From: an uncultured Oscillospiraceae bacterium
Lineage (GTDB): Bacteria > Bacillota > Clostridia > Oscillospirales > Oscillospiraceae
Assembly (NCBI GenBank): GCA_947632175.1
Contig: CANROC010000010.1
Span: forward strand, 62,001 to 126,000
Reading direction: 5' to 3'
Length of the DNA: 64,000 nucleotides
Shown here: positions 1-64,000 of the stretch, piece after piece
Layout of the letters: every line of letters begins with the position of its first letter
Numbering within the stretch: the first letter of the stretch is position 1
Translations under genes and position numbers: made by a program
The notes under the pieces: generated by a model
Database searches by the model: none
Told to the model about the DNA's origin: nothing
The model's input: only the letters and a program-made list of their open reading frames with translations

Positions 1-10
1 CTGCTTCAGC

Positions 11-1387
11 TTAAAAGCCATAATCTCCTCCATACCATAAATATTCCTCCGTGGCCTCGCCGCCGAAATAACTCAGCCACGGCTCCTCGTCCTCTTCCTC
101 CCCGCCCCGGCATAGCCGGTCCGCCGCCAGCGTCCGGGACACGCAGTAATACCGCAGCGCGTCCACGGTGTGGGTGAGCTCATGGGGCTCTTTTGCCGCG
201 TCCCCCGGGTTTTCCGTGTCCGCCTGGATGGCCGCCATGTCCCGCAAAAGCCGCTTGCACGCGGTGGAGATGAGCAGCCCCGGCCTTCCGTCCTCTCGGA
301 GGGCCAACAGGTCCTTCACCATCATGTGTCCCTGGACCCGGTCGTTGTCCGCCCGCGTCAGGGGCACGCCGGAGGCGGCGAAAAGCTCCTCCATGGTCCG
401 GCCCGTGTCCTTCTGCCGGCTCCACAGGTCCGGCGGGGCGAAGGTGGCCTCGATCCGCTCCCCGGGGAGGGTCCGCTGCAATATTCCCGCCGCCGCCTCC
501 CGGACCAGGAGCCCCGGCTGGGCCCACTCCCGGTAGACATAGCTCCTCCCCGCCTCATCCACCGCGATCCACAGCACCGCCAGCATATCGAGGCCGTAGT
601 CAACGGCCCGATACCGCCGCCAGTACCGGGGGATCAGGCAGGGCTCGAAGCAGTGCCGCTCCCGGCGCAGCTCCGAAAAATAGCTCCCCGCCAGGGCGTT
701 CCAGTCCCCGTAGCGCATGGCCCGGCGGACGTTCTCCGGCATCTGGGCCAGCATCCGCATGTACATGGGCGAGCGCTCCAGGAGATACTTGTTGTCCTCC
801 ACCGTGGCGGGGATGAAGGTATAGTCCGCCGGGTCCTCCGTCTCCTCCGGGTCGGCGCTTGTCCGGTAGTCCCGGTCGATAAAGAGCCGCTTTACCCAGG
901 AGTGCCCCACACCGCCGGGGTTGCAGGTGAGATAGAGCCGCTTGTCGTAAGGGCTCACGCCCCTGAGGCATCCTTTCAGATAGTGGAACGCCCGCTCGGA
1001 AAACTGCGTGGCCTCGTCGATGAAGATCCAGTCGAACTCCTGCCCCTGGTACTCCAGCTCGCTGAGCTCCCCCTGCCAGTGGCCGAACTTCACCGTGGAG
1101 CCGTTGACGAACGTGAGCCGCCGCGTCCCGGCGTTGTAGGCTGCCGCCTCCTTGGGCACCATCCGTAAAATGGGCCCGATGTGGTTCTCCTCCAGCTCCG
1201 GGTAAGTCCGGCGCATGATGAGGACCCGAAGGCCGGGATTGACCGCCGCGCCGCCCACCGCCTTGGTGCGCACCGCCCAGGTCTTGCCGCCGCCCTTGGC
1301 CCCGCCGTAGGCCACAAAGGGCGTCCGCGCCAGGAAAAACGCCAGCTGTTTGGGGTTGGCCGTCCCCAGATCCCAGGTTATCTCCAC
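11..1387 (-). CDS. Phage terminase large subunit
   Basis: DNA-packaging motor ATPase/nuclease of a tailed phage. The 458-aa protein has a Walker A loop GGAKGGGKT at residues 28-36 and a Walker B stretch WIFIDEA at 120-126. The C-terminal half has an RNase H-like nuclease pattern (an acidic residue in AVDYGLD near 268 and HTVDALRYY near the end). Length is normal for the Terminase_6/Terminase_3 families and the stop codon is inside the window, so the gene is complete. It starts 1 bp after the small-subunit-like gene, the usual terS-terL order. Portal and head genes would lie to the left, outside the window. Family assignment is firm; whether the prophage is intact cannot be judged. Confidence 0.93.
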   Translation of the reverse strand: MEITWDLGTANPKQLAFFLARTPFVAYGGAKGGGKTWAVRTKAVGGAAVNPGLRVLIMRRTYPELEENHIGPILRMVPKEAAAYNAGTRRLTFVNGSTVKFGHWQGELSELEYQGQEFDWIFIDEATQFSERAFHYLKGCLRGVSPYDKRLYLTCNPGGVGHSWVKRLFIDRDYRTSADPEETEDPADYTFIPATVEDNKYLLERSPMYMRMLAQMPENVRRAMRYGDWNALAGSYFSELRRERHCFEPCLIPRYWRRYRAVDYGLDMLAVLWIAVDEAGRSYVYREWAQPGLLVREAAAGILQRTLPGERIEATFAPPDLWSRQKDTGRTMEELFAASGVPLTRADNDRVQGHMMVKDLLALREDGRPGLLISTACKRLLRDMAAIQADTENPGDAAKEPHELTHTVDALRYYCVSRTLAADRLCRGGEEEDEEPWLSYFGGEATEEYLWYGGDYGF

Positions 1388-1388
1388 G

Positions 1389-1784
1389 TCACCTCATCCC
1401 CTCCTCTCCGCCGACGCCCTGGAGCTTCAACGTCACCGTCACCTTCTCCGTCTTTCCCTCTTTCTCGGCGTAGCCGCCGTTTTCCGCCTGTTTTAAGTTG
1501 AACATGGCAAAGCTCGCGTTCTTTGGGTCCTTCCGGGCCATTCCCAGCCAGTAGAACGTCTTGAACTCGTCCCACCGGCGGGCGATGCGAAAGCGCCGCA
1601 TGGTCCCCACATCCTTGGGGACCTCCCCTTTCAGGGCCCGCTCGCCCCGCTCCAAGTACCCCGCCAGCTCCTCCTCCGTCACGTCCAGAAACTTGTGGAG
1701 CACATACGCCACCGGCGCGTCTCCCGTCTCCTGACAATGGGCGATGCACGCTTCCACGCCCGCCTCCAATTGCGCGATGGTCAC
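1389..1784 (-). CDS. Probable phage terminase small subunit
   Basis: A 131-aa, charged, helix-rich protein directly upstream of the large terminase gene, a position where the DNA-recognition (small) subunit is expected. It begins with GTG that overlaps the stop of the preceding zinc-ribbon gene (GTGA overlap), implying coupled translation. The middle (MRRFRIARRWDEFKTFYWLG) looks like a compact helical DNA-binding segment; the C-terminus is rich in Lys/Glu and Gly. I do not see a decisive motif, so the call rests mainly on gene order and size. Confidence 0.6.
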   Translation of the reverse strand: MTIAQLEAGVEACIAHCQETGDAPVAYVLHKFLDVTEEELAGYLERGERALKGEVPKDVGTMRRFRIARRWDEFKTFYWLGMARKDPKNASFAMFNLKQAENGGYAEKEGKTEKVTVTLKLQGVGGEEGMR

Positions 1785-2008
1785 CAGATCCTCATCCTTT
1801 CTACATCAAATCCAAGAAGCTCCAGCTTCTCCTCCGGCGTCAGCTCTTTCCACTCCTCATCGGCGCAGTCGGCGCAGACCTTCTCCCCGTTCATCCTCCC
1901 AAACGAGTCCCCCACGAAGAACTCGCACCCGCACCGGTCGCACCGAAGCCCCGCGCCCTCCTCGCCCCAGACCCTCTCGCCGTAGACTTTTCGGTCCCAG
2001 CCAAACAT
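1781..2008 (-). CDS. Small phage zinc-ribbon protein
   Basis: Short protein of about 75 aa with two CxxC knuckles (CDRCGC and CADCAD) separated by about 17 residues, the pattern of a single zinc ribbon. Start chosen at the ATG at 2008 (MFGWDRK), which has AAAGGAG upstream; an in-frame ATG at 2080 would add 24 residues of unlikely sequence with a poorly spaced ribosome site. It overlaps the next gene by 4 bp and would be the first gene of the leftward phage operon. Such small zinc-ribbon proteins are common next to phage packaging genes; the function is unknown. Confidence 0.6.
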   Translation of the reverse strand: MFGWDRKVYGERVWGEEGAGLRCDRCGCEFFVGDSFGRMNGEKVCADCADEEWKELTPEEKLELLGFDVERMRIW

Positions 2009-2035
2009 TTTTTCTTTTTTTCTCCTTTCTGAAGC

Positions 2036-2065
2036 TTGACAATACTTCTGTTTTTGTGGTATGAT
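2036..2065 (+). promoter_or_regulatory. Sigma-A promoter for the repressor gene
   Basis: TTGACA at 2036-2041, an 18-bp spacer and TATGAT at 2060-2065. It points right toward the XRE/ImmA pair and faces the leftward promoter at 2187-2215, so the two transcripts would overlap over about 100 bp. Confidence 0.6.
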
Positions 2066-2186
2066 AATCAAAATAAACATTCCCTCCGGTCTGCTCCTCC
2101 CGGGCTCCCCTGAGCGGATAGTCTATTTTAACCATACGCGATAGCGGAACAAAGCCTTTCTAAGCTTCGTTTTGCTTGATATGCGT

Positions 2187-2215
2187 ATTATACTTCATCA
2201 GTTTTCAAAAGTCAA
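2187..2215 (-). promoter_or_regulatory. Leftward phage promoter
   Basis: Read on the minus strand: TTGACT (2215-2210), a 17-bp spacer and a perfect TATAAT (2192-2187). It would drive the zinc-ribbon/terS/terL operon and is the likely target of the adjacent XRE repressor. Confidence 0.65.
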
Positions 2216-2260
2216 GCATTCTCAAAGCAAAAAATCATTATTTGTAGGAGTGAACAAAAA

Positions 2261-2632
2261 ATGTACGAGGTTTTTGTGAAGCTTTGCCAAGAACGCGGCG
2301 TTACCCCCTATCAGGTGGCCAAGGCCACCGGCATCTCCCAGGCGGCGTTGAGCACCTGGAAGCGCGGCCGCACCTCCCCCCGGGACACCACCCTCCACAA
2401 GATCGCCGACTATTTCCACGTGACCATGGCCTACCTCAAGGGCCAGGCCTCCGACCCCGGCCCCTTCCACACGCTGGAGGACAGCGAGCTCTATGACTAT
2501 CTGGACATGCTCCGCTCCCGCACCGAGTGCCGGATGCTCTTCTCCGTGGCCAAGGACGCCACGCCCGAGGACGTCCGCCGCGCCGTGGCGGTCATCGAGG
2601 CCCTGCGCCGCACCGATATGGGTCTTGATTGA
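2261..2632 (+). CDS. XRE-family phage repressor
   Basis: A 123-aa protein with an N-terminal Cro/cI-type helix-turn-helix (residues about 5-60: PYQVAKATGISQAALSTWKRG, then KIADYFHVTMAYLKG). The C-terminal half is a short helical segment, too small for a LexA-type peptidase domain. The ribosome site TAGGAG precedes the ATG. One base separates it from the metallopeptidase gene, giving the classical repressor plus ImmA-like anti-repressor pair. It probably binds between the two face-to-face promoters at 2.04-2.22 kb. Confidence 0.88.
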   Translation: MYEVFVKLCQERGVTPYQVAKATGISQAALSTWKRGRTSPRDTTLHKIADYFHVTMAYLKGQASDPGPFHTLEDSELYDYLDMLRSRTECRMLFSVAKDATPEDVRRAVAVIEALRRTDMGLD

Positions 2633-2633
2633 C

Positions 2634-2942
2634 ATGTGGACTCCCCGCTGGTTCGTGCGCTATGTGGACTTCCCGGAGACGGTCCGGGGCGTCACCGTCC
2701 CCAACGACGACGGCACCTTTGACATCTACATCAGCCGCCGTCTCTCCCCGGCCGGTCAGCGCGCCTGCCTGGAGCACGAGATCCGCCACATCATGGAAAA
2801 CCATTTCTACTCCGAGGACGAGGTAGAGAACTTAGAGCGCGCCGCCGACGGGGAAGCCGTGCCCAAGCCGGCCTCTCCTCCCGCGCCCTCCATCCCCTAC
2901 TTCCCCTCCCTGGGCGCTCTGGCGCGCCGCCTGCCCCAATAA
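2634..2942 (+). CDS. ImmA/IrrE-like metallopeptidase
   Basis: About 102 aa with a zinc-protease HExxH motif (LEHEIRHIMENHFY) near residue 45. ImmA-type proteases cleave the cognate XRE repressor in several Gram-positive mobile elements; here the gene follows the repressor by 1 bp, which supports that role. The start is the ATG at 2634 (MWTPRWFVRY). The protein is shorter than typical ImmA and ends in a Pro/Ala-rich tail, so it may be a minimal or degenerate version. Cleavage of the neighbouring repressor is inference. Confidence 0.72.
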   Translation: MWTPRWFVRYVDFPETVRGVTVPNDDGTFDIYISRRLSPAGQRACLEHEIRHIMENHFYSEDEVENLERAADGEAVPKPASPPAPSIPYFPSLGALARRLPQ

Positions 2943-2945
2943 AAA

Positions 2946-2976
2946 CCGGGCCGCCCCACCGGCGGCCCGCCTTTTT
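2946..2976 (+). terminator. Rho-independent terminator after the phage pair
   Basis: GGGCCGCC (2948-2955), 5-base loop, GGCGGCCC (2961-2968), followed by a short T run. It separates the phage genes from prfA. Confidence 0.8.
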
Positions 2977-2991
2977 GCCAAAGGAGCCTCT

Positions 2992-4059
2992 ATGTTCGAA
3001 ACGTTAGCCGACCTTGAAACGAAAGCCGCCGCCCTCCGGCGGGACCTGGAGACCCCGGAGGTCTACTCCGACCCCGCCCTCTACGCCAAAACCGCCCGGG
3101 AGCTTCGGGACCTGGAGCCTCTGGCGGACGCCTACCGCCGCTGGCGCGCCCACGGCGCGGCCCTGGAGGAGGCGAAGGCCCTCCTCTCCGACCCGGAGCT
3201 GGGCCCCATGGCCCGGGAGGAGCTGGACGCCGCCCGCGCGGGCCTGGAGGAGACGGAGCGGGAGCTGAAGCTTCTCCTCCTCCCAAAAGACCCCAATGAC
3301 GACCGGGGCGTGGTCATGGAGATCCGCGCCGGCGTGGGCGGGGAGGAATCGGCCCTCTTCGCCGCGGACCTCTACCGCATGTACGCCCTCTACGCCGAGG
3401 CGCAGGGCTGGAAGCTGGAGATCGCCGGCCTCAACGAGACGGAGCTGGGCGGCATCAAGGAAGTAAGCTTCCTGGTGGAGGGCAGGGGCGCCTGGTCGCG
3501 CCTGAAATTCGAGTCCGGCGTCCACCGGGTCCAGCGGGTCCCGGTGACGGAGTCCGCCGGCCGCATCCAGACCAGCGCCGCCACCGTGGCGGTCCTGCCG
3601 GAGCTGGAGGAGATGGAGTTTCAGATCGACCCCAAGGACCTGCAGATTGACACCTTCCGTTCCACCGGTGCGGGGGGCCAGAAGGTCAACAAGACGGAGA
3701 GCGCCATCCGCATCACCCACATCCCCACCGGGACGGTGGTGGAGTGCCAGGACGAGCGCAGCCAGTATAAAAACAAGGACCGGGCCATGAAGATCCTGGC
3801 CTCGCGCTTGGCCGACGCCGAGCGCCGCCGGCGGGACGCCGCCGTGGCCGCCCAGCGGAAAAGCCAGGTGGGCAGCGGCGACCGGTCCGAGCGCATCCGC
3901 ACCTACAACTTCCCCCAGGCCCGGGTCACCGACCACCGCCTCACCGGGGAGACGAAAAATTTCCCCCTGGAGCCCACCCTCTGCGGCCGCCTGGACCCCA
4001 TCATCGACGCCCTCGTCACCCAGGACCAGGCCGAGCGGCTGAAAGGAGAGGAGCTCTGA
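2992..4059 (+). CDS. prfA: Peptide chain release factor 1
   Basis: Recognises UAA and UAG and releases the finished peptide from the ribosome. The 355-aa protein has the peptidyl-hydrolysis motif GGQ at residues 228-230 (STGAGGQKVNKTES) and the RF1-type tripeptide PVT at 184-186 within HRVQRVPVTES, which distinguishes it from RF2 (SPF). An AAGGAG ribosome site precedes the ATG. It heads a tightly packed operon; its TGA overlaps the ATG of the next gene by one base. Confidence 0.97.
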   Translation: MFETLADLETKAAALRRDLETPEVYSDPALYAKTARELRDLEPLADAYRRWRAHGAALEEAKALLSDPELGPMAREELDAARAGLEETERELKLLLLPKDPNDDRGVVMEIRAGVGGEESALFAADLYRMYALYAEAQGWKLEIAGLNETELGGIKEVSFLVEGRGAWSRLKFESGVHRVQRVPVTESAGRIQTSAATVAVLPELEEMEFQIDPKDLQIDTFRSTGAGGQKVNKTESAIRITHIPTGTVVECQDERSQYKNKDRAMKILASRLADAERRRRDAAVAAQRKSQVGSGDRSERIRTYNFPQARVTDHRLTGETKNFPLEPTLCGRLDPIIDALVTQDQAERLKGEEL

Positions 4060-4394
4060 TGGCGAAAAGCGAGTACCGGGTCAGGGCGGATTTTGACACG
4101 CTCTTAAACGACATACACCGGGAGATCGTAGACGGCAGCGTCTCCGCGAGCTATGAGGACGGCTCGGATATGCGCGTGGACGGCGTGCGCTGCGCCGTGC
4201 GGGTGTACGAGCGCTACAGCTGGTTCGGCGGCAACCGGGTGAGCCTCAACGTGACGCTCCTGGGCCGGAACGGCGACGTCTATGTCAGCGCCATCACCTC
4301 CGGCGGAAGCCAGGCCGTGTTCCTGAAAGTGAACACGGTGGGCGAGGAGGCGTTTTTGGAGAAGCTCGACCGGATCATGGAAAGGTACAAATGA
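4059..4394 (+). CDS. Small conserved protein, DUF6054-like
   Basis: A 111-aa cytosolic protein with no signal or membrane segment, apparently an alpha/beta sandwich (alternating strands around VRVYERYSWFGGNRVSLNVTLLG, C-terminal helix). It resembles a short Clostridia family I remember as DUF6054, but I cannot confirm this. Start and stop overlap neighbours by 1 and 4 bp, so it is translated together with prfA and the tsaC-type gene. No function is known to me. Confidence 0.75.
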   Translation: MAKSEYRVRADFDTLLNDIHREIVDGSVSASYEDGSDMRVDGVRCAVRVYERYSWFGGNRVSLNVTLLGRNGDVYVSAITSGGSQAVFLKVNTVGEEAFLEKLDRIMERYK

Positions 4395-5011
4395 TGGAGA
4401 CGCTTCTTTTGAGCCCGGACCAAATCGAACTGTGCGCCGACATCCTGCTGCGCGGCGGCGTGGCCGCCGTGCCCACGGAGACGGTGTACGGTCTGGCGGC
4501 CAACGGCCTGTCTGAGCCTGCCGTCCGGAAAATTTTCGCCGCCAAGGGCCGGCCGGAGACGAAGCCCGTCAGCCTCTTCGTCCCGGACCTCACGGCGGCG
4601 GAACGGTTCTGCCATGTCACGGACGCGGCCCGCGCTCTCGCCGTCCTCTGGCCCGGACCCCTGACGGTCATTTTAAAGCGCCGGCCCGGCGTGCCGGACG
4701 CCGTCACCGCCGGGGGCGAGGGCGTGGGCATCCGCGTGCCGGACCATCCCGCCGTCCTGGCCCTCCTGCGCCGTTTGCCCTTTCCCCTCACCGGCACCAG
4801 CGCCAACCTCTCCGGGATGCCCTCCCTCACCTCCGCCGGGGACGCCTTTGACGCCCTCAAGGGCCGCATCGACGCGGTCCTCCGGGGCGACTGCCCCGGC
4901 GGCGTGCCCTCCACGGTGGTGGACCTCACGGGAAACATTGCGAAAATTGTCCGTCTGGGCGCTTTACCGAAAGAAACTATTGAAATGACGCTGGGGGCGG
5001 TGGTAGAATGA
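4391..5011 (+). CDS. L-threonylcarbamoyladenylate synthase (Sua5/YrdC)
   Basis: Makes threonylcarbamoyl-AMP from threonine, bicarbonate and ATP for the t6A modification at position 37 of ANN-decoding tRNAs. The 206-aa protein contains the YrdC core: PTETVYGLAANG near residue 27, KGRPETKPVSLFV near 55 and TGTSANLSG near 135. It lacks the C-terminal Sua5 extension, so it is of the short TsaC/YrdC size. It overlaps its neighbours by 4 bp on both sides; the position after prfA is common in Clostridia. Confidence 0.93.
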   Translation: MMETLLLSPDQIELCADILLRGGVAAVPTETVYGLAANGLSEPAVRKIFAAKGRPETKPVSLFVPDLTAAERFCHVTDAARALAVLWPGPLTVILKRRPGVPDAVTAGGEGVGIRVPDHPAVLALLRRLPFPLTGTSANLSGMPSLTSAGDAFDALKGRIDAVLRGDCPGGVPSTVVDLTGNIAKIVRLGALPKETIEMTLGAVVE

Positions 5012-5604
5012 AAGTCGTGGGCATCACCGGCCCCACCGGCGCGGGCAAAACCACGGCCCTGCGGGCCGTGGAGTCCCTGGGCGGCGCGGTCTTCGACTGC
5101 GACCGGGTCTACGGGGAGCTGCTGGACACGTCCGAGGACCTTTTGGACGCCATCGGCCGCCGCTTCCCCGGCACGGTCCGGGACGGGAAGCTCGACCGCC
5201 GCGCCCTGGCCGCCGCCGTCTTTCAAAGTCCCGGCGAGCTTACGGCCCTCAACCAAATCGCCCATCCCCGCGTGGCCGCCGAGCTCTACGGGCGGCTGGA
5301 GAGGGCAAAAGAGAGCGGCGCGGCCCTCGCCGCCATCGACGCCATCGCCCTTTTTGAAAGCGGCCTTTCCGGCCTTTGCGACGACACGGTCTTCATCACC
5401 GCCCCCCGGGAGACCCGCGTCCGCCGGATCATGCTCCGGGACGGCATCGACCGCAGCTACGCCGAGGCGCGGGTCAACGCCCAGCGGGACGACGGCTATT
5501 TTGAGCGCCGCTGCGCCCACAAGCTTGTCAACGATTTTTCCGACCGGCAGGAGTTTTTCCTGCGCTGTCAGGAATTTTTCAGGAGGTATACAAAAAATGT
5601 CTGA
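5008..5604 (+). CDS. coaE: Dephospho-CoA kinase
   Basis: Last step of coenzyme A synthesis: phosphorylates the 3-prime hydroxyl of dephospho-CoA using ATP. The 198-aa protein starts with a P-loop (GITGPTGAGKTTALRAV, residues 5-21). It has the DCDRVYGELL segment that follows in CoaE and the lid region ETRVRRIMLRDG near 132. Length is typical. The stop codon lies inside the start of the aminopeptidase gene (8-bp overlap). Confidence 0.94.
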   Translation: MKVVGITGPTGAGKTTALRAVESLGGAVFDCDRVYGELLDTSEDLLDAIGRRFPGTVRDGKLDRRALAAAVFQSPGELTALNQIAHPRVAAELYGRLERAKESGAALAAIDAIALFESGLSGLCDDTVFITAPRETRVRRIMLRDGIDRSYAEARVNAQRDDGYFERRCAHKLVNDFSDRQEFFLRCQEFFRRYTKNV

Positions 5605-6982
5605 GCTCCGCGATGAACTTTTCTACAAGCAAAAGCACGTCCACGACCTTTTGGACGAGGCCGGCCTTGCCGCCTCCGACGCGTACTGCCAGAAGTACAT
5701 GGACTATCTCCAGAAGGCCAAGACCGAGCGTCTGGCCGTCATCGAGGCCGTGAAGCTGGCCGAGGAGCACGGCTTCACCGCCTACGACGCCCCCCGCCCC
5801 CTGAAGGCCGGCGACAAGATCTACCGCGCCGTCCGGGGCAAGATGCTCCTGCTGGCCGTGGTGGGCCGCTCCTCCATGGCCGCCGGCGCCAACATCTGCG
5901 CCGCCCACATCGACTCCCCGCGCCTGGATCTCAAGCAGATCCCCCTCTACGAGCAAAACGAGCTTGCGTACTTCAAGACCCACTACTACGGCGGCATCCG
6001 CAAGTACCAGTGGGTGACCATCCCCCTGGAGCTCCACGGCGTGGTGGCATTGAAGGACGGCAAGACCGTCGCCGTCAACATCGGCGCGGACCCCGCCGAC
6101 CCCATCCTCTACGTCTCCGACCTCCTGCCGCACCTGGCGGCCAAACAGTCCGAACAGCCGCTTGCCAAGGCCATCCCCGGCGAGAAGCTCAACATCATTT
6201 TAGGCTCCCTGCCGGTGAAAGACGACACCGGCGCGGACCGGGTGAAGCTCAACGTCATGAAGATTTTGCACGACAAGTACGGCATCACCGAGGAGGACTT
6301 CCTCTCCGCCGAGATCGAGGCCGTCCCGGCCTTCCCCGTGCGGGAGGCCGGCCTTGACCGCTCCCTCATCGCCGGCTACGGCCACGACGACCGGGTCTGC
6401 GCCTTCGCCGAGCTCCAGGGCATCTACGAAACGGAAAACCCGGAGAAGACCGCCGTCTGTATCCTGGCGGACAAGGAGGAGATCGGCTCCGTGGGCGTCA
6501 CGGGCATGATCTCGGAGGCCTTCGAGTGCTTCATGGGCGACATCTGCGACGGGCAGGGCGTGAAGCTCGCCCACTGCTTTGCCAACTCCTTCTGCGTCAG
6601 CGCCGACGTGACCAACGCCTTCGACCCCACCTGGCCGGAGGTCAGCGAAGCGCGCAACAACTCCAAGCTCAACTACGGCGTGGCCATCGCCAAGTTCACA
6701 GGCCGCGGCGGCAAATCCGGCTCCAACGACGCCAGCGCCGAGGTCATGGGCAAGATCCGCCGCATCTTCGCGGAAAACGGCGTCACCTGGCAGTACGCGG
6801 AGCTCGGGCGCGTGGACGAGGGCGGCGGCGGCACCGTGGCCTGCTACATGGGCAACCGCAACATCGAGACGGTGGACGCCGGCGTACCGGTCCTCTCCAT
6901 GCACGCCCCCTACGAGATCGTGGCCAAGCACGACTGCTACATGACCTATCTGGCCATGAAGGCCGTCTACGCCTCCAAGTAA
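5597..6982 (+). CDS. M18-family aminopeptidase
   Basis: Cytosolic dinuclear-zinc aminopeptidase, likely trimming peptides with acidic or neutral N-termini. The 461-aa protein has the M18 metal-site pattern: HID at residues 104-106, GYGHDDRV, DKEEIGSVG and the final MHAPYEIVAKHD. The start is the ATG at 5597 with AGGAGG ten bases upstream; the open frame extends further left inside coaE but without a ribosome site. The sequence is full length for bacterial M18 enzymes. Confidence 0.93.
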   Translation: MSELRDELFYKQKHVHDLLDEAGLAASDAYCQKYMDYLQKAKTERLAVIEAVKLAEEHGFTAYDAPRPLKAGDKIYRAVRGKMLLLAVVGRSSMAAGANICAAHIDSPRLDLKQIPLYEQNELAYFKTHYYGGIRKYQWVTIPLELHGVVALKDGKTVAVNIGADPADPILYVSDLLPHLAAKQSEQPLAKAIPGEKLNIILGSLPVKDDTGADRVKLNVMKILHDKYGITEEDFLSAEIEAVPAFPVREAGLDRSLIAGYGHDDRVCAFAELQGIYETENPEKTAVCILADKEEIGSVGVTGMISEAFECFMGDICDGQGVKLAHCFANSFCVSADVTNAFDPTWPEVSEARNNSKLNYGVAIAKFTGRGGKSGSNDASAEVMGKIRRIFAENGVTWQYAELGRVDEGGGGTVACYMGNRNIETVDAGVPVLSMHAPYEIVAKHDCYMTYLAMKAVYASK

Positions 6983-6995
6983 CGGAAACCCGCAT

Positions 6996-7039
6996 AAAAT
7001 TTCCCCCCTCCGGGCAAACTGGCCGCAGGGGGGATTTTT
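6996..7039 (+). terminator. Terminator-like hairpin merged with the next ribosome site
   Basis: AAAATTTCCCCCCT (6996-7009) can pair with AGGGGGGATTTTT (7027-7039). The second arm is also the purine-rich ribosome site and ends 1 base before the ATG at 7041. It could terminate the aminopeptidase transcript or limit translation of the next gene. Confidence 0.55.
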
Positions 7040-7040
7040 G

Positions 7041-7730
7041 ATGCCTGACAACAACGAACATAAGCCCGAGGATATCTATCAGAAGGACCAGATTGAGGAC
7101 ATGGGCTCCTCCACGGTGCGCTCAAGGCGCGGGACCATCCAGTGCCTCACCATCGTGGGCCAGATCGAGGGCCACCAGCTCCTGCCGGCGGACAACAAGG
7201 CCACGAAGTACGAGCACGTCATGCCGCAGCTGGCGGCCATCGAGGAATCGGAGGAGATCGACGGTCTTCTCATCCTGCTCAACACCCAGGGCGGCGACGT
7301 GGAGGCCGGCCTTGCCATCGCCGAGCTCATCGCCGGGATGTCCAAGCCCACCGTCTCCCTGGTCCTGGGCGGCGGCCACTCCATCGGCGTGCCCCTGGCC
7401 GTGGCGGCGAAGATGAGCATGATCGCCCCCTCGGCGGCCATGACCGTCCACCCCGTCCGCCTCACCGGCGTGGTCATCGGCGTGCCCCAGACCTACAACT
7501 ACTTCGGCAAGATCCAGGAGCGCATCGTCCGCTTCGTCACGGAAAATTCCCACATCACAAGGGAGAAATTCACCGAGCTCATGCTGAAAACCGGCGAGCT
7601 GGCCGCCGACGTGGGCACCGTCATCTACGGCGACGAGGCCGTCTCCGCCGGCCTCATCGACCGCATCGGCACCCTCCACGACGCGCTGGAGTATCTGCAC
7701 GAGGAGATCGGGAAGCGGCGGAAGGGCTGA
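7041..7730 (+). CDS. TepA-like ClpP-fold serine protease
   Basis: ClpP-fold serine protease of the TepA (YmfB) type. The 229-aa protein has the oxyanion/GGDVEAG strand near residue 89, the nucleophile context GGGHSIGVP with Ser at 114, a histidine in TVHPVRLTG and the helical tail VGTVIYGDEAVSAGLIDRIG. In Bacillus, TepA has been linked to signal-peptide degradation and forespore processes. The start is the ATG at 7041; a TTG lies immediately before it. The Asp-rich N-terminus (residues 1-25) is probably disordered. Confidence 0.85.
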   Translation: MPDNNEHKPEDIYQKDQIEDMGSSTVRSRRGTIQCLTIVGQIEGHQLLPADNKATKYEHVMPQLAAIEESEEIDGLLILLNTQGGDVEAGLAIAELIAGMSKPTVSLVLGGGHSIGVPLAVAAKMSMIAPSAAMTVHPVRLTGVVIGVPQTYNYFGKIQERIVRFVTENSHITREKFTELMLKTGELAADVGTVIYGDEAVSAGLIDRIGTLHDALEYLHEEIGKRRKG

Positions 7731-8304
7731 CCCGCCCCTCAGGGGAAGCGTCGCGGCGGGAAAAAGGTTTGCGGCTTCGCCGCAGGTTTAAATTCCCACC
7801 CACCCGCCCCCGCCGCCGCGGCGGCACCCCTTTTTCCGAAAAAGGGGTCAAGGGAAATAAGGTTGCGGCGCTTCGCGCCGCCTTTATATAAAATTGCGCC
7901 GCAAAGCGGCGCAAACCTTTTAAAGCCCCTCCCAGAGGGAGGGGTGGCCGAGCGAAGCGACGGCCAGGGTGGGTGCGTCTATCAAACCGCTCAGAAACTT
8001 GCACCCACCCCCTGCCCCCTCCCCAAGGGAGGGGCAAGCGTATCGGGGGCGGGTGCGAATTTTCGGAACCGTTCCCGTCCCGCAAACGCGCACGGGCGGA
8101 CACATGGGTCCGCCCCTACGAAAAAATGGAAGGTTATCCCATTTAACCGACATCGGAGGTTATCGCAACGCGGGCCGCCAGGAGTGGCGGCCCCTACGGC
8201 GTTGTTTGAACGCAATTTGGAAAATAAGGTTGCGGCGCTTCGCGCCGCGTTTATATTCAATTGCGCCTTCGGCGCGGCCGCAGGCCTTTGTCGGGAGATG
8301 CCGC
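7731..8304. repeat. Cluster of dispersed hairpin repeats
   Basis: No gene is supported in this 574-bp gap. It holds tandem palindromes: two copies of a hairpin containing GGTTGCGGCGCTTCGCGCC (about 7861-7915 and 8222-8275), G/C-run hairpins around CCCCTCCCAGAGGGAGGGG (7924-8036), a GGGCGGACACATGGGTCCGCCC element ending in CCCTACG (8092-8120) and GGGCCGCCAGGAGTGGCGGC (8170-8203). All recur elsewhere in the window. Confidence 0.8.
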
Positions 8305-8949
8305 CTATTCGCCCGCGTCAAGCGCGACGGTGAAACCGTTTTCATTTGAGGGCAAGATCTTGTATTTGCTCCCATCCGCCAGCTTTTCGATCTCCGAAGC
8401 GGAATACGGATGAAATGTCATCCCGTCCCATTTTCCGCCGTTGAACAGATAGTCCCCGTCGATGCTTGTCTCATGCGGTTCCGATTCATACTCGCTGTCC
8501 GTCGCGTCCAGGGTCAACAGCACGCAGCCGCCCGGCCTGACGATACGCAAAAGCTCCCTGACCGCGTCCATGCCTTGCTTCATGGGCATATGATCGATCA
8601 CATCTCTGGCAACAACGGCGTCAAAGCGTTTGGACGGATACCCTGTTGCAAGAACATCGGCCCGCTTGAAGTCCCGCGCCGAAAAACCATTCTCCGAAAG
8701 CAGCTTTTGCGTCAGCAGGACGGCGTCCTCAGCGATGTCAAAACCGGAGACGGCAAAGCCACATCGCGCCAGCTTGAGCGAATAGACGCCGCATCCGCAC
8801 CCGGCGTCACAGACGGTTTTCACTTTCCTCTCCCGCAGGAACGCGACGACAGCGTCCTCCGCCGTGTCGAAATTCGCGGCATAGGAGGATATACGTTCAG
8901 GGGCAATTGTCGCCCACGTCCAGTCCCAAAACGATTGATTTATATCCAT
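8305..8949 (-). CDS. Class I SAM-dependent methyltransferase
   Basis: A 214-aa Methyltransf_11/25-type enzyme: SAM-binding motif I VCDAGCGCGVYSLKLA near residue 47, the acidic end of strand 2 FDIAED near 72, and a post-motif ARDVIDHMPMKQGM near 115. The C-terminal part has the LLTLDATD strand and a substrate lid. The substrate is unknown. The start is the ATG at 8949 (MDINQSFWDW) with AAAGGA upstream. It is flanked on both sides by hairpin repeats and is a lone gene, suggesting insertion between core genes. Confidence 0.86.
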   Translation of the reverse strand: MDINQSFWDWTWATIAPERISSYAANFDTAEDAVVAFLRERKVKTVCDAGCGCGVYSLKLARCGFAVSGFDIAEDAVLLTQKLLSENGFSARDFKRADVLATGYPSKRFDAVVARDVIDHMPMKQGMDAVRELLRIVRPGGCVLLTLDATDSEYESEPHETSIDGDYLFNGGKWDGMTFHPYSASEIEKLADGSKYKILPSNENGFTVALDAGE

Positions 8950-8989
8950 ACGCTTATTCCTTTCCGTAAGCCCCGACCGGCCTTTCAGC

Positions 8990-9440
8990 AATAGTAGCAC
9001 AGCCGGCCGACAAAGTCAACGCGCGCCGTTCGCCGCCGGTTGCAACGCGGGTCGCCGGGGACGGCGGCCCGTACGGCGTTGATGGAACGTGATTTGGAAA
9101 CTGTAGGGGCGGACCCATGTGTCCGCCCGTCCCTCGTCCCCCCGTCCCCGCCGCGCGGGCAAATCAAAGAATGCGCCGCAGGCGCAAACCTTTTTCGCCC
9201 CCTCCTCGTAGGAGGGGGGCAGGGGGGGGAAGCGAGCGTGGGTCGATAGAGCGCTATCGTCCAACGTTCGATCCCTCAGTCGCTTCGCGACAGCTCGTCT
9301 CCGCGCTAAGAGCCGCCGCGTTGCGGCGGTTGCGCTCCGACACGCGCCTGCGGGCGCAGCCCATACGAAGGGGAGCCTCAAAAAGGTTGCGCCGCAAGCG
9401 GCGCATTTGAATCCATTGCGCCTCCGGCGCGGCCGTCCCA
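8990..9440. repeat. Second cluster of dispersed hairpin repeats
   Basis: Contains the element GTAGGGGCGGACCCATGTGT with its inverted arm (9102-9130, identical to 22502-22530), a GGCGGCCCGTACGGCGTTG arm at 9060-9080, a CCTCCTCGTAGGAGG hairpin near 9195-9225 and a GGTTGCGCCGCAAGCGGCGC hairpin near 9385-9405. No gene is supported between the methyltransferase and the response regulator. Confidence 0.78.
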
Positions 9441-9445
9441 CCGGC

Positions 9446-9474
9446 TTGCAATTCCCCTCGCTTTGCATTATAAT
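9446..9474 (+). promoter_or_regulatory. Promoter of the two-component operon
   Basis: TTGCAA (9446-9451), 17-bp spacer and TATAAT (9469-9474), 33 bp before the response regulator start, which has its own AAGGAGG ribosome site. Confidence 0.65.
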
Positions 9475-9506
9475 ACCCCCATCCCCTCAAAAAGGAGGCG
9501 CCCCCT

Positions 9507-10175
9507 ATGACAAATCTTCTTCTGGTGGAGGACGACCCCGCCATTACGACGAATCTCCGGGACTTTCTGCGGCTGGAGGGGTTCGCGGTGGAGGCGGTGA
9601 GCGGGCAGAGAGAGGCGCTGGCGCGGCTTCCGGGCGAGTTCGACCTTGTCCTGCTGGACGTGTCCCTCTCGGACGGCAACGGCTTCGCCGTCTGCTCCGC
9701 CATCAAGCGGGAGACGGACCTGCCCGTCATCTTCCTCACCGCCTCGGGCGACGAATTTTCCGTGGTCACCGGCCTCGACCTGGGCGCGGACGACTACATC
9801 GCCAAGCCCTTCCGCCCCCGGGAGCTGGTGAGCCGCATCCGCTCCGTCCTGCGCCGCGCCGGCAAGACCGGCAGCGTCATCGAGCTTGGCCCCGTGCGGG
9901 TGGACACGGAGAAGGCCCAGGTCACCAAAAACGGCCGGGAGCTCTTCCTCTCGGCGCTGGAATATAAGCTTCTCCTGGTCTTCCTCAACAACCGGGGCCG
10001 GGTCCTCACCCGCCAGAAGCTCCTGGAGGAGATCTGGGACGCGGCCGGGGACTTCGTCAACGACAACACCCTGACGGTTTACATAAAACGTCTCCGGGAC
10101 AAGATCGAGGACGACCCCGCCGACCCCCAGCTCATCCGGACCGTCCGGGGCCTGGGCTACAAGGTGGGCGTATGA
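9507..10175 (+). CDS. OmpR-family response regulator
   Basis: A 222-aa DNA-binding response regulator. The receiver domain has the acidic pair in LLVEDDP (residues 5-11), phosphoacceptor Asp51 in LVLLDVSLSDG, and Lys in AKPFRPREL near 100. The C-terminal winged helix (about 128-222) ends with DDPADPQLIRTVRGLGYKVGV, typical of the OmpR/PhoB subfamily. It overlaps the histidine kinase by 4 bp. With the ABC exporter just downstream, it fits the BceR/VanR type of envelope or peptide-antibiotic sensing systems. Its likely operator is the GTCACC triplet at 11.35 kb. Confidence 0.95.
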   Translation: MTNLLLVEDDPAITTNLRDFLRLEGFAVEAVSGQREALARLPGEFDLVLLDVSLSDGNGFAVCSAIKRETDLPVIFLTASGDEFSVVTGLDLGADDYIAKPFRPRELVSRIRSVLRRAGKTGSVIELGPVRVDTEKAQVTKNGRELFLSALEYKLLLVFLNNRGRVLTRQKLLEEIWDAAGDFVNDNTLTVYIKRLRDKIEDDPADPQLIRTVRGLGYKVGV

Positions 10176-11179
10176 GGGAGCTGTTGCGAAACCGCGCTTT
10201 CCGCCGGGAGCTGACGGCCACGCTCCTCTTAGGCGCGGCCTTCACCGTTTTGGGCTTTCTTCTCTCCCGAGAGGCCGGCGCTGTGGCGCTGGCGCTGACG
10301 GCGTGCCTTTTAGCGGCCCAATGCTTCTTTGCCCGCCGGCGCTACCGGGCCATGGCGCGGCTGGCTGACGAGCTGGACCGCATCCTCCACGGCGGGGAGA
10401 GCTTCGATCTGGACCGCTTCTCCGAGGGGGAGCTGTCCATCCTCCAATCGGAGCTTGCCAAGCTCCTGGTGGCCCTGCGGGAGCGCTCGGACGCCCTCAA
10501 AAAGGACAAGCTGACGCTGGCAGACTCCCTGGCGGACATCTCCCACCAGCTGAAAACGCCCCTCACCAGCATGAATCTGGCCGCCGCCATGCTGGCAGAC
10601 CCGGACCTGACGCCGGAGCGGCGTACAGAGCTGGTGCGGGACCTGACGCGGCAGCTGACGCGCACGGAGTGGCTTGTCTCGGCGCTTTTGAAGCTTTCGC
10701 GCCTGGACGCCGGGACGGTGGAGCTCCAGAAAACCACCTTCACCGCCGCCCAGCTCTTTCGCGCCGCCGCCTCTCCCCTGCTCATCCCCTTCGAGGTGCG
10801 GGGCGTGGAGCTCATCGCCGATTTTTCCGGGGAGGAGACCGTCGCCGGCGACCTTCCGTGGCTTGCCGAGGCTCTGGGCAACATCCTGAAAAACTGCCTG
10901 GAGCACACCCCCGCTGGGGGGTCCGTCACCGTCACCGCCCTGGAGATGCCGCTGTTCACCGAGCTTGCCGTCACGGACACCGGCGGCGGCATCGCCCCGG
11001 AGGACCTGCCCCACATCTTCGAGCGCTTCTACCGCGGCCAAAACGCCTCCCCCGACTCCGCCGGCATCGGCCTGGCCCTCGCCCGCACCATCCTCTCCCG
11101 CTCCGACGGCGCCCTCACCGCCGAAAATACGTCCGGCGGGGCGAGGTTTTTGCTGAGGTTTTACCGGTCGACGGTGTGA
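10172..11179 (+). CDS. Sensor histidine kinase
   Basis: A 335-aa membrane kinase partner of the preceding regulator. Two hydrophobic segments at about 12-28 and 32-48 leave almost no extracellular loop, so it probably senses within the membrane or through the ABC transporter, as Bce-type kinases do. The dimerisation box has His125 in ISHQLKTPLTS. The ATPase part has the N box (LGNILKNCLEH), G1 (DTGGGIAPEDL) and G2 (AGIGLALAR). The ATG overlaps the regulator stop by 4 bp. Confidence 0.95.
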   Translation: MRELLRNRAFRRELTATLLLGAAFTVLGFLLSREAGAVALALTACLLAAQCFFARRRYRAMARLADELDRILHGGESFDLDRFSEGELSILQSELAKLLVALRERSDALKKDKLTLADSLADISHQLKTPLTSMNLAAAMLADPDLTPERRTELVRDLTRQLTRTEWLVSALLKLSRLDAGTVELQKTTFTAAQLFRAAASPLLIPFEVRGVELIADFSGEETVAGDLPWLAEALGNILKNCLEHTPAGGSVTVTALEMPLFTELAVTDTGGGIAPEDLPHIFERFYRGQNASPDSAGIGLALARTILSRSDGALTAENTSGGARFLLRFYRSTV

Positions 11180-11224
11180 TAAAGTGAAACGGCCTGTACG
11201 GTATTGTTGAAAACGAGATAAAAA

Positions 11225-11307
11225 CTGTAGGGGCGGGTTCCAAACCCGCCCGCCGATGACAGGGCGGTTCCGAAAAACGCGGGCGGGTTTAGAACCCGCC
11301 CCTACAG
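11225..11307. repeat. Inverted pair of GTAGGGGC hairpin elements
   Basis: Two GGGCGGGTT..AACCCGCCC palindromes (11227-11250 and 11280-11305) face each other so that CTGTAGGGGCGGGTT at the left matches the reverse complement of AACCCGCCCCTACAG at the right. The whole 83 bp could fold as one long hairpin and may terminate the kinase transcript. Confidence 0.75.
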
Positions 11308-11348
11308 CGCCTTACCCAAGGGATCACCCCCTCTAAGATGACATTTTT

Positions 11349-11391
11349 GTCACCTCCCCGTCACCGCCGCGTCACCTTGTCCTGCTACAAT
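11349..11391 (+). promoter_or_regulatory. Triple GTCACC operator and ABC promoter
   Basis: GTCACC occurs at 11349, 11360 and 11371, exactly 11 bp apart, followed by a -10 box TACAAT at 11386-11391. The third repeat occupies the -35 position and there is no good -35 hexamer, as expected for a promoter activated by an OmpR-type regulator bound to direct repeats. Confidence 0.6.
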
Positions 11392-11421
11392 GTCCGTATC
11401 AAGCCAAAAGGAGGCATATGT

Positions 11422-12105
11422 ATGGAGATCTTGCGCGTCGAGAATCTCACCAAGACCTACGGCACGGGCGTCAATCAGGTGCGCGCGCTGGACGGGGTCT
11501 CGTTTTCCGTGGAGAAGGGGCAGTTTCTGGCAATCATCGGCCCCTCCGGGTCGGGAAAATCCACGCTTTTGCACATCCTGGGCGGCGTGGACACGCCCAC
11601 GTCCGGGAAGGTCTTTATGGACGGGCAGGACGTCTACGCCAAGAACGAGGAGCAGCTTGCCATCTTCCGCCGGCGGGAGGTGGGGCTCATCTACCAGTTC
11701 TATAACCTTATCCCCGTCCTGGATGTGCGGGAGAACATCACTCTTCCGGTGCTCATGGACGGCCGCAAGGTCAACGAGCAGCGGCTCCGGGAGCTTTTGG
11801 ACACCCTGGGCCTCGTGGGCCGGGAAAAGCACCTGCCCAACCAACTCTCCGGCGGCCAGCAGCAGCGCGTCAGCATCGGCAGGGCGCTCATGAACGCCCC
11901 GGCGGTGGTTTTAGCCGACGAGCCCACGGGCAACTTAGACTCCAAGGCCAGTCAGGAGATCGTGGACCTCCTCAAATACTCCAACCGCCGCTACGGCCAG
12001 ACGCTCATCGTCATCACCCATGACGAGTCCATCGCCCTCCAGGCCGACCGGGTCATCGCCATTGAGGACGGCAAGATCATCCGGGACGAGGTGACGGGAA
12101 GATGA
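11422..12105 (+). CDS. ABC transporter ATPase (MacB/LolD/BceA type)
   Basis: A 227-aa ATPase for the adjacent permease. Walker [10 protein letters not shown] at residues 40-48, signature [15 protein letters not shown] near 142, Walker [13 protein letters not shown] near 161 and the H-loop VITHDES near 195 are all intact. The start is the ATG at 11422 with AAAGGAGG upstream; the frame stays open further left but without initiation signals. It overlaps the permease gene by 4 bp. The class exports peptides, lipoproteins or antibiotics by a mechanotransmission cycle. Confidence 0.95.
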
Positions 12106-14786
12106 ACATTCTCTCGAAGGTCACCCGCAAGACCCTCCTCAAAAACAAGGTCCGCACCCTGGTCACCATCGTGGGCATCCTCCTCTCGGCGGCCATGATC
12201 ACCGCCGTCACCGTCAGCGTCTCCAGCTTCCAGCGCTACCTCCAGGACATCATGGTGGCCTATGAGGGCAAATGGCACGTGGCCTTCTTCAACGTGGACG
12301 CGGAGGGCCGGCAGGAGCTGGAAGCGGACGAGCGGACGGACTCCGCCGCCTGGGCCCAGGTGAACTGGGCCGTGGTGAGGGGGGACCCGGATGATGAGGA
12401 CGAGGAAACCCCCATCCTCTGCGCCATTCTCGGCGCGGACGCGGCTTTCATGGACCGGATGCCCGTGTCCCTCTCCTCCGGGCGGCTCCCGGAGAATCCC
12501 AACGAAATCGTCCTCCCCCAAATCTTGCTGGGCGACCAGTACACCCACCTGGGCGACACCGTGACGCTGGACCTGGGCGACCGGGTTCTGGACGGTGAGA
12601 CCCTGGGCTTCGGGAACGGGTCGCTCCAGAGTGATGAGACCCTGCGGGTCCGTGAGACCCGGACCTTCACCGTGGTGGGGTATCTGGACAACACCCGCTT
12701 CGACCGGAACTCCGGCGCCGCCGTCACCGGCCTCACCTGCTGGGACGAACAGGACACCGGGGCCCTCCTAAACGGCTGGCTCCTCCTCAATAACCCCCGG
12801 GACACCTACCAGATGCAGAAAGACTACCGGGACCGCTTCGGCTCCGTGGACAACGATGAATACCTCATGACCCTGGGCGTGGCCCGGTACGACACCTTCA
12901 ACACGGTCCTTTACAGCTTCGCCGCCATCCTCATCGGCCTTATCATGTTCGGCTCCGTGAGCCTCATCTACAACGCCTTCTCCATCTCCGTGGCCGAGCG
13001 GACCAAGCAGTTCGGGCTTCTGCGCAGCGTGGGGGCCACGAAAAAGCAGATCCGCTCCATGGTCTTCACCGAGGCCATGACGGTGAGCGCCGTCGGCATC
13101 CCCTTAGGCATTCTCTCCGGGATGCTGGGCATGGGGGTGACCTTCCACTTCATCGGCGGCTCCCTGGGGAACCTGCTCTCCGACACCATCGGCGCCGGCT
13201 CCGCCGTGCCCGCGCTGACGCTGCAGGTCACGCCGGTATCGATCCTCGCGGCGGCGGTCATCGGCCTTGTGACGGTGCTGATCTCCGCCTGGGTCCCCTC
13301 CCGCCGCGCCCGGCGCGTCTCCGCCATCGAGGCCATCCGCCAGTCCGGCGACGTGCGCGTCAAGCCCCGCGAGGTCCGCACCTCTCCCCTCACCTACAAG
13401 CTCTTCGGTCTGGAGGGGGCTATCGCCAGCAAGCATTTTAAGCGCAACCGCAAGGGCTACCGCGCCACCGTCGTGTCCCTTTTCATGTCCGTGGTCCTCT
13501 TCATCTCCGCCAGCTCCTTCTGCCGGTATTTGACGGACATGGTCATGGCGGTCTTCAACGACTACGACTACGACATCTCCCTCTACAGCTACAAGAACAC
13601 CGCCGAGCCCTCCGACACCGACCCCGGCGGCGGCGACCTGGGGGCCCTCACGCAAATATTCTCCCAGGTGGACAGCGTCGAGACTGTCACCGGCATCCGG
13701 ACGGCCATGAACGTGGAGGGCATCGAGCTTACCCGTGACATGGTGCCCGAACGGACCTGGGAGCTCATCATGGGCGATTCCGAGGGGAAGGTCAGCTTCA
13801 AAATCTTCGCCCACGTCTACGGCGTGGAGGACAGCGCCTACCGGGCCTATCTGCGCGCCCACGGCCTTGACGAGGCGGAATACATGGGCGAGGACCCCAA
13901 GATCGTCGTCCGGGGCCGCATCCGGGGCTTCAACACGGACACCCAGCGCATGGAGGGGTTTGACCTCTTCCGGGAGGACCTGAAGACACTGACCCTGCGC
14001 TTCGTGGACCATGACGCCGCGGATGAGTTCTACAACACGGAGGAATACAAGGCCATGTCCCCTGAGGAGCAGGACGCGGCTATCGAGGAGCGGTTCACCT
14101 ACGCCGAGATCTACGAGATCGGCCTCATCACGGAGGACCTGATCCCCGGCGTCAACGGCAATACGTCCCAGGACACCATCATTATCCTTATGCCCCTCTC
14201 CGAGATCCCCCGGATAGACCGGTCCAGCGGCGAGCGGATCGAGATGTTCTTCACCGTCTCCGACCACGAAAACGGCCTTTCGGACCTGGTCTCCGCCGCG
14301 CAGGCCGCGGGGTATGAGCTGAGCGAGGGGGACTTCACCGACCTCTACGCCAATACCGCCGCCCGCCGCAGCATCGTCACCGTGGTGCGCGTCATCTCCT
14401 ACGGCTTCATCACCCTCATCTCCCTCATCGCGGCGCTGAACGTCTTCAACACCATCTCCACCAACATCCTCCTGCGCCGCCGGGAGTTTGCCATGCTCAG
14501 ATCCGTCGGCATGACCGACCGGGGCTTTGACCGGATGATGAACTTTGAGTGCCTCCTTTACGGCGCCAAGGCCCTCCTCTACGGCATCCCCGCCGCCTTC
14601 GGCGTCACCTACCTCATCTTCCTCTCCGTCCAGGCCGGCATGGACACGGGCTTCTACCTCCCCTGGTCCGCCGTCGCCATCGCCGTCGCCAGCGTCTTCC
14701 TCGTCGTCTTCGCCTCCATGCTCTACGCCATGTCCGGCATCAAAAAGGACAACCCCATCGAGGCGATGAAGAACGAAGTGATATGA
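12102..14786 (+). CDS. FtsX-like ABC transporter permease
   Basis: An 894-aa permease built as two FtsX/MacB units. There is an N-terminal membrane segment at about 15-40, an extracellular domain to about 265, three membrane segments at about 267-405, then a second unit with a membrane segment near 455-475, a larger extracellular domain to about 760 and three final segments at 765-885. Both units carry the ERTKQFGLLRSVGAT or RRREFAMLRSVGMT coupling motif after the first helix of the bundle. Together with the kinase, regulator and ATPase it forms a probable antimicrobial-peptide sensing and detoxification module; the substrate is unknown. Confidence 0.92.
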   Translation: MNILSKVTRKTLLKNKVRTLVTIVGILLSAAMITAVTVSVSSFQRYLQDIMVAYEGKWHVAFFNVDAEGRQELEADERTDSAAWAQVNWAVVRGDPDDEDEETPILCAILGADAAFMDRMPVSLSSGRLPENPNEIVLPQILLGDQYTHLGDTVTLDLGDRVLDGETLGFGNGSLQSDETLRVRETRTFTVVGYLDNTRFDRNSGAAVTGLTCWDEQDTGALLNGWLLLNNPRDTYQMQKDYRDRFGSVDNDEYLMTLGVARYDTFNTVLYSFAAILIGLIMFGSVSLIYNAFSISVAERTKQFGLLRSVGATKKQIRSMVFTEAMTVSAVGIPLGILSGMLGMGVTFHFIGGSLGNLLSDTIGAGSAVPALTLQVTPVSILAAAVIGLVTVLISAWVPSRRARRVSAIEAIRQSGDVRVKPREVRTSPLTYKLFGLEGAIASKHFKRNRKGYRATVVSLFMSVVLFISASSFCRYLTDMVMAVFNDYDYDISLYSYKNTAEPSDTDPGGGDLGALTQIFSQVDSVETVTGIRTAMNVEGIELTRDMVPERTWELIMGDSEGKVSFKIFAHVYGVEDSAYRAYLRAHGLDEAEYMGEDPKIVVRGRIRGFNTDTQRMEGFDLFREDLKTLTLRFVDHDAADEFYNTEEYKAMSPEEQDAAIEERFTYAEIYEIGLITEDLIPGVNGNTSQDTIIILMPLSEIPRIDRSSGERIEMFFTVSDHENGLSDLVSAAQAAGYELSEGDFTDLYANTAARRSIVTVVRVISYGFITLISLIAALNVFNTISTNILLRRREFAMLRSVGMTDRGFDRMMNFECLLYGAKALLYGIPAAFGVTYLIFLSVQAGMDTGFYLPWSAVAIAVASVFLVVFASMLYAMSGIKKDNPIEAMKNEVI

Positions 14787-14821
14787 CCGGCTTTGAAGAA
14801 AGCCGCTTGCCAAAAACTCAA

Positions 14822-14867
14822 ATCGAGCATTTTTCCGACGTACACGCCGCCGGAAAAAATGCTCGAT
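14822..14867. terminator. Hairpin after the ABC permease gene
   Basis: ATCGAGCATTTTTCCG (14822-14837) pairs with CGGAAAAAATGCTCGAT (14851-14867), 36 bp after the permease stop. The left arm AAAACTCAAATCGAGCATTT recurs at 24264-24283. Confidence 0.6.
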
Positions 14868-14875
14868 GAGGGGTA

Positions 14876-14904
14876 TTGACTTTTCCGCTCCCAGCTTCTA
14901 TAAT
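14876..14904 (+). promoter_or_regulatory. Promoter of the antisense RNA
   Basis: TTGACT (14876-14881), 17-bp spacer, TATAAT (14899-14904), directed right with no protein gene downstream, only a short stretch ending in a perfect terminator. Confidence 0.75.
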
Positions 14905-14910
14905 AAGAGT

Positions 14911-15025
14911 GTGGAAGCCCGCAAAACGTCGGGTGCCACTAGTTCGTCTCAAAACAGTGAGCCGGGGTTGCAGCCCCAAACCCACAGTGAGCCGTCTGTT
15001 GTGGCAGACGGCTCACTTCTTCTTT
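14911..15025 (+). ncRNA. Putative antitoxin sRNA (RatA-like position)
   Basis: About 115 nt from the predicted start of the 14876 promoter to a strong terminator: a perfect 12-bp stem (14987-14998 with 15005-15016) followed by TTCTTCTTT. An inner hairpin GGGGTTGCAGCCCC lies at 14964-14977. It is convergent with, and complementary to, the 3-prime end and downstream region of the small membrane-protein gene at 15013-15144, the arrangement of type I antitoxins such as RatA. No conserved RNA family was tested. Confidence 0.6.
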
Positions 15026-15144
15026 AATGACATGAGATACACATATATCGCGAACAAAAGTCCCAATATACTGCACACACTGCCAATATCGGAAAGCGTG
15101 ACTATGTACTCACCTCCACGGGTTATTTCCCGCGAAAGCAACAT
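15013..15144 (-). CDS. Small membrane protein, putative type I toxin
   Basis: A 43-aa frame: charged N-terminus (MLLSREITRGGEY), one hydrophobic stretch of about 20 residues (residues 20-39, containing CSILGLLFAIYVYLM) and a terminal KKK. That is the shape of TxpA/Fst/BsrG-type toxins and the so-called holin-like toxins. AAAGAGGCG lies just upstream of the ATG at 15144. A perfect promoter lies 79 bp upstream, leaving a structured leader. The stop codon sits inside the terminator stem of the opposing sRNA. A downstream GGAGGTGA followed by a non-canonical ATA could give a shorter product. It is too short for most gene finders. Confidence 0.6.
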   Translation of the reverse strand: MLLSREITRGGEYIVTLSDIGSVCSILGLLFAIYVYLMSLKKK

Positions 15145-15222
15145 ACTCGCCTCTTTCCCGCTTTCACGGGAGTAAGGCACCGTCAACGTACCATATTTCT
15201 ATGTCGGACTTCCACACCGGCC

Positions 15223-15251
15223 ATTATACCGTCTCGCGTCCTTTTTGTCAA
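15223..15251 (-). promoter_or_regulatory. Consensus promoter of the small membrane protein
   Basis: On the minus strand TTGACA (15251-15246), exactly 17 bp, TATAAT (15228-15223): a perfect sigma-A consensus. The roughly 75-nt leader to the ATG contains the inverted repeat CCCGTGAAAGCGGG, which could hide the ribosome site. Confidence 0.8.
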
Positions 15252-15254
15252 CAT

Positions 15255-15285
15255 CCCCCGCGCCCTCAGATACTGGGCGCGGGGG
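15255..15285. terminator. Hairpin after the DUF4349 gene
   Basis: CCCCCGCGCCC (15255-15265) pairs with GGGCGCGGGGG (15275-15285). It lies 5 bp beyond the stop of the DUF4349 gene and immediately upstream of the toxin-gene promoter. The T tract is weak. Confidence 0.6.
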
Positions 15286-15290
15286 AATTG

Positions 15291-16250
15291 TTATTTCTCT
15301 TCCTCAAACTCCGCGTCTATGGCCTTGGACCTTTTGCGGCGGTGGGAGCGGATGAGGAGGAGGGTGACGGCGAGGAGGGCGGCGATCGGGGCGAGGATGG
15401 GGAGGGCGATGACCAGGTCCTTGAAGGCGGTCTTGAAGAAGCTCCCCACGGCCTCCACGGTGTCCATGAAGCCGTCGCCGATCTGCTGCCAGTAGGAGCG
15501 GTGGGGCTCCTCCCGCTTGGTGTACGCCTCCACCTCCCGGACCGTCAGGTTCACGGTGGAGTAGTCCACCTCGGTCTGCCAGTTGCGCAGGGTGGACTCC
15601 AGGGATTCGATTTGATAGCGCACCTCGGAAAGGCGCGACTCGATCTCGATCATCTCCCCCACCGTCTCGCATTTGGCCAGCATGTCTAAAAGCCGTTCCT
15701 GCTCGATGCCGTAGGCGTCCCGGCGGGCCTGGGTGTCATAGAACTGGGCGGTGATGTTCTCGGCGCGGCTGGAGACGTTCACCACACTGCCCACGGCGTC
15801 CATTCCCTCCGTCATCTCGGTAAAGCGCTGGGCGGGCACGCGGATGACGTACCGGGCGGTGCGGTAGACCGCGTTGCCGTAATACCGGTCGGCGCAGCTC
15901 AAATCAGAGACGTTGGTGGACTCGAAAAACGCCCCGTAGGTCCCGACCATGTCCTCCACGGCCTTTATGGACGCCTCAAAATCCGTGGTCTCCACCGTCA
16001 CGTCGGCGGTGTAGATCATCTTTTCGCTCAAATCCGTGGGCTTTTGGGACCCGGTCAGGGACTCAAGGCCCGGCGCGTCCTCGCCGCTCCATTCCCCCGG
16101 CTTCTCCGGGGTCCTGTCCGCGTCATAAGAGCCGGCCGCGAGATTGAAGGATTCGTCGCCCACCGCCCCCTTGGCGCCGCAGGCCCCCAGGGCCAGAGCC
16201 AGGACCAGCGCCAGGGCCAGGGCCAAAACTGCCGTCCGTTTCCTTTTCAT
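15291..16250 (-). CDS. DUF4349 lipoprotein
   Basis: A 319-aa envelope protein. It has a lipoprotein signal peptide with lipobox ALGAC (Cys near 24), an extracellular DUF4349 domain (about 75-265: MIYTADVTVETTDFEASIKAVEDMV and FTEMTEGMDAVGSVVNVSSRAENIT are typical) and a coiled coil of 190-240 (LLDMLAKCETVGEMIEIESRLSEVRYQIESLES in part). A C-terminal membrane helix (about 282-302) is followed by a basic tail. The anchors at both ends are usual for the family. Function unknown; DUF4349 proteins often sit near two-component or anti-sigma genes. It may be read from the enolase transcript 80 bp upstream, though a terminator intervenes. Confidence 0.88.
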   Translation of the reverse strand: MKRKRTAVLALALALVLALALGACGAKGAVGDESFNLAAGSYDADRTPEKPGEWSGEDAPGLESLTGSQKPTDLSEKMIYTADVTVETTDFEASIKAVEDMVGTYGAFFESTNVSDLSCADRYYGNAVYRTARYVIRVPAQRFTEMTEGMDAVGSVVNVSSRAENITAQFYDTQARRDAYGIEQERLLDMLAKCETVGEMIEIESRLSEVRYQIESLESTLRNWQTEVDYSTVNLTVREVEAYTKREEPHRSYWQQIGDGFMDTVEAVGSFFKTAFKDLVIALPILAPIAALLAVTLLLIRSHRRKRSKAIDAEFEEEK

Positions 16251-16300
16251 GAGATGACCCGTCCTTTCCGTACAGTCTATACGGTTTAGACGGGTAAAGC

Positions 16301-16331
16301 GGGGGAAAAGTTCCCGTTTTCGGGGACTTTT
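16301..16331 (-). terminator. Terminator after enolase
   Basis: On the minus strand AAGTCCCCG, AAAA loop, CGGGAACTT, then TTTCCCCC. It starts directly at the enolase stop codon. Confidence 0.65.
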
Positions 16332-17588
16332 TCAAAAATCAGCGGTAAACGCCCCCTCCAGCTCCTCCCCGATCTCCATGAGGCGGTTATATTTCGCCGT
16401 GCGCTCGCCCCGGCTGGGGGCGCCGGTCTTGATGAAGGGGGCGCTGACGGCCACGGCGAGGTCGGCGATGGTGGTGTCCGGCGTCTCGCCGGAGCGGTGG
16501 GAGATGATGGGGACGTACCCGGCCCGCTTCGCCGTCTCCACGGCGTCGAAGGCGCCGGAGAGGGTGCCGATCTGGTTCATCTTGATGAGCACGGCGTTCC
16601 CGGCCCCCAGCTCCACGCCCTTTTCGATGCGCTTGGCGTTGGTGACGAAGAGGTCGTCCCCCACGAGCCGTATCCGCTTCCCCAGCCGCCGGGTAAGCTC
16701 CGCCCAGCCGTCCCAGTCCTCCTCGCCAAGGCCGTCCTCGATGGAGAGGATGGGGTACCGGTCGCACCAGCTCTCCCACCGGTCGATGAGCGCCCGGGTC
16801 GTCAGCTTCTCCCGGCGCTTGGGGAGAAAATACCCGTCCTCGGCCTGCCACTCGCTGGCGGCGGCGTCGATGGCGAACATGAAATCCCGCCCCGGCTCAA
16901 AGCCGGCGCTTTGTACCGCCTCAGAGAGGGCCCGCAGGGCCGCCTCGTCGCTCTCCAGCTCCGGGGCGCAGCCGCCCTCGTCCCCCACGCCGGGGGACTT
17001 TACGAGCTTGCCCAGCGCGTGGAACACCTCCGCGCACCAGCGCACGCCCTCGGAGAAAACGGGCGCGCCCACGGGGACGATCATGAACTCCTGCACGTCC
17101 ACCTGATTGCCGGCGTGGGCCCCGCCGTTTAAGACGTTCATCATAGGCACGGGCAGCCGCCCGGCCCCCGCGCCGCCCAGATACTCCCACAGCGGCAGAC
17201 CGGCGCTCACCGCCGCCGCCCGCGCCGCCGCCACGGAGGCGGCCAGCACCGCGTTGGCCCCCAGGCGGGAGAGGTTCTCCGTCCCGTCCAGGTCCCGGAG
17301 GACGCGGTCGATTTGCCGCTGGGCAAAGGCGTTGACGCCCCGAAGCGCCCGGCAGATCTGGCCGTTCACCGCCTCCACCGCGCCCAGGACCCCGCGCCCG
17401 CCGTAGCGCCCCGGGTCCCCGTCCCGGCGTTCCCACGCCTCAAAGCTCCCCGTGGACGCCCCCGACGGCACGGCGGCCACCCCCACGGCCCCGTCCTCCA
17501 GCGTCGCCCGCGCCTCCACCGTGGGATTCCCCCGCGAGTCCAATATCTCCCGCCCGCGCACATCGCAAATCGCCACAAACCTTTCCAT
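16332..17588 (-). CDS. eno: Enolase
   Basis: Converts 2-phosphoglycerate to phosphoenolpyruvate. The 418-aa protein keeps the catalytic and metal residues: SGASTG loop near 42, DEGG near 204, metal ligands in FAIDAAASEW (near 240), SIEDG and GDDLFVTN, Lys in IKMNQIG near 335, SHRSGET near 365 and Lys in FIKTGAPSRGER near 386. Some near-invariant neighbours differ (GGCAP for GGFAP; GTLSGAFDAV for GTLTETLEA), so it is a divergent enolase or second copy. AGGAGG precedes the ATG at 17588. Activity is expected but not certain. Confidence 0.92.
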   Translation of the reverse strand: MERFVAICDVRGREILDSRGNPTVEARATLEDGAVGVAAVPSGASTGSFEAWERRDGDPGRYGGRGVLGAVEAVNGQICRALRGVNAFAQRQIDRVLRDLDGTENLSRLGANAVLAASVAAARAAAVSAGLPLWEYLGGAGAGRLPVPMMNVLNGGAHAGNQVDVQEFMIVPVGAPVFSEGVRWCAEVFHALGKLVKSPGVGDEGGCAPELESDEAALRALSEAVQSAGFEPGRDFMFAIDAAASEWQAEDGYFLPKRREKLTTRALIDRWESWCDRYPILSIEDGLGEEDWDGWAELTRRLGKRIRLVGDDLFVTNAKRIEKGVELGAGNAVLIKMNQIGTLSGAFDAVETAKRAGYVPIISHRSGETPDTTIADLAVAVSAPFIKTGAPSRGERTAKYNRLMEIGEELEGAFTADF

Positions 17589-18133
17589 ATGCTTCCTCCT
17601 GAGATGGTTTGTGGTTAGTATGCCCGGAGGAGGGACGGGTATGCGGGGGAGGTTTCCAAAAAACGCCCCTCCCTTGGGGAGGGGGCAGGGGGTGGGTCCA
17701 ATTTGTCGATACAGCTCTCACATCCCACGTTCGCTGCCCCCCTGCCCCCCTCCTACGAGGAGGGGGCGAAAAAGGTTGCGGCTTTGCCGCATCTTTTATT
17801 ATCCGCGCGGCGGGGACGAGGGACGAAGGACGGGGGACGGGCGGGTTTAGAACCCGCCCCTACAGTTTTTGGGATACGTTTCCATTCACGCCGTACGGGC
17901 CGCTGCCCACAGCGGCCCGCGTTGCAGGGTCCGGATTGCCCCCGATAAACGCCGTAGGGGCCGCCACTCCTGGCGGCCCGCCTTTCGATGACGGAACCGG
18001 TTTCGATAAAACGGGAAATGTCGGTCAACGGGGGTTTTGATTTATCCGCTGCGGCGGGGGCGGGCGAGTGGGGTATCAAAGAATGAGGCGCAGCCGCAAA
18101 CCTTTTTCCCGCCGCCGTCTTTTGCATACCCGC
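17589..18133. repeat. Third cluster of dispersed hairpin repeats
   Basis: The 545-bp gap holds a CCCCTCCCTTGGGGAGGGGG hairpin (17666-17690), a CCTCCTACGAGGAGG hairpin (17747-17765), GGTTGCGGCTTTGCCGC (17774-17790), a GGGCGGGTTTAGAACCCGCCCCTAC element (17838-17863), CGTACGGGCCGCTGCCCACAGCGGCCCGC (17891-17919) and GTAGGGGCCGCCACTCCTGG with its arm (17952-17981). No gene supported. Confidence 0.8.
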
Positions 18134-19417
18134 TTACACCACCTTCACGATCCCATACCTCGCCGCCAACAGCGCCCAGTTTTGGTCGAAGCGGCGCATG
18201 ATGTTCCAATAGCCGACGCCGAGGAGATCAAATTCGTCGGTGAGGGCCAGCTTGGCTTCCACACTCCGCACGTCCTCGAACCAGACGATGTGCTTTTTTC
18301 CGGCGGCGTAGTACTCGAAATACGGCGACTGGGCGGTCTCGTCGAAGCGGATCTCCGCCCCATAGCGGGCGGCGCGGAGGACGGCGGCTTGGTTGCCGAT
18401 GTTCTCCGCCCGGGAGACGCCCTGCTCGTAGGGGAGCGTCCAGTCGTAGCCGTAATTGGGCACGCCCATGAGGATCTTGGCCGTGGGGATCTCGCTGACG
18501 GCATACCGCACCACCCGCCGCACCTGGTCCAGGGGCGCCACCGCCATGGGCGGGCCGTAGGTGTAGCCCCACTCGTAGGTCATGAGCAGGACCCGGTCCA
18601 CGATGGAGCCGATGACGGGGTAGTCGTGGGCCTCGTAGAGGAGGCCCTGCTGGGAGGCGGAGGTCTTGGGCGCCAGGTCGGCGCTGACGGTAAAGCCCCT
18701 GGGGCGCATGATCTCCACGGCGCGGCGGAGGAAATTCTGATACCCCTCCGCGTCCTCCGGGGCGATGTACTCAAAGTCCATATCCACGCCCACGTAGCCC
18801 TTTTGCTCCATTGTCTCGGCGAGGTTGGTGAGCACCGTGGTCTGGAGCTCCTCGTCGCCAAAAAGCCGGGAGGCCCGGGCGGTGGAGAAGCCGCCGGATT
18901 CGTCGAGGCTGGAGAAGACGAGGATGGGCGCGGTGTTGACCTCGTAAGCCCGGGCGATGAGCTCCTCATCGCCCTCGGCGGGGAGGAGCGCCCCCGTCTC
19001 CCGGAAGCCGTAGGTGAAGATGGCAAGGTACGTCAGATACGGCAGGGCCCTTTGGAGCGTGGAGCGGACGATGCTGGGGTAGGCGTAGCCCAGAGTGACG
19101 ATGTCGCGGATTTTGCCGCCCTGGAAGCGCACGGTGAGCTGCTGGCCGGGGCGGATGACGGTATTGCCGATGAGCTCCGGGTTATTTTGCAAAAGGTCCA
19201 CCACGGTGACGCCGTACCGGCGGGCGATGGACCAGAGCGTATCCCCCTGCCGCACCGTGTGGACGACGCTGGGGAGCGTCACGATGAGCGCCTGGCCCAC
19301 CACCAGGACCTGATCGGCGGTGAGGCCGTTGTCGGTCCGCAGGCGCGCCACCGACGTGCCGTACCGCCGGGCGATGGACCAGAGCGTATCGCCCCGACGG
19401 ACGATGTGAATGAGCAT
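18134..19417 (-). CDS. LysM-GH18 cell-wall hydrolase, SleL/YaaH-like
   Basis: A 427-aa protein with two LysM peptidoglycan-binding modules (residues about 2-46 and 51-96, each starting HxVRxGDTLWSIARRYG) and a glycoside hydrolase 18 domain (about 105-427). The catalytic DxxDxDxE motif is present as VGVDMDFEY near 210, so the enzyme should be active. Spore cortex-lytic enzymes SleL/YaaH have exactly this order. No signal peptide is visible, as in YaaH. The start is the ATG at 19417 with AGGAGGG upstream. A role in spore germination is inferred from the family only. Confidence 0.88.
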   Translation of the reverse strand: MLIHIVRRGDTLWSIARRYGTSVARLRTDNGLTADQVLVVGQALIVTLPSVVHTVRQGDTLWSIARRYGVTVVDLLQNNPELIGNTVIRPGQQLTVRFQGGKIRDIVTLGYAYPSIVRSTLQRALPYLTYLAIFTYGFRETGALLPAEGDEELIARAYEVNTAPILVFSSLDESGGFSTARASRLFGDEELQTTVLTNLAETMEQKGYVGVDMDFEYIAPEDAEGYQNFLRRAVEIMRPRGFTVSADLAPKTSASQQGLLYEAHDYPVIGSIVDRVLLMTYEWGYTYGPPMAVAPLDQVRRVVRYAVSEIPTAKILMGVPNYGYDWTLPYEQGVSRAENIGNQAAVLRAARYGAEIRFDETAQSPYFEYYAAGKKHIVWFEDVRSVEAKLALTDEFDLLGVGYWNIMRRFDQNWALLAARYGIVKVV

Positions 19418-19486
19418 AATGATCCCTCCTCGGCCCAGTATACGCGCCGCCCCGACCTGATTTTCCGTTTGTTCACATTCTTTTTC

Positions 19487-19515
19487 TTTACCGGAGGGAA
19501 AAACCGTGGTACAAT
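19487..19515 (+). promoter_or_regulatory. Promoter of the YfhO gene
   Basis: TTTACC (19487-19492), 17-bp spacer, TACAAT (19510-19515), 34 bp before the start codon. Confidence 0.55.
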
Positions 19516-19549
19516 GGAAGCTGCGATCTTGTGACAACGGAGGCGCGCC

Positions 19550-22300
19550 ATGAACCGTCCGGCATTGAAAAAGAGAAAACCAAACAACCTGGCCCTGGCC
19601 TTCGCCATTCCGCTTCTGGGGATGCTGGTCTTCATGGCCATTCGCGGGTTTGAACCTTTCGGAAAGCTCACCATGCTCTACTCCGACATGTACTACCAGT
19701 ATTATCCTTTCTTCGTGGGCTTCCGCAAGGTGCTCCGGGAGGGGACGGGGCTTTTATACAACTGGAGCGTGGGGATGGGCGTGGACTACCTGGGCCTCGT
19801 GTCCTACTACCTGGCCTCCCCCATGAACCTGCTGACGGTCCTGGTGCCGGAGGGGTGGATGCTGGAGGTCTTCTCCCTCCTGGTGCCCCTGAAGCTGGGG
19901 CTGGCGGGGCTCTTTTTCGCCCTGTTCCTCAAGAAAATTTTTGGGCGCGACGACTTCTCCATCGCCCTGTTCGGGACCTTTTACGCCCTGTGCGCCTGGG
20001 CCCTGGGGTACCAGTGGAACGTGATGTGGCTGGACACCTTCGCCCTCCTGCCCTTAGTGGCGCTGGGGACGGTGGCGCTTTTGCGGGACAAGAAGTTCTT
20101 TCTCTACACCGTCACGCTCTTTTTGTCCGTCTACGCCAACTACTACATCGGCTTTTTCACCTGCATCTTCGTGCTTCTCTCCTTCTTCTGCTATGAGATC
20201 TGCCGCTGGCGGGGGTTCAAGCGGCTGCTTAAGGACTTTGTCCGCATCGGCTTTTTTACGGTCCTCGCCATCGGCATGACGGCTGTTCTGGAGCTTCCCG
20301 CGCTGGCGGCTCTCCAGAACACCTACTCAAGCGTGAACAACTTCCCCGAGGGCTTTACCCTGAACATCGCCGACGAGAACACCTGGCGGGGACTGCTCTC
20401 CGCCATGCGCACCGTGGCGGGCAACATGGCCGGCGGGCTGGAGCCCACCTTCATGGAGGGTCTTCCCAACCTCTACTGCGGCGTGGGGACCGTCGTTCTG
20501 GCCTTTCTCTTCCTCACCTCCGGGGAGGTGAAGGTCCGGGACAAGATCTGCTCGGTGCTGCTGCTCCTCTTCTTCACGGTCAGCTTCATCATCCGGAAGC
20601 TGGACTACATCTGGCACGGGTTCCACTTCACCAACATGATCCCCTACCGGTTCAGCTTCCTCTTCAGCTTCGTGCTCCTCTACATGGCCTACCGGGCCTA
20701 CCTTATGCGGGAGCGGTTCCGCCTCTGGCAGGTCGGCGTCGCGGGCCTTTTGGCGCTGTTGATCCTGGCCGCCGGGGGGCATCAGGAGGATCCGGTCTTT
20801 GTCGCCTACAATCTGGCATTTTTCATTCTCTACATCGGCGTTTTCCTGGCCTATGTGCTCCTGCAAGCCCCCCGTCGGGCGGAGCCCGGGGAGAGGGAGG
20901 CGTCCGAGGGCGAGACGGCGGTGGCGCCCGCCCCGGCGCCGGACCCCCACGCCCTGCGCCTTCTGAAAAGGCGCAGGAGCATCGCCTCCGCGGCGCTCCT
21001 GGCGGTCATGGGAGTGGAGCTCATCGCAAACATCGCCAATTTCGGCCGCTTCTTCCCCGGCACCGACGTCTCCGCCTATCCCCGTGGCAAGGAGAACACC
21101 GTGGCCGCCGTGGCGGCCATGAAGGAGCTGGAGGCGGACACGCCCTTCTACCGCGCGGAGGTCTCCCACTCCCAGGCCCTCAACGACGGGGCGCTTCTGG
21201 GCTACAACGGCATCTCCACCTTCACAAGCTCGGCCAACGTCCGTGTGACCAACTTCATGCGGGCCCTGGGCTACGGGGCGCAGGACAACTATAACCGCTA
21301 CTATTTTGAGGAGAGCTCCCCCGTTTCCAACCTGTTCCTGGACCTCAAATACATGATCGATCGGGAGGGGGTCGCCAAAGAGAACGACTACTTCACCCCG
21401 GTCTACACCGCGGGGAAGGTGACGCTCCTGAAAAACAACGCCTACCTCCCCCTGGGCTTCCTGGCGGACAGCGCCCTGGGCGAGGTGGAGTTTGACCTCT
21501 CCGCCGATCCTTTCCTCTTCCAGAACGGGCTGCTCACCGCCGCCTCCGGCGTGACGGACGATGTCTGGCATCCCGTCCCCACCGGCGCGCTCACCATTTC
21601 CTCCACGGGCATTTCGGACTTTAAATCCACCCCCGCCAGCCGCTACTGCTACTACACCTGCGGGAGCGAGAGCGGGTCGGCCACCTTCACCTACATCGCC
21701 GACCGGGCGGGACTTTTCTGCGTCCACCTGAACCTCTCGGCGCGCAACAGCTTCCGCCTTTACAAAAACGACGTGGAGCTGGACAACGAGACCTATTCCC
21801 TGCCCCAGATGCTCTCCGTGGCCCAGGTGGAGCCGGGGGACGAGATCCGGATCCGCATGATCTGCAACGCCAATACCAAGGGCTCCATGGTCGTGAAGGC
21901 CGCCATTTTGAACGCCGAGGTCTTCGACCGGGCCTACGCCGCCCTGGCCGCCTCCCCGCTGGAGCTCACCGACTTCGACACCACCAGCTTTTCGGGCGTG
22001 GTGGATTGCGACCGGGACGGCCTTCTCTACGTGAGCGTGGCCTACAACGGCAATTGGCAGGCCCAGGTGGACGGGAAGGACACAGAGCCCGTTCTGGTGG
22101 GCGACTGCATGATGGCCCTGCCCATGACGGAGGGCCTGCACACCGTCTCCTTCCGCTACGAAAACCGCGCCTTCTCCCTGGGCTGGAAGGTGTCCCTCCC
22201 CTGCGCCGCCCTCTTCCTCGCCATCTCCTGCCTCGTCTACCGGCCGAGGCTGAAGCTGAAACGTGGAAAGCACCAGAAAGGCGGACGGGAGCAGAATTGA
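19550..22300 (+). CDS. YfhO-family membrane glycosyltransferase-like protein
   Basis: A 916-aa polytopic protein of the YfhO family (GT-C fold), implicated in adding sugars to teichoic acids at the outer membrane face. It has about 12 membrane helices in the first 430 residues (LAFAIPLLGMLVFMAIRGFEP start, then the family pattern SDMYYQYYPFF near 46 and NWSVGMGVDYLGLVSYYLASP near 74). One further helix lies near 475, followed by a large extracellular C-terminal domain and a last helix near 875-895. The SDMYYQ acidic residue is the expected catalytic base. A polar Glu/Pro/Ala-rich loop sits at 440-460. Single-gene unit. Confidence 0.9.
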   Translation: MNRPALKKRKPNNLALAFAIPLLGMLVFMAIRGFEPFGKLTMLYSDMYYQYYPFFVGFRKVLREGTGLLYNWSVGMGVDYLGLVSYYLASPMNLLTVLVPEGWMLEVFSLLVPLKLGLAGLFFALFLKKIFGRDDFSIALFGTFYALCAWALGYQWNVMWLDTFALLPLVALGTVALLRDKKFFLYTVTLFLSVYANYYIGFFTCIFVLLSFFCYEICRWRGFKRLLKDFVRIGFFTVLAIGMTAVLELPALAALQNTYSSVNNFPEGFTLNIADENTWRGLLSAMRTVAGNMAGGLEPTFMEGLPNLYCGVGTVVLAFLFLTSGEVKVRDKICSVLLLLFFTVSFIIRKLDYIWHGFHFTNMIPYRFSFLFSFVLLYMAYRAYLMRERFRLWQVGVAGLLALLILAAGGHQEDPVFVAYNLAFFILYIGVFLAYVLLQAPRRAEPGEREASEGETAVAPAPAPDPHALRLLKRRRSIASAALLAVMGVELIANIANFGRFFPGTDVSAYPRGKENTVAAVAAMKELEADTPFYRAEVSHSQALNDGALLGYNGISTFTSSANVRVTNFMRALGYGAQDNYNRYYFEESSPVSNLFLDLKYMIDREGVAKENDYFTPVYTAGKVTLLKNNAYLPLGFLADSALGEVEFDLSADPFLFQNGLLTAASGVTDDVWHPVPTGALTISSTGISDFKSTPASRYCYYTCGSESGSATFTYIADRAGLFCVHLNLSARNSFRLYKNDVELDNETYSLPQMLSVAQVEPGDEIRIRMICNANTKGSMVVKAAILNAEVFDRAYAALAASPLELTDFDTTSFSGVVDCDRDGLLYVSVAYNGNWQAQVDGKDTEPVLVGDCMMALPMTEGLHTVSFRYENRAFSLGWKVSLPCAALFLAISCLVYRPRLKLKRGKHQKGGREQN

Positions 22301-22650
22301 GCAAAAGGGGCGGGTTTGGAACCCGCCCCTACCGTTTTTGGGATGTGTTTCCATTCACGCCGTACGGGCCGCTGCCCACAGCGGCCCGCGTTGCAGATTT
22401 CGGATTGCCTCTCGTTAAACGCCGTAGGGGCCGCCACTCCTGGCGGCCCGCGTTTCGATACCCTCCGACGTTGGTTGAATGGGATTGCCTTCCATATTTT
22501 CCGTAGGGGCGGACCCATGTGTCCGCCCGTGGCACGTTGCGGGACGGGAAACGTTCCGAAAAAACGTGCCCGCCCCCGAAACGTTTGCCCCTCCCGGAGG
22601 GAGGGGCTTTGGCGCGGCTTCGCCGCAACCTTTTCCCCCTGCCGCATAGG
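22301..22650. repeat. Fourth cluster of dispersed hairpin repeats
   Basis: Contains GGGCGGGTTTGGAACCCGCCCCTAC (22305-22331), the CGTACGGGCCGCTGCC element (22361-22390), GTAGGGGCCGCCACTCCTGG with its arm (22423-22451), GTAGGGGCGGACCCATGTGT with its arm (22502-22530), a CCCCTCCCGGAGGGAGGGG hairpin (22589-22607) and GGCTTCGCCGCAACC (22617-22632). No gene supported. Confidence 0.8.
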
Positions 22651-22671
22651 ATGACGGGAGGGAGTGATGTT

Positions 22672-23157
22672 ATGTTAACCGTTTTTCCCTACGACCGCGC
22701 CGCCGCGGTGGGGTATGCGCGGCGGTGGGCGGTGGGGAGGAATCCGCGGTATTACGACTATGAGGAGATTGGCGGGGACTGCACGAATTTCGCCTCCCAG
22801 TGCCTTTTGGCCGGGGCGGGGACCATGAATTTCACCCCCGTCCTGGGGTGGTACTACCGGTCATCCGGTGACCGTACCGCCTCCTGGACAGGGGTGGAAT
22901 ATTTATACAATTTTCTCATAACCAACGCCGGCCCCGGGCCCTGGGCCGTGGAGGTGCCGCGCGCTGAGGCGCGGCCCGGGGACATCGTCCAGCTGGGCGG
23001 CGGGGCGGGGTTTTACCACTCCCCCGTCATCGTGGCCGTGAGGCCGGAGATTTTAGTCTGCGCCCATACCTACGACGCCCTGGACCGGCCCCTGGACAGC
23101 TACGTCTTTGAGCGGGCGCGGTTTTTGCGCGTCGAGGGCGTGCGGCGGGATATTTAG
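22672..23157 (+). CDS. Amidase-domain (Amidase_6) protein
   Basis: A 161-aa papain-fold protein of the putative amidase family (Amidase_6). It has the nucleophile region GGDCTNFASQCLLAG with Cys37, WTGVEYLYNFL, GDIVQLG near 105 and the histidine in YHSPVIVAV near 118. The start is the ATG at 22672 with GGAGGGAG upstream; another in-frame ATG lies at 22651. No signal peptide, so cytosolic or spore-associated. It ends in a 4-bp convergent overlap with the sirtuin gene. Confidence 0.85.
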   Translation: MLTVFPYDRAAAVGYARRWAVGRNPRYYDYEEIGGDCTNFASQCLLAGAGTMNFTPVLGWYYRSSGDRTASWTGVEYLYNFLITNAGPGPWAVEVPRAEARPGDIVQLGGGAGFYHSPVIVAVRPEILVCAHTYDALDRPLDSYVFERARFLRVEGVRRDI

Positions 23158-23873
23158 TGGAGTTGGGAGAAAACCTCGCCGATCTTCTCGGCGATCACCA
23201 GCTCCGCCAGGCCGTCCATGGGCGTGGCGGACTTGTTGATGAGCACCAGGTGGGGCCCCCGGAAGTAGTGGATGAGGCCCGCCGCCGGGTAGACGGCCAG
23301 GCTCGTGCCGCCGATGATCAGGAGGTCCGCGCGGGAAATCTCGGTGACGGCGCGGGTCATCACGTCCTGGTCCAGGCCCTCCTCGTAGAGGACGATGTCC
23401 GGGCGCACCACGCCGCCGCAGGAGCACCGGGGCGTCTCCCTGGCGTTCTGGACGAAGTCCGCGCCGTAGCGCTTGCCGCACCGGACGCAGTAGTTTTTCA
23501 AAAGCGTCCCGTGAAGCTCCAGGACGTTCCGGCTCCCGGCGGCCTGGTGGAGGCCGTCGATGTTCTGGGTCACCACGGCCCGCAGCTTTCCACGCCGCTC
23601 AAGCTCCGCAAGATACCTGTGGGCCGCGTTGGGCTGGGCGTTCCGGACGACGAGCTTGTCCCGGTAGAAGCGGTAGAACTCGTCGGGGTACCGCTCAAAG
23701 AAGCTGTGGCTTAAAATCTCCTCCGGGGGATATTTGTACTTCTGGTTGTAGAGCCCGTCCACACTGCGAAAATCCGGGATGCCGCTCTCCGTGGACACGC
23801 CGGCGCCGCCGAAGAAGACGACGCGGTCCGCGCCGTCAATGAGCTTTTGGAGCTTTTCAATCTTTTCATCCAT
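23154..23873 (-). CDS. cobB: NAD-dependent protein deacylase (sirtuin)
   Basis: Removes acetyl or longer acyl groups from lysine side chains using NAD. The 239-aa protein has the NAD loop GAGVSTESGIPDFRS near residue 23, TQNIDGLHQAAG near 100, catalytic His in LELHGTL near 119 and a zinc site CVRC...CSCGG. The ATG at 23873 has GGAGGG upstream; the frame is open further upstream but would run into the promoter. A minus-strand promoter (TTGATA-17-TACAAT, 23933-23905) precedes it. Confidence 0.93.
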   Translation of the reverse strand: MDEKIEKLQKLIDGADRVVFFGGAGVSTESGIPDFRSVDGLYNQKYKYPPEEILSHSFFERYPDEFYRFYRDKLVVRNAQPNAAHRYLAELERRGKLRAVVTQNIDGLHQAAGSRNVLELHGTLLKNYCVRCGKRYGADFVQNARETPRCSCGGVVRPDIVLYEEGLDQDVMTRAVTEISRADLLIIGGTSLAVYPAAGLIHYFRGPHLVLINKSATPMDGLAELVIAEKIGEVFSQLH

Positions 23874-23893
23874 GGCTGACCCTCCCATTCGAT

Positions 23894-23933
23894 TTGACAA
23901 GACCATTGTAACAGTTTATAATGAGAATATCAA
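23894..23933. promoter_or_regulatory. Overlapping divergent promoters
   Basis: Rightward: TTGACA (23894-23899), 17 bp, TATAAT (23917-23922), consensus. Leftward: TTGATA (23933-23928), 17 bp, TACAAT (23910-23905). They occupy the same 40 bp, so the sirtuin and the small membrane protein probably compete for polymerase. Confidence 0.75.
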
Positions 23934-23963
23934 GAAGTCAAAACGGAAAGAGAGGCAAAAACC

Positions 23964-24200
23964 ATGTCCACGTTCTCCCTGCTGGCCGGCATCTCGGGGC
24001 AGGCCATTCTCTTCGGTTTCGTTGTCCCGGCGGCGATCTTCGCCGTCATCGTCCTGGGCTTCAAGCTCATCTTCACCCTCATCCGCTCCATCCGCGACAA
24101 GCGCTACGAGCGCGCCTACCGCGCCAAAAAAGCCGCCGACGCCGCCGCGGACAAGCGGACGACCGACGAGCCAAAGCCTCCGGCTGATCCGAAAACCTGA
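23964..24200 (+). CDS. Small single-pass membrane protein
   Basis: A 78-aa protein: hydrophobic segment at about 8-38 (ILFGFVVPAAIFAVIVLGFKLIF core), then a very basic amphipathic region (RSIRDKRYERAYRAKKAADAA) and a Lys/Pro/Asp tail. It is preceded by GAGAGG and a perfect promoter and followed by a clear terminator, so it is an independent small gene. No family recognised. Confidence 0.7.
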   Translation: MSTFSLLAGISGQAILFGFVVPAAIFAVIVLGFKLIFTLIRSIRDKRYERAYRAKKAADAAADKRTTDEPKPPADPKT

Positions 24201-24216
24201 GCTGACCCCACCATAA

Positions 24217-24250
24217 AGTGGGCGTGTCGATGAATGACACGCCCGCTTTT
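24217..24250 (+). terminator. Terminator of the small membrane protein gene
   Basis: GGGCGTGTC, loop GATGAAT, GACACGCCC, then GCTTTT. A second copy of the same hairpin ends the next element at 24465-24498. Confidence 0.85.
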
Positions 24251-24498
24251 CAGCCTGTCGAAAAACTCAAATCGAGCATTTTTTCCGGCGGCATGTACGT
24301 CGGAAAAAATTCATTTTGTTTTGCGGAGTGTGCGGCCCCAAAGGGGCCGTGCGCGGAGCAAAACGGCAGAAAAAGATTTCGGAAATGTCCGCAGACATTT
24401 CCGAAATCTTTTTCGCACGTTCCCCTTTGTCGGAAAAGGCCGCAGGCCTTTTTCGACAGGCTCAAGCGGGCGTGTCGATGAATGACACGCCCGCTTTT
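24251..24498. repeat. Nested palindromic element
   Basis: CCTGTCGAAAAA (24254-24265) is inverted as TTTTTCGACAGG (24449-24460). Inside are four more hairpins, including a perfect 20-bp stem (24370-24389 with 24394-24413, loop CGCA), a GGCCCCAAAGGGGCC core near 24333 and AAAAGGCC..GGCCTTTT near 24436. The block is bounded by two copies of the GGGCGTGTC terminator. No coding frame is supported. Confidence 0.75.
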
Positions 24499-24504
24499 TC
24501 CGGT

Positions 24505-25221
24505 TCAGCGGTGCTCGGACCACTCCAGGACCTCGCCGTAGTGGGCGCGGCTGATGTAGAGCTCCGAGCCGTCCTCCATCACCAGGCACCGCCGGGAGCG
24601 GTCCATGACGCGCACGTAGGCGGTGTTCACCAGCTCGCTTTGGTGGATGCGCAGGAAGGGCGGGGAGGGCAGCTGCCTTGCAGCCTCGTCCAGCTTGCCG
24701 ATCATGCGAAAGGACGCGCCGGAGGCGGTGAAGACGTCCAGGTACACCCGCTCGCTACGGATGTGGGTAATGGCGCGCGTGGGGAGGCAGTAGCGCCGGT
24801 CCTTGCCGCTCCAGCGGAAGAGGCGGCCGGCGGACTCGATCCGGTCGGTGAGCTCCTCCAGAAGACGCTCCCAGGCCGCCTCGCTTTCCGGCTCCGGGTT
24901 ATAAGCCACGGGGCGGGCGGAGAGGAGGGGCGTCAGGTCCTGGGGCGGGCCGTAGTAGACCAGGAGGCAGTCGGGGTTGCCCTCGCAGATGAGCCGCCCC
25001 GCCGCGCGGGAGCTCTCCCCCATCCCGGCGTTGACCAGGGCGACCAAGGTGTCCGTGATGAGCCGGGGGATCTGGTCCTCCTGCCCGGCGCGGACCACCC
25101 AGTCCACCCGCAGGTCCACGTCCCGGCGGGCGGCGAAGCTCCGCGCCGCCCCGCGTATGACGGCGCGGATGTTCTCGTCCGGCTCGTAGACCAGGACCGT
25201 CAGTCTCAGGGGCCGTTCCAT
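24505..25221 (-). CDS. LytTR DNA-binding protein with degenerate receiver
   Basis: A 238-aa protein whose C-terminal half (about 140-235) is a LytTR DNA-binding domain (YCLPTRAITHIRSERVYLDV, then FLRIHQSELVNTAYV). The N-terminal half resembles a receiver fold (LRLTVLVYEPDENIRAVIRG) but lacks the phosphoacceptor position: the third strand reads CLLVYYGPP instead of an Asp-ending strand. It is the last gene of the leftward Hsp70/ATPase array, overlapping the preceding stop by one base (TGATG). It may autoregulate the array or respond to a partner rather than to phosphorylation. Confidence 0.85.
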   Translation of the reverse strand: MERPLRLTVLVYEPDENIRAVIRGAARSFAARRDVDLRVDWVVRAGQEDQIPRLITDTLVALVNAGMGESSRAAGRLICEGNPDCLLVYYGPPQDLTPLLSARPVAYNPEPESEAAWERLLEELTDRIESAGRLFRWSGKDRRYCLPTRAITHIRSERVYLDVFTASGASFRMIGKLDEAARQLPSPPFLRIHQSELVNTAYVRVMDRSRRCLVMEDGSELYISRAHYGEVLEWSEHR

Positions 25222-25685
25222 CAGTCCTGCCCGGTGAGCGGGGCGAGGAGCTCCCACTGGTCCGGCTCCAGGACGGACTGCAGGCGGGCGTTGTAGGCCG
25301 CGACGTCGGCCTTGCCTGTCTTCTCCCACTGGGCAAGGAGCTCATCGCCCTGGGCGACCAGCTCCCGCAGGGCCTGGGCCCGGCCGGCGCGCTCCTCCGG
25401 CGCGGGATTGGGCAGGAGACGCGTGGTCCCCTCGTAGGGGCCGTCGAATTTCAGGTTGACGATGGAGATGGGCCTTGCCTGGGGGAAGGCGATCTCCAGC
25501 CGCAGCTCCGGGGCCCAGATCTCCAGGCCCTCGGGCCGGACGGCGGCGCGGTGGCAGAGGATGTGGGCGCACAGCACGCCGCGCTTAACGGAAAAGGCGG
25601 GGTAGAGCATGGTGAGGTCTACCGGCAGCATGGAGCGGCAGACGGGGTTTTGCTGGATCTTTCTCATAAATTCCTGAAGTGTCAC
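25221..25685 (-). CDS. Uncharacterised 154-aa protein of the Hsp70 array
   Basis: No family recognised. It starts with GTG behind GGAGG. The first 80 residues look like a mixed alpha/beta domain (CRSMLPVDLTMLYPAF, RGVLCAHILCHRAAV, APELRLEIAFPQARPISIV); the last 60 are helical and charged. No signal or membrane segment, so cytosolic. Sandwiched between the C39-like peptidase and the LytTR gene with almost no gaps, it is certainly co-transcribed with them. Confidence 0.75.
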   Translation of the reverse strand: MTLQEFMRKIQQNPVCRSMLPVDLTMLYPAFSVKRGVLCAHILCHRAAVRPEGLEIWAPELRLEIAFPQARPISIVNLKFDGPYEGTTRLLPNPAPEERAGRAQALRELVAQGDELLAQWEKTGKADVAAYNARLQSVLEPDQWELLAPLTGQD

Positions 25686-25699
25686 GGTTTATCCTCCTC

Positions 25700-26533
25700 T
25701 CACTGCCCGTCCGGCCTGTGGGCCACGCACATGTAGCCGCCGCCGGTCATCCAGGCGTCCTCAAAATTTTCCCGTGTCATGGACAGGCCCTGTCCGTTGG
25801 GGATACCGGGGTCATTGACGATGACCCGGGGATTCTCGGGGTCAGAGTTGTCGATGCCCAGGACCTCCACCATGTGGTTGGCGGAATACGCCGGGTACCC
25901 GTCGGCCCACTCGGTGGTCATGGCCATGTTCTGAACGCTCACCAGCACCCGGTCGCCGTTGGCGGTGGCCTCCAGCAGGTCATTGAAATCCCCCGCCGTC
26001 TTGGTGGTCACGTCGATGCCGTAGGACATGAGGAGATTCCCCACGTCCGCCATGGGCGTGCCCAGCTCCTCATACCAGCCCATCTCGGAGGCAAGCTCGA
26101 TGAGGTCCTGCTCCGTGACCGGGGCGTCCGTATACTCGCTGATGATGAAGTGCTGGCTGGCGATGGCGCAGGAGTAGGGCTCCAGCTGCTCGTGCCACTG
26201 GGCGGTCCCCTCCTCGATGTTCTCCTGGAAGGCCTCCTTGTCGAAGTCGTTGGCCTTCTCCTCATCGTCGTCGATGCCCAGGAAGTCCTTGACGGTGTCC
26301 CAGGCGTCCTCCAGGCCGTCGCGGACCTTGTCGATGAGCTCCCGGACCACGCCCTTTCCGTCGTCCTGCAGCTCCTTGAGGTTCTCCAGCGCCTCCCGGG
26401 TGATGCTCTCCTGGGAGGGGGTCTGGGCCTCCTCGATGTTTTTCCGAATCTCGTCGTTCAGAAGCTCATTCTGCTGGTTGATCGCCTGGTTTTCCAGGTC
26501 CTCATTGCGTTCCATGCCCTCATAGGGATTCAT
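25700..26533 (-). CDS. C39-like papain-fold peptidase
   Basis: A 277-aa protein with an acidic, helical N-terminal part (1-110) and a C-terminal Peptidase_C39_2-like domain. The probable nucleophile is Cys122 in PYSCAIASQHFI, with His220 in NHMVEVLGID and Asn240-Asp241 in VIVNDPG. Repeated N/Q/E-rich coil (ENQAINQQNELLNDEIRKNI) precedes it. No signal peptide, so the protease would act inside the cell, unlike C39 bacteriocin-processing transporters. It lies between the one-TM protein (14-bp overlap) and the 154-aa gene. A role as effector or processing protease of the array is inference. Confidence 0.78.
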   Translation of the reverse strand: MNPYEGMERNEDLENQAINQQNELLNDEIRKNIEEAQTPSQESITREALENLKELQDDGKGVVRELIDKVRDGLEDAWDTVKDFLGIDDDEEKANDFDKEAFQENIEEGTAQWHEQLEPYSCAIASQHFIISEYTDAPVTEQDLIELASEMGWYEELGTPMADVGNLLMSYGIDVTTKTAGDFNDLLEATANGDRVLVSVQNMAMTTEWADGYPAYSANHMVEVLGIDNSDPENPRVIVNDPGIPNGQGLSMTRENFEDAWMTGGGYMCVAHRPDGQ

Positions 26534-27080
26534 GCTGTGTTCCTCCTTTCATAATGACCCCCTGCTCCACGATCTCTCCCTTCGCCGTCCAGCAGGGTTT
26601 GACGGCGTTGTAGGTCTCCCCTTCCACGGGCGCGCCGGCGCCCAGGTACACATAGGCTTTCCGGAGAGACGCCTCATAGACGACGGGGCCAGGCTCGCCA
26701 CGGACGATGCCGGCCTGGGCGATGAGCTTCAGAAGAAGCCTGAGCTTCTCCCGGTACGCCTCCTCGGGCAGGTCCACGGCGCCCTCAAAAAGCCGGGCGA
26801 AGGCGGCGCGGTACTCGTCCTCCTCCGGGAGGCGCGCGGTCCTCTCGCACCACTCCTTCAGCGTGTCCCGGTCGGTGACCTCCTCCCGGTCCAGGATCTG
26901 GCACAGCCCCTCGTAGAGCCCCTCGTAGAGCTTGGCGTGGCGGGCGATGCCCTCGGCGGCGGTCTTCTCCGGGCCGGAGCCCTTGCGGCGGCGCACCAGC
27001 GCCGCGATCACCGCCACGGCGGTGAGGGCCAGCTCCACGCCGGCAACGATGAGCTGTGCTTTGACGGATGTAAGCTTCAC
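26520..27080 (-). CDS. One-TM protein with possible GrpE-like C-terminus
   Basis: A 186-aa protein with an N-terminal membrane helix (about 8-28, QLIVAGVELALTAVAVIAAL) and stop-transfer RRRKG, so the rest is cytosolic. A helical region (40-140) is followed by a short beta-rich tail (YVYLGAGAPVEGETYNAVKP, then WTAKGEIVEQGVIM) that is reminiscent of the C-terminal beta-domain of the nucleotide exchange factor GrpE. Given six Hsp70-like genes upstream, an exchange-factor role is attractive but rests on a weak pattern. GTG start behind AAAGGAGG; overlaps the peptidase gene by 14 bp. Confidence 0.7.
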   Translation of the reverse strand: MKLTSVKAQLIVAGVELALTAVAVIAALVRRRKGSGPEKTAAEGIARHAKLYEGLYEGLCQILDREEVTDRDTLKEWCERTARLPEEDEYRAAFARLFEGAVDLPEEAYREKLRLLLKLIAQAGIVRGEPGPVVYEASLRKAYVYLGAGAPVEGETYNAVKPCWTAKGEIVEQGVIMKGGTQHESL

Positions 27081-27098
27081 GGTGATTCCTCCTTTCTG

Positions 27099-29768
27099 TT
27101 ATTTGGATAGATGTACCCAGGCGGCGGCGTCGTCCTTGTCCCCGTAGATGATGGCGTTCCCCACGGGAAGCGCCGGGATCAGGGAGCGCTGGTCGTCGCG
27201 GAGGGCGAGGCTTGCCGCCATGACCTCCCCGTCGTCCGGGGCGGTGAGGCGGTGGACGATCTTGTAGTTGGTGTTCTTGATGGCGTCCGGGATGAGGCGG
27301 GTGGGGACCTGGTCCACGATCATCAGGCCCTGTCCGTAGCCGCGGATCTCGGAGAGCATGTTGCTAAAGAGGTCCGCCACCACCTGCTGGGGGTTGCCGG
27401 TGCCGGCGGCGGAGGCCTCGGGCTTCAGGAGCACGTTGTGGGCCTCCTCCACCAGCGTCATATGTAAAAGCTTGTTCTGCGCGGCCTTGGCCCGGTACTC
27501 CTGGTCGTTGGCGTAGCGGGACTGGCGGTACTCATAGAGGCTGAGCATCAGCAGGGACATGATGAGCGCCTTGTCCTTGGCCGAGGAGATGCCGCTGATG
27601 TTGATGACGGCGGGCCGGTCGAAGATGAGCTCCGGCGGCGTGGACTTGTCCACGTCCAGAAGCTGTCCCCTGGTGCCGCGGGTCAGGTACTGGAAGCGCG
27701 TCTCCAGGCACGCCAGGAGGTTGTCCCGGACCTTGGGCTCGTAGTGGCGCTGGGAGAGGACGAACTTGGCCATGGCGGTGAGCTTGGAGAGCGGCGGATA
27801 CACCTCCGCCTGATCCATGGGCCGGCCGGAGGCGAACTGCTTTCCGAAGTAGCCGCAGTAGTGGTAGTAGACCGTCTCGTCCACCAGGACCGGCAGGATA
27901 TCGCTGGTGGGGAGGCTGGCGTTCAAAAAGGCCACCAGGTTCTCGCACCGGGACATCATGTTCACCTTGGCGTCCTTAAAGGCCGCCGGCTCAAAGGGGT
28001 TGAGGCGCAGCTGCTCCAGGGGCGTGCCCTCAAATTCGTCGGACCCCGGCATGAAGATGTGGAATTTCCGGTCCTCCGGCAGGGTCTTGTTCATCTCGAT
28101 GGCCCAGCGGACGTAGTCGTCCTTGGCCGGCTCGATCACCAGGACCGGGATCCCTTTCCCCATGAGCTCCTTGAGGATGCGCTGGCAGGTGTAGGTCTTG
28201 CCGGAGCCGGTGCTGCCGCACACCAGCGCGTGGCGCACCAGGTCGTTGGGATCGATGCGGTAGGGGGCGTTCTGCTCCACGCCCATGTCCACCATGCGCC
28301 CCATGGTGATGGTGTCCCCGCCTGTCACCGGCGGGTTGTTGGCGAAGCGCACGGCGGTCTTCACGAACCGCAGGCCCGGCACGTCCCGCTTGGGCAGGGA
28401 CGTGGTCAGCGCCAGCTCCTTGGTGTTCATGGGCGTGCTGAGATACTGGTAGTACCGGCCGAAGACGTGCCACTCGCTCTTCTCGTCCATCCCCTCCATG
28501 GTGTCATCGTAGAGGGGGACCATCTGGAACCGCCGCACGGTGTTCAGCGCGCCGGAATTGCTCTGGAGGATGTGTGTGCGGATGGGCTCCACGTAGCTCT
28601 CCCGCCCGGCGTAGATGGACCGGAGCATCCCGCTGACGGTGGTCACGTCCTTGCGGGAGCGGCCCAGGACGTAGACGCCCACGTTCCAGTAGCCCAGGTT
28701 GCGGCCCTGCTTCATGCGCTCGATGTGGATTTCCGTGAGCTCCTCGGCGTATTGGGCGAATTTGTCCAGGTAGTTGGTGTTGACGGACAGGGAGAAGCTC
28801 TTGTTCACCGTCTTGTTGAGCTGCCCTACGCCGATGCCCAGGGCGCTGCCTATGAGGCTGGAGGCGCCGCCGCCCAGGAGCCCGCTGATGGCAGCCCCAA
28901 GGCCGGGGTGGATGAGGGACCCCACCTTGCCCAGAACGGACCCCAAAAGCGGGCCCACGGCCTTGCCCATCTCCGCCGCGGCGAAGGGGTTGAGGCCCTT
29001 TTGCTTGCTCTCGCTGTTGCTCTGGTTGGCGTTGACGCTCCGCTCCACATCGGAGTGGATCTGGCTGCCCAGCCTGCGCATCCGGTTGATGATGTCCCCC
29101 GTCTCCCGGTCGGAGATGGGGTCGGCGATGACCAGCAGGGAGTAGGGCCGCTCCTCATCATGGTTGCCCCGGATGCCGAAGGCCAGGGAGTCCAGCGTCT
29201 GGAGGACGCCGGGTTCCTTCTCGTTGAAGAAGGACGGGAGCCCCGTCACCGCCCCCAGGCAGGTGTGGCCGGACAGGGGGGTCATGATGTCCATGAGGGC
29301 CTCCGTATCGCCCAGGGGCCGCAGCTCCACGCCCGGCATACTGCCGGAGGTGGCCTCCCGCATCTGCTCCACCGCGTCCTCGGAGACGAAGTTGGGGTTG
29401 GTGGACACCGTCCCCAGGTAGAGGTGCGTCTCCCCCTGCCAGCGCTGGAGCAGGAACAGGAACCTGTACCCCCAGGCGTGGAGGGAGGACAGGACCCCCT
29501 GCCAGCGGTTGTAGAGGTCGTAGCTGTCGGCGTTCTCCGGGTGGACCGGCAGGCGCGTCACCTGGAGCCACGTGATCTTGCTCTTCAGCTCCTCCGGCTC
29601 GGGGAAATGGCCGCGCTCACCGACGTACTCCAGGGTACTGCGCTCCATGGTGCAGTCCAGAAGCTCCCGGTAGAAGTCGTCCGGCACCTGGATGGGGTTG
29701 TCGATCCTCAGCTTTGAGGCGTCGATCCCTCGGAAGAGATCCGCAAATTGGATGTCGTTATCTGCCAT
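27099..29768 (-). CDS. HerA/VirB4-type ATPase (DUF87-like)
   Basis: An 889-aa ring-ATPase candidate. The C-terminal half has Walker A CGSTGSGKTYTCQ near residue 525, Walker B LHMTLVEEAHNVL near 775 and the sensor/arginine-finger region DQVPTRLIPDAIKNTNYKIVHRL (about 825) typical of HerA, VirB4 and TraC ATPases. The N-terminal half is not a known nuclease: it has an alpha/beta region (YSLLVIADPISDRETGDIIN near 205) and a glycine-rich hydrophobic stretch (about 280-325, GSVLGKVGSLIHPGLGAAIS) that could insert into or contact membrane. AAGGAG precedes the ATG. Probably pumps DNA or protein, or acts as the motor of the array. Confidence 0.88.
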   Translation of the reverse strand: MADNDIQFADLFRGIDASKLRIDNPIQVPDDFYRELLDCTMERSTLEYVGERGHFPEPEELKSKITWLQVTRLPVHPENADSYDLYNRWQGVLSSLHAWGYRFLFLLQRWQGETHLYLGTVSTNPNFVSEDAVEQMREATSGSMPGVELRPLGDTEALMDIMTPLSGHTCLGAVTGLPSFFNEKEPGVLQTLDSLAFGIRGNHDEERPYSLLVIADPISDRETGDIINRMRRLGSQIHSDVERSVNANQSNSESKQKGLNPFAAAEMGKAVGPLLGSVLGKVGSLIHPGLGAAISGLLGGGASSLIGSALGIGVGQLNKTVNKSFSLSVNTNYLDKFAQYAEELTEIHIERMKQGRNLGYWNVGVYVLGRSRKDVTTVSGMLRSIYAGRESYVEPIRTHILQSNSGALNTVRRFQMVPLYDDTMEGMDEKSEWHVFGRYYQYLSTPMNTKELALTTSLPKRDVPGLRFVKTAVRFANNPPVTGGDTITMGRMVDMGVEQNAPYRIDPNDLVRHALVCGSTGSGKTYTCQRILKELMGKGIPVLVIEPAKDDYVRWAIEMNKTLPEDRKFHIFMPGSDEFEGTPLEQLRLNPFEPAAFKDAKVNMMSRCENLVAFLNASLPTSDILPVLVDETVYYHYCGYFGKQFASGRPMDQAEVYPPLSKLTAMAKFVLSQRHYEPKVRDNLLACLETRFQYLTRGTRGQLLDVDKSTPPELIFDRPAVINISGISSAKDKALIMSLLMLSLYEYRQSRYANDQEYRAKAAQNKLLHMTLVEEAHNVLLKPEASAAGTGNPQQVVADLFSNMLSEIRGYGQGLMIVDQVPTRLIPDAIKNTNYKIVHRLTAPDDGEVMAASLALRDDQRSLIPALPVGNAIIYGDKDDAAAWVHLSK

Positions 29769-29795
29769 GGATGTCGCTCCTTCTTACTCTAGGGC

Positions 29796-30425
29796 TTACA
29801 TAGCCGCTTCGTGCCTGGCCGCCTCGGTCTGCATCTCCAGGAGCTTCTCCACGATGCCCCTGCTGGTTTCCACCACTCTCTGGGCGGCCAGGATGCTGCC
29901 GCCGTTCTCGATGGTCTTCTGCAGGCTCTCCTCGGCCCTTTCCAGGGACCTCTTGGCCTCCTCGATCTTGAAGTCCAGCTCCTTCACCGAGGGCCCCACG
30001 TAGATGTCCTTGTCCAGGGAGGGCGCGGGCTCGTTGTCCTTGGCAAGATCGGCCAGCTTCATGATGGTGGCGTAGGTGTCCTTGGTGATGGTCTGCGAGA
30101 AGTCATAGCCGCTTTCGTTGTCCCGGGTCAGGCGCGGGATGTCCCGGGTCCCCTCCTGGGCGTCCCCGGCGTCCTCCGCCCCGCTCTCGCCGTCCGAATC
30201 CTTGGGGCCCACGTAGAAGACGGCGTCGGGCAGGTGCAGGGGGTCGCTCCGGTCGGCGTTCTTCGCCGCCTCCGCCTCCGCCTGATCGGTGGTGAAGCGG
30301 ATCTTCGGCATGAGGTCGGTGTTCCGCGCCTCCAGATCGGCGAGGTTGAATCCCATTCCCATCGTCTCCTTCATCTGCATCGTTTCTTCGGGCATCTCGG
30401 TCTTCTCAATGTCTTCCAGTCCCAT
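29796..30425 (-). CDS. Coiled-coil protein with MGLED N-terminus
   Basis: A 209-aa acidic protein of no recognised family. Long C-terminal coiled coil (about 145-205: ELDFKIEEAKRSLERAEESL, then RGIVEKLLEMQTEA). The middle is acidic and probably disordered, with a repeated short motif (AVFYVGPKD near 90 and DIYVGPSVKE near 143). It begins MGLEDIEKTEMPEE, sharing the MGLED start with the 81-aa gene product at 43.6 kb. AAGGAGG precedes the ATG; it lies 27 bp before the HerA-type gene. A scaffold or adaptor role is a guess. Confidence 0.72.
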   Translation of the reverse strand: MGLEDIEKTEMPEETMQMKETMGMGFNLADLEARNTDLMPKIRFTTDQAEAEAAKNADRSDPLHLPDAVFYVGPKDSDGESGAEDAGDAQEGTRDIPRLTRDNESGYDFSQTITKDTYATIMKLADLAKDNEPAPSLDKDIYVGPSVKELDFKIEEAKRSLERAEESLQKTIENGGSILAAQRVVETSRGIVEKLLEMQTEAARHEAAM

Positions 30426-30523
30426 GGTGTGACCTCCTTAAAAGATTTTATGGTTTTATTATACACATCTTTTTCCCCCGTGGGAAATTTTTTTATTTTT
30501 AGCGGGCGAAACGGTATTTTTGG
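30426..30523 (-). promoter_or_regulatory. Gap with conserved junction element and a -10-like box
   Basis: Reading leftward, the Hsp70 stop merges into TTGACCAAAAATACCGTTTC (junction element, about 30527-30493). A small GGGAAA..TTTCCC hairpin and a TATAAT at 30463-30458 without a good -35 box follow. A weak internal promoter for the 209-aa and ATPase genes is possible. Confidence 0.4.
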
Positions 30524-32818
30524 TCAATCCATCCCCATCAGCCCCCGCACATGGGCGCGCAGGGCCAGGAGGAAATCGATGGGCTCTGAAAATCTCTCTC
30601 CTGTGATGCGCGTATTGATCGACCAGTCAGTAAACCAGATGCCACGCAAACTCACCGCAAACTGATCAAATGAGAATTTTGCATCGGCAAATTCTTCCCA
30701 GCTCACATATTCTCTTGCGCTCAACCTTTCATGCGCGTAAATCCCTTTGGCGGTAAATGCCCATCCGACCTTTCCAAAATTAGAATTGAAATAGGCGTTC
30801 TTTATCCTCGCCAGAAGTATCTCGCTGCTTGCCGGTATTCCGAGAGAAGTACGGAATATTGATTCTTTGGCGGATGTAAAGGAATGATCATCCAACATAC
30901 TTTTATATTTTTCAATGAAATGGCTGATGTTAGCCGCGCGAGAATAGTATGGCGTTTTGTCAGCATCGAAAAGATTTGATCCCCAGAGCAGATCGCCTCT
31001 GAGCTTCCGTTGAAGCACCGCTAAAAAGCCAGCCAAAGGGCCAACCGCATCACCGCAATGGAACACTTTTGCATCCAGATTAAACGATGTTGGGAAAAGA
31101 TACAGGCTCCCGTTAATAAAATTGTCCCAAGGTACATTTACCGATTTTTCGCGGGAACTAACGGTCCCAAATTTCTCCCCAAACACTTCGGAAAAGGGGT
31201 CAAACTTTTCGTGGGAACTAACGGTCAAAAATTTCTCCTGAAATACTACGGAAAAGGGGGCAAACTCATTGGGAATCCATCGGATCATCTCCGGGGAATC
31301 GCTCCGCAGCTTGACTGCACCATCTCGATTGAAGATTTCCAGCCAATCTTTTGCAAAGTGGCACGCGGTGTGATAGGGGGTATCCTCACTCTCCTGCGTT
31401 CTCTGCGATAGAATTTCTGTTGAGTTATTTGTTTTTTCCTCCTCCGCCTTTTTGATGGTGTCAGTACCCCGCTTGATGACCTCGCGGTGATGGGGGGTAT
31501 AGGCGTAGGTGGTGTTCGCCTCATTCACGTATCTCGCGGCTTCCTTCTTCGTCTCCCACTCCGTTTTCAGAGGCAGGAGGCTGTAGACGAGGCCGAGGGC
31601 TACGGTTTCCTGGGGGTTGGAGAGGCGGAGGACGCGGGATTTTTCTGTCTGGGCGCGTTTTAACGCGGGATGTGTGAGGCCGGGGAGTGTGCCGTTGAGG
31701 AGGGCTTCGGTGAAGTACCAGGCGCTGTGGCCGCCGGTGAGGACGACCAGGTCTACGCCGTTCTCGGCGATGGCGGGCTCCAGCTCAGATGCCTTGTCCA
31801 GGCAGCCGGTGACGAGGGATTTGAAGTCGTTGAGCTTGTCATGAAGAAGCTCTTCCAGCTTGGCGCGGTCGATGGAGGGGAAGGGCTGTTTTTTTGGCAA
31901 AAGCATCATGTAGCCGGAGAGGAAGCCGCAGCTGTCCACCAGGTTTCCCTCGTTAAGGCGCGGCGAGACGACCGTCTCTTTCCAGGGCTTCACCGACGCC
32001 GTGCCGCAGACGAGCTGTCTGGCCATGGCGGGGTCCAGGCCGCAGGAGGTCATGTAATCCGTGAGATAATCTTCCAAAAGCCTGTCCACCTCCCGGCCGC
32101 CGAAGGTGGGCGCGCCGGCACTCTCCGGCCAGGTGGAGACGATCTCGTTCTTGATCTGCTCGGCGCGGATGACGCCGCTGGTCCCCGCGTCCACGGTATA
32201 CCGGCAGACGGCCAGGTCCGTCGTCCCCGCGCCCATGTCCACAAGCAGCATGTAACCGGGTTCCCCGGCGCGGAGGAGTCCCTTGGCGCTCACGTCGTTC
32301 ATGTTCTGCGTCAGGCTGGCGTACAAGGCAGCGGAGGGCTCGTCCATGGCGCTGACGTCGGGGAAGCCGGCTTTCCGGGCGGCCTCGACCATGAAGCTCC
32401 GCGTTTCCTCCGTCCACTTGGCGGGGAAGCTGACGATTGTCTTCTCCTGATCCCCCGCCTCGCCAAGATTGCTGCGCTGGTGGTCGTACCAGCGGTAGAG
32501 GTATTTGAAAAATTCCTCCGTCAGGGCCTTTGCCTGGGCGCTTTTGGCCCCGTCGGGATTTTCCAGGTCCATCTTGAACTCCCGGAAGACCTGGGTCTCC
32601 GGACCCGCGTCCTCCGCCGGGCGGCCGCAGGTGTATGTACCGTCGGCGTTGCGCCGGACCACGGTGTGCGCCTTGTTGTCCCCCTGGCCGTCCCCGAAGG
32701 TCACCGCCGAGCTGAGAAACGCGCCTCCCAGCGGCTCCCCGTCCTTGTACCGCTTCACGCAGACTACGGAGGTGCTGGTGCCGAAGTCGATGCCTACGAG
32801 CCGTGTCACATCCGCCAA
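30524..32818 (-). CDS. Hsp70-like ATPase with variable C-terminus (paralogue 6)
   Basis: About 764 aa. The Hsp70/actin-type nucleotide-binding domain (1-420) has phosphate-1 GIDFGTSTS, phosphate-2 DMGAGTTDL near 197 and adenosine motif LTGGHS near 363. Instead of an Hsp70 substrate-binding domain there is a lysine/glutamate linker and an AT-richer C-terminal region of about 340 aa with two related units: one ending VNVPWDNFINGSL, one with GKVGWAFTAKGIYAHERLSA and YVSWEEFAD. Between them is a 20-residue tandem duplication. Start taken as TTG 32818: AAAGG then has 10-base spacing, whereas the upstream in-frame GTG would have 1. Cytosolic; substrate unknown. Confidence 0.88.
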   Translation of the reverse strand: MADVTRLVGIDFGTSTSVVCVKRYKDGEPLGGAFLSSAVTFGDGQGDNKAHTVVRRNADGTYTCGRPAEDAGPETQVFREFKMDLENPDGAKSAQAKALTEEFFKYLYRWYDHQRSNLGEAGDQEKTIVSFPAKWTEETRSFMVEAARKAGFPDVSAMDEPSAALYASLTQNMNDVSAKGLLRAGEPGYMLLVDMGAGTTDLAVCRYTVDAGTSGVIRAEQIKNEIVSTWPESAGAPTFGGREVDRLLEDYLTDYMTSCGLDPAMARQLVCGTASVKPWKETVVSPRLNEGNLVDSCGFLSGYMMLLPKKQPFPSIDRAKLEELLHDKLNDFKSLVTGCLDKASELEPAIAENGVDLVVLTGGHSAWYFTEALLNGTLPGLTHPALKRAQTEKSRVLRLSNPQETVALGLVYSLLPLKTEWETKKEAARYVNEANTTYAYTPHHREVIKRGTDTIKKAEEEKTNNSTEILSQRTQESEDTPYHTACHFAKDWLEIFNRDGAVKLRSDSPEMIRWIPNEFAPFSVVFQEKFLTVSSHEKFDPFSEVFGEKFGTVSSREKSVNVPWDNFINGSLYLFPTSFNLDAKVFHCGDAVGPLAGFLAVLQRKLRGDLLWGSNLFDADKTPYYSRAANISHFIEKYKSMLDDHSFTSAKESIFRTSLGIPASSEILLARIKNAYFNSNFGKVGWAFTAKGIYAHERLSAREYVSWEEFADAKFSFDQFAVSLRGIWFTDWSINTRITGERFSEPIDFLLALRAHVRGLMGMD

Positions 32819-32868
32819 TCTCTTCACGCCTTTCCTTTTGTGTTTTCACCGAGCGAGACGGGTTTTCT

Positions 32869-35799
32869 TCACGAGCCCGTCTGAAGCGCCAGGGCTTCCT
32901 TTTGCAGATACGCCTGCAGGCGGATGAAGAGGTCATCCACCTCTCTGGCTTCTTCGTCTTGAATGCCATTCAAGGCGTATGTGGTCAAATTCGCCAAGGT
33001 CCCTCCCTGGCTGTTTTTCAAATAGAGCAATCCTGATTCTTTGATGAGCACATTGTTCAGGAACGTCTGCCAGGACACGAAAACGGGTTGGCCGGCGCGG
33101 GCGTAAATGCCCCGGCTTGTGATGGCCCAGCCGTCTTTCCCCAGGTTCATGCGCAGTATCGCCGAGGTATGGGACAAATAGATCTCCGCATCATAGGGAA
33201 TATTCAGCCTCATTCTGAAAAGGTATATTCGATCCGGTACCTGGAACAGCATCGGCCAGGGCTTGCGGTTTTCCTGAATAAACCTCTTTGCCTTCTCCAA
33301 AAGGCTGTCGTCCCAGACATAGGTCACGTTGGCCTGCTTGCGCGGCTCCTGGCCGTCAGGGGACGCTTCGCCCTGAAGCTCCTTTTGCAGTCCCTGGAAA
33401 AACCTCAACAGCTGGTTCAGCATCGCGCCGTCCGCGATAGCCGCGAGGAGCTCGTCCGCTCTCCCCTCCCGCTGTGATTCCACATGGAAGCCGTTCCGGC
33501 GCAGTGAGCCGGAGAGGAAGTCTGTCCAGCTCACCTCCTTTCGAAACCACTCCGTTTCCCTGTTCTTGTTCTCAAGGACCATGCCCTCTTCTGTGGCGGT
33601 GACGGAGTAATCTCTGGTGGGGGAATACGTCCACCGGATGGTGCGGACGACCGGGCTGGCGACCGTCCAGCCGAATAAGGCCTGGGCGTTGGTGCGGACC
33701 CAGTTTTGAAAATACCGATCGGCCTGATCCGCCTTGCCGGTGGGCGGCGCGTCATCCGGGCTCTCGCGCTTCGTCTCCTCCACCTTTTTGATGGTGTCCG
33801 TGAGCTGTTGGATGGCCTCGCGGTGATGGGCGGCGGTGTCCGCCTCCCGCTCCATTTTCGATAACAGGAGGCTGTCGAGGTCGTTGGGCGCGATCTTCCC
33901 GAGGCGCAGGACGCGGCTCTTTTCCTTTTGGGCGCGTTTCAGGGCCGGGTGGGTGAGGCCGGGGAGGGCGCCGTTGATGAGGTCCTCCGTGAAATACCAG
34001 ACGCTGTTGCCGCCGGTGAGGACCACCAGGTCTACGCCGTTCTCGGCGATGGCTGGCTCAATGGCGGACGCCTTATCGAGGCACCCGGCGACGAGGGACT
34101 TGAAGTCGTCGAGCTTATCTTTGAGAAGCTCCACCAGCTTGGCCCGGTCGATGGTGGGGAAAGGCTGTTTCTTGGGGAGAAGCATCATGTAGCCGGAGAG
34201 AAAGCCGCAGTTGTCCACCGGGTTCCCCTCGTTGAGGCGCGGGGAGACAACGGTTTCTTTCCACGGCTTGACGGAGTCCGTGCCGCAGACGAACTTTCTG
34301 GCCATGGCGGGGTCCAGGCCGCAGGAGGTCATGTAGTCGGTCAGGTAGCCCTCCAGGAGCCGGTCCACGTCCGCGCCGCCGAAGGTGGGCCCGCCGGCAC
34401 TTTCCGGCCAGGTGCAGACGGCCTCGCATTTGGTCTGACCGTCTCCCGCGCCCGCGATGTACCGGCGCACCGTCAGGTCCGTGGTCCTCGCGCCCATATC
34501 CAGGAGGAGCATATACTTCGCGGTCTTCTTCGGCGTCCGGGGCATTTGCAGAGGCAAAAGGCTGTAGACGAGGCCGAGGGCTACGGTTTCCTGGGGGTTG
34601 GAGAGGCGGAGGACGCGGGATTTCTCCGTCTGGGCGCGCTGCAGGGCCGGGTGGGTGAGGCCGGGGAGGGTACCGTTGAGGAGGGCTTCGGTGAAGTACC
34701 AAGCGCTGTGGCCGCCGGTGAGGACGACGAGGTCTACGCCGTTTTCGGCGATGGCGGGTTCCATCTCAGACGCCTTGTCGAGGCAGCCGGTGACGAGGGA
34801 TTTGAAGTCTTCGAGCTTATCCCGAAGAAGCTCTTCCAGCTTGGCGCGGTCGATGGACGGGAAAGGCTGTTTTTTGGGGAGAAGCATCATGTAGCCGGAG
34901 AGGAAGCCGCAGCTGTCCACCAGGTTCCCCTCGTTGAGACGAGGCGAGACGACCGTCTCTTTCCAAGGCTTGACAGAGGCCGTGCCGCAGACGAGCTGTC
35001 TGGCCATGGCGGGGTCCAGACCGCAGGAGGTCATGTAGTCGGTGAGGTAGTCTTCCAAAAGTCGGTCCACTTCCCTGCCGCCGAAGGTGGGTGCACCGGC
35101 GCTCTCGGGCCAGGTGGAAACGATCTCGTTTTTGATTTGGTCCGCCCTTATGACCCCGCTTGCCCCGGCGTCCACGGTGTAGCGGCACACCGCCAAATCC
35201 GTGGTCCCGGCTCCCATGTCGATGAGGAGCATGTAGCCGGGCTCCCCGGCGCGCAGGAGGCCCTTGGCGCTCACGTCGTTCATGTTCTGCGTCAATGTGG
35301 CATACAAGGCCGCGGACGGCTCGTCCATGGCGCTGACGTCCGGGAAACCTGCCTTCCGGGCGGCCTCAACCATGAAGCTCCGCGTCTCCTCCGTCCACTT
35401 GGCCGGGAAGCTGACGATTGTCTTCTCCTGATCCCCCGTCTCGCCAAGATTGCTGCGCTGGTGGTCGTACCAGCGGAATAAATACTTGAAAAATTCCTCC
35501 GTCAGGGTCTTTGCCTGGGCGCTTTTGGCCCCGTCGGGGCTTTCCAGGTCCATCTTGAACTCCCGGAAAATTTGTGCCTCCGGGCCCGCGTCCTCCGCCG
35601 CGCGGCCGCAGGTATACGAGCCGTCGGCGTTGAGCCGCGCCACGGTATACGCCCTGGTGTCCCCCTGGCCGTCGCCAAAGGTCACCGCCGAGCTCTGGAA
35701 CGCGCCGCCGATGGGCTTGCCGTCCTTGTACCGCTTCACGCAGACTACAGAGGTGCTGGTGCCGAAATCGATGCCAATGAGTCGTGTCGCGTCTGCCAA
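32869..35799 (-). CDS. Hsp70-like ATPase with half-duplicated NBD (paralogue 5)
   Basis: About 976 aa. A full nucleotide-binding domain (GIDFGTSTS, DMGAGTTDL, LTGGHS) is followed at about 425-640 by a second copy of its C-terminal half, from KYMLLLDMGARTTDL to LTGGNSVWYF. The second copy has Arg where the phosphate loop needs Gly, so it is probably non-catalytic. The C-terminal region (680-976) has the same two-unit plan as the other paralogues (EVSWTDFLSGSL; KDGWAITSRGIYARAGQP). A 1.3-kb tract is almost identical to the gene at 38372-41302. TTG start at 35799 by ribosome-site spacing. Confidence 0.88.
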   Translation of the reverse strand: MADATRLIGIDFGTSTSVVCVKRYKDGKPIGGAFQSSAVTFGDGQGDTRAYTVARLNADGSYTCGRAAEDAGPEAQIFREFKMDLESPDGAKSAQAKTLTEEFFKYLFRWYDHQRSNLGETGDQEKTIVSFPAKWTEETRSFMVEAARKAGFPDVSAMDEPSAALYATLTQNMNDVSAKGLLRAGEPGYMLLIDMGAGTTDLAVCRYTVDAGASGVIRADQIKNEIVSTWPESAGAPTFGGREVDRLLEDYLTDYMTSCGLDPAMARQLVCGTASVKPWKETVVSPRLNEGNLVDSCGFLSGYMMLLPKKQPFPSIDRAKLEELLRDKLEDFKSLVTGCLDKASEMEPAIAENGVDLVVLTGGHSAWYFTEALLNGTLPGLTHPALQRAQTEKSRVLRLSNPQETVALGLVYSLLPLQMPRTPKKTAKYMLLLDMGARTTDLTVRRYIAGAGDGQTKCEAVCTWPESAGGPTFGGADVDRLLEGYLTDYMTSCGLDPAMARKFVCGTDSVKPWKETVVSPRLNEGNPVDNCGFLSGYMMLLPKKQPFPTIDRAKLVELLKDKLDDFKSLVAGCLDKASAIEPAIAENGVDLVVLTGGNSVWYFTEDLINGALPGLTHPALKRAQKEKSRVLRLGKIAPNDLDSLLLSKMEREADTAAHHREAIQQLTDTIKKVEETKRESPDDAPPTGKADQADRYFQNWVRTNAQALFGWTVASPVVRTIRWTYSPTRDYSVTATEEGMVLENKNRETEWFRKEVSWTDFLSGSLRRNGFHVESQREGRADELLAAIADGAMLNQLLRFFQGLQKELQGEASPDGQEPRKQANVTYVWDDSLLEKAKRFIQENRKPWPMLFQVPDRIYLFRMRLNIPYDAEIYLSHTSAILRMNLGKDGWAITSRGIYARAGQPVFVSWQTFLNNVLIKESGLLYLKNSQGGTLANLTTYALNGIQDEEAREVDDLFIRLQAYLQKEALALQTGS

Positions 35800-35898
35800 T
35801 GTCTTCACGCCTTTCTTATGGTTGTGCTCCCATTTTATCCGCCGGGACGCCTTTTGCGGAGTTTTTTGTATTTTTGGCGGACGAAACGGGATTTTTGG

Positions 35899-38319
35899 TC
35901 AATCCATCCCCATCAGCCCCCGCACATAGGTGCGCAGGGCCAGGAAGAAATCCAGGAGCTCCTCGTTTTCCTCTTCTTTTTTGTATGTGACAATGTTTGT
36001 AAGCCCGTACACGCCTGAGAATGGACCGGCAAACGACTCCCAACTGTAAGCTTTGGAATTGGTGCCGTGAGCAAGTATGCCATCTCGGGTAATGGCCCAT
36101 CCATCCTTGCCGAAATTCATTTTGAAGAGCGTAGAATCCATTCTGGCAAGCAGGATCGGAACGTCGTCGGGGATACGCAGATACAAGCGAAAAGTGGTTT
36201 CTCTTTCTCTGGAGAAGTCAAAGCCAAGATCCCAAGCCTTGCGGTTTTGAACGACAAAGTCCTCAATATCCTTCTTGCGGCTGTCCGGCAAATGTCCGAC
36301 AGCCCCCGCTTTTTCAGGTCCCGTTGGCTTCCAAATTGCCTTGCCCCGGAGCCGAATATGTAGTTCTTTCAAAAAATACACAAACGGGCTGAGGGGCTTT
36401 GATTCTACCAATTTACAGTCATTCAAAAAGCAGCCATTAAAGAATCTCAGATTGCCGTTTTGAAAATGGCTCCAGGGCACATTTTCATCTGTTTCCAGAT
36501 AGTTGAATTTCATCCCTTCAGGCTTGAGCGTCACGATCAAGTTGCCTACGTCTTGTTTCCATAGGAGCACGCCCCGTTCTGGGGAGGACGGCTTCCAGCC
36601 CGGCTCAAAATCAATTCCCATCCAGTCATCGACAAAGCGCAGAGCCTCCTGATACAATGGCTCATTGGCAACCCAGCATATCGGCTTGATCCGCTTGTAT
36701 AGCTTCTCCATATGGGTTCTAATATACCATCTGTTTGGACCGTAAAACCCCATCACATCGCACAGCAATATGATTTTCTCCCATGGCTGTGTATACCCTT
36801 GCTCGACATTATCCCCCGTATAATAGAACAGGCCATCTTTATGCGCGGTCAGAAAGACACATTTTTGCCCCGATCGATCAATGCAAATCTGGTCCCGGCC
36901 AGGACGCGTGAGCGTTAACCCCTGCGATGCATCAGGCGTGTTGGCCTCGATGATCCATTCGTCAAAAAACTCTATGGCGGCCCGGACAATTGGGTCGTCT
37001 GCCGGCTCCCCGGCCTGGTCCGTCTCTTTCCCGGCCGGCTGCGGGGCGGGGTGTTCGGGCGTCCGGGGCATTTGCAGAGGCAGGAGGCTGTACACGAGGC
37101 CGAGGGCCACCGTCTCCTGGGGGTTGGAGAGGCGCAGAACGCGGGTTTTCTCTGTCTGGGCCCGCTGCAGGGCCGGGTGGGTAAGCCCGGGGATCGTGCC
37201 GTTTAAAAGCTCCTCGGTGAAGTACCAGGCGCTGTGGCCGCCGGTGAGGACGACCAGGTCCACGCCGTTCTCGGCGATGGCGGGCTCCAGCTCAGACGCC
37301 TTGTCGAGGCAGCCGGTGACGAGGGATTTGAAGTCTTCGAGCTTATCCCGAAGAAGCTCTTCCAGCTTGGCGCGGTCGATGGACGGGAAGGGCTGTTTTT
37401 TGGGGAGAAGCATCATGTAGCCGGAGAGGAAGCCGCAGCTGTCCACAATGTTCCCCTCGTTGAGCCTTGGGGAAACTACCGTTTCCTTCCACGGCTTGAC
37501 GGAGGCGGTGCCGCAGACGAGCTGTCTGGCCATGGCGGGGTCCAGGCCGCAGGAGGTCATGTAGTCGGTCAAATAGTCCTCCAAGAGCCTGTCCACTTCC
37601 CTGCCGCCGAAAGTAGGCGCGCCGGCGGCCTCCGGCCAGGTGGAGACGATCTCGTTCTTGATCTGCTCGGCTCGTATGACCCCTCCGGCCTCCGCGTCCA
37701 CGGTATACCGGCAGACGGCCAGGTCCGTGGTGCCCGCGCCCATGTCCACAAGGAGCATGTAGCCCGGTTCCCCGGCGCGGAGGAGGCCCATGGCGCTCAC
37801 GTCGTTCATCTTGCGGGTGAGGGTGGCGTAGAGGGCGGCGGAGGGCTCGTCCATCACGCCCACATTGGGGAAGCCCGCGTCCCGCGCCGCCTGGGCCATG
37901 AAGGCCCGCGTCTCCTCCGACCATTTCGCCGGGAAGCTGACAACGGTTTTTTCCTCGTCCCCGGCCTCGCCCATGTCGCTGCGCTGGTGGTCGTACCAGC
38001 GGTAGAGATACTTGAAGAACGCCTCCGTCAGCGTCCGGGCCTGGGCGCGCTTCTCCCCGTCGGGGCTCTCCAGGTCCATCTTGAACTCCCGGAACACCTG
38101 GGCCGCGTCGTCCCCGGCCTCCCGGCCGCAGGTATACGAGCCGTCGGCGTTGCGCCGCACCGCGGTCACCGCCTTGTTGTCCCCCTGCCCGTCGCCAAAG
38201 GTCACCGACGAGCTGAGAAACGCGCCTCCCAGCGGTTCCCCGTCCTTGTACCTCTTCACGCACACCACGGAGGTGCTGGTGCCGAAGTCGATGCCAATGA
38301 GTCGTGTTACGTCCGCCAT
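35899..38319 (-). CDS. Hsp70-like ATPase with variable C-terminus (paralogue 4)
   Basis: About 806 aa. N-terminal Hsp70-type ATPase domain with intact GIDFGTSTS, DMGAGTTDL and LTGGHS. The C-terminal 370 aa appear to hold three repeats of the unit seen once or twice in the paralogues: one around LTAHKDGLFYYTG and PWEKIILL, one around VTLKPEGMKFNYL and VPWSHFQNGNL, and one around GKDGWAITRDGILAHG and YSWESFAG. That part is visibly AT-richer than the ATPase part. It ends RGLMGMD, as does paralogue 6. The ATG at 38319 has AAAGG 10 bases upstream. Confidence 0.88.
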   Translation of the reverse strand: MADVTRLIGIDFGTSTSVVCVKRYKDGEPLGGAFLSSSVTFGDGQGDNKAVTAVRRNADGSYTCGREAGDDAAQVFREFKMDLESPDGEKRAQARTLTEAFFKYLYRWYDHQRSDMGEAGDEEKTVVSFPAKWSEETRAFMAQAARDAGFPNVGVMDEPSAALYATLTRKMNDVSAMGLLRAGEPGYMLLVDMGAGTTDLAVCRYTVDAEAGGVIRAEQIKNEIVSTWPEAAGAPTFGGREVDRLLEDYLTDYMTSCGLDPAMARQLVCGTASVKPWKETVVSPRLNEGNIVDSCGFLSGYMMLLPKKQPFPSIDRAKLEELLRDKLEDFKSLVTGCLDKASELEPAIAENGVDLVVLTGGHSAWYFTEELLNGTIPGLTHPALQRAQTEKTRVLRLSNPQETVALGLVYSLLPLQMPRTPEHPAPQPAGKETDQAGEPADDPIVRAAIEFFDEWIIEANTPDASQGLTLTRPGRDQICIDRSGQKCVFLTAHKDGLFYYTGDNVEQGYTQPWEKIILLCDVMGFYGPNRWYIRTHMEKLYKRIKPICWVANEPLYQEALRFVDDWMGIDFEPGWKPSSPERGVLLWKQDVGNLIVTLKPEGMKFNYLETDENVPWSHFQNGNLRFFNGCFLNDCKLVESKPLSPFVYFLKELHIRLRGKAIWKPTGPEKAGAVGHLPDSRKKDIEDFVVQNRKAWDLGFDFSRERETTFRLYLRIPDDVPILLARMDSTLFKMNFGKDGWAITRDGILAHGTNSKAYSWESFAGPFSGVYGLTNIVTYKKEEENEELLDFFLALRTYVRGLMGMD

Positions 38320-38371
38320 AGTTTTCACGCCTTTCTTTTTGTGTTTTTACCGGGCGAAATGGGTTTTTCGG

Positions 38372-41302
38372 TCAGTTCCCGCCCCGGAGCGCCAGGGACT
38401 CCTTTTGCAGATACGCCTGGAGACGGATGATGAGGTCGTCCACCTCTCTAGCTTCTGTGATTTTGATGCCATTCAAGCTGTATGTGGTCAAATTCGCCAA
38501 GGTCACTCCGTGGCTGTCTTTTAAATAGAGTGTTGCGTTCTTATACAGCACATTGTTCAGGAACGTCTGCCAGGACACAAAAACAGGATCTGTGGAGCGG
38601 GCGTAGATGCCCCGGTTTGTGATGGCCCAGCCGTCTTTCCCCAGGTTCATGCGCAGCAGCGCCGAGGTATGGGCCAAATAAATCTCCGCCTCAGGGGGAA
38701 TATTCAATCTCGCTCTGAAAAGCGGCGTCCTTTCCGGTACCTGGAACAGCATCGGCCAGGGCTTGCGGTTTTCCTGGATAAACCTCTTTGCCTTCTCCAG
38801 CAGGCTGTCGTCCCAGACATAGGTCACGTTGGCCTGCTTGCGCGGCTCCTGGCCGCCAGGGGACGCTTCGCCCTGAAGCTCCTTTTGCAGTCCCTGGAAA
38901 AACCTCAACAGCTGGTTCAGCATCGCGCCGTCCGCGATAGCCGCGAGGAGCTCGTCCGCTCTCCCCTCCCGCTGTGATTCCACATGGAAGCCGTTCCGGC
39001 GCAGTGAGCCGGAGAGGAAGTCTGTCCAGCTCACCTCCTTTCGAAACCACTCCGTTTCCCTGTTCTTGTTCTCAAGGACCATGCCCTCTTCTGTGGCGGT
39101 GACGGAGTAATCTCTGGTGGGGGAATACGTCCACCGGATGGTGCGGACGACCGGGCTGGCGACCGTCCAGCCGAATAAGGCCTGGGCGTTGGTGCGGACC
39201 CAGTTTTGAAAATACCGATCGGCCTGATCCGCCTTGCCGGTGGGCGGCGCGTCATCCGGGCTCTCGCGCTTCGTCTCCTCCACCTTTTTGATGGTGTCCG
39301 TGAGCTGTTGGATGGCCTCGCGGTGATGGGCGGCGGTGTCCGCCTCCCGCTCCATTTTCGATAACAGGAGGCTGTCGAGGTCGTTGGGCGCGATCTTCCC
39401 GAGGCGCAGGACGCGGCTCTTTTCCTTTTGGGCGCGTTTCAGGGCCGGGTGGGTGAGGCCGGGGAGGGCGCCGTTGATGAGGTCCTCCGTGAAATACCAG
39501 ACGCTGTTGCCGCCGGTGAGGACCACCAGGTCTACGCCGTTCTCGGCGATGGCTGGCTCAATGGCGGACGCCTTATCGAGGCACCCGGCGACGAGGGACT
39601 TGAAGTCGTCGAGCTTATCTTTGAGAAGCTCCACCAGCTTGGCCCGGTCGATGGTGGGGAAAGGCTGTTTCTTGGGGAGAAGCATCATGTAGCCGGAGAG
39701 AAAGCCGCAGTTGTCCACCGGGTTCCCCTCGTTGAGGCGCGGGGAGACAACGGTTTCTTTCCACGGCTTGACGGAGTCCGTGCCGCAGACGAACTTTCTG
39801 GCCATGGCGGGGTCCAGGCCGCAGGAGGTCATGTAGTCGGTCAGGTAGCCCTCCAGGAGCCGGTCCACGTCCGCGCCGCCGAAGGTGGGCCCGCCGGCAC
39901 TTTCCGGCCAGGTGCAGACGGCCTCGCATTTGGTCTGACCGTCTCCCGCGCCCGCGATGTACCGGCGCACCGTCAGGTCCGTGGTCCTCGCGCCCATATC
40001 CAGGAGGAGCATATACTTCGCGGTCTTCTTCGGCGTCCGGGGCATTTGCAGAGGCAAAAGGCTGTAGACGAGGCCGAGGGCTACGGTTTCCTGGGGGTTG
40101 GAGAGGCGGAGGACGCGGGATTTCTCCGTCTGGGCGCGTTTTAAGGCCGGGTGGGCGATGCCTGGGATCGTGCCGTTGAGGAGGGCTTCGGTGAAGTACC
40201 AGGCGCTGTGGCCGCCGGTGAGGACGACCAGGTCTACGCCGTTTTCGGCGATGGCGGGCTCGATTTCCGCGGCCTTGTCGAGACAGCCGGTGACGAGGGA
40301 TTTGAAGTCTTCGAGCTTGTCATGAAGAAGCTCTTCCAGCTTGTTTCGGTCAATGGACGGGAACGGCTGCTTCTTGGGCAGGAGCATCATGTAGCCGGAG
40401 AGGAAGCCGCAGCTGTCCACCAGGTTTCCCTCGTTAAGGCGCGGGGAGACTACCGTCTCTTTCCAGGGCTTGACAGACGCCGTGCCGCAGACGAGCTGTC
40501 TGGCCATGGCGGGGTCCAGGCCGCAGGAGGTCATGTAGTCAGTGAGGTAGTCTTCCAAAAGCCGGTCCACCTCCCGGCCGCCGAAGGTGGGCGCGCCGGC
40601 GGCCTCCGGCCAGGTGGAGACGATCTCATTCTTGATCTGCTCGGCGCGGATGAACCCGCCGGCCCCGGCGTCCACGGTGTAGCGGCAGACGGCCAGGTCC
40701 GTGGTGCCCGCGCCCATGTCGACGAGGAGCATGTAACCCGGCTCTCCGGCGCGGAGTAACCCCTTGGCGCTCACGTCGTTCATGTTCTGCGTCAGGGTGG
40801 CGTACAAGGCGGCGGAGGGCTCGTCCATGGCGCTGACGTTGGGGAAGCCGGCTTTTTTGGCGGTCTCGACCATGAAGGCCCGCGTGCCCTCTGACCATTT
40901 CGCGGGGAAGCTGACGACGGTCTTCTCCTGATCGCCGGCTTCTCCCAAATTGCTGCGCTGGTGGTCGTACCAGCGGTAGAGGTATTTGAAAAACTCCTCC
41001 GTCAGGGCCTTCGCCTGGGCGCTTTTGGCCTTGTCCAGGCTCTCCAGGTCCATTTTAAACTCCCGGAAAATTTGTGCCTCCGGGTCCGCGTCCTCCGCCG
41101 GACGGCCGCAAGTATACGAGCCGTCGGCGTTGAGCCGCGCCACCGTATACGCCCTGGTGTCCCCCTGCCCGTCGCCAAAGGTCACCGCCGAGCTCTGGAA
41201 CGCGCCCCCAATGGGCTCCCCGTCCTTGTACCGCTTCACGCACACCACGGAGGTGCTGGTGCCGAAATCGATGCCGATGAGTCGTGTTACGTCTGATGCC
41301 AT
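38372..41302 (-). CDS. Hsp70-like ATPase with half-duplicated NBD (paralogue 3)
   Basis: About 976 aa and organised exactly like the gene at 32869-35799: complete Hsp70-type ATPase domain, a degenerate second copy of its C-terminal half (DMGARTTDL) and the two-unit C-terminal region. The two genes are nearly identical over about 38803-40138 (offset 5500 bp) but differ in the first ATPase domain and in the last 90 residues (GKDGWAITNRGIYARSTDP), so the shared tract looks like gene conversion rather than simple gene duplication. The ATG at 41302 (MASDVTRLIG) has AAAGGTGA upstream. Confidence 0.88.
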   Translation of the reverse strand: MASDVTRLIGIDFGTSTSVVCVKRYKDGEPIGGAFQSSAVTFGDGQGDTRAYTVARLNADGSYTCGRPAEDADPEAQIFREFKMDLESLDKAKSAQAKALTEEFFKYLYRWYDHQRSNLGEAGDQEKTVVSFPAKWSEGTRAFMVETAKKAGFPNVSAMDEPSAALYATLTQNMNDVSAKGLLRAGEPGYMLLVDMGAGTTDLAVCRYTVDAGAGGFIRAEQIKNEIVSTWPEAAGAPTFGGREVDRLLEDYLTDYMTSCGLDPAMARQLVCGTASVKPWKETVVSPRLNEGNLVDSCGFLSGYMMLLPKKQPFPSIDRNKLEELLHDKLEDFKSLVTGCLDKAAEIEPAIAENGVDLVVLTGGHSAWYFTEALLNGTIPGIAHPALKRAQTEKSRVLRLSNPQETVALGLVYSLLPLQMPRTPKKTAKYMLLLDMGARTTDLTVRRYIAGAGDGQTKCEAVCTWPESAGGPTFGGADVDRLLEGYLTDYMTSCGLDPAMARKFVCGTDSVKPWKETVVSPRLNEGNPVDNCGFLSGYMMLLPKKQPFPTIDRAKLVELLKDKLDDFKSLVAGCLDKASAIEPAIAENGVDLVVLTGGNSVWYFTEDLINGALPGLTHPALKRAQKEKSRVLRLGKIAPNDLDSLLLSKMEREADTAAHHREAIQQLTDTIKKVEETKRESPDDAPPTGKADQADRYFQNWVRTNAQALFGWTVASPVVRTIRWTYSPTRDYSVTATEEGMVLENKNRETEWFRKEVSWTDFLSGSLRRNGFHVESQREGRADELLAAIADGAMLNQLLRFFQGLQKELQGEASPGGQEPRKQANVTYVWDDSLLEKAKRFIQENRKPWPMLFQVPERTPLFRARLNIPPEAEIYLAHTSALLRMNLGKDGWAITNRGIYARSTDPVFVSWQTFLNNVLYKNATLYLKDSHGVTLANLTTYSLNGIKITEAREVDDLIIRLQAYLQKESLALRGGN

Positions 41303-41320
41303 AGGATTCACCTTTCTTTC

Positions 41321-43534
41321 TCAAGATGCGGCAAGCTCGCGGATATAGTCGCGAAGAGCCAGCAGAAAGTCCACAAGCTCCGTCCAAGCCTCCACGTTAG
41401 CAAAACGGTGTGGCATATCCAAGCTGAGCTCCAGCGGATAGTAGGCAGTAGTCGAGAAAAGATAGTATAAACGCATCCCTTCCCCGCTGATGAGGTTTTC
41501 CCAATTGATTTTACGGCTGCTTCCCAGAAATCCCACACTGCCCTCATATATTCCGTCCTGGGTCAAGGCCCACCCCTTTTTGGCCGGATTTGCGTCAGGG
41601 CCGTGCATGTAGGCCAGCAGGATCTTGGAATCTCCTGGAATTTTCAGATTCTGGCGGAATTGCGCCAGCAGCGGCGCGTCGTATTTGAAAAGGGCGGAAC
41701 GCGGCGCGTTGGCCGCAATGAACTCGCCGATCTTCCGGTTAAGCGAAGGGCTGACGCCGCCGCTGATCACGGGTATATCATGTGTCGGCGGATGCCACCG
41801 GCCCTTTCCCTGAAGCCGGCGTTGGAGGAGCAAAATGAACGACGGAACTTCAATAAACCACGGTTGATCGGTAAATACAAGCGATGAATCATAAAGCACC
41901 ATTTCAGCGGCCCCGTTCCCTCCCTTTTTCTTCAGGCAAAGGGTATTCGGACGGCCTTTGGGCCAGAAGAGCTTACCTGAAACAAAATCATTCCAGCCCA
42001 ACGAAATGTCCGGCATCCGCCCGCGCTTTCCGTTTTCTACGAATTGGATCCAGTCCTCGGTCATCGTGATGGAATAGGTATATTTTGGGAACGTTTCATC
42101 GTGCCAATGCATGGTCGTCATGACATCGTTCCATTCCTTCTTGTAAAAGGTGATCTTCTCCCGTACCCAGTCGTCCACAAAGCGTTTGGCCTCTTGGAAG
42201 AACTCGTCGTTTGTTTTGGGAGGCTCCGGCGCGGGCGCTGGGGCGGCTTTCTTCGGCTTCGGAGGCGTTTCCTTTTCCATTTTCAGCGGCAGCAGGCTGT
42301 AGACGAGGCCGAGGGAGACGGTTTCCTGGGGGTTGGGGAGGCGGAGGACGCGGTCGGGCTCGGACCGGACCTGTTTCAGGGCCGGATGGGTGAGGCCCGG
42401 CATGGCGCCGGTGAGGAGGTCCTTGGTGAAATACCAGGAGCTGTGCCCGCCGGTGAGGACCACCAGGTCCACGCCCCGCTCGGCGATGGCGGGGTCAAGC
42501 TGCGCGGCCCTGTCCAGGCAGCCGGTGATGAGGGACTTGAAGTCCTCCAGCTTGTCATGGACAAGCGCCTCGAACCCCGCCCGGTCAATGGCGGGGAAGG
42601 GCATTTTCCGGGGCAGGAGCATCATGTAGCCCGCCAAAAAGCCGCAGGAGGCGACGCTCTTGTCCTCCGCAAGCAGGGCCGAGACGGAGTGCTCCTTCCA
42701 GGGGCGCACCGCTCCCGTCCCCCGCACCAGCTGGCCCGCCATAGACGCGTCCAGCCCGCAGGCGCACAGGTAGTCGGTGAGATAGCCGGCCAGGAGCTCG
42801 TCCACCTCCCGGCCGCCGAAGGTGGGGGCGTCGGCGCTCTCGGGCCAGGTGGCCACGATCTCGTTGCGGATCCGGCCCACCTGGACGATGCCGTCCGGGG
42901 CGCCGTCCACGCTGTAACGGCACACCGCCAGGTCCGTGGTACCCGCGCCCATGTCGATGAGGAGCATGGTCCCCGGCTCGCCGGGGCGCAGATAGCCCAT
43001 GGCTTTCACGTCGTTCATCTTGTTCACCAGTGTGGCGCTCAGGGCCGCGCTGGCCTCGTCCATGCTGGTGACCTCCGGAAAGCCGGCGTCCTTCGCCGCC
43101 TGTACCATGAAGTCCCGGGTTTCGGCGCTCCACTTGACGGGGAAGCTGACCACGGTCCGCTCCCGGTCCCCCGCCTCGCCCAGGTTGCTGCGCTGGTGGT
43201 CATACCAGCGGTAGAGGTATTTGAAGAACTCCCCGGTGAGGTCCCGGGCCTGGGCACGTTTCGCCTCGTCGGGGCTTTCCAGGTCCATCTTGAACTCCCG
43301 GTAGACGGCGCTCTCCGGCAGGGGCTCCTCGGCCTCGCGGCCGCAGGTGACCTTCCCGTCCCCCTCCCGGCGCACCACCGTCAGCGCCCGGATGTCGTCC
43401 TGACCGTTGCCGAAGGTCACCCCGGCGCTGAGCACCGCCCCGCCGATGGGCTTCCCTCCCTCATATCTCTTGACCCGCACCAGAGAGGTGCTGGTGCCGA
43501 AGTCGATGCCGATGAGCCGCGTCACGTCCGCCAT
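41321..43534 (-). CDS. Hsp70-like ATPase, most divergent paralogue (2)
   Basis: About 737 aa. The ATPase domain keeps GIDFGTSTS, DMGAGTTDL and LTGGHS, but many positions differ from the other five (KRYEGGKPIGGAVLS; MLLPRKMPFPAIDRAGF). It is followed by a Pro/Ala/Lys linker (TPPKPKKAAPAPAPEP) and a 270-aa C-terminal region with the two-unit plan: YTYSITMTEDWIQFVENG with SLGWNDFVSGKLF, and KKGWALTQDGIYEGSVG with KINWENLISG. The C-terminal part is AT-richer. It sits between the 81-aa gene and paralogue 3 with short gaps. Confidence 0.88.
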   Translation of the reverse strand: MADVTRLIGIDFGTSTSLVRVKRYEGGKPIGGAVLSAGVTFGNGQDDIRALTVVRREGDGKVTCGREAEEPLPESAVYREFKMDLESPDEAKRAQARDLTGEFFKYLYRWYDHQRSNLGEAGDRERTVVSFPVKWSAETRDFMVQAAKDAGFPEVTSMDEASAALSATLVNKMNDVKAMGYLRPGEPGTMLLIDMGAGTTDLAVCRYSVDGAPDGIVQVGRIRNEIVATWPESADAPTFGGREVDELLAGYLTDYLCACGLDASMAGQLVRGTGAVRPWKEHSVSALLAEDKSVASCGFLAGYMMLLPRKMPFPAIDRAGFEALVHDKLEDFKSLITGCLDRAAQLDPAIAERGVDLVVLTGGHSSWYFTKDLLTGAMPGLTHPALKQVRSEPDRVLRLPNPQETVSLGLVYSLLPLKMEKETPPKPKKAAPAPAPEPPKTNDEFFQEAKRFVDDWVREKITFYKKEWNDVMTTMHWHDETFPKYTYSITMTEDWIQFVENGKRGRMPDISLGWNDFVSGKLFWPKGRPNTLCLKKKGGNGAAEMVLYDSSLVFTDQPWFIEVPSFILLLQRRLQGKGRWHPPTHDIPVISGGVSPSLNRKIGEFIAANAPRSALFKYDAPLLAQFRQNLKIPGDSKILLAYMHGPDANPAKKGWALTQDGIYEGSVGFLGSSRKINWENLISGEGMRLYYLFSTTAYYPLELSLDMPHRFANVEAWTELVDFLLALRDYIRELAAS

Positions 43535-43555
43535 ATTCCCCACGCCTTTCTGTCT

Positions 43556-43801
43556 TTATTTTTGTTCCCGCTCCAGGACCTTTTTGTAGTCCCGCAGTCT
43601 GTGCTCCGCGTCGATCTCCCGCCCGTGCTCGATGGCGCTCTCCAGCTTATGCCGGGCGATGCGCGCGTCAAAGGACTCCCCCAGGGTGGGCTCCGCGTCC
43701 CGCTCCAGCTTCGGGGGAAACTCCGCCGGTCTGTCCGTCTGTGCCTCCCGGAGCTCAGGCGGCTGTTCCCGTGTTTCCAATAAAAGGTCTTCCAATCCCA
43801 T
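43556..43801 (-). CDS. Small MGLED-start protein of the Hsp70 array
   Basis: An 81-aa, highly charged, soluble protein (MGLEDLLLETREQPPELREA), helical in its second half (DARIARHKLESAIEHGREID). No family recognised. It has AGGAGG seven bases before the ATG. The first five residues match those of the 209-aa coiled-coil protein downstream, which suggests a common docking peptide. Confidence 0.65.
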   Translation of the reverse strand: MGLEDLLLETREQPPELREAQTDRPAEFPPKLERDAEPTLGESFDARIARHKLESAIEHGREIDAEHRLRDYKKVLEREQK

Positions 43802-43838
43802 ATATGTACCTCCTTATTTGATTCCCGGGCCCGTCAGT

Positions 43839-45545
43839 TCAGCGCAGGCGGCTTGCCACGCCCAGCACCTTCGGGCCCTCCTTCACCTTGATGGCGTTAA
43901 AGCCTCCCTCGGCCATGACCTCAAAGGTGAGCTCCATGTCCCGCTCGATATCCAGCACAATGGGATACTGGATGTTTTTCAGGAGATTGAACCAGAAAAC
44001 GAACGCGTATCGGCCCGGCTCCAGGGTCACCTGGCAGGACTCGCCGTTGGAGAACTCATACGTCCCCAGCGGGTCGATGCGGAGGCTCAGCCTGCCGATA
44101 GCGCCCATCAGCTGGCGTCTCCTGGTGAGGACCAGGGTCACCCTGTTCCCGGCGGGCCGGACCCCGTTCAGGATGTCTCGGAGATCGGCCGCCGTATTCC
44201 CGGCGGTCCGCGCCCCATCCTCCGGCTCGGTTTGGGTCTCGGTGGCGGCGCCGACCACCTCCTGCGTCTTTTGCGGCGCTTCCCGCTCCATACGCAGCGG
44301 CAGGAGGCTGTACACGAGGCCCAGGGCCACGGTCTCCTGGGGGTTGGAGAGGCGCAGGACGCGACTTCTTTCCTCCTGGGCCCGTTTCAGGGCGGGATGA
44401 GTGAGGCCGGGGATCGTACCGTTGAGGAGCTCCTCCGTGAAGTACCAGGCGCTGTGGCCGCCGGTGAGGACCACCAGGTCCACGCCGTTTTCGGCGATGG
44501 CGGGCTCGATTTCCGCCGCCTTATCGAGACAGCCGGTGACGAGGGATTTGAAGTCCTCCAGCTTATCTGCAAGAAGCTCCTCCAGCTTGGTCCGGTCGAT
44601 AGCCGGGAACGGCTGCTTTTGGGGCAGGAGCATCATGTAACCGGAGAGGAAGCCGCAGCTGTCTACGATGTTTCCCCCGTTGAGGCGCGGCGAGACCACC
44701 GTCTCCTTCCAAGGCTTGACGGAGGCGGTGCCGCAGACGAGCTGTCCGGCCATGGCGGGGTCAAGGCCGCAGGAGGTCATGTAGTCCGTGAGGCAGCTTT
44801 CCAGCAGCCGGTCCACCTCCCGGCCTCCGAAGGTGGGCGCGCCGGCGGTCTCCGGCCAGGTGGAGATGATCTCGTTCTTGACCTGGTCGGCGCGGATGAC
44901 CCCGCCGGCCTCCGCGTCCACGGTGTAGCGGCACACCGCCAGGTCCGTGGTGCCGGCTCCCATGTCCACAAGCAGCATGTAGCCCGGTTCACCGGCCCGC
45001 AGGAGCCCCTTGGCGCTTACGTCGTTCATGTTCTGTGTCAGGGTGGCGTACAGCGCCGCCGAGGGCTCGTCCATGGCGCTGACATTGGGGAAGCCGGCCT
45101 TTTGGGCGGCCTCGACCATAAAGGCCCGCGTCTCCTCCGTCCACTTGGCCGGGAAGCTGACGACGGTCCGTTCCTCGTCCCCGGCCTCGCCCAGGTTGCT
45201 GCGCTGGTGGTCGTACCAGAGGTAGAGGTATTTGAAAAACTCCTCCGTCAGGGCCTTCGCCTGGGCGCGCTTGGCCTCGTCCGGGCTTTCCAGGTCCATT
45301 TTAAATTCCCGGAACACCTGGCTCCCCGGGTTCACCTCCTCCGCCGCGCGGCCGCAGGTGTATGTACCGTCCGCGTTGAGACGCGCCACGGTGTGCGCCC
45401 TGTTGTCGCCCTGGCCGTCCCCGAAGGTCACCGATGAGCTGAGGAACGCCCCGCCAAGGGGCTCCCCGTCCTTGTACCGCTTCACGCACACCACCGAAGT
45501 GCTGGTGCCGAAGTCGATGCCGATGAGTCGTGTCACGTCCGCCAT
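43839..45545 (-). CDS. Hsp70-like ATPase with short beta-type C-terminus (paralogue 1)
   Basis: About 568 aa, first gene of the array. Complete Hsp70-type ATPase domain (GIDFGTSTS, DMGAGTTDL, LTGGHS). After an Ala/Thr/Glu linker the C-terminal 110 residues form a beta-rich domain (VTLVLTRRRQLMGAIGRLSL, LEPGRYAFVFWFNLLK, RDMELTFEVMAEGG) unlike the units of the other paralogues. The ATG at 45545 has GGGAGG ten bases upstream. Being promoter-proximal and lacking the variable units, it may be the core chaperone-like ATPase of the set. Confidence 0.88.
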   Translation of the reverse strand: MADVTRLIGIDFGTSTSVVCVKRYKDGEPLGGAFLSSSVTFGDGQGDNRAHTVARLNADGTYTCGRAAEEVNPGSQVFREFKMDLESPDEAKRAQAKALTEEFFKYLYLWYDHQRSNLGEAGDEERTVVSFPAKWTEETRAFMVEAAQKAGFPNVSAMDEPSAALYATLTQNMNDVSAKGLLRAGEPGYMLLVDMGAGTTDLAVCRYTVDAEAGGVIRADQVKNEIISTWPETAGAPTFGGREVDRLLESCLTDYMTSCGLDPAMAGQLVCGTASVKPWKETVVSPRLNGGNIVDSCGFLSGYMMLLPQKQPFPAIDRTKLEELLADKLEDFKSLVTGCLDKAAEIEPAIAENGVDLVVLTGGHSAWYFTEELLNGTIPGLTHPALKRAQEERSRVLRLSNPQETVALGLVYSLLPLRMEREAPQKTQEVVGAATETQTEPEDGARTAGNTAADLRDILNGVRPAGNRVTLVLTRRRQLMGAIGRLSLRIDPLGTYEFSNGESCQVTLEPGRYAFVFWFNLLKNIQYPIVLDIERDMELTFEVMAEGGFNAIKVKEGPKVLGVASRLR

Positions 45546-45668
45546 ACCCAATATTCCTCCCTGTGCTTTTTTTCATTTTACACGCCGGCGCGCCCTTTGC
45601 GGCGAAATATGTATTTTTAGCCGGCGAAACGTAATTTTTGGTCAAGCCGAAAAAAATCAATCACATCT

Positions 45669-45697
45669 ATTATAGTCAAAACCGCCAGTAAATGCAA
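45669..45697 (-). promoter_or_regulatory. Promoter of the Hsp70/ATPase array
   Basis: On the minus strand TTGCAT (45697-45692), 17 bp, TATAAT (45674-45669), with a leader of about 115 nt before the first start codon. The leader contains a copy of the junction element found between the Hsp70 genes (TTGACCAAAAATTACGTTTC, about 45645-45609). Confidence 0.6.
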
Positions 45698-45817
45698 GCC
45701 TGACGGGTCCGGATTTGGGTTTTTGCATAGGGAACTTTTTGGATTTTCCGCGCGTTAGGATGTCCCGCGCGAAAACGGTCCCGCGCCGCCGGCGCAGGGG
45801 CCGCGGCGCGGGACCGT

Positions 45818-46468
45818 TCAGTCGTTTTCAGGGGCTTCCTCCCCCGCGGACGGGCAGGCGGAGGCGGGCGGGGCGAAATACGCCGGGTATTTGAGGCGCA
45901 GTGTGCGGATGAAGGGCTCGGTGAACTCCACGCAGAGGCCGGCGATCTCATGGGAGGGCTCCCGCATCCCCTCCCGGACCCACCGGACGATCACGTAATC
46001 GAGGGCGCCGCACCAGGCCGTGATGAGGTACTTGGTCTGGGTGTCATAGGGGGTGAACTGGGTCAGGACGCTCTCCTCCAGCCGGGAGAAGAGCTGTTCC
46101 TGAAGGTTGGCCCGGAAAAGGGCGGAAAAGCCGTCCACATCCCGCCGGATCTGGTCGAAAAGGAGGGTGTAGACCTGGGCGGCGCGGCCTTTTTGCAGTG
46201 CCTCGCGGGTGAGGGCGCACAACCGCTCCACCGAGTCCGCCAGCCAGCGGGTCAGGATCTCCTCCTTGGAGGAATAGTTGGAGTAAAAGGCCGTGCGGGA
46301 CACGCCGGCCCTGGCCACGAGCTCCGTGACGGAGATCTTGTCCAGGTCCTTCTCCGCCATCAGGTGGATGAGCGCCGTTTGCAGGCACTCCCGGGTGAGC
46401 CGGTTCGTTTTTTCGTTGGAGAGGCGGACGACGCGGCGTCTCTCCAGCTCGGTGATGCTTTCAGACAT
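45818..46468 (-). CDS. TetR-family regulator
   Basis: A 216-aa regulator. The N-terminal helix-turn-helix (about 18-65) reads TRECLQTALIHLMAEKDLDK, ISVTELVARAGVSRTAFYSNYSSKEEIL, matching TetR/AcrR; the C-terminal part is the helical ligand and dimer domain ending in a disordered acidic tail (PSAGEEAPEND). The start is the ATG at 46468 (MSESITELER); GGGGGG lies upstream. It is divergent from the calcium-loop/FMN fusion gene, which it probably regulates. It is separated from the Hsp70 array by about 270 bp and the array has its own promoter, so a link to the array is uncertain. Confidence 0.88.
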   Translation of the reverse strand: MSESITELERRRVVRLSNEKTNRLTRECLQTALIHLMAEKDLDKISVTELVARAGVSRTAFYSNYSSKEEILTRWLADSVERLCALTREALQKGRAAQVYTLLFDQIRRDVDGFSALFRANLQEQLFSRLEESVLTQFTPYDTQTKYLITAWCGALDYVIVRWVREGMREPSHEIAGLCVEFTEPFIRTLRLKYPAYFAPPASACPSAGEEAPEND

Positions 46469-46537
46469 TACAAATCCCCCCAAAACTGTCAGGAGCTTAC
46501 ATTTTCTCCCGATTTGTCCGTTTCCGCCCCGGACGGC

Positions 46538-46566
46538 TTGCCATGGGGCCGCCGAAGTGATACAAT
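46538..46566 (+). promoter_or_regulatory. Promoter of the Ca-loop/FMN-barrel gene
   Basis: TTGCCA (46538-46543), 17 bp, TACAAT (46561-46566), in the region divergent from the TetR gene. Confidence 0.55.
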
Positions 46567-46663
46567 CGTCATGGCAGTACAAGTGTAAAGCCATTTTACC
46601 CCGCGAGGCGATCCCTGTCAACAGGCGCTTCGGCGGAAAACATTCATTCAAGGAGGTCATTTT

Positions 46664-47533
46664 ATGGATCAGGCAAACAGTGAGATCAAAAAAATCAAAA
46701 AGCAGATCAAGGCCGACCCGGAGCTTCGGGACATGCTGGTGCGCAGCGGGCGGAACGAGATCATGCTTGACCTGGACGGCGACGGAGCGGCGGACCTGTG
46801 CCTCTCCTGCGAGGGCGGCGGGGACCGCATCGACACGCTGGCGCTGGACCTCAGCGGGAACGGGGATTTCAACCTCTTCCTCCACGATGCCGATGGGAAC
46901 GGCATCCCGGACACGGTGTTCTGGGCGGACGATGAATCGGACGAGGCGGAGCTCATCGCTTTCGGGTCCGATGTGGAGCAGGGGCTCATCCGCATCGCGG
47001 CGCACATCGACGCGCTCCTGACGGCGGATGAGTTCATGACCGAGGAATTCGGCATCTCCCTGGCGGACCTGGCGAGCTACCTGAAGGAGTACGCGGAGGG
47101 GATCCTCAACGAGATCGACAGCCGCCTGAACGCCGAGGGCATCGAGAAGGTCTACTACTTCCTGAACGACGCGCAGACCTACTATCTGGCCACCGTGGAC
47201 GGGGACCAGCCCCGCGTCCGGCCCTTTGGGACGGTGCTCCTCCGGGACGGGAAGCTCTACATCCAGACGGGCAAGGTCAAGGAGGTCTCCTCGCAGATCA
47301 AAAAGAATCCCCATGTGGAGCTGTGCGCTTTCATGGACGGGACATGGCTGCGCGTGGCGGGCGAGCTTGTGAACGACGACGACCGGGACGTGAAGCTGGC
47401 CCTGCTGGAGAAGATGCCGGAGCTCAAGCCCATGTACAGCGCGGACGATGACAACATGCAGATGCTGTACTTCAAGGACGCCACGGCGGTGTTCAGCTCC
47501 TTCACCAGCGAGCCGGAGACCATTCATTTTTGA
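46664..47533 (+). CDS. EF-hand-like repeats fused to pyridoxamine-oxidase-like domain
   Basis: A 289-aa fusion. Residues about 30-90 contain three calcium-loop-like motifs (DLDGDGAADL, DLSGNGDFNLF, DADGNGIPDTV) like those of EF-hand or thrombospondin type 3 repeats. A helical linker follows. The last 145 residues are a pyridoxamine 5-phosphate oxidase-like FMN split barrel (VYYFLNDAQTYYLATVDGDQ, RVRPFGTVLLRDGKLYIQTG, KKNPHVELCAFMDGTWLRVAG). No signal peptide, so calcium-dependent control would be intracellular. AAGGAGG precedes the ATG. Operon with the DUF1269 gene 18 bp downstream. Confidence 0.82.
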   Translation: MDQANSEIKKIKKQIKADPELRDMLVRSGRNEIMLDLDGDGAADLCLSCEGGGDRIDTLALDLSGNGDFNLFLHDADGNGIPDTVFWADDESDEAELIAFGSDVEQGLIRIAAHIDALLTADEFMTEEFGISLADLASYLKEYAEGILNEIDSRLNAEGIEKVYYFLNDAQTYYLATVDGDQPRVRPFGTVLLRDGKLYIQTGKVKEVSSQIKKNPHVELCAFMDGTWLRVAGELVNDDDRDVKLALLEKMPELKPMYSADDDNMQMLYFKDATAVFSSFTSEPETIHF

Positions 47534-47551
47534 GGATAACGGAGGCACAAG

Positions 47552-48181
47552 ATGGAAAAGATCATTTCAGCGGTATTCAAGATCGAGAGCGAGGGCTATC
47601 AGGCCCTGACGGAGCTGCGGCGGGCGCCCGTCACCGACGCCTATGCGGTCACCCAGGCGGCGCTGGTCAAAAAGGTGAACGGCCGGATCGTCGCCCTGGA
47701 CGCCTTTGACACCGGCGTGGAGACGCAGAACGACACCGCCGCGGGCGGCCTCATCGGCATGCTGGTGGGCGTCCTGGGCGGGCCCTTCGGGATGCTCCTG
47801 GGCAGCAGCATCGGCCTGCTGGCCGGCAGCGCCATCGACTCCGGGGACATCTCCCGCAACGCCTCCCTCATCGAGCTCGTCACTCAGCAGCTCATGGACG
47901 GCGAGGTAGCGCTGATCGCCCTGGAGGAAGAGGCCGTGGAGGGCACCGCCCGGCGGATGCTGTCGAAATTCGACGTCTCCGTCATCGAGGAGGACGCCGC
48001 TCAGGTGGAAGAGGAGGTCGAGGAGGCCATCCGCGCCCAGAAGGAGATGGAGAAGGAGGCCCGCGCCAAGCTCCGCGAGGCGAAAAAGGCCGACCGCAAA
48101 CAAAAGATCGAGGAAAACCGCGCCAAGCTTCAGGCCGACTTCGATGCTTTGAAAGCCAAATTCAAGAAAAACAGCGACTGA
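47552..48181 (+). CDS. DUF1269 membrane protein
   Basis: A 209-aa protein with the DUF1269 pattern: short N-terminal alpha/beta part (MEKIISAVFKIESEGYQAL), a glycine-rich membrane hairpin (about 63-95, GGLIGMLVGVLGGPFGMLLG and SIGLLAGSAIDSG), then LVTQQLMDGEVALIALEEE. A long basic/acidic coiled coil (about 155-205) forms the C-terminus. The function of the family is unknown, though it is often stress-linked. GGAGG precedes the ATG. Co-transcribed with the FMN-barrel gene. Confidence 0.88.
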   Translation: MEKIISAVFKIESEGYQALTELRRAPVTDAYAVTQAALVKKVNGRIVALDAFDTGVETQNDTAAGGLIGMLVGVLGGPFGMLLGSSIGLLAGSAIDSGDISRNASLIELVTQQLMDGEVALIALEEEAVEGTARRMLSKFDVSVIEEDAAQVEEEVEEAIRAQKEMEKEARAKLREAKKADRKQKIEENRAKLQADFDALKAKFKKNSD

Positions 48182-48483
48182 CCCGCAAGCCTGACGAGGA
48201 AAGACGACTTCCCTCCCCTATCCTCGCGTTTTTTCAGAACAAGCATCAGGCGCCCTCTCCGATGACGGAAAGGGCGCCTCGCGGTAACTCCGGGACGGTG
48301 TCTCAGACCATGTCTGCGGCAAGATATGCAATCAAAACAACTCACTTCCCCACCCGGTTTTGCCGGTTGGGGGAGTGGGCGCAGTATAGCATGAGATGGG
48401 GAATGCCAAGTAAATTATCCCCCTAAAAATGTGACATTATAAGCAAAATCTATTGTACGAAGAGCACAGCCTTTTAATTTGAA
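48182..48483. terminator. Terminator hairpins between convergent genes
   Basis: No gene in 302 bp. CGAGGA...TCCTCG followed by GTTTTTT (about 48195-48236) ends the DUF1269 operon. A second hairpin AGGCGCCCTCTCC/GGAAAGGGCGCCT lies at 48247-48278 and a third, CCCCACCCGG/CCGGTTGGGG, at about 48350-48374. The last 100 bp are AT-rich. Confidence 0.65.
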
Positions 48484-50742
48484 TCAATAGTCCACGATTC
48501 GCTTTGTCGACTTGATACTCAACGCGGCATAAAGGTCGGTAGGATAAAAGTCCCATTCAAAATGGTCGCTGTCCTCCAAAATGAGATGATCCGGTTGATT
48601 GACCCAATTAAAACGCAGCCCGTTTGACCATGCGGTATTGCCTTCGTGATAAGTTACAATTAAGACGCTGTTCAAATCGCCGGATTCGATTCGCAACCGG
48701 TCGCATGTTGTATCTCCGTCTCCGCCATCCGTAAATCGGTATACGTACCTCTCATCAAAATCGATGATATAGTATATACTGTAGTTTGACCCGCTTTTCT
48801 TATATGCGTACACTCCTGTATTTCCTTTTTTTGCGGTCTCCAAGTCGTTTGTGGTGTAACTGAGATGTTGAGAACCTGATGAACTGCCGGGGTTTTCTGT
48901 TGCCTTATTAACGTAGTATGTGATACGCACTTTGGCTTCCGGGTCATATCGTTTTCCAGCGCTAAATGAATCATAATCGACGCTTACGGAATAAACTTCA
49001 CCGTCTTTATGGGACACATCGCTTGTTTCTTTCTTTTCAAGGGCGATGTTTGAAAATCCCATTTCCTTAAACAACTGTTCAACATCGGTGTAATCCATAC
49101 CGGCATAATGTGAATGGTCATATTCCATTTGAATATATGACGGGTTATCTTCTTCCGGCATATGATAGGTTATCACGACAGGCGCGTCCTTAGAGAAGAC
49201 ATTGCCTCTTACAAAATCACTGCTGCCGTTGACCGTTACGTTGTCCACCTCACCGTTTTCGGTCCATCCCCATACTATATCGTACAAAACATTTTCACGG
49301 ATATTTGTAAAACCGGCATTTCTAAAAGCCGTTACAATCTCCGCATAGTTTTTATACGCGCAATCGGATGCCGACATTGGCGCCATAACTTCGTTCGCCC
49401 CTACGGTTCCATGGTCCTCCACGAAAATTGTCTTAACATCGATTTTATCATTATAGCAACTGATTTGATAGGAAGCCTCTGTCTCGCCAGTAATAGTGAG
49501 TTCCGCTGATCCGTCCACCGAGTAAGAATCAACGTTGTTAAACGATAAAGTGTAAGTTCCGGGCCTAAGCCTGTATTCAAATTCCGCGTCAACCCCGTGG
49601 GCTAAGGTGTGTTCCTCCCCGCCAAAACTGAAATCAACATCATATTTGCTGAAAATCAGATTGGGTACGAAATCGATAATAATTCTCACTGTATATTTTT
49701 CGTATACTTTGTGAGTCACAATATTTATTTCGGCATCCATCGGAAATTCCTGCCCTTCTTCGAAAGAAGAGCTTCCATTAATTGAAACCGTGATTTCAGA
49801 ATCACAATTGGTCTCGTCCGGGTCAAGATCGGTTACTTCTTCGGTATTTACATTGCCAAATCCGGCTTCAGAGAATGCGCTGATCAACTCTTTGATATCC
49901 ATTGTTTTTGCCGTTTCAGAAGATGCAGGTACCCCTATCTCCTTCAAAGAATGATATGTAATCAGCACTCTTGACGTAGGCGAAAACTCTTGATTTCCCT
50001 CAAAATCAGAAACCCCGTTAATCGTAATGGACTCCACATGACCTTCTTCTCCGGCAGCGGACAAATCAAGATCCTTCATAGCCTCAGAGGTGATATTGGT
50101 AAATCCCGCAAGTGTAAAGTCGGATTCTACTTCTGAATAACCTTTTCCGATAGCGGACTCGGCGCTATAAGGAGTGGTCGCCATTCTTTCTTTTTCTTCT
50201 TCCTGATTTACCGGGGGCTTCTCCGGCTGGTTATCGGTTTTCTTGTTGTCCTTTCCCCATGAATAGCTTGCAATATTGGCAACGGAGAGTAAGATGACTG
50301 CAGAAAAAACAAGATATTTCAGCCATTTTTTTCCTTGCGCGACAATTCCTCCATGCATAAGTAGAGCCAATAATAAACCGATAGCCTGGATGACCGAGAG
50401 CACAATCGGCCAGGCCTTTCTTACGCAGATTGAAATAATTAGTAAAAGCGCAACAACAATCGAAGAAATAATCGCCATTTTACTAAATAAGGCACGTTTT
50501 TTCCACCAAGCCTGAAGTCCTTGTTTAATATTCTCTTGAACGGTATTGCTATTTTTTCCATGGACAGTCTGGGGTATATCTTGGTCTTTCTTTATGTCAT
50601 TAGATACCTTGGGGCCAAGCCTCTGTTCATTTTCTGTCTCACTGACGAAATAATTCTCATCTTCCTTACAAATCTTTGCTCCGCAGTACATGCAGAACTT
50701 TGCATCATCAGAAAGCTCCTCGCCGCATATATTACATTTCAT
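48484..50742 (-). CDS. Zinc-ribbon membrane protein with PASTA-like repeats
   Basis: A 752-aa protein: N-terminal zinc ribbon (CNICGEELSDDAKFCMYCGA, residues 3-22), cytosolic linker, two to three membrane helices (about 85-165) and a large extracellular region. That region has at least four repeats ending in the pattern AFxxAGFxNI (SDFTLAGFTNI, SAFSEAGFGNV, TAFRNAGFTNI, QLFKEMGFSNI), each followed by SITINGxSxFxxGxxF and a strand ending ITYH, resembling PASTA-like binding modules. GGAGG precedes the ATG at 50742. The gene is clearly AT-richer than its surroundings, suggesting recent acquisition. The ligand is unknown. Confidence 0.82.
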   Translation of the reverse strand: MKCNICGEELSDDAKFCMYCGAKICKEDENYFVSETENEQRLGPKVSNDIKKDQDIPQTVHGKNSNTVQENIKQGLQAWWKKRALFSKMAIISSIVVALLLIISICVRKAWPIVLSVIQAIGLLLALLMHGGIVAQGKKWLKYLVFSAVILLSVANIASYSWGKDNKKTDNQPEKPPVNQEEEKERMATTPYSAESAIGKGYSEVESDFTLAGFTNITSEAMKDLDLSAAGEEGHVESITINGVSDFEGNQEFSPTSRVLITYHSLKEIGVPASSETAKTMDIKELISAFSEAGFGNVNTEEVTDLDPDETNCDSEITVSINGSSSFEEGQEFPMDAEINIVTHKVYEKYTVRIIIDFVPNLIFSKYDVDFSFGGEEHTLAHGVDAEFEYRLRPGTYTLSFNNVDSYSVDGSAELTITGETEASYQISCYNDKIDVKTIFVEDHGTVGANEVMAPMSASDCAYKNYAEIVTAFRNAGFTNIRENVLYDIVWGWTENGEVDNVTVNGSSDFVRGNVFSKDAPVVITYHMPEEDNPSYIQMEYDHSHYAGMDYTDVEQLFKEMGFSNIALEKKETSDVSHKDGEVYSVSVDYDSFSAGKRYDPEAKVRITYYVNKATENPGSSSGSQHLSYTTNDLETAKKGNTGVYAYKKSGSNYSIYYIIDFDERYVYRFTDGGDGDTTCDRLRIESGDLNSVLIVTYHEGNTAWSNGLRFNWVNQPDHLILEDSDHFEWDFYPTDLYAALSIKSTKRIVDY

Positions 50743-51053
50743 CTCTTCTCCTCCTTTTATATATTCCTCTTTTTGATTTTCCAATCTGCATCTGTGATAA
50801 ATGATTGTCACGTTTTTCGTGCCCGCAAGCCGGACATGCGAAATATGAAGAGCCAAATGCATTGCCAAAACCAAGAAAGGTGTTACACTCAACCAGAAAA
50901 AGCCACAATGATTTACAACTGATGCTCATTCTAATACTACAGATGAATAATTGCAAGTGTATTAAAATCATCATTGTAAGTTTTTGTCAGGAGTAATTTA
51001 ATCCGAATTGTTATAAACATGTATGTATAAAATCTCTGGACTTACCTCTAATA
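50743..51053. promoter_or_regulatory. Low-GC gap with a leftward promoter
   Basis: Minus-strand TTGCAA (50956-50951), 17 bp, TAGAAT (50933-50928) could drive the zinc-ribbon gene. The leader also contains a frame with NTFLGFGNAFGSSYF and CPACGHEK, protein-like but without a start codon downstream of the promoter; it overlaps the next start by 11 bp. Possibly a remnant of another zinc-ribbon gene. Confidence 0.45.
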
Positions 51054-51400
51054 TTGCGATATTTGTTGTTTCCACAAGGATGTGCTGCACATGGTACAGA
51101 AACTTCAACCTGTGCGAGAAAACTCTTTCTCCACAAGTCCATGAATCAAGCGTCCGAGGCGGAGGAAAAGCTTGCCGAGGCGCTTGATAAGGTACAGCGT
51201 GAACTGCTGGAGGACCTCATGGACAAGCACATGACTCTCACCGCGGACCTGGAGTGCGACGCCTTCACAAGAGGCGTCTGCTTCGGAGTACGGATGATGA
51301 TGGAGATACTTGGCGCGGAGGACGGTCAAAATTTGTTACGGTATAAGCAAAAAGAGATAAATCAGGGAAAGCACTTTTCAGAGAGTGTAAGAAGCGAAAT
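51054..51400 (+). pseudogene. DUF6809-like gene remnant
   Basis: The frame encodes NQASEAEEKLAEALDKVQRE, LTADLECDAFTRGVCFGVRMMMEILGAE, which resembles the small Clostridia family DUF6809. The N-terminal part looks scrambled and the frame has no stop before running antisense through the aldo/keto reductase gene, so the true 3-prime end seems lost. Its end (GGTATAAGCAAAA...GATAAATCAGG, about 51341-51367) is repeated at 53107-53133. Confidence 0.5.
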
Positions 51401-52478
51401 ACTCCGCGATCACCCTCATCCTGTCCTCTTGCTTCACATGGAACGGACAGCGGCTCTCGCAGTGGCCGCAGTGGAGGCAGTCGGAGGCGTGGACGGGAAG
51501 CTTCTTATAATGCCCTTTCGCCAGCTCATCGCCGGCGCGGGCGAGGTCGTAGTACTTGTTGATGAGGCCCACATTCAGGCCGGCGGGGCAGGGCTGGCAG
51601 TGGTTGCAGTAGACGCAGATGCCCTCGGCGTCGCGGGGCGTAAAGCGGCTGATGGCCGAATAGTCCAGCTCCTCCGGTGTGGCGCCCACGTAGTGGAGCA
51701 CGGTTTGGAGGTCCGCCATGTCCCGGACGCCGGGGAGCACCGTCAGCACGGCAGGACGGTCCAGGGCGTATTGGAAACACTGGGCGTGGGTGAGGGCGTG
51801 GCCGAAAAGGGAGCGTTTTTCGTCCAGCAGCTGGCCTCCGGCAAAGGGCTTCATCACGGAGATCCCCACGCCCATCCTCTCGCAGTCCCGGTAAAGGGCG
51901 GCGCGCTGGGCGACCTCACCGATGGCGTACTCGCCCCTCTGATAGTCGTAGGCGGGGTTGATGCTGAACATGAATAGATCAATGAGCCCGGTGTCCAGGA
52001 CACGCCTTGCGATGGTGGGGTTGTGGGAGGAAAAGCCCAGATGCCGGATGACACCGTCCGCTTTGAGGCCCTTCATGTAGTCCCAAAGACCACCGTTCAG
52101 GACCTCGTCCAGATCCTCCATATCGTCCACGCAGTGGATGAAACCGAAGTCCGTATAGTCCATCTTGAGGGTGCGGAAATTCCAGGCGGTCTGCTCCTTG
52201 ATCTCGCCAAGATCGCGGGTCCAGCCGTACTTCCCTCCCCTGTAGATCGCGTCGAAGTGCATCTGGGTGAAAATTTTGCCACGCCTCCCGGCGAATGCCT
52301 CGGCGTAGGCGTGCCAGGGCGCTTCGACGGACGGGGCCAGGTCGAAATAATTGATTCCGCTGTCAATTGCCGCATTCAGCACCGCGGCCATCTCGTCCTT
52401 CGTGCCCGAAAGACTCCCGGCACCGAGACCGATGACGCTAATCTTTTCGCCCCCGTGGGGCAGAACACGATATTCCAT
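51378..52478 (-). CDS. Aldo/keto reductase with C-terminal 4Fe-4S motifs
   Basis: A 366-aa protein with an aldo/keto reductase barrel (YRVLPHGGEKISVIGLGAGS, DSGINYFDLAPS, IRHLGFSSHNP, VMKPFAGGQLL) and a C-terminal ferredoxin-like extension with two cysteine clusters (CVYCNHCQPCP near 300 and CLHCGHCESRCPFHV near 343). The canonical catalytic Tyr position (Asp-Tyr-Lys-His tetrad) is not clearly kept. This Fe-S type is widespread in anaerobes; the substrate is unknown. The ATG at 52478 follows GTGAGG; it lies 7 bp downstream of the lipoprotein gene. Confidence 0.9.
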   Translation of the reverse strand: MEYRVLPHGGEKISVIGLGAGSLSGTKDEMAAVLNAAIDSGINYFDLAPSVEAPWHAYAEAFAGRRGKIFTQMHFDAIYRGGKYGWTRDLGEIKEQTAWNFRTLKMDYTDFGFIHCVDDMEDLDEVLNGGLWDYMKGLKADGVIRHLGFSSHNPTIARRVLDTGLIDLFMFSINPAYDYQRGEYAIGEVAQRAALYRDCERMGVGISVMKPFAGGQLLDEKRSLFGHALTHAQCFQYALDRPAVLTVLPGVRDMADLQTVLHYVGATPEELDYSAISRFTPRDAEGICVYCNHCQPCPAGLNVGLINKYYDLARAGDELAKGHYKKLPVHASDCLHCGHCESRCPFHVKQEDRMRVIAEYFASYTL

Positions 52479-52485
52479 ATGTACC

Positions 52486-52962
52486 TCACTTCTCCAGGGA
52501 CAGGGTGATGACCACGTCGCCGTTTGAGAGCAGCTTGGCCACCTCCTCATCCTTTTTGTCTATGATATGTCCGAGCCTGGTGTATGCCCAGGAGTTGGAG
52601 CCGTAGAACACCACAATCTGGTCGCCGGAGTAGAGCACGATGTCGCCGGACTTCGTCACGGTCTGCGTGTCGTTTCGCGGCAAAGCGGCCCTCAGCTTCC
52701 CTACCTGCTCGAAGCCGCCGTACATGGACATCTGTACCGTGATTGGTCCGTCCTGCGCGAGTTCCCGCAGCGCTTGGACGGACTCGTTGTCCTCCCACTC
52801 CACCGAAACGTCCGTGTCGGCGATCGTCATTTTTAATGTCCCGTCCATCACATTTTCCTCCTTGTCGTTTACGGATGTTTCCTTTTGTGTCTCCCCGCCA
52901 GAGCATGCCGCGAGAGCGAGCAACAGGGCGGGGAAGAGCAGTAAAAGTGTGAGTTTTTCCAT
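52486..52962 (-). CDS. Cyclophilin-like-fold lipoprotein
   Basis: A 158-aa lipoprotein: signal MEKLTLLLLFPALLLALAAC (lipobox LAAC, Cys20), a short Gln/Thr/Lys/Glu linker, then a beta-rich domain (LKMTIADTDVSVEWEDNESV, SMYGGFEQVGKLRAALPRND, GDIVLYSGDQIVVFYGSNSW, YTRLGHIID) matching the cyclophilin-like family often annotated PF18050. The start is the ATG at 52962. It is the first gene of a two-gene unit with the reductase. Confidence 0.87.
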   Translation of the reverse strand: MEKLTLLLLFPALLLALAACSGGETQKETSVNDKEENVMDGTLKMTIADTDVSVEWEDNESVQALRELAQDGPITVQMSMYGGFEQVGKLRAALPRNDTQTVTKSGDIVLYSGDQIVVFYGSNSWAYTRLGHIIDKKDEEVAKLLSNGDVVITLSLEK

Positions 52963-53070
52963 AGGATGCCTTTCAAATATTTTGTTGAGCAATATAAATT
53001 ATACCCGCATTGCCCCCGGATGTAAAGGGCGGAATGCGGGTTTAAATTGATGGCGTACTAAAATTCGGCG

Positions 53071-53139
53071 ATGCTGAACATGGCGCGTATGCGTCAAAAT
53101 TTGCGACGGTATAAGCAAAATAAGACGGATCAGGCGTAA
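53071..53139 (+). pseudogene. Second short remnant of the DUF6809-like 3-prime end
   Basis: Encodes RQNLRRYKQNKTDQA then stop, matching GQNLLRYKQKEINQG of the remnant at 51.3 kb. It overlaps the stop of the convergent kinase-like gene. The two remnants bracket the reductase/lipoprotein pair. Confidence 0.45.
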
Positions 53140-54002
53140 CGTTTTGCGATGGACGAGACATTGGAAAGGTAGGAGAGGCCGAAAAGGTTTAGGTGGTTGA
53201 GAAAGTGGTAGAGGTTGTATAGGTCGCGACGGTCTGGGTAGCCTCGGTCAATGGGATTGACCTCATTGTAGGCACGGTAAAAGCGCTCAGGGAAGCCGCC
53301 GAAAAGCTCGGTCATGGCGAGCTCTGCCTCGAAGTGGGCTACGTAGGCTGCCGGGTCTATGATCCACACTTTGCCATCGGGGCCGCAGACGGCGTTGCCG
53401 GACCAAAGGTCACCGTGGATGAGAGAGGGGAAGGCCGGCTCCGGGAGGAGGTTGTCGATGCGTTCGGTGATGCTGATGAGGTTGCGGCGGGTGAGGTCGT
53501 CCAGAAGGCCCCAGGCAAGCTTCATTTGCGGGATGAGGCGGCACTCGCGGAAGAACGCTGCCCAACTGTCCATTGGCGTGTTTTGCTGCGGCGTGGAGCC
53601 GATGTAGTTGTCGGTCTGAAAGCCGAAGCTCGACCCGCACTCCGCCCGGTGGAGCGCCGCCAGTTCATGGCCGAAAGTCTCCCAGTAGTCAGCGCGGCGC
53701 TGGGCGGGGGCGAGGTATTCCATGATCAAAAACGCCTCGGTTGCATCTACACCGACTGCCAAAGGCTCCGGCACACCAATGGTTCCGGTTGCCCTCAACG
53801 CCTCCAAACCGCGAGCCTCGGCGTTGAACATGCCGAGAAGCCCAACCCGGTTGCATTTGAGGAACACGCATTCGCTGTTTGAAAGCCCCAGCCGATACGC
53901 GCGGTTAATATCCCCGCCGGACACTCTCTGCCGGTCAATGACCTTGACCGAGGAACCGAAAAGAGTAGCAATCGCACTGTCTATTGAGTTTGCAAAAAGC
54001 AT
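53130..54002 (-). CDS. Fructosamine-3-kinase-like protein
   Basis: A protein-kinase-like fold enzyme of about 290 aa, in the fructosamine kinase/phosphotransferase family that removes sugars from glycated proteins. It has a nucleotide lysine region (ECVFLKCNRVG), YLAPAQRRADYWETFGHELAALHR, GFQTDNYIGSTPQQN, the catalytic HGDLWSGN near 205 and the metal loop IIDPAAYVAHFEAELAMTELFGGF. The start is uncertain: ATG at 54002 behind GGGTGA was preferred to upstream ATG and TTG codons. Single gene. Confidence 0.88.
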   Translation of the reverse strand: MLFANSIDSAIATLFGSSVKVIDRQRVSGGDINRAYRLGLSNSECVFLKCNRVGLLGMFNAEARGLEALRATGTIGVPEPLAVGVDATEAFLIMEYLAPAQRRADYWETFGHELAALHRAECGSSFGFQTDNYIGSTPQQNTPMDSWAAFFRECRLIPQMKLAWGLLDDLTRRNLISITERIDNLLPEPAFPSLIHGDLWSGNAVCGPDGKVWIIDPAAYVAHFEAELAMTELFGGFPERFYRAYNEVNPIDRGYPDRRDLYNLYHFLNHLNLFGLSYLSNVSSIAKRYA

Positions 54003-54089
54003 TATCATCACCCAAGCCAATTTTGTAAATCCATTTTACTCCAAGCTGCGCATGTTTTCAATATACTGCGTCGTGACGGACATTGTTTG

Positions 54090-54118
54090 TTGAAATCACA
54101 GGAAACATAGGGTATAAT
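54090..54118 (+). promoter_or_regulatory. Promoter of the MazG/helicase/HNH/macro unit
   Basis: TTGAAA (54090-54095), 17 bp, TATAAT (54113-54118), 33 bp before the first start codon. Confidence 0.65.
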
Positions 54119-54150
54119 ATTGGAAAACCACGGGAATAGAGGTGTCTGCT

Positions 54151-54471
54151 ATGCCCAAAATAACATACAACAAGCTGGTTCGTGACCGTATCCCGGAGAT
54201 CATTGAGGCCTCCGGGAAAGTCTGCGTAGTGGAGACGCTGGATGACGATGACTACCTCCTGGCCCTCGACGCAAAGCTTGACGAGGAGCTGACGGAGTAT
54301 CATAAGGAGCAGAACATCGAGGAGTTTGCCGACCTTCTGGAGGTCATCCGCGCCGCAGCTGTTGCCCGCGGGTACACGGTTGAGGAGTTGGAGCGGGTCA
54401 GAGCGGAGAAGGCCGCCAAACGGGGCGGGTTTGAGACAAAGCTGTTTCTCAGAGAGGCCGTTGAGAAGTGA
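54151..54471 (+). CDS. MazG-like nucleoside triphosphate pyrophosphohydrolase
   Basis: A 106-aa all-alpha NTP-PPase-like protein: YNKLVRDRIPEIIEASGK at the start, then EELTEYHKEQNIEEFADLLE, the acidic helix pair (ExxE, ExxD) that binds magnesium in the MazG superfamily. Stand-alone versions of this type are common in Firmicutes and may hydrolyse damaged or non-canonical nucleotides. GAGGTG precedes the ATG at 54151. Nine bases separate it from the helicase gene. Confidence 0.85.
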   Translation: MPKITYNKLVRDRIPEIIEASGKVCVVETLDDDDYLLALDAKLDEELTEYHKEQNIEEFADLLEVIRAAAVARGYTVEELERVRAEKAAKRGGFETKLFLREAVEK

Positions 54472-54480
54472 GGTGCCGTT

Positions 54481-56757
54481 ATGTCTGAATACCGGGCGGC
54501 TTCGGGGAGCCCCGCGGAGGATGAGTTCATTGAGCTCTTCTGCGACACCTTCGGGGCGGAGAAGGCGGGGTATCTCTACACGCAGTACCCCTTCTTCGAC
54601 ATCTACCAGAACAGCCGGTACGCGGACTTCCTTCTGGAGAGCGGGGAACGGAAAATCGCCATTGAGATCGACGACGAGGCGTCCCACAACAGGCAGCTGG
54701 TGGCCTCCGGCAAGTTCTACGACGACCTTCTGAAGCAAAACAGCATGGTCTACCTGGGCTGGGACGAGTACCGGTGGGCGGTGCGGCAGATCCGACAGCA
54801 GCCGGACGCCGTGAAGGACGAGCTACGGGTATTCCTGGGCAGTGATCCGCATTTCAGAGAAATCGAGGATTACCTGCCCACCCAGCGGGGCAAGGCCCTC
54901 AGCGGGGACAAGCTGGAGCTCCGGGAGCATCAAAAGGCGGCGCTGGCCTCTCTCCGGCAGATGCGGGAGAACCACGAGACGATTGCCCTCTTGTATCATG
55001 CCACGGGCACCGGCAAGACGGTGACAGCAGTGACGGACGCTAAGAGCTGCGGCGGCCGCACCCTGTTCCTTGCACATACCCAGGAGCTGGTGGAGCAGGC
55101 GGCGGAGACATTCGAGGAGCTTTGGCCGGAGGCGACTGTTGGCCGTTTTGTGGAGGGACGCCGGGAGAGCGGCGCCCATGTTGTCTGCGGCAGCGTCCAG
55201 AGCGTGGCGCTCCACCTGGAGCTTTTCCGGGACGACGCCTTTGACTACCTCATCGTGGACGAGGCGCACCACGCCTCTGCCGATACATACCAGAAGATTT
55301 TGGCCTATTTCAAGCCAAAATTCACCCTTGGACTCACCGCCACGCCGGAGCGGGCGGACGACAGGAGCATCCTGGACATCTTCAAAAATACCGCCCACAA
55401 GCTGGACATCCAGACGGCGGTGCAGATCGGGGAGCTGGTGCCCATCCGGTGCATCCGCATCCACACGAATATCGACCTGACGAAGGTGCGCTTCAACAGC
55501 GTCCAATACAACATCCGGGATCTGGAGAGCAAGATCTACGTCCCGGAGCGCAACCGGCTCATCGTGGACACGTGGCTCCAATACGCGCGCGGCCGCCGGA
55601 CGGTGGTGTTCTGCGCCTCGGTGAGGCACGCCCAGGAGATCGCGGAGATTTTCCGGGAGAACGGCGTCTTGGCCGCCGCGGTGTCCGGCGGGATGAAACA
55701 GTCGGAGCGGCGGGAGTTTCAGGACCGATTTGTAAGCCGTGAGATTGAGGTCCTGTGCGCTTGCGACCTGCTCAACGAGGGCTGGGACTGCCCGGAGATT
55801 GAGGTGCTCTTCATGGCCCGGCCCACCATGTCCAAGGTGCTGTACACCCAGCAGCTGGGGCGCGGGATGCGGCTCTACGAGGGCAAGGAGAGTCTGATGG
55901 TGTTCGACTTCGTGGACAACGCCAGCCTATATAACACGCCCTATTCGCTCCACCGGCTGTTCAGGCTCCGGGATTACCGCCCCGGCGCTCTGGTGGAGGC
56001 CCCAGCGGATCGGAAAGCGGCGGAGGCGGAGCTTTACGCCAAAGGCGAAAAGCCGGAGGCCCTTCTTGACTGGCCCGTGGACGCCACGGATTACGAGCTG
56101 GTGGACCTCTTCAACTGGCAGGACGAGGCGGCGGGGATGATCTCCCAGATGGAGTTCGTACGCCGCGTGAATGTCCAAAGCGAGACGATTGAGAGCTACG
56201 TCCGCGAGGGCAAGCTGGTGCCAGATTTGGTGGTCCCCATGAGCGAGCATCGGCAGTTTAAGTATTTCAAGGAGGAAACGCTCCAAAAATACGCTGCCCA
56301 GTACGGCTGGACCCTCATCGACGACTTAAGCCGCAAGGCCCTGTTTATGGACATGATCCGCCAGATGGACATGAGCTATTCCTACAAACCCGTCCTCATC
56401 AAGGCCATTCTGAAATACGCCGACAGCAAGGGGCGGGTGAAGCTGGAGGATATCGTGAGTTACTTCCGCGCCTACTACGAGTCCCGCCGCTCCGCCGGTC
56501 TTGTCGTCGAAAAGCCCAACAGCATCTTCGCCAAGGGCAACTACACCGACAAGGACGCCCAGCGCAACATCCTTTCCAATCCCTTCAAACGCTTCGAGGA
56601 CATGCAAATGCTCCGTCACACCAAGACCCTCGGCATCATCCAGGTAGACGAGGCGGTGTGGAAACGGTTGACGGAGGAGGAGAAATGGGAAATTGAGGGC
56701 GTGTGCGATGAGAAGCTGGGGGAGTATTATGGGAGAATAGAGAACTCCCTAACTTAA
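54481..56757 (+). CDS. Superfamily 2 helicase with N-terminal nuclease-like domain
   Basis: A 758-aa protein. Residues 1-120 resemble a restriction-type PD-(D/E)XK domain (YADFLLESGERKIAIEIDDE with following His). Then a DEAD/DEAH helicase: Walker A YHATGTGKTVTA near 178, motif II VDEAHH near 258, motif III LTATPER, motif VI QLGRGMRLYEG near 462 and a C-terminal accessory region of about 260 aa. The fusion of a nuclease-like domain with this helicase is typical of restriction or defence helicases. It forms a run with the HNH and macro-domain genes. Confidence 0.9.
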   Translation: MSEYRAASGSPAEDEFIELFCDTFGAEKAGYLYTQYPFFDIYQNSRYADFLLESGERKIAIEIDDEASHNRQLVASGKFYDDLLKQNSMVYLGWDEYRWAVRQIRQQPDAVKDELRVFLGSDPHFREIEDYLPTQRGKALSGDKLELREHQKAALASLRQMRENHETIALLYHATGTGKTVTAVTDAKSCGGRTLFLAHTQELVEQAAETFEELWPEATVGRFVEGRRESGAHVVCGSVQSVALHLELFRDDAFDYLIVDEAHHASADTYQKILAYFKPKFTLGLTATPERADDRSILDIFKNTAHKLDIQTAVQIGELVPIRCIRIHTNIDLTKVRFNSVQYNIRDLESKIYVPERNRLIVDTWLQYARGRRTVVFCASVRHAQEIAEIFRENGVLAAAVSGGMKQSERREFQDRFVSREIEVLCACDLLNEGWDCPEIEVLFMARPTMSKVLYTQQLGRGMRLYEGKESLMVFDFVDNASLYNTPYSLHRLFRLRDYRPGALVEAPADRKAAEAELYAKGEKPEALLDWPVDATDYELVDLFNWQDEAAGMISQMEFVRRVNVQSETIESYVREGKLVPDLVVPMSEHRQFKYFKEETLQKYAAQYGWTLIDDLSRKALFMDMIRQMDMSYSYKPVLIKAILKYADSKGRVKLEDIVSYFRAYYESRRSAGLVVEKPNSIFAKGNYTDKDAQRNILSNPFKRFEDMQMLRHTKTLGIIQVDEAVWKRLTEEEKWEIEGVCDEKLGEYYGRIENSLT

Positions 56758-56811
56758 TTCTTTTTCTTTGCTTTAGCTGAGCGTCAACTTATTCTGTGGA
56801 GGGATATTGAA

Positions 56812-57573
56812 ATGGCAAAGGCTTGGTCATATGACGAAGAGATTTTGGCTTTGGCATTATATTATCAGGTTCCATTTGGTACGATACATACACACAACCA
56901 GAAAATAAAAGAATTAGCAGAATCTTTGAATAGAAGTATTGCCTCTGTCGCCATGAAAATGTGCAATTTTGCCCGTTTCGACCCTGTTCTCCAAGAGCGC
57001 GGTGTGGCTGGACTCCAAAATGGGAGCAAACTTGATGAGCAGGTGTGGAATCGGTTCCACGCAAATATGGAGGAGCTTGTGGAGGCAAGTGAGGCTGCAT
57101 CGAAAAGGCTACATATAAACTCCGTTGTTGCCCTAGAACCGACACAGACATTTCCAATAGGCGCAACTGTTGAAACAACAGTAAAGCTTAGAAGAAATCA
57201 GACTTTTTTTAGAAACGCGGTCCTTTCAGCTTATGACCAAAAGTGTTGCATTACAGGTATCTCAATCAAAGAATTGCTGATTGCGAGCCACATAAAGCCC
57301 TGGGCTGTCAGCGATTCCACGACAGAGCGTACAAATCCGCAAAATGGGCTCTGCCTGAACGCGCTTCACGACCGGGCGTTTGACCAGGGCTTAATTACAG
57401 TTACGCCTGAATATAAAATCGTCGTATCTAAATATGTGCGTGACCTATATTCTTCGGAGGTCGTTTCGGATTGGTTCAAAAAATACGATGGAGCATTAAT
57501 TACGGTTCCGTGCCGGTTTTCTCCCTCAAAAGAGTTTCTGGAGTACCACAACGAAAAAATATTCAAGGAGTGA
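56812..57573 (+). CDS. HNH endonuclease
   Basis: A 253-aa protein. The N-terminal part (1-85) has a recognition-type helical domain (YDEEILALALYYQVPFG, SLNRSIASVAMKMCNFARFDP). The C-terminal half is an HNH_2-type nuclease: CCITGI near 147, LLIASHIKPW near 160 and NGLCLNALHDRAFDQGL near 184, keeping the His-Asn-His set. The gene is AT-richer than the flanking genes. GAGGGA precedes the ATG. It follows the helicase by 54 bp. Confidence 0.9.
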   Translation: MAKAWSYDEEILALALYYQVPFGTIHTHNQKIKELAESLNRSIASVAMKMCNFARFDPVLQERGVAGLQNGSKLDEQVWNRFHANMEELVEASEAASKRLHINSVVALEPTQTFPIGATVETTVKLRRNQTFFRNAVLSAYDQKCCITGISIKELLIASHIKPWAVSDSTTERTNPQNGLCLNALHDRAFDQGLITVTPEYKIVVSKYVRDLYSSEVVSDWFKKYDGALITVPCRFSPSKEFLEYHNEKIFKE

Positions 57574-57584
57574 GCGTATAGACG

Positions 57585-58106
57585 ATGGACACTGTACATG
57601 CAAATCCAATGATCCTTCGAGCCGACATCACCACCCTCCATTGCGACGCCATCGTCAATGCCGCGAACCGGAGCTTGCTGGGCGGTGGGGGAGTGGACGG
57701 AGCCATTCACCGGGCGGCGGGAGCGGAGCTTTTGGAGGAATGTCGAACACTTGGCGGGTGCCGGACCGGGGAAGCAAAGATCACGAAGGGGTACCGGCTA
57801 CCGGCGAAATTCGTCATTCACACCGTGGGCCCCATTTACAGCGGCTCCCCGGAGGACGCCGTTTTGCTGGCGGACTGTTACCGAAACTCGCTAAATCTGG
57901 CGCGGGAAAACGGCGTCCACACCATTGCTTTCCCGGCCATCTCAACGGGCGTGTATGGATACCCGGTAAGGGAGGCCACAAAGGTCGCCGTGGACACAGT
58001 GGAAAAATGGCTGGCGGATAACTCAGACTACCAAATGGACGTGACCTTCTGCTGCTTCGACGAGCGGACGAGGAAGGTTTACGAGGAGCAGACAGCCCGG
58101 ATATAG
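57585..58106 (+). CDS. Macro-domain ADP-ribosyl hydrolase
   Basis: A 173-aa macro domain of the O-acetyl-ADP-ribose deacetylase (YmdB) type: [20 protein letters not shown] near residue 20, [10 protein letters not shown] near 78 and [13 protein letters not shown] near 115 give a complete ADP-ribose pocket. It could reverse ADP-ribosylation of protein or nucleic acid. It starts 11 bp after the HNH gene and is followed by a strong terminator, so it closes the helicase-HNH unit. Confidence 0.93.
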
Positions 58107-58111
58107 ATACA

Positions 58112-58143
58112 AAAAGACGGCTTGTGATTACAGGCCGTCTTTT
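58112..58143 (+). terminator. Terminator after the macro-domain gene
   Basis: AAAAGACGGC, loop, GCCGTCTTTT (58112-58121 with 58134-58143). Symmetrical, so it can also end the convergent GNAT gene. Confidence 0.85.
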
Positions 58144-58150
58144 GATATTT

Positions 58151-58570
58151 TCAAATTGCTCTCATCAGAAACAGTTCCATTGGCTGTGAATGCCCCGAAC
58201 TGTCCATGACCAGCCCGCCACAATCGCGGTAGCCGAGGTGGCGGTAGAAGTGCTGTGCATCTTCGTCTGCCTGGGTGGAGGTCAGAACCAGGTCGTAGCC
58301 TTGGGCGCGCATATCCGCCTCCCAGAAATCCATTAGTGCCCTGCCGCAGCCGGTGCGTTGGTAGGCGGGGGCTACGTAGAGCAGCGTACAGAAGGGGGTA
58401 TTATCCCAAAAGAGGTTGTATCTCAATATACCGACGGGCGTGGTGTCCTCCGTGAGGACATACGCCCGTTTTAAATTTACCTTGTTCTCAAACTCCGACT
58501 CCGACAGGTGACGGTCAAGGCTGAACCAGAAATCCCTGTCGCTCATTTGCGCGTATCTGATTTTCCGCAT
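58151..58570 (-). CDS. GNAT-family N-acetyltransferase
   Basis: A 139-aa acetyltransferase: beta-strand 4 TLLYVAPAYQRTGCGRALMDF near 82 contains the acetyl-CoA loop (Q-R-x-G-x-G/A pattern), and the C-terminal LTSTQADEDAQHFYRHLGYRD is typical. Substrate unknown. AGGAGG precedes the ATG. Single gene. Confidence 0.9.
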   Translation of the reverse strand: MRKIRYAQMSDRDFWFSLDRHLSESEFENKVNLKRAYVLTEDTTPVGILRYNLFWDNTPFCTLLYVAPAYQRTGCGRALMDFWEADMRAQGYDLVLTSTQADEDAQHFYRHLGYRDCGGLVMDSSGHSQPMELFLMRAI

Positions 58571-58588
58571 ATGTGAACCTCCTGAATG

Positions 58589-58945
58589 TCAATAGTAAAA
58601 TCCCTTCCTGCGCAGGAGCTTGCAAAAGTCGTAATACTCCTCGGCGGGTTTGTCGAAGGGGAAGGAGAAAGCAAAACCAATCTCACGCTCGCCGGAGGCA
58701 CGAATCGCCTCGCGCATGGCCTCTAAGCTTCCGCCGGGGCGGTAGTATGTGTCATAATAGTGCTCCACGCCGAAGACCTCCACGGGGATGCCGCCGAAGA
58801 TGCCCATGTCCAGAGCCAGGGCGTTGTCACGTTTCAGCCTCGCGGTGACGGTGACCTCGGCGGGCTCAATATGTATCTCGCTAAAGCCCTTCACGGAAAT
58901 GACGGGAACGGGGAAGCGGTCGATATACCCTTTGGAACCCTGAAA
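58589..58945 (-). pseudogene. C-terminal fragment of an unknown gene
   Basis: An open frame (KGFSEIHIEPAEVTVTARLK, FGGIPVEVFGVEHYYDTYYR, FSFPFDKPAEEYYDFCKLLR) with good protein character but no convincing start. The frame continues upstream to a stop near 58945, where the sequence turns abruptly AT-rich (58930-59110). It looks like the truncated end of a larger protein cut by insertion or deletion. Family not recognised. The AT-rich 58946-59116 stretch holds nothing I can name. Confidence 0.5.
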
Positions 58946-59116
58946 TCAGAAAATAAATTCGTTTTTTAAGAAACAGGGGCATAGAAATAAAAATTTTTCC
59001 ACAATAGGGGATTGAGACTGTGCAACGGGGAGGTATACAAAAAACGAATAAATCTTTTTCAAAAATCAAGTACGCTTTTGGGCCTTGGAGGTTGTGGTAA
59101 TAGAAGTAAGAGAAAA

Positions 59117-59926
59117 TCACTCCGCCATGCCGGTCCTCCGCTTTCTGCTCCGGCTCACGTTCTCCACGTTACGGCACGACGCCGAGCAATACTCCGCCCT
59201 AGTGCCGTGGGTGAGGAGCGGGGCGCCGCAGTGTTTGCAGAGGCGCACGGCGGGCTTGGGGCTGGTCAGCATCTCCATCATGCAAAAGTCGACAAGGCTC
59301 TTGAGAGAGTCGTACCAGATCCGCCGCCTGCCAATGCCGCCGCGGATCTCGTACCGAAGCTCCACGTTGCCGTGCAGGAGTACCATGTCCTCTCCGGCCT
59401 GGGCCCGCCGCATCAGGTCATAAAGCAGGAACCCGTACCGGCCGTACCACTCCACGGCCTCACAGTCGTAGTAGTCCGGGTGCAGGACCGGCTCCCGGTC
59501 ATCCTGAAGCGGCAGCTCATCGACGCGCTGAATGCTTACCCTCCGGCTCTGCCGTAGCTGCTCCTTCGGAAACAGGCGAAACAGGTCAATGTATTCCTTC
59601 TGCGTCGCGGCTTTCCGGCCCAAGACGTTCCCGGTGTAGAACTTCACAGACTTGTCGTCATAGGTCTTCTCCACCAGCGCGTCCTCAAAGCCCAGCAGCC
59701 CGAACCGGTCACAGAAACGCTGAACGTTGCGGGAATAGTCCTGATGCTTCGCATACTTAAGTCCGATGCTTAGCAGCTCCAGCACGATCTCCGGCATGAC
59801 CTCCAACGGGTCATACTCTCTGTCATAGACGTCCAGGTTCCCCACGACGCACAGCTCGCCCCGGTGGTTGTATTCCAGACTGTAATACCGCCCGGTGCTC
59901 CAGCGGTCAACGTACTTGTCCCGCAC
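59117..59926 (-). CDS. Unknown protein with CGNR-like zinc finger (DUF6076-like)
   Basis: A 269-aa protein of mostly helical character ending in a zinc finger CKHCGAPLLTHGTRAEYCSASCR (about 228-250) and a basic tail (RSRKRRTG). The knuckle spacing resembles the CGNR/FCS-type zinc finger and the family I recall as DUF6076 in Clostridia. Probably binds nucleic acid. The start at 59926 is GTG behind CTGTGCGGG, not strong. Single gene next to the fragment at 58.6 kb. Confidence 0.7.
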   Translation of the reverse strand: MRDKYVDRWSTGRYYSLEYNHRGELCVVGNLDVYDREYDPLEVMPEIVLELLSIGLKYAKHQDYSRNVQRFCDRFGLLGFEDALVEKTYDDKSVKFYTGNVLGRKAATQKEYIDLFRLFPKEQLRQSRRVSIQRVDELPLQDDREPVLHPDYYDCEAVEWYGRYGFLLYDLMRRAQAGEDMVLLHGNVELRYEIRGGIGRRRIWYDSLKSLVDFCMMEMLTSPKPAVRLCKHCGAPLLTHGTRAEYCSASCRNVENVSRSRKRRTGMAE

Positions 59927-60205
59927 AGGTCAACATCCCCTGCTAATAGAAATAAAAAGATACTATTATCTTATCACACTCCGGAGAAAAATTCATGAGG
60001 ATTCTTCAAGCCGCGGGGGATATTTTCAAAGTTCGACTTTCCGTCGAGCTCAACAAAAACAGGTGGTCTGAGATGCGCAAATCTACAAAAAGATGATTTC
60101 TTTCTGAATAATTCCACTGCCCTTTGCCTCGGGCGGGTTGGGAACGAGCGGCGTGGACCACGGATAAAACCCATTTACAGAAAGGACACGAAAAATTCAT
60201 ATAAA
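59927..60205. other. Gap without a supported gene
   Basis: AT-richer spacer between the zinc-finger gene and the BlaI operator region. A 33-codon frame (ATG at 59995 behind CCGGAG) exists, but its product (KVRLSVELNKNRWSEM) looks like a remnant; I do not call it. Confidence 0.4.
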
Positions 60206-60276
60206 ACTACAGCAGTAGTGTTGACATCGCCACACGACTGTGGTATTATGACAGTGCCATGGCAAACTACTGTAGT
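60206..60276 (+). promoter_or_regulatory. BlaI-type operator-promoter
   Basis: TTGACA (60221-60226), 17 bp, TATTAT (60244-60249), flanked by two ACTAC...GTAGT palindromes: ACTACAGCAGTAGT at 60206-60219 and ACTACTGTAGT at 60266-60276. These match the TACA/TGTA character of BlaI/MecI operators and bracket the promoter, as expected for autorepression. Confidence 0.75.
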
Positions 60277-60298
60277 CTTGTGGAAGGAGGCGGAGCGT

Positions 60299-60658
60299 GT
60301 GGAAGCAAAGCTCTTTGATTCTGAGCTCAAAATCATGCGCGTGCTTTGGCGCGAGGGAGATACCACGGCAAAGCATATCTCCGACGTTCTGAAGGAGGAG
60401 ACAGGCTGGAACATGAACACCACATATACGCTAATCAAGCGGTGCATCAAAAAGGGCGCCATCGAACGCTCGGAGCCCAACTTTATGTGCCGCGCCCTTG
60501 TTTCCAAGGAGGAGGTACAGGAGGCGGAGACGAACGAGCTGGTCGAAAAGATCTACGACGGCTCTCCCAACGCCCTTTTTGCCGCCCTGCTTGGCAAGAA
60601 GCACCTCTCCGCGGAGCAGATAGAGCGCCTTCGGGAGATCGTTGACAAATGGGAGTGA
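60299..60658 (+). CDS. BlaI/MecI-type repressor
   Basis: A 119-aa penicillinase-repressor family protein: winged helix DSELKIMRVLWREGDTTAKH, NTTYTLIKRCIKKGAIERSE, then a C-terminal dimerisation helix (AEQIERLREIVDKWE). The start is GTG at 60299 behind AAGGAGG; the open frame extends left through the operator and is not coding. It is followed 10 bp later by the BlaR1-type gene, giving the classical repressor-sensor pair, but no beta-lactamase gene is visible in the window. Confidence 0.92.
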   Translation: MEAKLFDSELKIMRVLWREGDTTAKHISDVLKEETGWNMNTTYTLIKRCIKKGAIERSEPNFMCRALVSKEEVQEAETNELVEKIYDGSPNALFAALLGKKHLSAEQIERLREIVDKWE

Positions 60659-60668
60659 GCCGGGAGCC

Positions 60669-62117
60669 ATGATGCTTGTGCGAATGAGTCTCTTCGGCGC
60701 GGTCATCATTCTTGTGGTGACGGTCATTCGGGTGGTCGCTATCCATAAGCTTTCCAAAAGACTGCTTGTGACCTTTTGGGAGATCGCCCTGGCGCGCCTG
60801 CTCCTGCCCGTATCCTTCCCGCCGCCGCGCGGCCCTTCCGTGTTGACAGAGCAGCGGCCCATAGTGGAAAAGGTGGAAAAATGCGTAGTGGGACTGGAGA
60901 CGGACGCCGCGCGGGCGCTGGGCGTCCACACGCCGGCAATATCCCCTCTGTGGCTTATATGGGCCGCGGGAGCGCTCTTCTGCCTCGGCTGGTTTGCCCT
61001 GCGTTATCTGCGCTGCCGCCGGGAGTTTATGATGTCCCTGCCCGTAAGAAACGATTTTGTGGCGAAATGGCTTCCCAAACATCCGCTCCGGCGGACCATA
61101 GAAGTACGGAGCCTCACCGGCATTTCCACGCCCTTGACCTACGGTCTGCTTCACCCGGTCATCCTGATGCCAAATAACACGGACTGGGGAAATGAGCGCC
61201 AATTGCGGTACGTTCTTTACCATGAGTATGTGCACGTATGCCGCTTGGACGCGATAAGAAAATGGGCCGCGGTCGCGGCGGTGTGCGTCCACTGGTTCAA
61301 CCCAATGGTGTGGATGCTCTACATCCTCTTTAATCGGGACATTGAATTGGCCTGTGATGAGTGCGTTCTCCGCCGCTTTGGGGGAGAGGCCCGCGCCTCT
61401 TACGCGCGGGCGCTGATCGGCATGGAGGAGACGCGGCATACGGTTTCGCCTTTTTCCAACTGCTTCGCGAAAAACGCCATTGAAGAAAGGATCGAATCTA
61501 TCATGAGATATAGGAAAGAATCCGTAAGCGCGCTGATCTTGGCGCTTGTACTTGTAACGGCGGTAACGGGAACCGCTTTCGCGGCCGCGGAGGCACGGGA
61601 GATCACCGTTCCAAATCTTGAGGGAGTGGACCGCGTCAGCGATGAGTCCTCGCGGCCCGAACAGACGGCGCGGGCCGACGATTTGTTCGCGGCGGGACAG
61701 CCGTCTGCGCGGCCCGAGGTCACGGGACAGCCTGAAGCGGGAGTTGTCAAGATTGGAAAGCCCTCGGAGAGGCCTGAGAATACGGTCTTCGACCTGGAGG
61801 GGACCGTAACAGAGCTGGCAGACGCGTCAAGTCTCAGCGGCGAGATAGCTCCCCATACCGGGTATACGCTCAAATCGCTGGCCATCGCCGCGGGGCAGAA
61901 GCTCACGGTTTGTATAGGCAATACCGGCCCCGAAGCCAAACTCAAAATCGGCTACGTGGACGCCGCCGGCACGGTGACGTACGTGACCATAACGGGAGAG
62001 GGCGGCTCCTACTCCTTTACCGTAAGGGAAACGGGGACCTATAAGCTCTATATCTTCAACTCGTCCGACTATACCCTTTCAGGTCTGGATCTGAGCTGGA
62101 ATGTAACCAATTCGTGA
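60669..62117 (+). CDS. BlaR1-family M56 peptidase with atypical sensor domain
   Basis: A 482-aa membrane protease. Several helices and a gluzincin domain with HEYVH (near 194) and ELACDE (near 230), the M56 zinc site that cleaves BlaI-type repressors. After a further membrane helix (about 290-312) the extracellular part is only about 170 aa: a Pro/Glu/Arg linker with repeated RPE motifs and a beta-sandwich (SLAIAAGQKLTVCIGNTGPE, YSFTVRETGTYKLYIFNSSD). It has no penicillin-binding SxxK domain, so the inducer is probably not a beta-lactam. GGGAG precedes the ATG. Confidence 0.87.
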   Translation: MMLVRMSLFGAVIILVVTVIRVVAIHKLSKRLLVTFWEIALARLLLPVSFPPPRGPSVLTEQRPIVEKVEKCVVGLETDAARALGVHTPAISPLWLIWAAGALFCLGWFALRYLRCRREFMMSLPVRNDFVAKWLPKHPLRRTIEVRSLTGISTPLTYGLLHPVILMPNNTDWGNERQLRYVLYHEYVHVCRLDAIRKWAAVAAVCVHWFNPMVWMLYILFNRDIELACDECVLRRFGGEARASYARALIGMEETRHTVSPFSNCFAKNAIEERIESIMRYRKESVSALILALVLVTAVTGTAFAAAEAREITVPNLEGVDRVSDESSRPEQTARADDLFAAGQPSARPEVTGQPEAGVVKIGKPSERPENTVFDLEGTVTELADASSLSGEIAPHTGYTLKSLAIAAGQKLTVCIGNTGPEAKLKIGYVDAAGTVTYVTITGEGGSYSFTVRETGTYKLYIFNSSDYTLSGLDLSWNVTNS

Positions 62118-62166
62118 CAGAAAAGGCAGAAAACCCCGTAAGAAAATATCTGAATGCCCCCGGCGA

Positions 62167-62208
62167 GGAAAGCAGGAGACCGCGAAACGGCTTCCTGCTT
62201 TCCTTTTT
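62167..62208 (+). terminator. Terminator of the BlaI/BlaR unit
   Basis: GGAAAGCAGGA (62167-62177) with TCCTGCTTTCC (62193-62203), then TTTTT. Confidence 0.9.
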
Positions 62209-62304
62209 GACAGGGAGTCGCAGTTTCACTCCACCCGCAGGAACGGCTCCATCGCCCCGCGGAGCGTTTACCGTAAGTTGAAAAGGCTCTGAACCGGGCC
62301 GGGT

Positions 62305-62541
62305 ACAAAACACAATCTCCGCCATACCTTCGCCACCCACTCCATCGCCGGTGGCGTGGACGCCAAGACGCTCTCCGGCATACTGGGTCACACCGACGCG
62401 GCGTTCACGCTGAACACCTACGCCCACGTCACCGGCGACATGCACCGTCGAGCCGCCGAGATCGTGGGCGGGTTCATGGAGGACATCTTCGGAAAGGAGC
62501 TGAAACCGTGGCAAGACGCAAATCAGGCACCGGCACCGTAA
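62305..62541 (+). pseudogene. Truncated tyrosine recombinase (C-terminal end)
   Basis: Frame reading NLRHTFATHSIAGGVDAKTL, LGHTDAAFTLNTYAHVT, then a helical tail. It carries the HxxR-type box, the second catalytic His and the Tyr nucleophile of phage integrases but lacks everything upstream. It overlaps the start of the intact integrase by 34 bp and is about as similar to that gene's C-terminus as a diverged paralogue, so it is a relic of an earlier integration or recombination. Confidence 0.75.
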
Positions 62542-63653
62542 GACACCGCCTGGACGGACGCTGGGAAGGCAGAGTCGTCATTGGCTACGATGACAGGGGC
62601 CTCCCCGTCACGAAAATCGTGCTGGGCAAGACAAAGCGGGAGTGCGAGGCCAAGATCAAAAGCTTGCGCGCGCAGCTAGAGCCGCCAAAGCCGGACAAGC
62701 TCCGCCCGGACATGCCTTTCGGCGACTGGCTGGACCTGTGGTATCAGGAGCAGGTGAAGCCGCGGCTGCGCCCCAAGTCCCGCGAGGACTACGAGAACGA
62801 GATCTACAAGCACATCATCCCGCGGATAGGGAAGGTGCCGCTGAATAAAATCTCCGTGGAAGTCCTGCAACAATTCTACACAGACCTCAAGCAAAACGGG
62901 CGCCTCATTCGCCGGGACATTTACGGCCTCGGCGTGTCGGACAGGCTGGTGGAGGGCTGTCACCTCCGCATCCGCTCGGCGCTGGCCGAGGCCGTGGAGG
63001 AGCGGCTGATCCCCAGGAACCCCGCCGAGGACTGCCATCTCCCCCAAAGCGCCCGCCGCGAAAAGCAAGTATTGACCCGTGAGGAGCTTCAGCACTTCCT
63101 GACCCAGGCAAAAGAGGAGGGCTACTACGAGCTGGTCCTGCTGGAGCTGGCCACCGGCCTCCGGCGCGGAGAGATATTGGCCCTCAAGTGGTCTGACCTG
63201 AACCCCAAAACGGGAGAGCTGAAAGTGGAGCGCCAAGTCTACCGCGCGGGCGGCAGGCTCACCGTGGCCCCACCAAAAACAAAGACATCGGCGCGGAGTC
63301 TGTTGATCCCCAATGCCCTGCTCGACGTCCTCAACGATCTACGCACCCATACCGCGTCCGAGTGGATGTTCCCCTCCCCGGTCAAGCCCGACTCCCCTCT
63401 CGACCCGGCCTCAGTGCGCAAGCGCATCCAAACGATCCTCGACCACGCCGGCTGCCGCAAGCTTCGTTTCCACGACCTCCGCCATACCTTCGCAACGCTG
63501 TCCTTGAAAAACGGCGTAGATGTAAAGACCCTCTCCAACGCCTTGGGCCACTACTCCGCCGGCTTCACGCTGAACACCTACACACACGCCACGACACAGA
63601 TGAAGCAGGCCGCGGCGGACACGATTGGGGAGGTTATAAACAGGGCAATGTGA
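62508..63653 (+). CDS. Tyrosine-type phage integrase
   Basis: A 381-aa site-specific recombinase. N-terminal arm-binding domain (GTVRHRLDGRWEGRVVIGYD), SAM-like core-binding domain (about 60-165: FGDWLDLWYQEQVKPRLRPK) and catalytic domain with Arg in ATGLRRGEILAL near 215, HDLRHTFATLS near 322, His in LGHYSAGF near 346 and Tyr in LNTYTHATT near 356. All catalytic residues are present. GTG start behind AAAGGAG. It points toward tRNA-Val, 170 bp away, a likely integration target. Confidence 0.93.
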   Translation: MARRKSGTGTVRHRLDGRWEGRVVIGYDDRGLPVTKIVLGKTKRECEAKIKSLRAQLEPPKPDKLRPDMPFGDWLDLWYQEQVKPRLRPKSREDYENEIYKHIIPRIGKVPLNKISVEVLQQFYTDLKQNGRLIRRDIYGLGVSDRLVEGCHLRIRSALAEAVEERLIPRNPAEDCHLPQSARREKQVLTREELQHFLTQAKEEGYYELVLLELATGLRRGEILALKWSDLNPKTGELKVERQVYRAGGRLTVAPPKTKTSARSLLIPNALLDVLNDLRTHTASEWMFPSPVKPDSPLDPASVRKRIQTILDHAGCRKLRFHDLRHTFATLSLKNGVDVKTLSNALGHYSAGFTLNTYTHATTQMKQAAADTIGEVINRAM

Positions 63654-63658
63654 GCTAT

Positions 63659-63708
63659 AAAAATCACCGGCCAGCCACGTCATAATCGGTGCTGACCGGT
63701 GATTTTTT
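63659..63708 (+). terminator. Terminator after the integrase
   Basis: AAAAATCACCGG (63659-63670) pairs with CCGGTGATTTTTT (63696-63708), beginning 5 bp after the stop. Confidence 0.85.
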
Positions 63709-63722
63709 GCGCTTTTGAGTAG

Positions 63723-63765
63723 TGGGTCAGGTAGTGGGTCTAAGGCTGACCCACTACCTGACCCA
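63723..63765. repeat. Perfect 18-bp inverted repeat near the tRNAs
   Basis: TGGGTCAGGTAGTGGGTC (63723-63740), 7-base loop, then its exact complement (63748-63765). The arm itself contains two copies of GTAGTGGGTC/AGTGGGTCAG. It may be an integrase accessory site or a transcription barrier. Confidence 0.65.
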
Positions 63766-63790
63766 CAAGTGAAAATGCTAAAAAAGTTAT

Positions 63791-63827
63791 AAAAAGTCCC
63801 CAATTTCATCGAAATTGGGGACTTTTT
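63791..63827 (-). terminator. Terminator of the tRNA operon
   Basis: AAAAAGTCCCCAATTTC (63791-63807), ATC loop, GAAATTGGGGACTTTTT (63811-63827): a 17-bp perfect stem flanked by A and T runs, directly after the 3-prime end of tRNA-Val. Confidence 0.92.
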
Positions 63828-63903
63828 GGTGGAGACTGCTGGACTCGAACCAGTGACCTCCTGCGTGTGAAGCAGGCGCTCTAACCAGCTGAGCTAAGCC
63901 TCC
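63827..63903 (-). tRNA. tRNA-Val(CAC)
   Basis: Full cloverleaf on the minus strand: acceptor GGAGGCT/AGTCTCC, D arm GCTC..GAGC, anticodon stem CCTGC/GCAGG with loop TTCACAC (anticodon CAC), T arm ACTGG-TTCGAGT-CCAGC approximately, and an encoded CCA end (63829-63827). Confidence 0.95.
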
Positions 63904-63905
63904 GA

Positions 63906-63980
63906 TGGTGACCCGTACGGGACTCGAACCCATGTTACCGCCGTGAAAGGGCGGTGTCTTAACCACTTGACCAACGGGCC
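63906..63980 (-). tRNA. tRNA-Glu(TTC)
   Basis: Minus strand: acceptor GGCCCGT/ACGGGTC, anticodon stem CCGCC/GGCGG with loop CTTTCAC (anticodon TTC), T loop TTCGAGT and encoded CCA. It lies 2 bp upstream of tRNA-Val in the same transcript. Confidence 0.95.
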
Positions 63981-64000
63981 GTCGTATGGGCGGGTCTTAC

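Follow-up and report, generated by a model that had tools for sequence, protein, structure and literature searches.

A VirB4-like motor ATPase linked to Hsp70-like or dynamin-like NTPases in candidate toxin-deployment operons

What might be the function of an operon from a gut bacterium that combines two types of ATPase and a protease in 13 genes, all on the minus strand? In the window (the whole stretch of 64,000 nucleotides analyzed here), this operon holds a C39-like protease at the place that exchangeable toxin and immunity genes occupy in related operons, and it therefore looks like a toxin-deployment machine. Our main reading, at a probability of roughly 0.6, is that the operon's products form a machine for deploying effectors of the polymorphic type, in this case the C39-like protein; the targets would most likely be neighbouring bacteria.

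The operon and its proteins

The features are given in the direction of transcription:

45669..45697, minus strand: candidate promoter TTGCAT-17-TATAAT, spotted in the sequence and missed by a consensus scan
43839..45551, minus strand: H1, Hsp70-like ATPase, 570 aa, C-terminus differs from the other five
43556..43801, minus strand: MGLEDA, small acidic protein, 81 aa, family found again next to Hsp70-like genes in relatives
41321..43543, minus strand: H2, Hsp70-like ATPase, 740 aa, the copy diverging most
38372..41311, minus strand: H3, Hsp70-like ATPase, 979 aa, with an extra partial ATPase domain
35899..38328, minus strand: H4, Hsp70-like ATPase, 809 aa
32869..35808, minus strand: H5, Hsp70-like ATPase, 979 aa, 93% identical to H3 in DNA over 2911 nt
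30524..32827, minus strand: H6, Hsp70-like ATPase, 767 aa, structure predicted
29796..30425, minus strand: MGLEDB, small acidic protein, 209 aa
27099..29768, minus strand: VirB4/HerA-type motor ATPase, 889 aa, Walker A GSTGSGKT and EEAHNVL motif
26520..27080, minus strand: TM186, one-TM protein, 186 aa
25700..26533, minus strand: C39-like papain-fold protein, 277 aa, Cys122, His220 and Asn240/Asp241 kept, proposed effector
25221..25685, minus strand: g154, 154 aa, accompanies C39, proposed immunity protein or C39-specific adaptor
24505..25221, minus strand: LytTR DNA-binding regulator by domain match, start codon picked by eye
24464..24496, minus strand: terminator-like hairpin

All six Hsp70-like proteins carry an intact ATPase domain of the Hsp70 nucleotide-binding type, and residues 7-421 of the predicted H6 structure adopt the Hsp70 nucleotide-binding fold. 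Pfam HSP70 matches stopped at or before profile position 337 of 599, and the C-terminal half of the H6 model was barely covered by the fold comparison. The C-termini of five of the proteins are homologous and of the same domain kind, H1 being the exception. The multi-gene unit described in the earlier note is genuine, and its components keep company in relatives, but the note's claim of six different C-termini was wrong. The six genes arose through tandem duplication, and the locus is the most extreme of our set. The Pfam SrfB profile matched the Hsp70-like proteins weakly, with every score below the cut-off of 27.1 bits. A single-sequence search with H1 in 300 genomes of the family gave three weak matches besides the window genome, and missed diverged copies in genomes G216 and G294 (loci L080 and L081), so its outcome carries little weight.

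The predicted structure of the motor was of moderate quality (pLDDT 71, pTM 0.50). It fits the VirB4/TrwK fold across residues 53-889, including both N- and C-terminal domains, and is nearer to VirB4 than to defence HerA proteins. The best Pfam family was DUF87, PF03135 (CagE_TrbE_VirB) had no match anywhere in the whole genome, and a sequence search of solved structures with the motor led to HerA-type ATPases; the same search with H1, C39 and TM186 gave nothing useful. PADLOC, run on the operon, returned distant HerA and mad8 matches for the motor and weak matches for other proteins. The top NCBIfam match, NF033849 (serine-rich protein), reached 98.9 bits and so fell well short of the cut-off of 650. 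Hydropathy analysis revealed no hydrophobic segment conserved across the motor family, and a search with a single ATPase sequence confirmed no relatives on viral contigs.

Among the 13 operon proteins TM186 alone has a clear hydrophobic segment, and Pfam identified no channel protein. From a likeness of its C-terminus to the GrpE beta domain, TM186 might be a membrane-anchored exchange factor of GrpE type; a profile comparison gave a probability of 6% and an E of 0.006 against a single template, consisting of 13 ORFs that were automatically chosen in 16 GrpE loci, and at least two of these loci (L157, L162) are not GrpE-looking. For g154 no Pfam family match was obtained.

Relatives of the motor and the genes behind it

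The genomic linkage of the VirB4-like motor to a second NTPase extends across genera and phyla: some relatives pair it with an Hsp70-like ATPase, others with a dynamin-like GTPase. A conserved gene neighbourhood in which the number of Hsp70-like genes varies had been proposed earlier as the mark of a system, and this was borne out: in an ATPase scan, 19 of 21 motor relatives from named records had one or two Hsp70-like genes on the same strand within 9 kb, a radius that takes in just four of the window's six, and the succession of genes for the ATPase, the one-TM protein, the C39-like protease, g154 and LytTR recurred. In the relatives profiled, the Hsp70-like copy number was one or two, and by eye their C-termini resemble LRR, Sel1/TPR or RCC1 repeats. 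Among 63 loci, which are not independent as some genomes contribute two (e.g., G555, G903, G995, G294), TM186 was found in 13, every one of them Hsp70-linked, and MGLED proteins recurred in 10. The C39-like protein is conserved in 16 loci and not freely swapped, which is compatible with a processing protease too; g154 was present in 15 of these 16 and in none of the other 47. One Hsp70-like assignment (L145, E 5e-26) is weak.

In many distant motor relatives a dynamin-like GTPase replaces the Hsp70-like protein (the assignment at L053, E 2e-30, is possibly a coiled-coil match). The two never occurred together in the 63 loci; outside this set, an Anabaena plasmid (L184) carries both a gene of the Hsp70 family and one with a GTPase domain, so the exclusion is not absolute. 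By these profiles 21 of the 63 loci had neither partner, 15 of them with more than 3 kb of upstream sequence. A dynamin-type locus was present in one of 5426 E. coli genomes (near matching). Relatives of the motor are also plasmid-borne, one near a relaxase gene and another on a dairy plasmid of Lactococcus cremoris.

In many loci of both kinds the motor gene is also accompanied by a small gene of toxin-like character, which in turn has a partner gene behind it. In dynamin-type relatives the gene 3' of the ATPase often encodes a small, toxin-like protein whose C-terminus varies, and a gene of an immunity type (SUKH, PoNi, YezG) comes next. Four Hsp70-linked Synergistaceae loci (L082, L083, L085, L087), aligned by eye, share an N-terminus joined to different toxin domains, and nuclease-like proteins come after the ATPase in Synergistaceae. 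An immunity gene right after the toxin gene was seen in a number of relatives, both in plasmid annotations and in a set of 29 proteins that was chosen once the toxin-like first genes were known. The control tally refers to the 25 families listed of 80. While the toxin pattern was missing from the annotation in 7 of 13 plasmid loci examined, several other plasmid annotations agree with it, and the downstream genes of some loci code for ordinary enzymes (glycoside hydrolase family 2, calcineurin-like phosphoesterase). The available part of PMC3482391 describes SUKH as an immunity family of polymorphic toxins. Immunity to intercellular toxins is the typical task of SUKH, PoNi and YezG-like proteins. 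These toxin- and immunity-like genes at the equivalent place in relatives favor the effector and conflict role that had been suggested from the sequence.

Pfam detected no trafficking domain of a known pathway in the window C39 protein or in any of the 20 families to which 45 downstream proteins gave matches. Drawn from loci outside the C39 group, these 45 are as a rule encoded by the gene that comes first behind the ATPase on its strand. Exceptions are L140 and L142, represented by their second gene, L122 and L123, represented by both, and L074, where the gene behind TM186 was used; L120 has no such same-strand gene and was omitted.

A proposed mechanism and its alternatives

For export, the conduit and the role of the Hsp70-like proteins, we infer the following scheme. 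The motor would be placed at the membrane together with the one-TM protein and would power translocation of the effector. Through their ATP cycle and exchangeable C-terminal modules, the Hsp70-like ATPases may bind cargo, hold it unfolded and pass it on; this cargo would be the C39-like papain-fold protein, the putative effector of the window, and perhaps also the MGLED proteins. Six copies might supply capacity or cargo range, g154 may shield the producer or escort the effector, and LytTR probably controls expression.

Two other functions for the same parts are unlikely, to an equal degree. The C39-like protein might be a processing peptidase as in bacteriocin exporters, maturing exported MGLED proteins, with LytTR in a peptide-signaling circuit. 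LytTR regulators are typical of peptide circuits, C39 is kept in its 16 loci, the MGLED proteins of 10 loci are small and acidic, and the C39 proteins of L072 and L079 themselves begin with an MGLED-like MGIE. Trimming of leader peptides by C39 peptidases is described in the available part of PMC3482391. Yet Pfam found no ABC exporter among the 13 genes, L074 and L140 have HExxH proteins near the C39 position, the Synergistaceae loci have nuclease-like proteins behind the ATPase, and one of the two C39 genes of L077 lacks the catalytic Cys and His. Alternatively, the locus might act in intracellular conflict (abortive infection), the Hsp70-like or dynamin-like NTPases responding to an invader or to a damaged membrane and freeing, together with the motor, a toxin held by its partner protein. 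WYL regulators, common in defence loci, are present in some dynamin-type loci, and HerA motors are found in anti-phage complexes. Hsp70 without a peptide-binding domain appears in NTP-dependent conflict systems (available part of PMC7159879). Against this, the PADLOC matches were distant or weak, the motor model is nearer to VirB4, and the immunity-type families point to intercellular toxins.

That the six Hsp70-like proteins form a stress-response or cargo-chaperone array sensing different ligands, the sensor array of the earlier note, is very improbable. Six intact ATPase domains and the repeat-like C-termini of relatives would suit it, but five C-termini are of one kind, H3 and H5 are tandem duplicates with 93% identity, and profiled relatives make do with one or two copies. 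Least probable is a remnant or variant DNA-transfer (conjugation) apparatus around the motor; it would agree with the VirB4-like fold and with plasmid-borne relatives, one of them near a relaxase gene, while Pfam detected neither a relaxase nor a gene for a coupling protein or channel in the set of 13.

We hold with slightly more doubt than belief the broader version of the toxin-deployment reading, a widespread machine exporting proteins from Clostridia, Bacilli, Spirochaetes, Synergistaceae, Actinomycetes and Gammaproteobacteria. In it, a stand-alone VirB4-like motor would deliver polymorphic toxins jointly with one of two NTPases, dynamin-like or Hsp70-like, and the latter would be an energy-driven cargo-loading chaperone that evolves via tandem duplication and C-terminal module swapping. 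If true, toxin deployment by a motor would be a system of its own whose two NTPase partners can replace each other, those Hsp70-like ATPases that show no evident substrate-binding domain would gain a function, and the side-by-side annotations 'DUF87', 'dynamin family' and 'HNH endonuclease' would be explained. Hosts that are harmless and easily handled, such as that of the Lactococcus cremoris plasmid locus, make direct testing possible.

Comparison with known systems

Literature searches yielded no published description of such a system. The motor shares with VirB4/TrwK of Type IV secretion its predicted fold over N- and C-terminal domains, but Pfam found no VirB6-, VirB8- or VirD4-type gene among the 13 operon genes; three T4SS-DNA_transf matches lie elsewhere in the genome, on contigs C25 and C3, and nothing ties them to the operon. 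In Type VIIb secretion (EssC with WXG100) an FtsK/HerA-superfamily motor exports toxins in Bacillota. Such a motor in Bacillota toxin export also appears in the available part of PMC3482391. Unlike that system, the operon has no WXG100 match among its 13 genes; six matches, five above the cut-off, are on contigs C30 and C32, with nothing tying them to the operon. The conduit could be supplied by a conventional T4SS or T7SS encoded at another place in the genome.

No Pfam match to NurA, Sir2 or DUF4297, the partners of HerA in defence or repair, was found among the 13 genes. Compared with the SrfABC operon, as described in the available part of PMC6950479, the likeness of the Hsp70-like proteins to the SrfB profile is weak, and no other Srf match was found among these genes. 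NTP-dependent conflict systems have an Hsp70 domain without its peptide-binding part adjoining effectors, as the locus seems to have, but, in the available part of PMC7159879, they center on GTPases, GAP1-N2 or others, and some include tubulin components. Pfam found no GTPase among the 13 operon genes, dynamin-like GTPases occurring only in other loci of the motor family.

Polymorphic toxin systems differ in arrangement, as here the toxin gene follows a VirB4-like ATPase that has an NTPase partner, Hsp70-like or dynamin-like, and no known trafficking domain was seen. In the available part of PMC3482391 they share with the motor relatives small toxins whose C-terminal domains are exchangeable and whose genes precede immunity genes, and both a papain-like toxin domain, Tox-PL-C39, and the SUKH immunity family are listed there.

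Operon layout and the Hsp70-like array

The window belongs to contig C10 of a 3.54-Mb genome, and ORF calling gave an operon in the order H1, MGLEDA, H2, H3, H4, H5, H6, MGLEDB, motor ATPase, TM186, C39, g154 and LytTR. H1–H6 are Hsp70-like ATPases, MGLEDA and MGLEDB small acidic proteins, the motor a VirB4/HerA-type ATPase of 889 aa, TM186 a one-TM protein, C39 a C39-like papain-fold protein of 277 aa and g154 a 154-aa protein. The operon and the ORFs beside it are:

45551 to 24505, minus strand: 13 leftward ORFs
48484-50892, minus strand: ORF of 802 aa carrying a zinc ribbon and a below-cut-off PASTA match
23154-23906, minus strand: Sir2-type sequence just past the terminator (named by eye)
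22519-23157, plus strand: amidase-like ORF just past the terminator (named by eye)

A strong hairpin lies 3' of LytTR, the last gene. The TATAAT with a poor -35 upstream of H1 was read from the sequence and is absent from the output of a consensus promoter scan. Pfam analysis of the 13 ORFs placed DUF87/HerA, Peptidase_C39_2 and LytTR above cut-off, as well as the Hsp70 ATPase part in five of the six H copies; TM186, g154, MGLEDA and MGLEDB gave no Pfam match above a cut-off. TM186 alone among the operon proteins has a clear hydrophobic segment. The predicted fold of the motor is VirB4-like.

By motif inspection the ATPase domain is intact in all six H proteins, and in the predicted structure of H6 (pLDDT 76.8) residues 7-421 are modeled as an Hsp70 nucleotide-binding fold. 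H3 and H5 also carry a second, partial ATPase domain. Judged from its sequences, the array is a local tandem expansion, since H3 and H5 share 93% DNA identity over 2911 nt, the C-termini of H2–H6 are homologous, and a whole-genome search with H1 matched array genes only. The H1 C-terminus matched none of those of H2–H6. Other contigs of the genome hold ordinary DnaK-type and other Hsp70-family genes.

In relatives, the C-termini of the Hsp70-like proteins depend on the locus. By eye they appeared LRR-like in L072 and L079, Sel1/TPR-like in L077, L079 and L082-L087, and RCC1-like in L073, and the proteins of L075 and L080 seemed to bear a long hydrophobic N-terminal addition. Between two Hsp70-like genes of L087 (3652-7900) lie an 891-aa protein, GTPase-looking by eye, and a 511-aa protein.

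Neighbors of the motor ATPase

A scan of genome contigs for motor relatives yielded 21 loci, by record title from Oscillospiraceae and other Clostridia MAGs, [Clostridium] citroniae, Diplocloster modestus, Diplocloster agilis, a Prevotellaceae-labelled MAG, Synergistaceae and Gelidibacter. Together with the window and 41 other genome stretches they formed a profiled set of 63 loci, in which genes ≤9 kb from the motor on the same strand counted as neighbors. Hsp70-like genes co-occurred with the motor in 23 of the 63 (weakly in L145) and in 19 of the 21 record-scan loci, the exceptions being L084, which has a dynamin-like gene, and L085, which begins at the ATPase. Dynamin-like genes were found in 19/63 loci. 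The two partners exclude each other within the set (together in 0/63); neither was present in 21 loci, six of which have <1 kb upstream. In each Hsp70-type locus other than the window, one or two Hsp70-like genes were detected.

C39 was detected in 16/63 loci, with g154 in 15 of these 16 and absent from the remaining loci. TM186 (13/63) was Hsp70-linked in every case, and MGLED proteins were present in 10/63. LytTR accompanied C39 in 12 of 16 loci, with lower-scoring matches in two dynamin-type loci (distant relatives with a dynamin-like GTPase in place of the Hsp70-like gene); in L080 and L081 it lies ~3 kb off, beyond opposite-strand genes. Upstream of C39 and on its strand, L080 (956-5794; equivalent L047/L048, and L049/L050 in genome G294) encodes an RNA ligase, an HD plus AAA_33 protein, an ADP-ribosylglycohydrolase and a Sel1 repeat protein, possibly part of the C39 operon. 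Two human faecal records labelled bacteriophage, MT837341.1 and MT836703.1, also encode motor relatives.

Toxin and immunity families after the motor

Toxin and immunity families occupy a fixed position in many relatives. In distant dynamin-type relatives the gene after the ATPase often encodes a protein of ~180-310 aa whose N-terminus is acidic and of low complexity and whose C-terminus is toxin-like. A Pfam search of 45 downstream proteins at E ≤0.001 (counts may overlap) gave Colicin-DNase in 9, WHH in 9, Endonuclea_NS_2 in 3, LHH in 2, Gln_amidase in 2, and GH-E and Peptidase_Mx1 in 1 each. The others include a glycoside hydrolase of family 2 and a calcineurin-like phosphoesterase, both ordinary enzymes, besides LRR proteins, Ig-like proteins and proteins without a Pfam match. 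Several of the unmatched proteins carry HExxH motifs, and those of L055 and L114 resemble PoNe nucleases by eye. In a control set of 45 genes lying ≥4 kb away from the ATPase, the matches listed (25 of 80 families) included Colicin-DNase, PemK and DUF3990 in one gene each. In 29 following genes, picked after inspecting the first genes, SMI1_KNR4 occurred in 8, DUF6985 in 4, PoNi_C in 2, YezG-like in 2 and ankyrin in 1 (counts may overlap). In L052 (3223-3834), L111 (12048-12782) and L191 (9103-9744) the ATPase is followed by look-alike proteins whose N-terminus is hydrophobic and glycine-rich; by appearance they could be an unnamed effector or channel family.

Of 13 PLSDB plasmid stretches, read by annotation, five displayed the toxin pattern. 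E. coli pTW10590_133 and Treponema saccharophilum carry two dynamin family proteins, a hypothetical, an ATP-binding or DUF87 protein, an HNH nuclease and SMI1/KNR4; Lactococcus cremoris two dynamins, two hypotheticals, an ATP-binding protein, an HNH endonuclease and a hypothetical; Exiguobacterium a hypothetical (weak dynamin-profile match), an ATP-binding protein, HNH and SMI1/KNR4; and Streptomyces clavuligerus a hypothetical, an ATP-binding protein, an ADP-ribosyltransferase and a hypothetical. No toxin is named in the annotation of Anabaena, which has an annotated Hsp70 family gene (E 2e-22) and a GTPase-domain gene (dynamin-profile E 1e-6), Planktothrix, where a gene annotated as TPR protein matches the Hsp70-like profile (E 1e-24), Rhodococcus, Embleya, Streptomyces NBC_00105, Photobacterium, Acinetobacter (weak Hsp70-like match downstream, E 1e-7) or Ruminococcus albus (weak dynamin match upstream).

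The Synergistaceae gene after the ATPase has a common N-terminal region, e.g. KPGKFELPGTQDASDKAATTPGLFDAQE in L085 and L087, joined to differing C-termini in L082, L083, L085 and L087 and followed by a different small ORF in each. L082, L083 and L087 are Hsp70-linked and L085 is cut at the ATPase; Pfam found no toxin domain in L082 or L083, whose toxin names were given by eye. Hsp70-linked Clostridia neighborhoods hold either C39 with g154 or, in L074 and L140, which have neither, an HExxH protein paired with a 104- or 114-aa partner, the partners being alike by eye. Catalytic Cys and His are retained in 16/17 C39 proteins; a second C39-like gene in L077 (2779-3435) has neither and lies near an intact C39 and two genes resembling g154, one of them named by eye. 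Across the nearest four loci, the motor is 88-84% identical to that of the window, C39 77-61%, g154 72-69% and TM186 59-51%; of these, the motor thus diverges slowest and TM186 fastest, with C39 and g154 in between.

Proposed function and known systems

The most economical reading makes the operon a module for toxin deployment in which either of two kinds of NTPase serves as partner. The module would perform translocation, with the Hsp70-like proteins handling cargo, C39 acting as effector and g154 as its putative immunity protein. The main rivals assign C39 a processing role or propose an intracellular defence role. WYL-domain regulators in some dynamin-type loci (L054 15702-16715, L192 639-1565, L194 1436-2416) are compatible with a defence link.

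Among the matches listed from mostly open literature, judged by title and opening of the abstract, none seemed to describe polymorphic toxins alongside a HerA/VirB4-type ATPase that has an Hsp70-like or dynamin-like partner, and novelty is not proven. 'Dynamin-like protein' and 'polymorphic toxin' together returned nothing in the literature searched, and the words Hsp70, dynamin and polymorphic did not turn up in a T4SS review (PMC12857230). Tox-PL-C39 is described as a toxin domain in PMC3482391.
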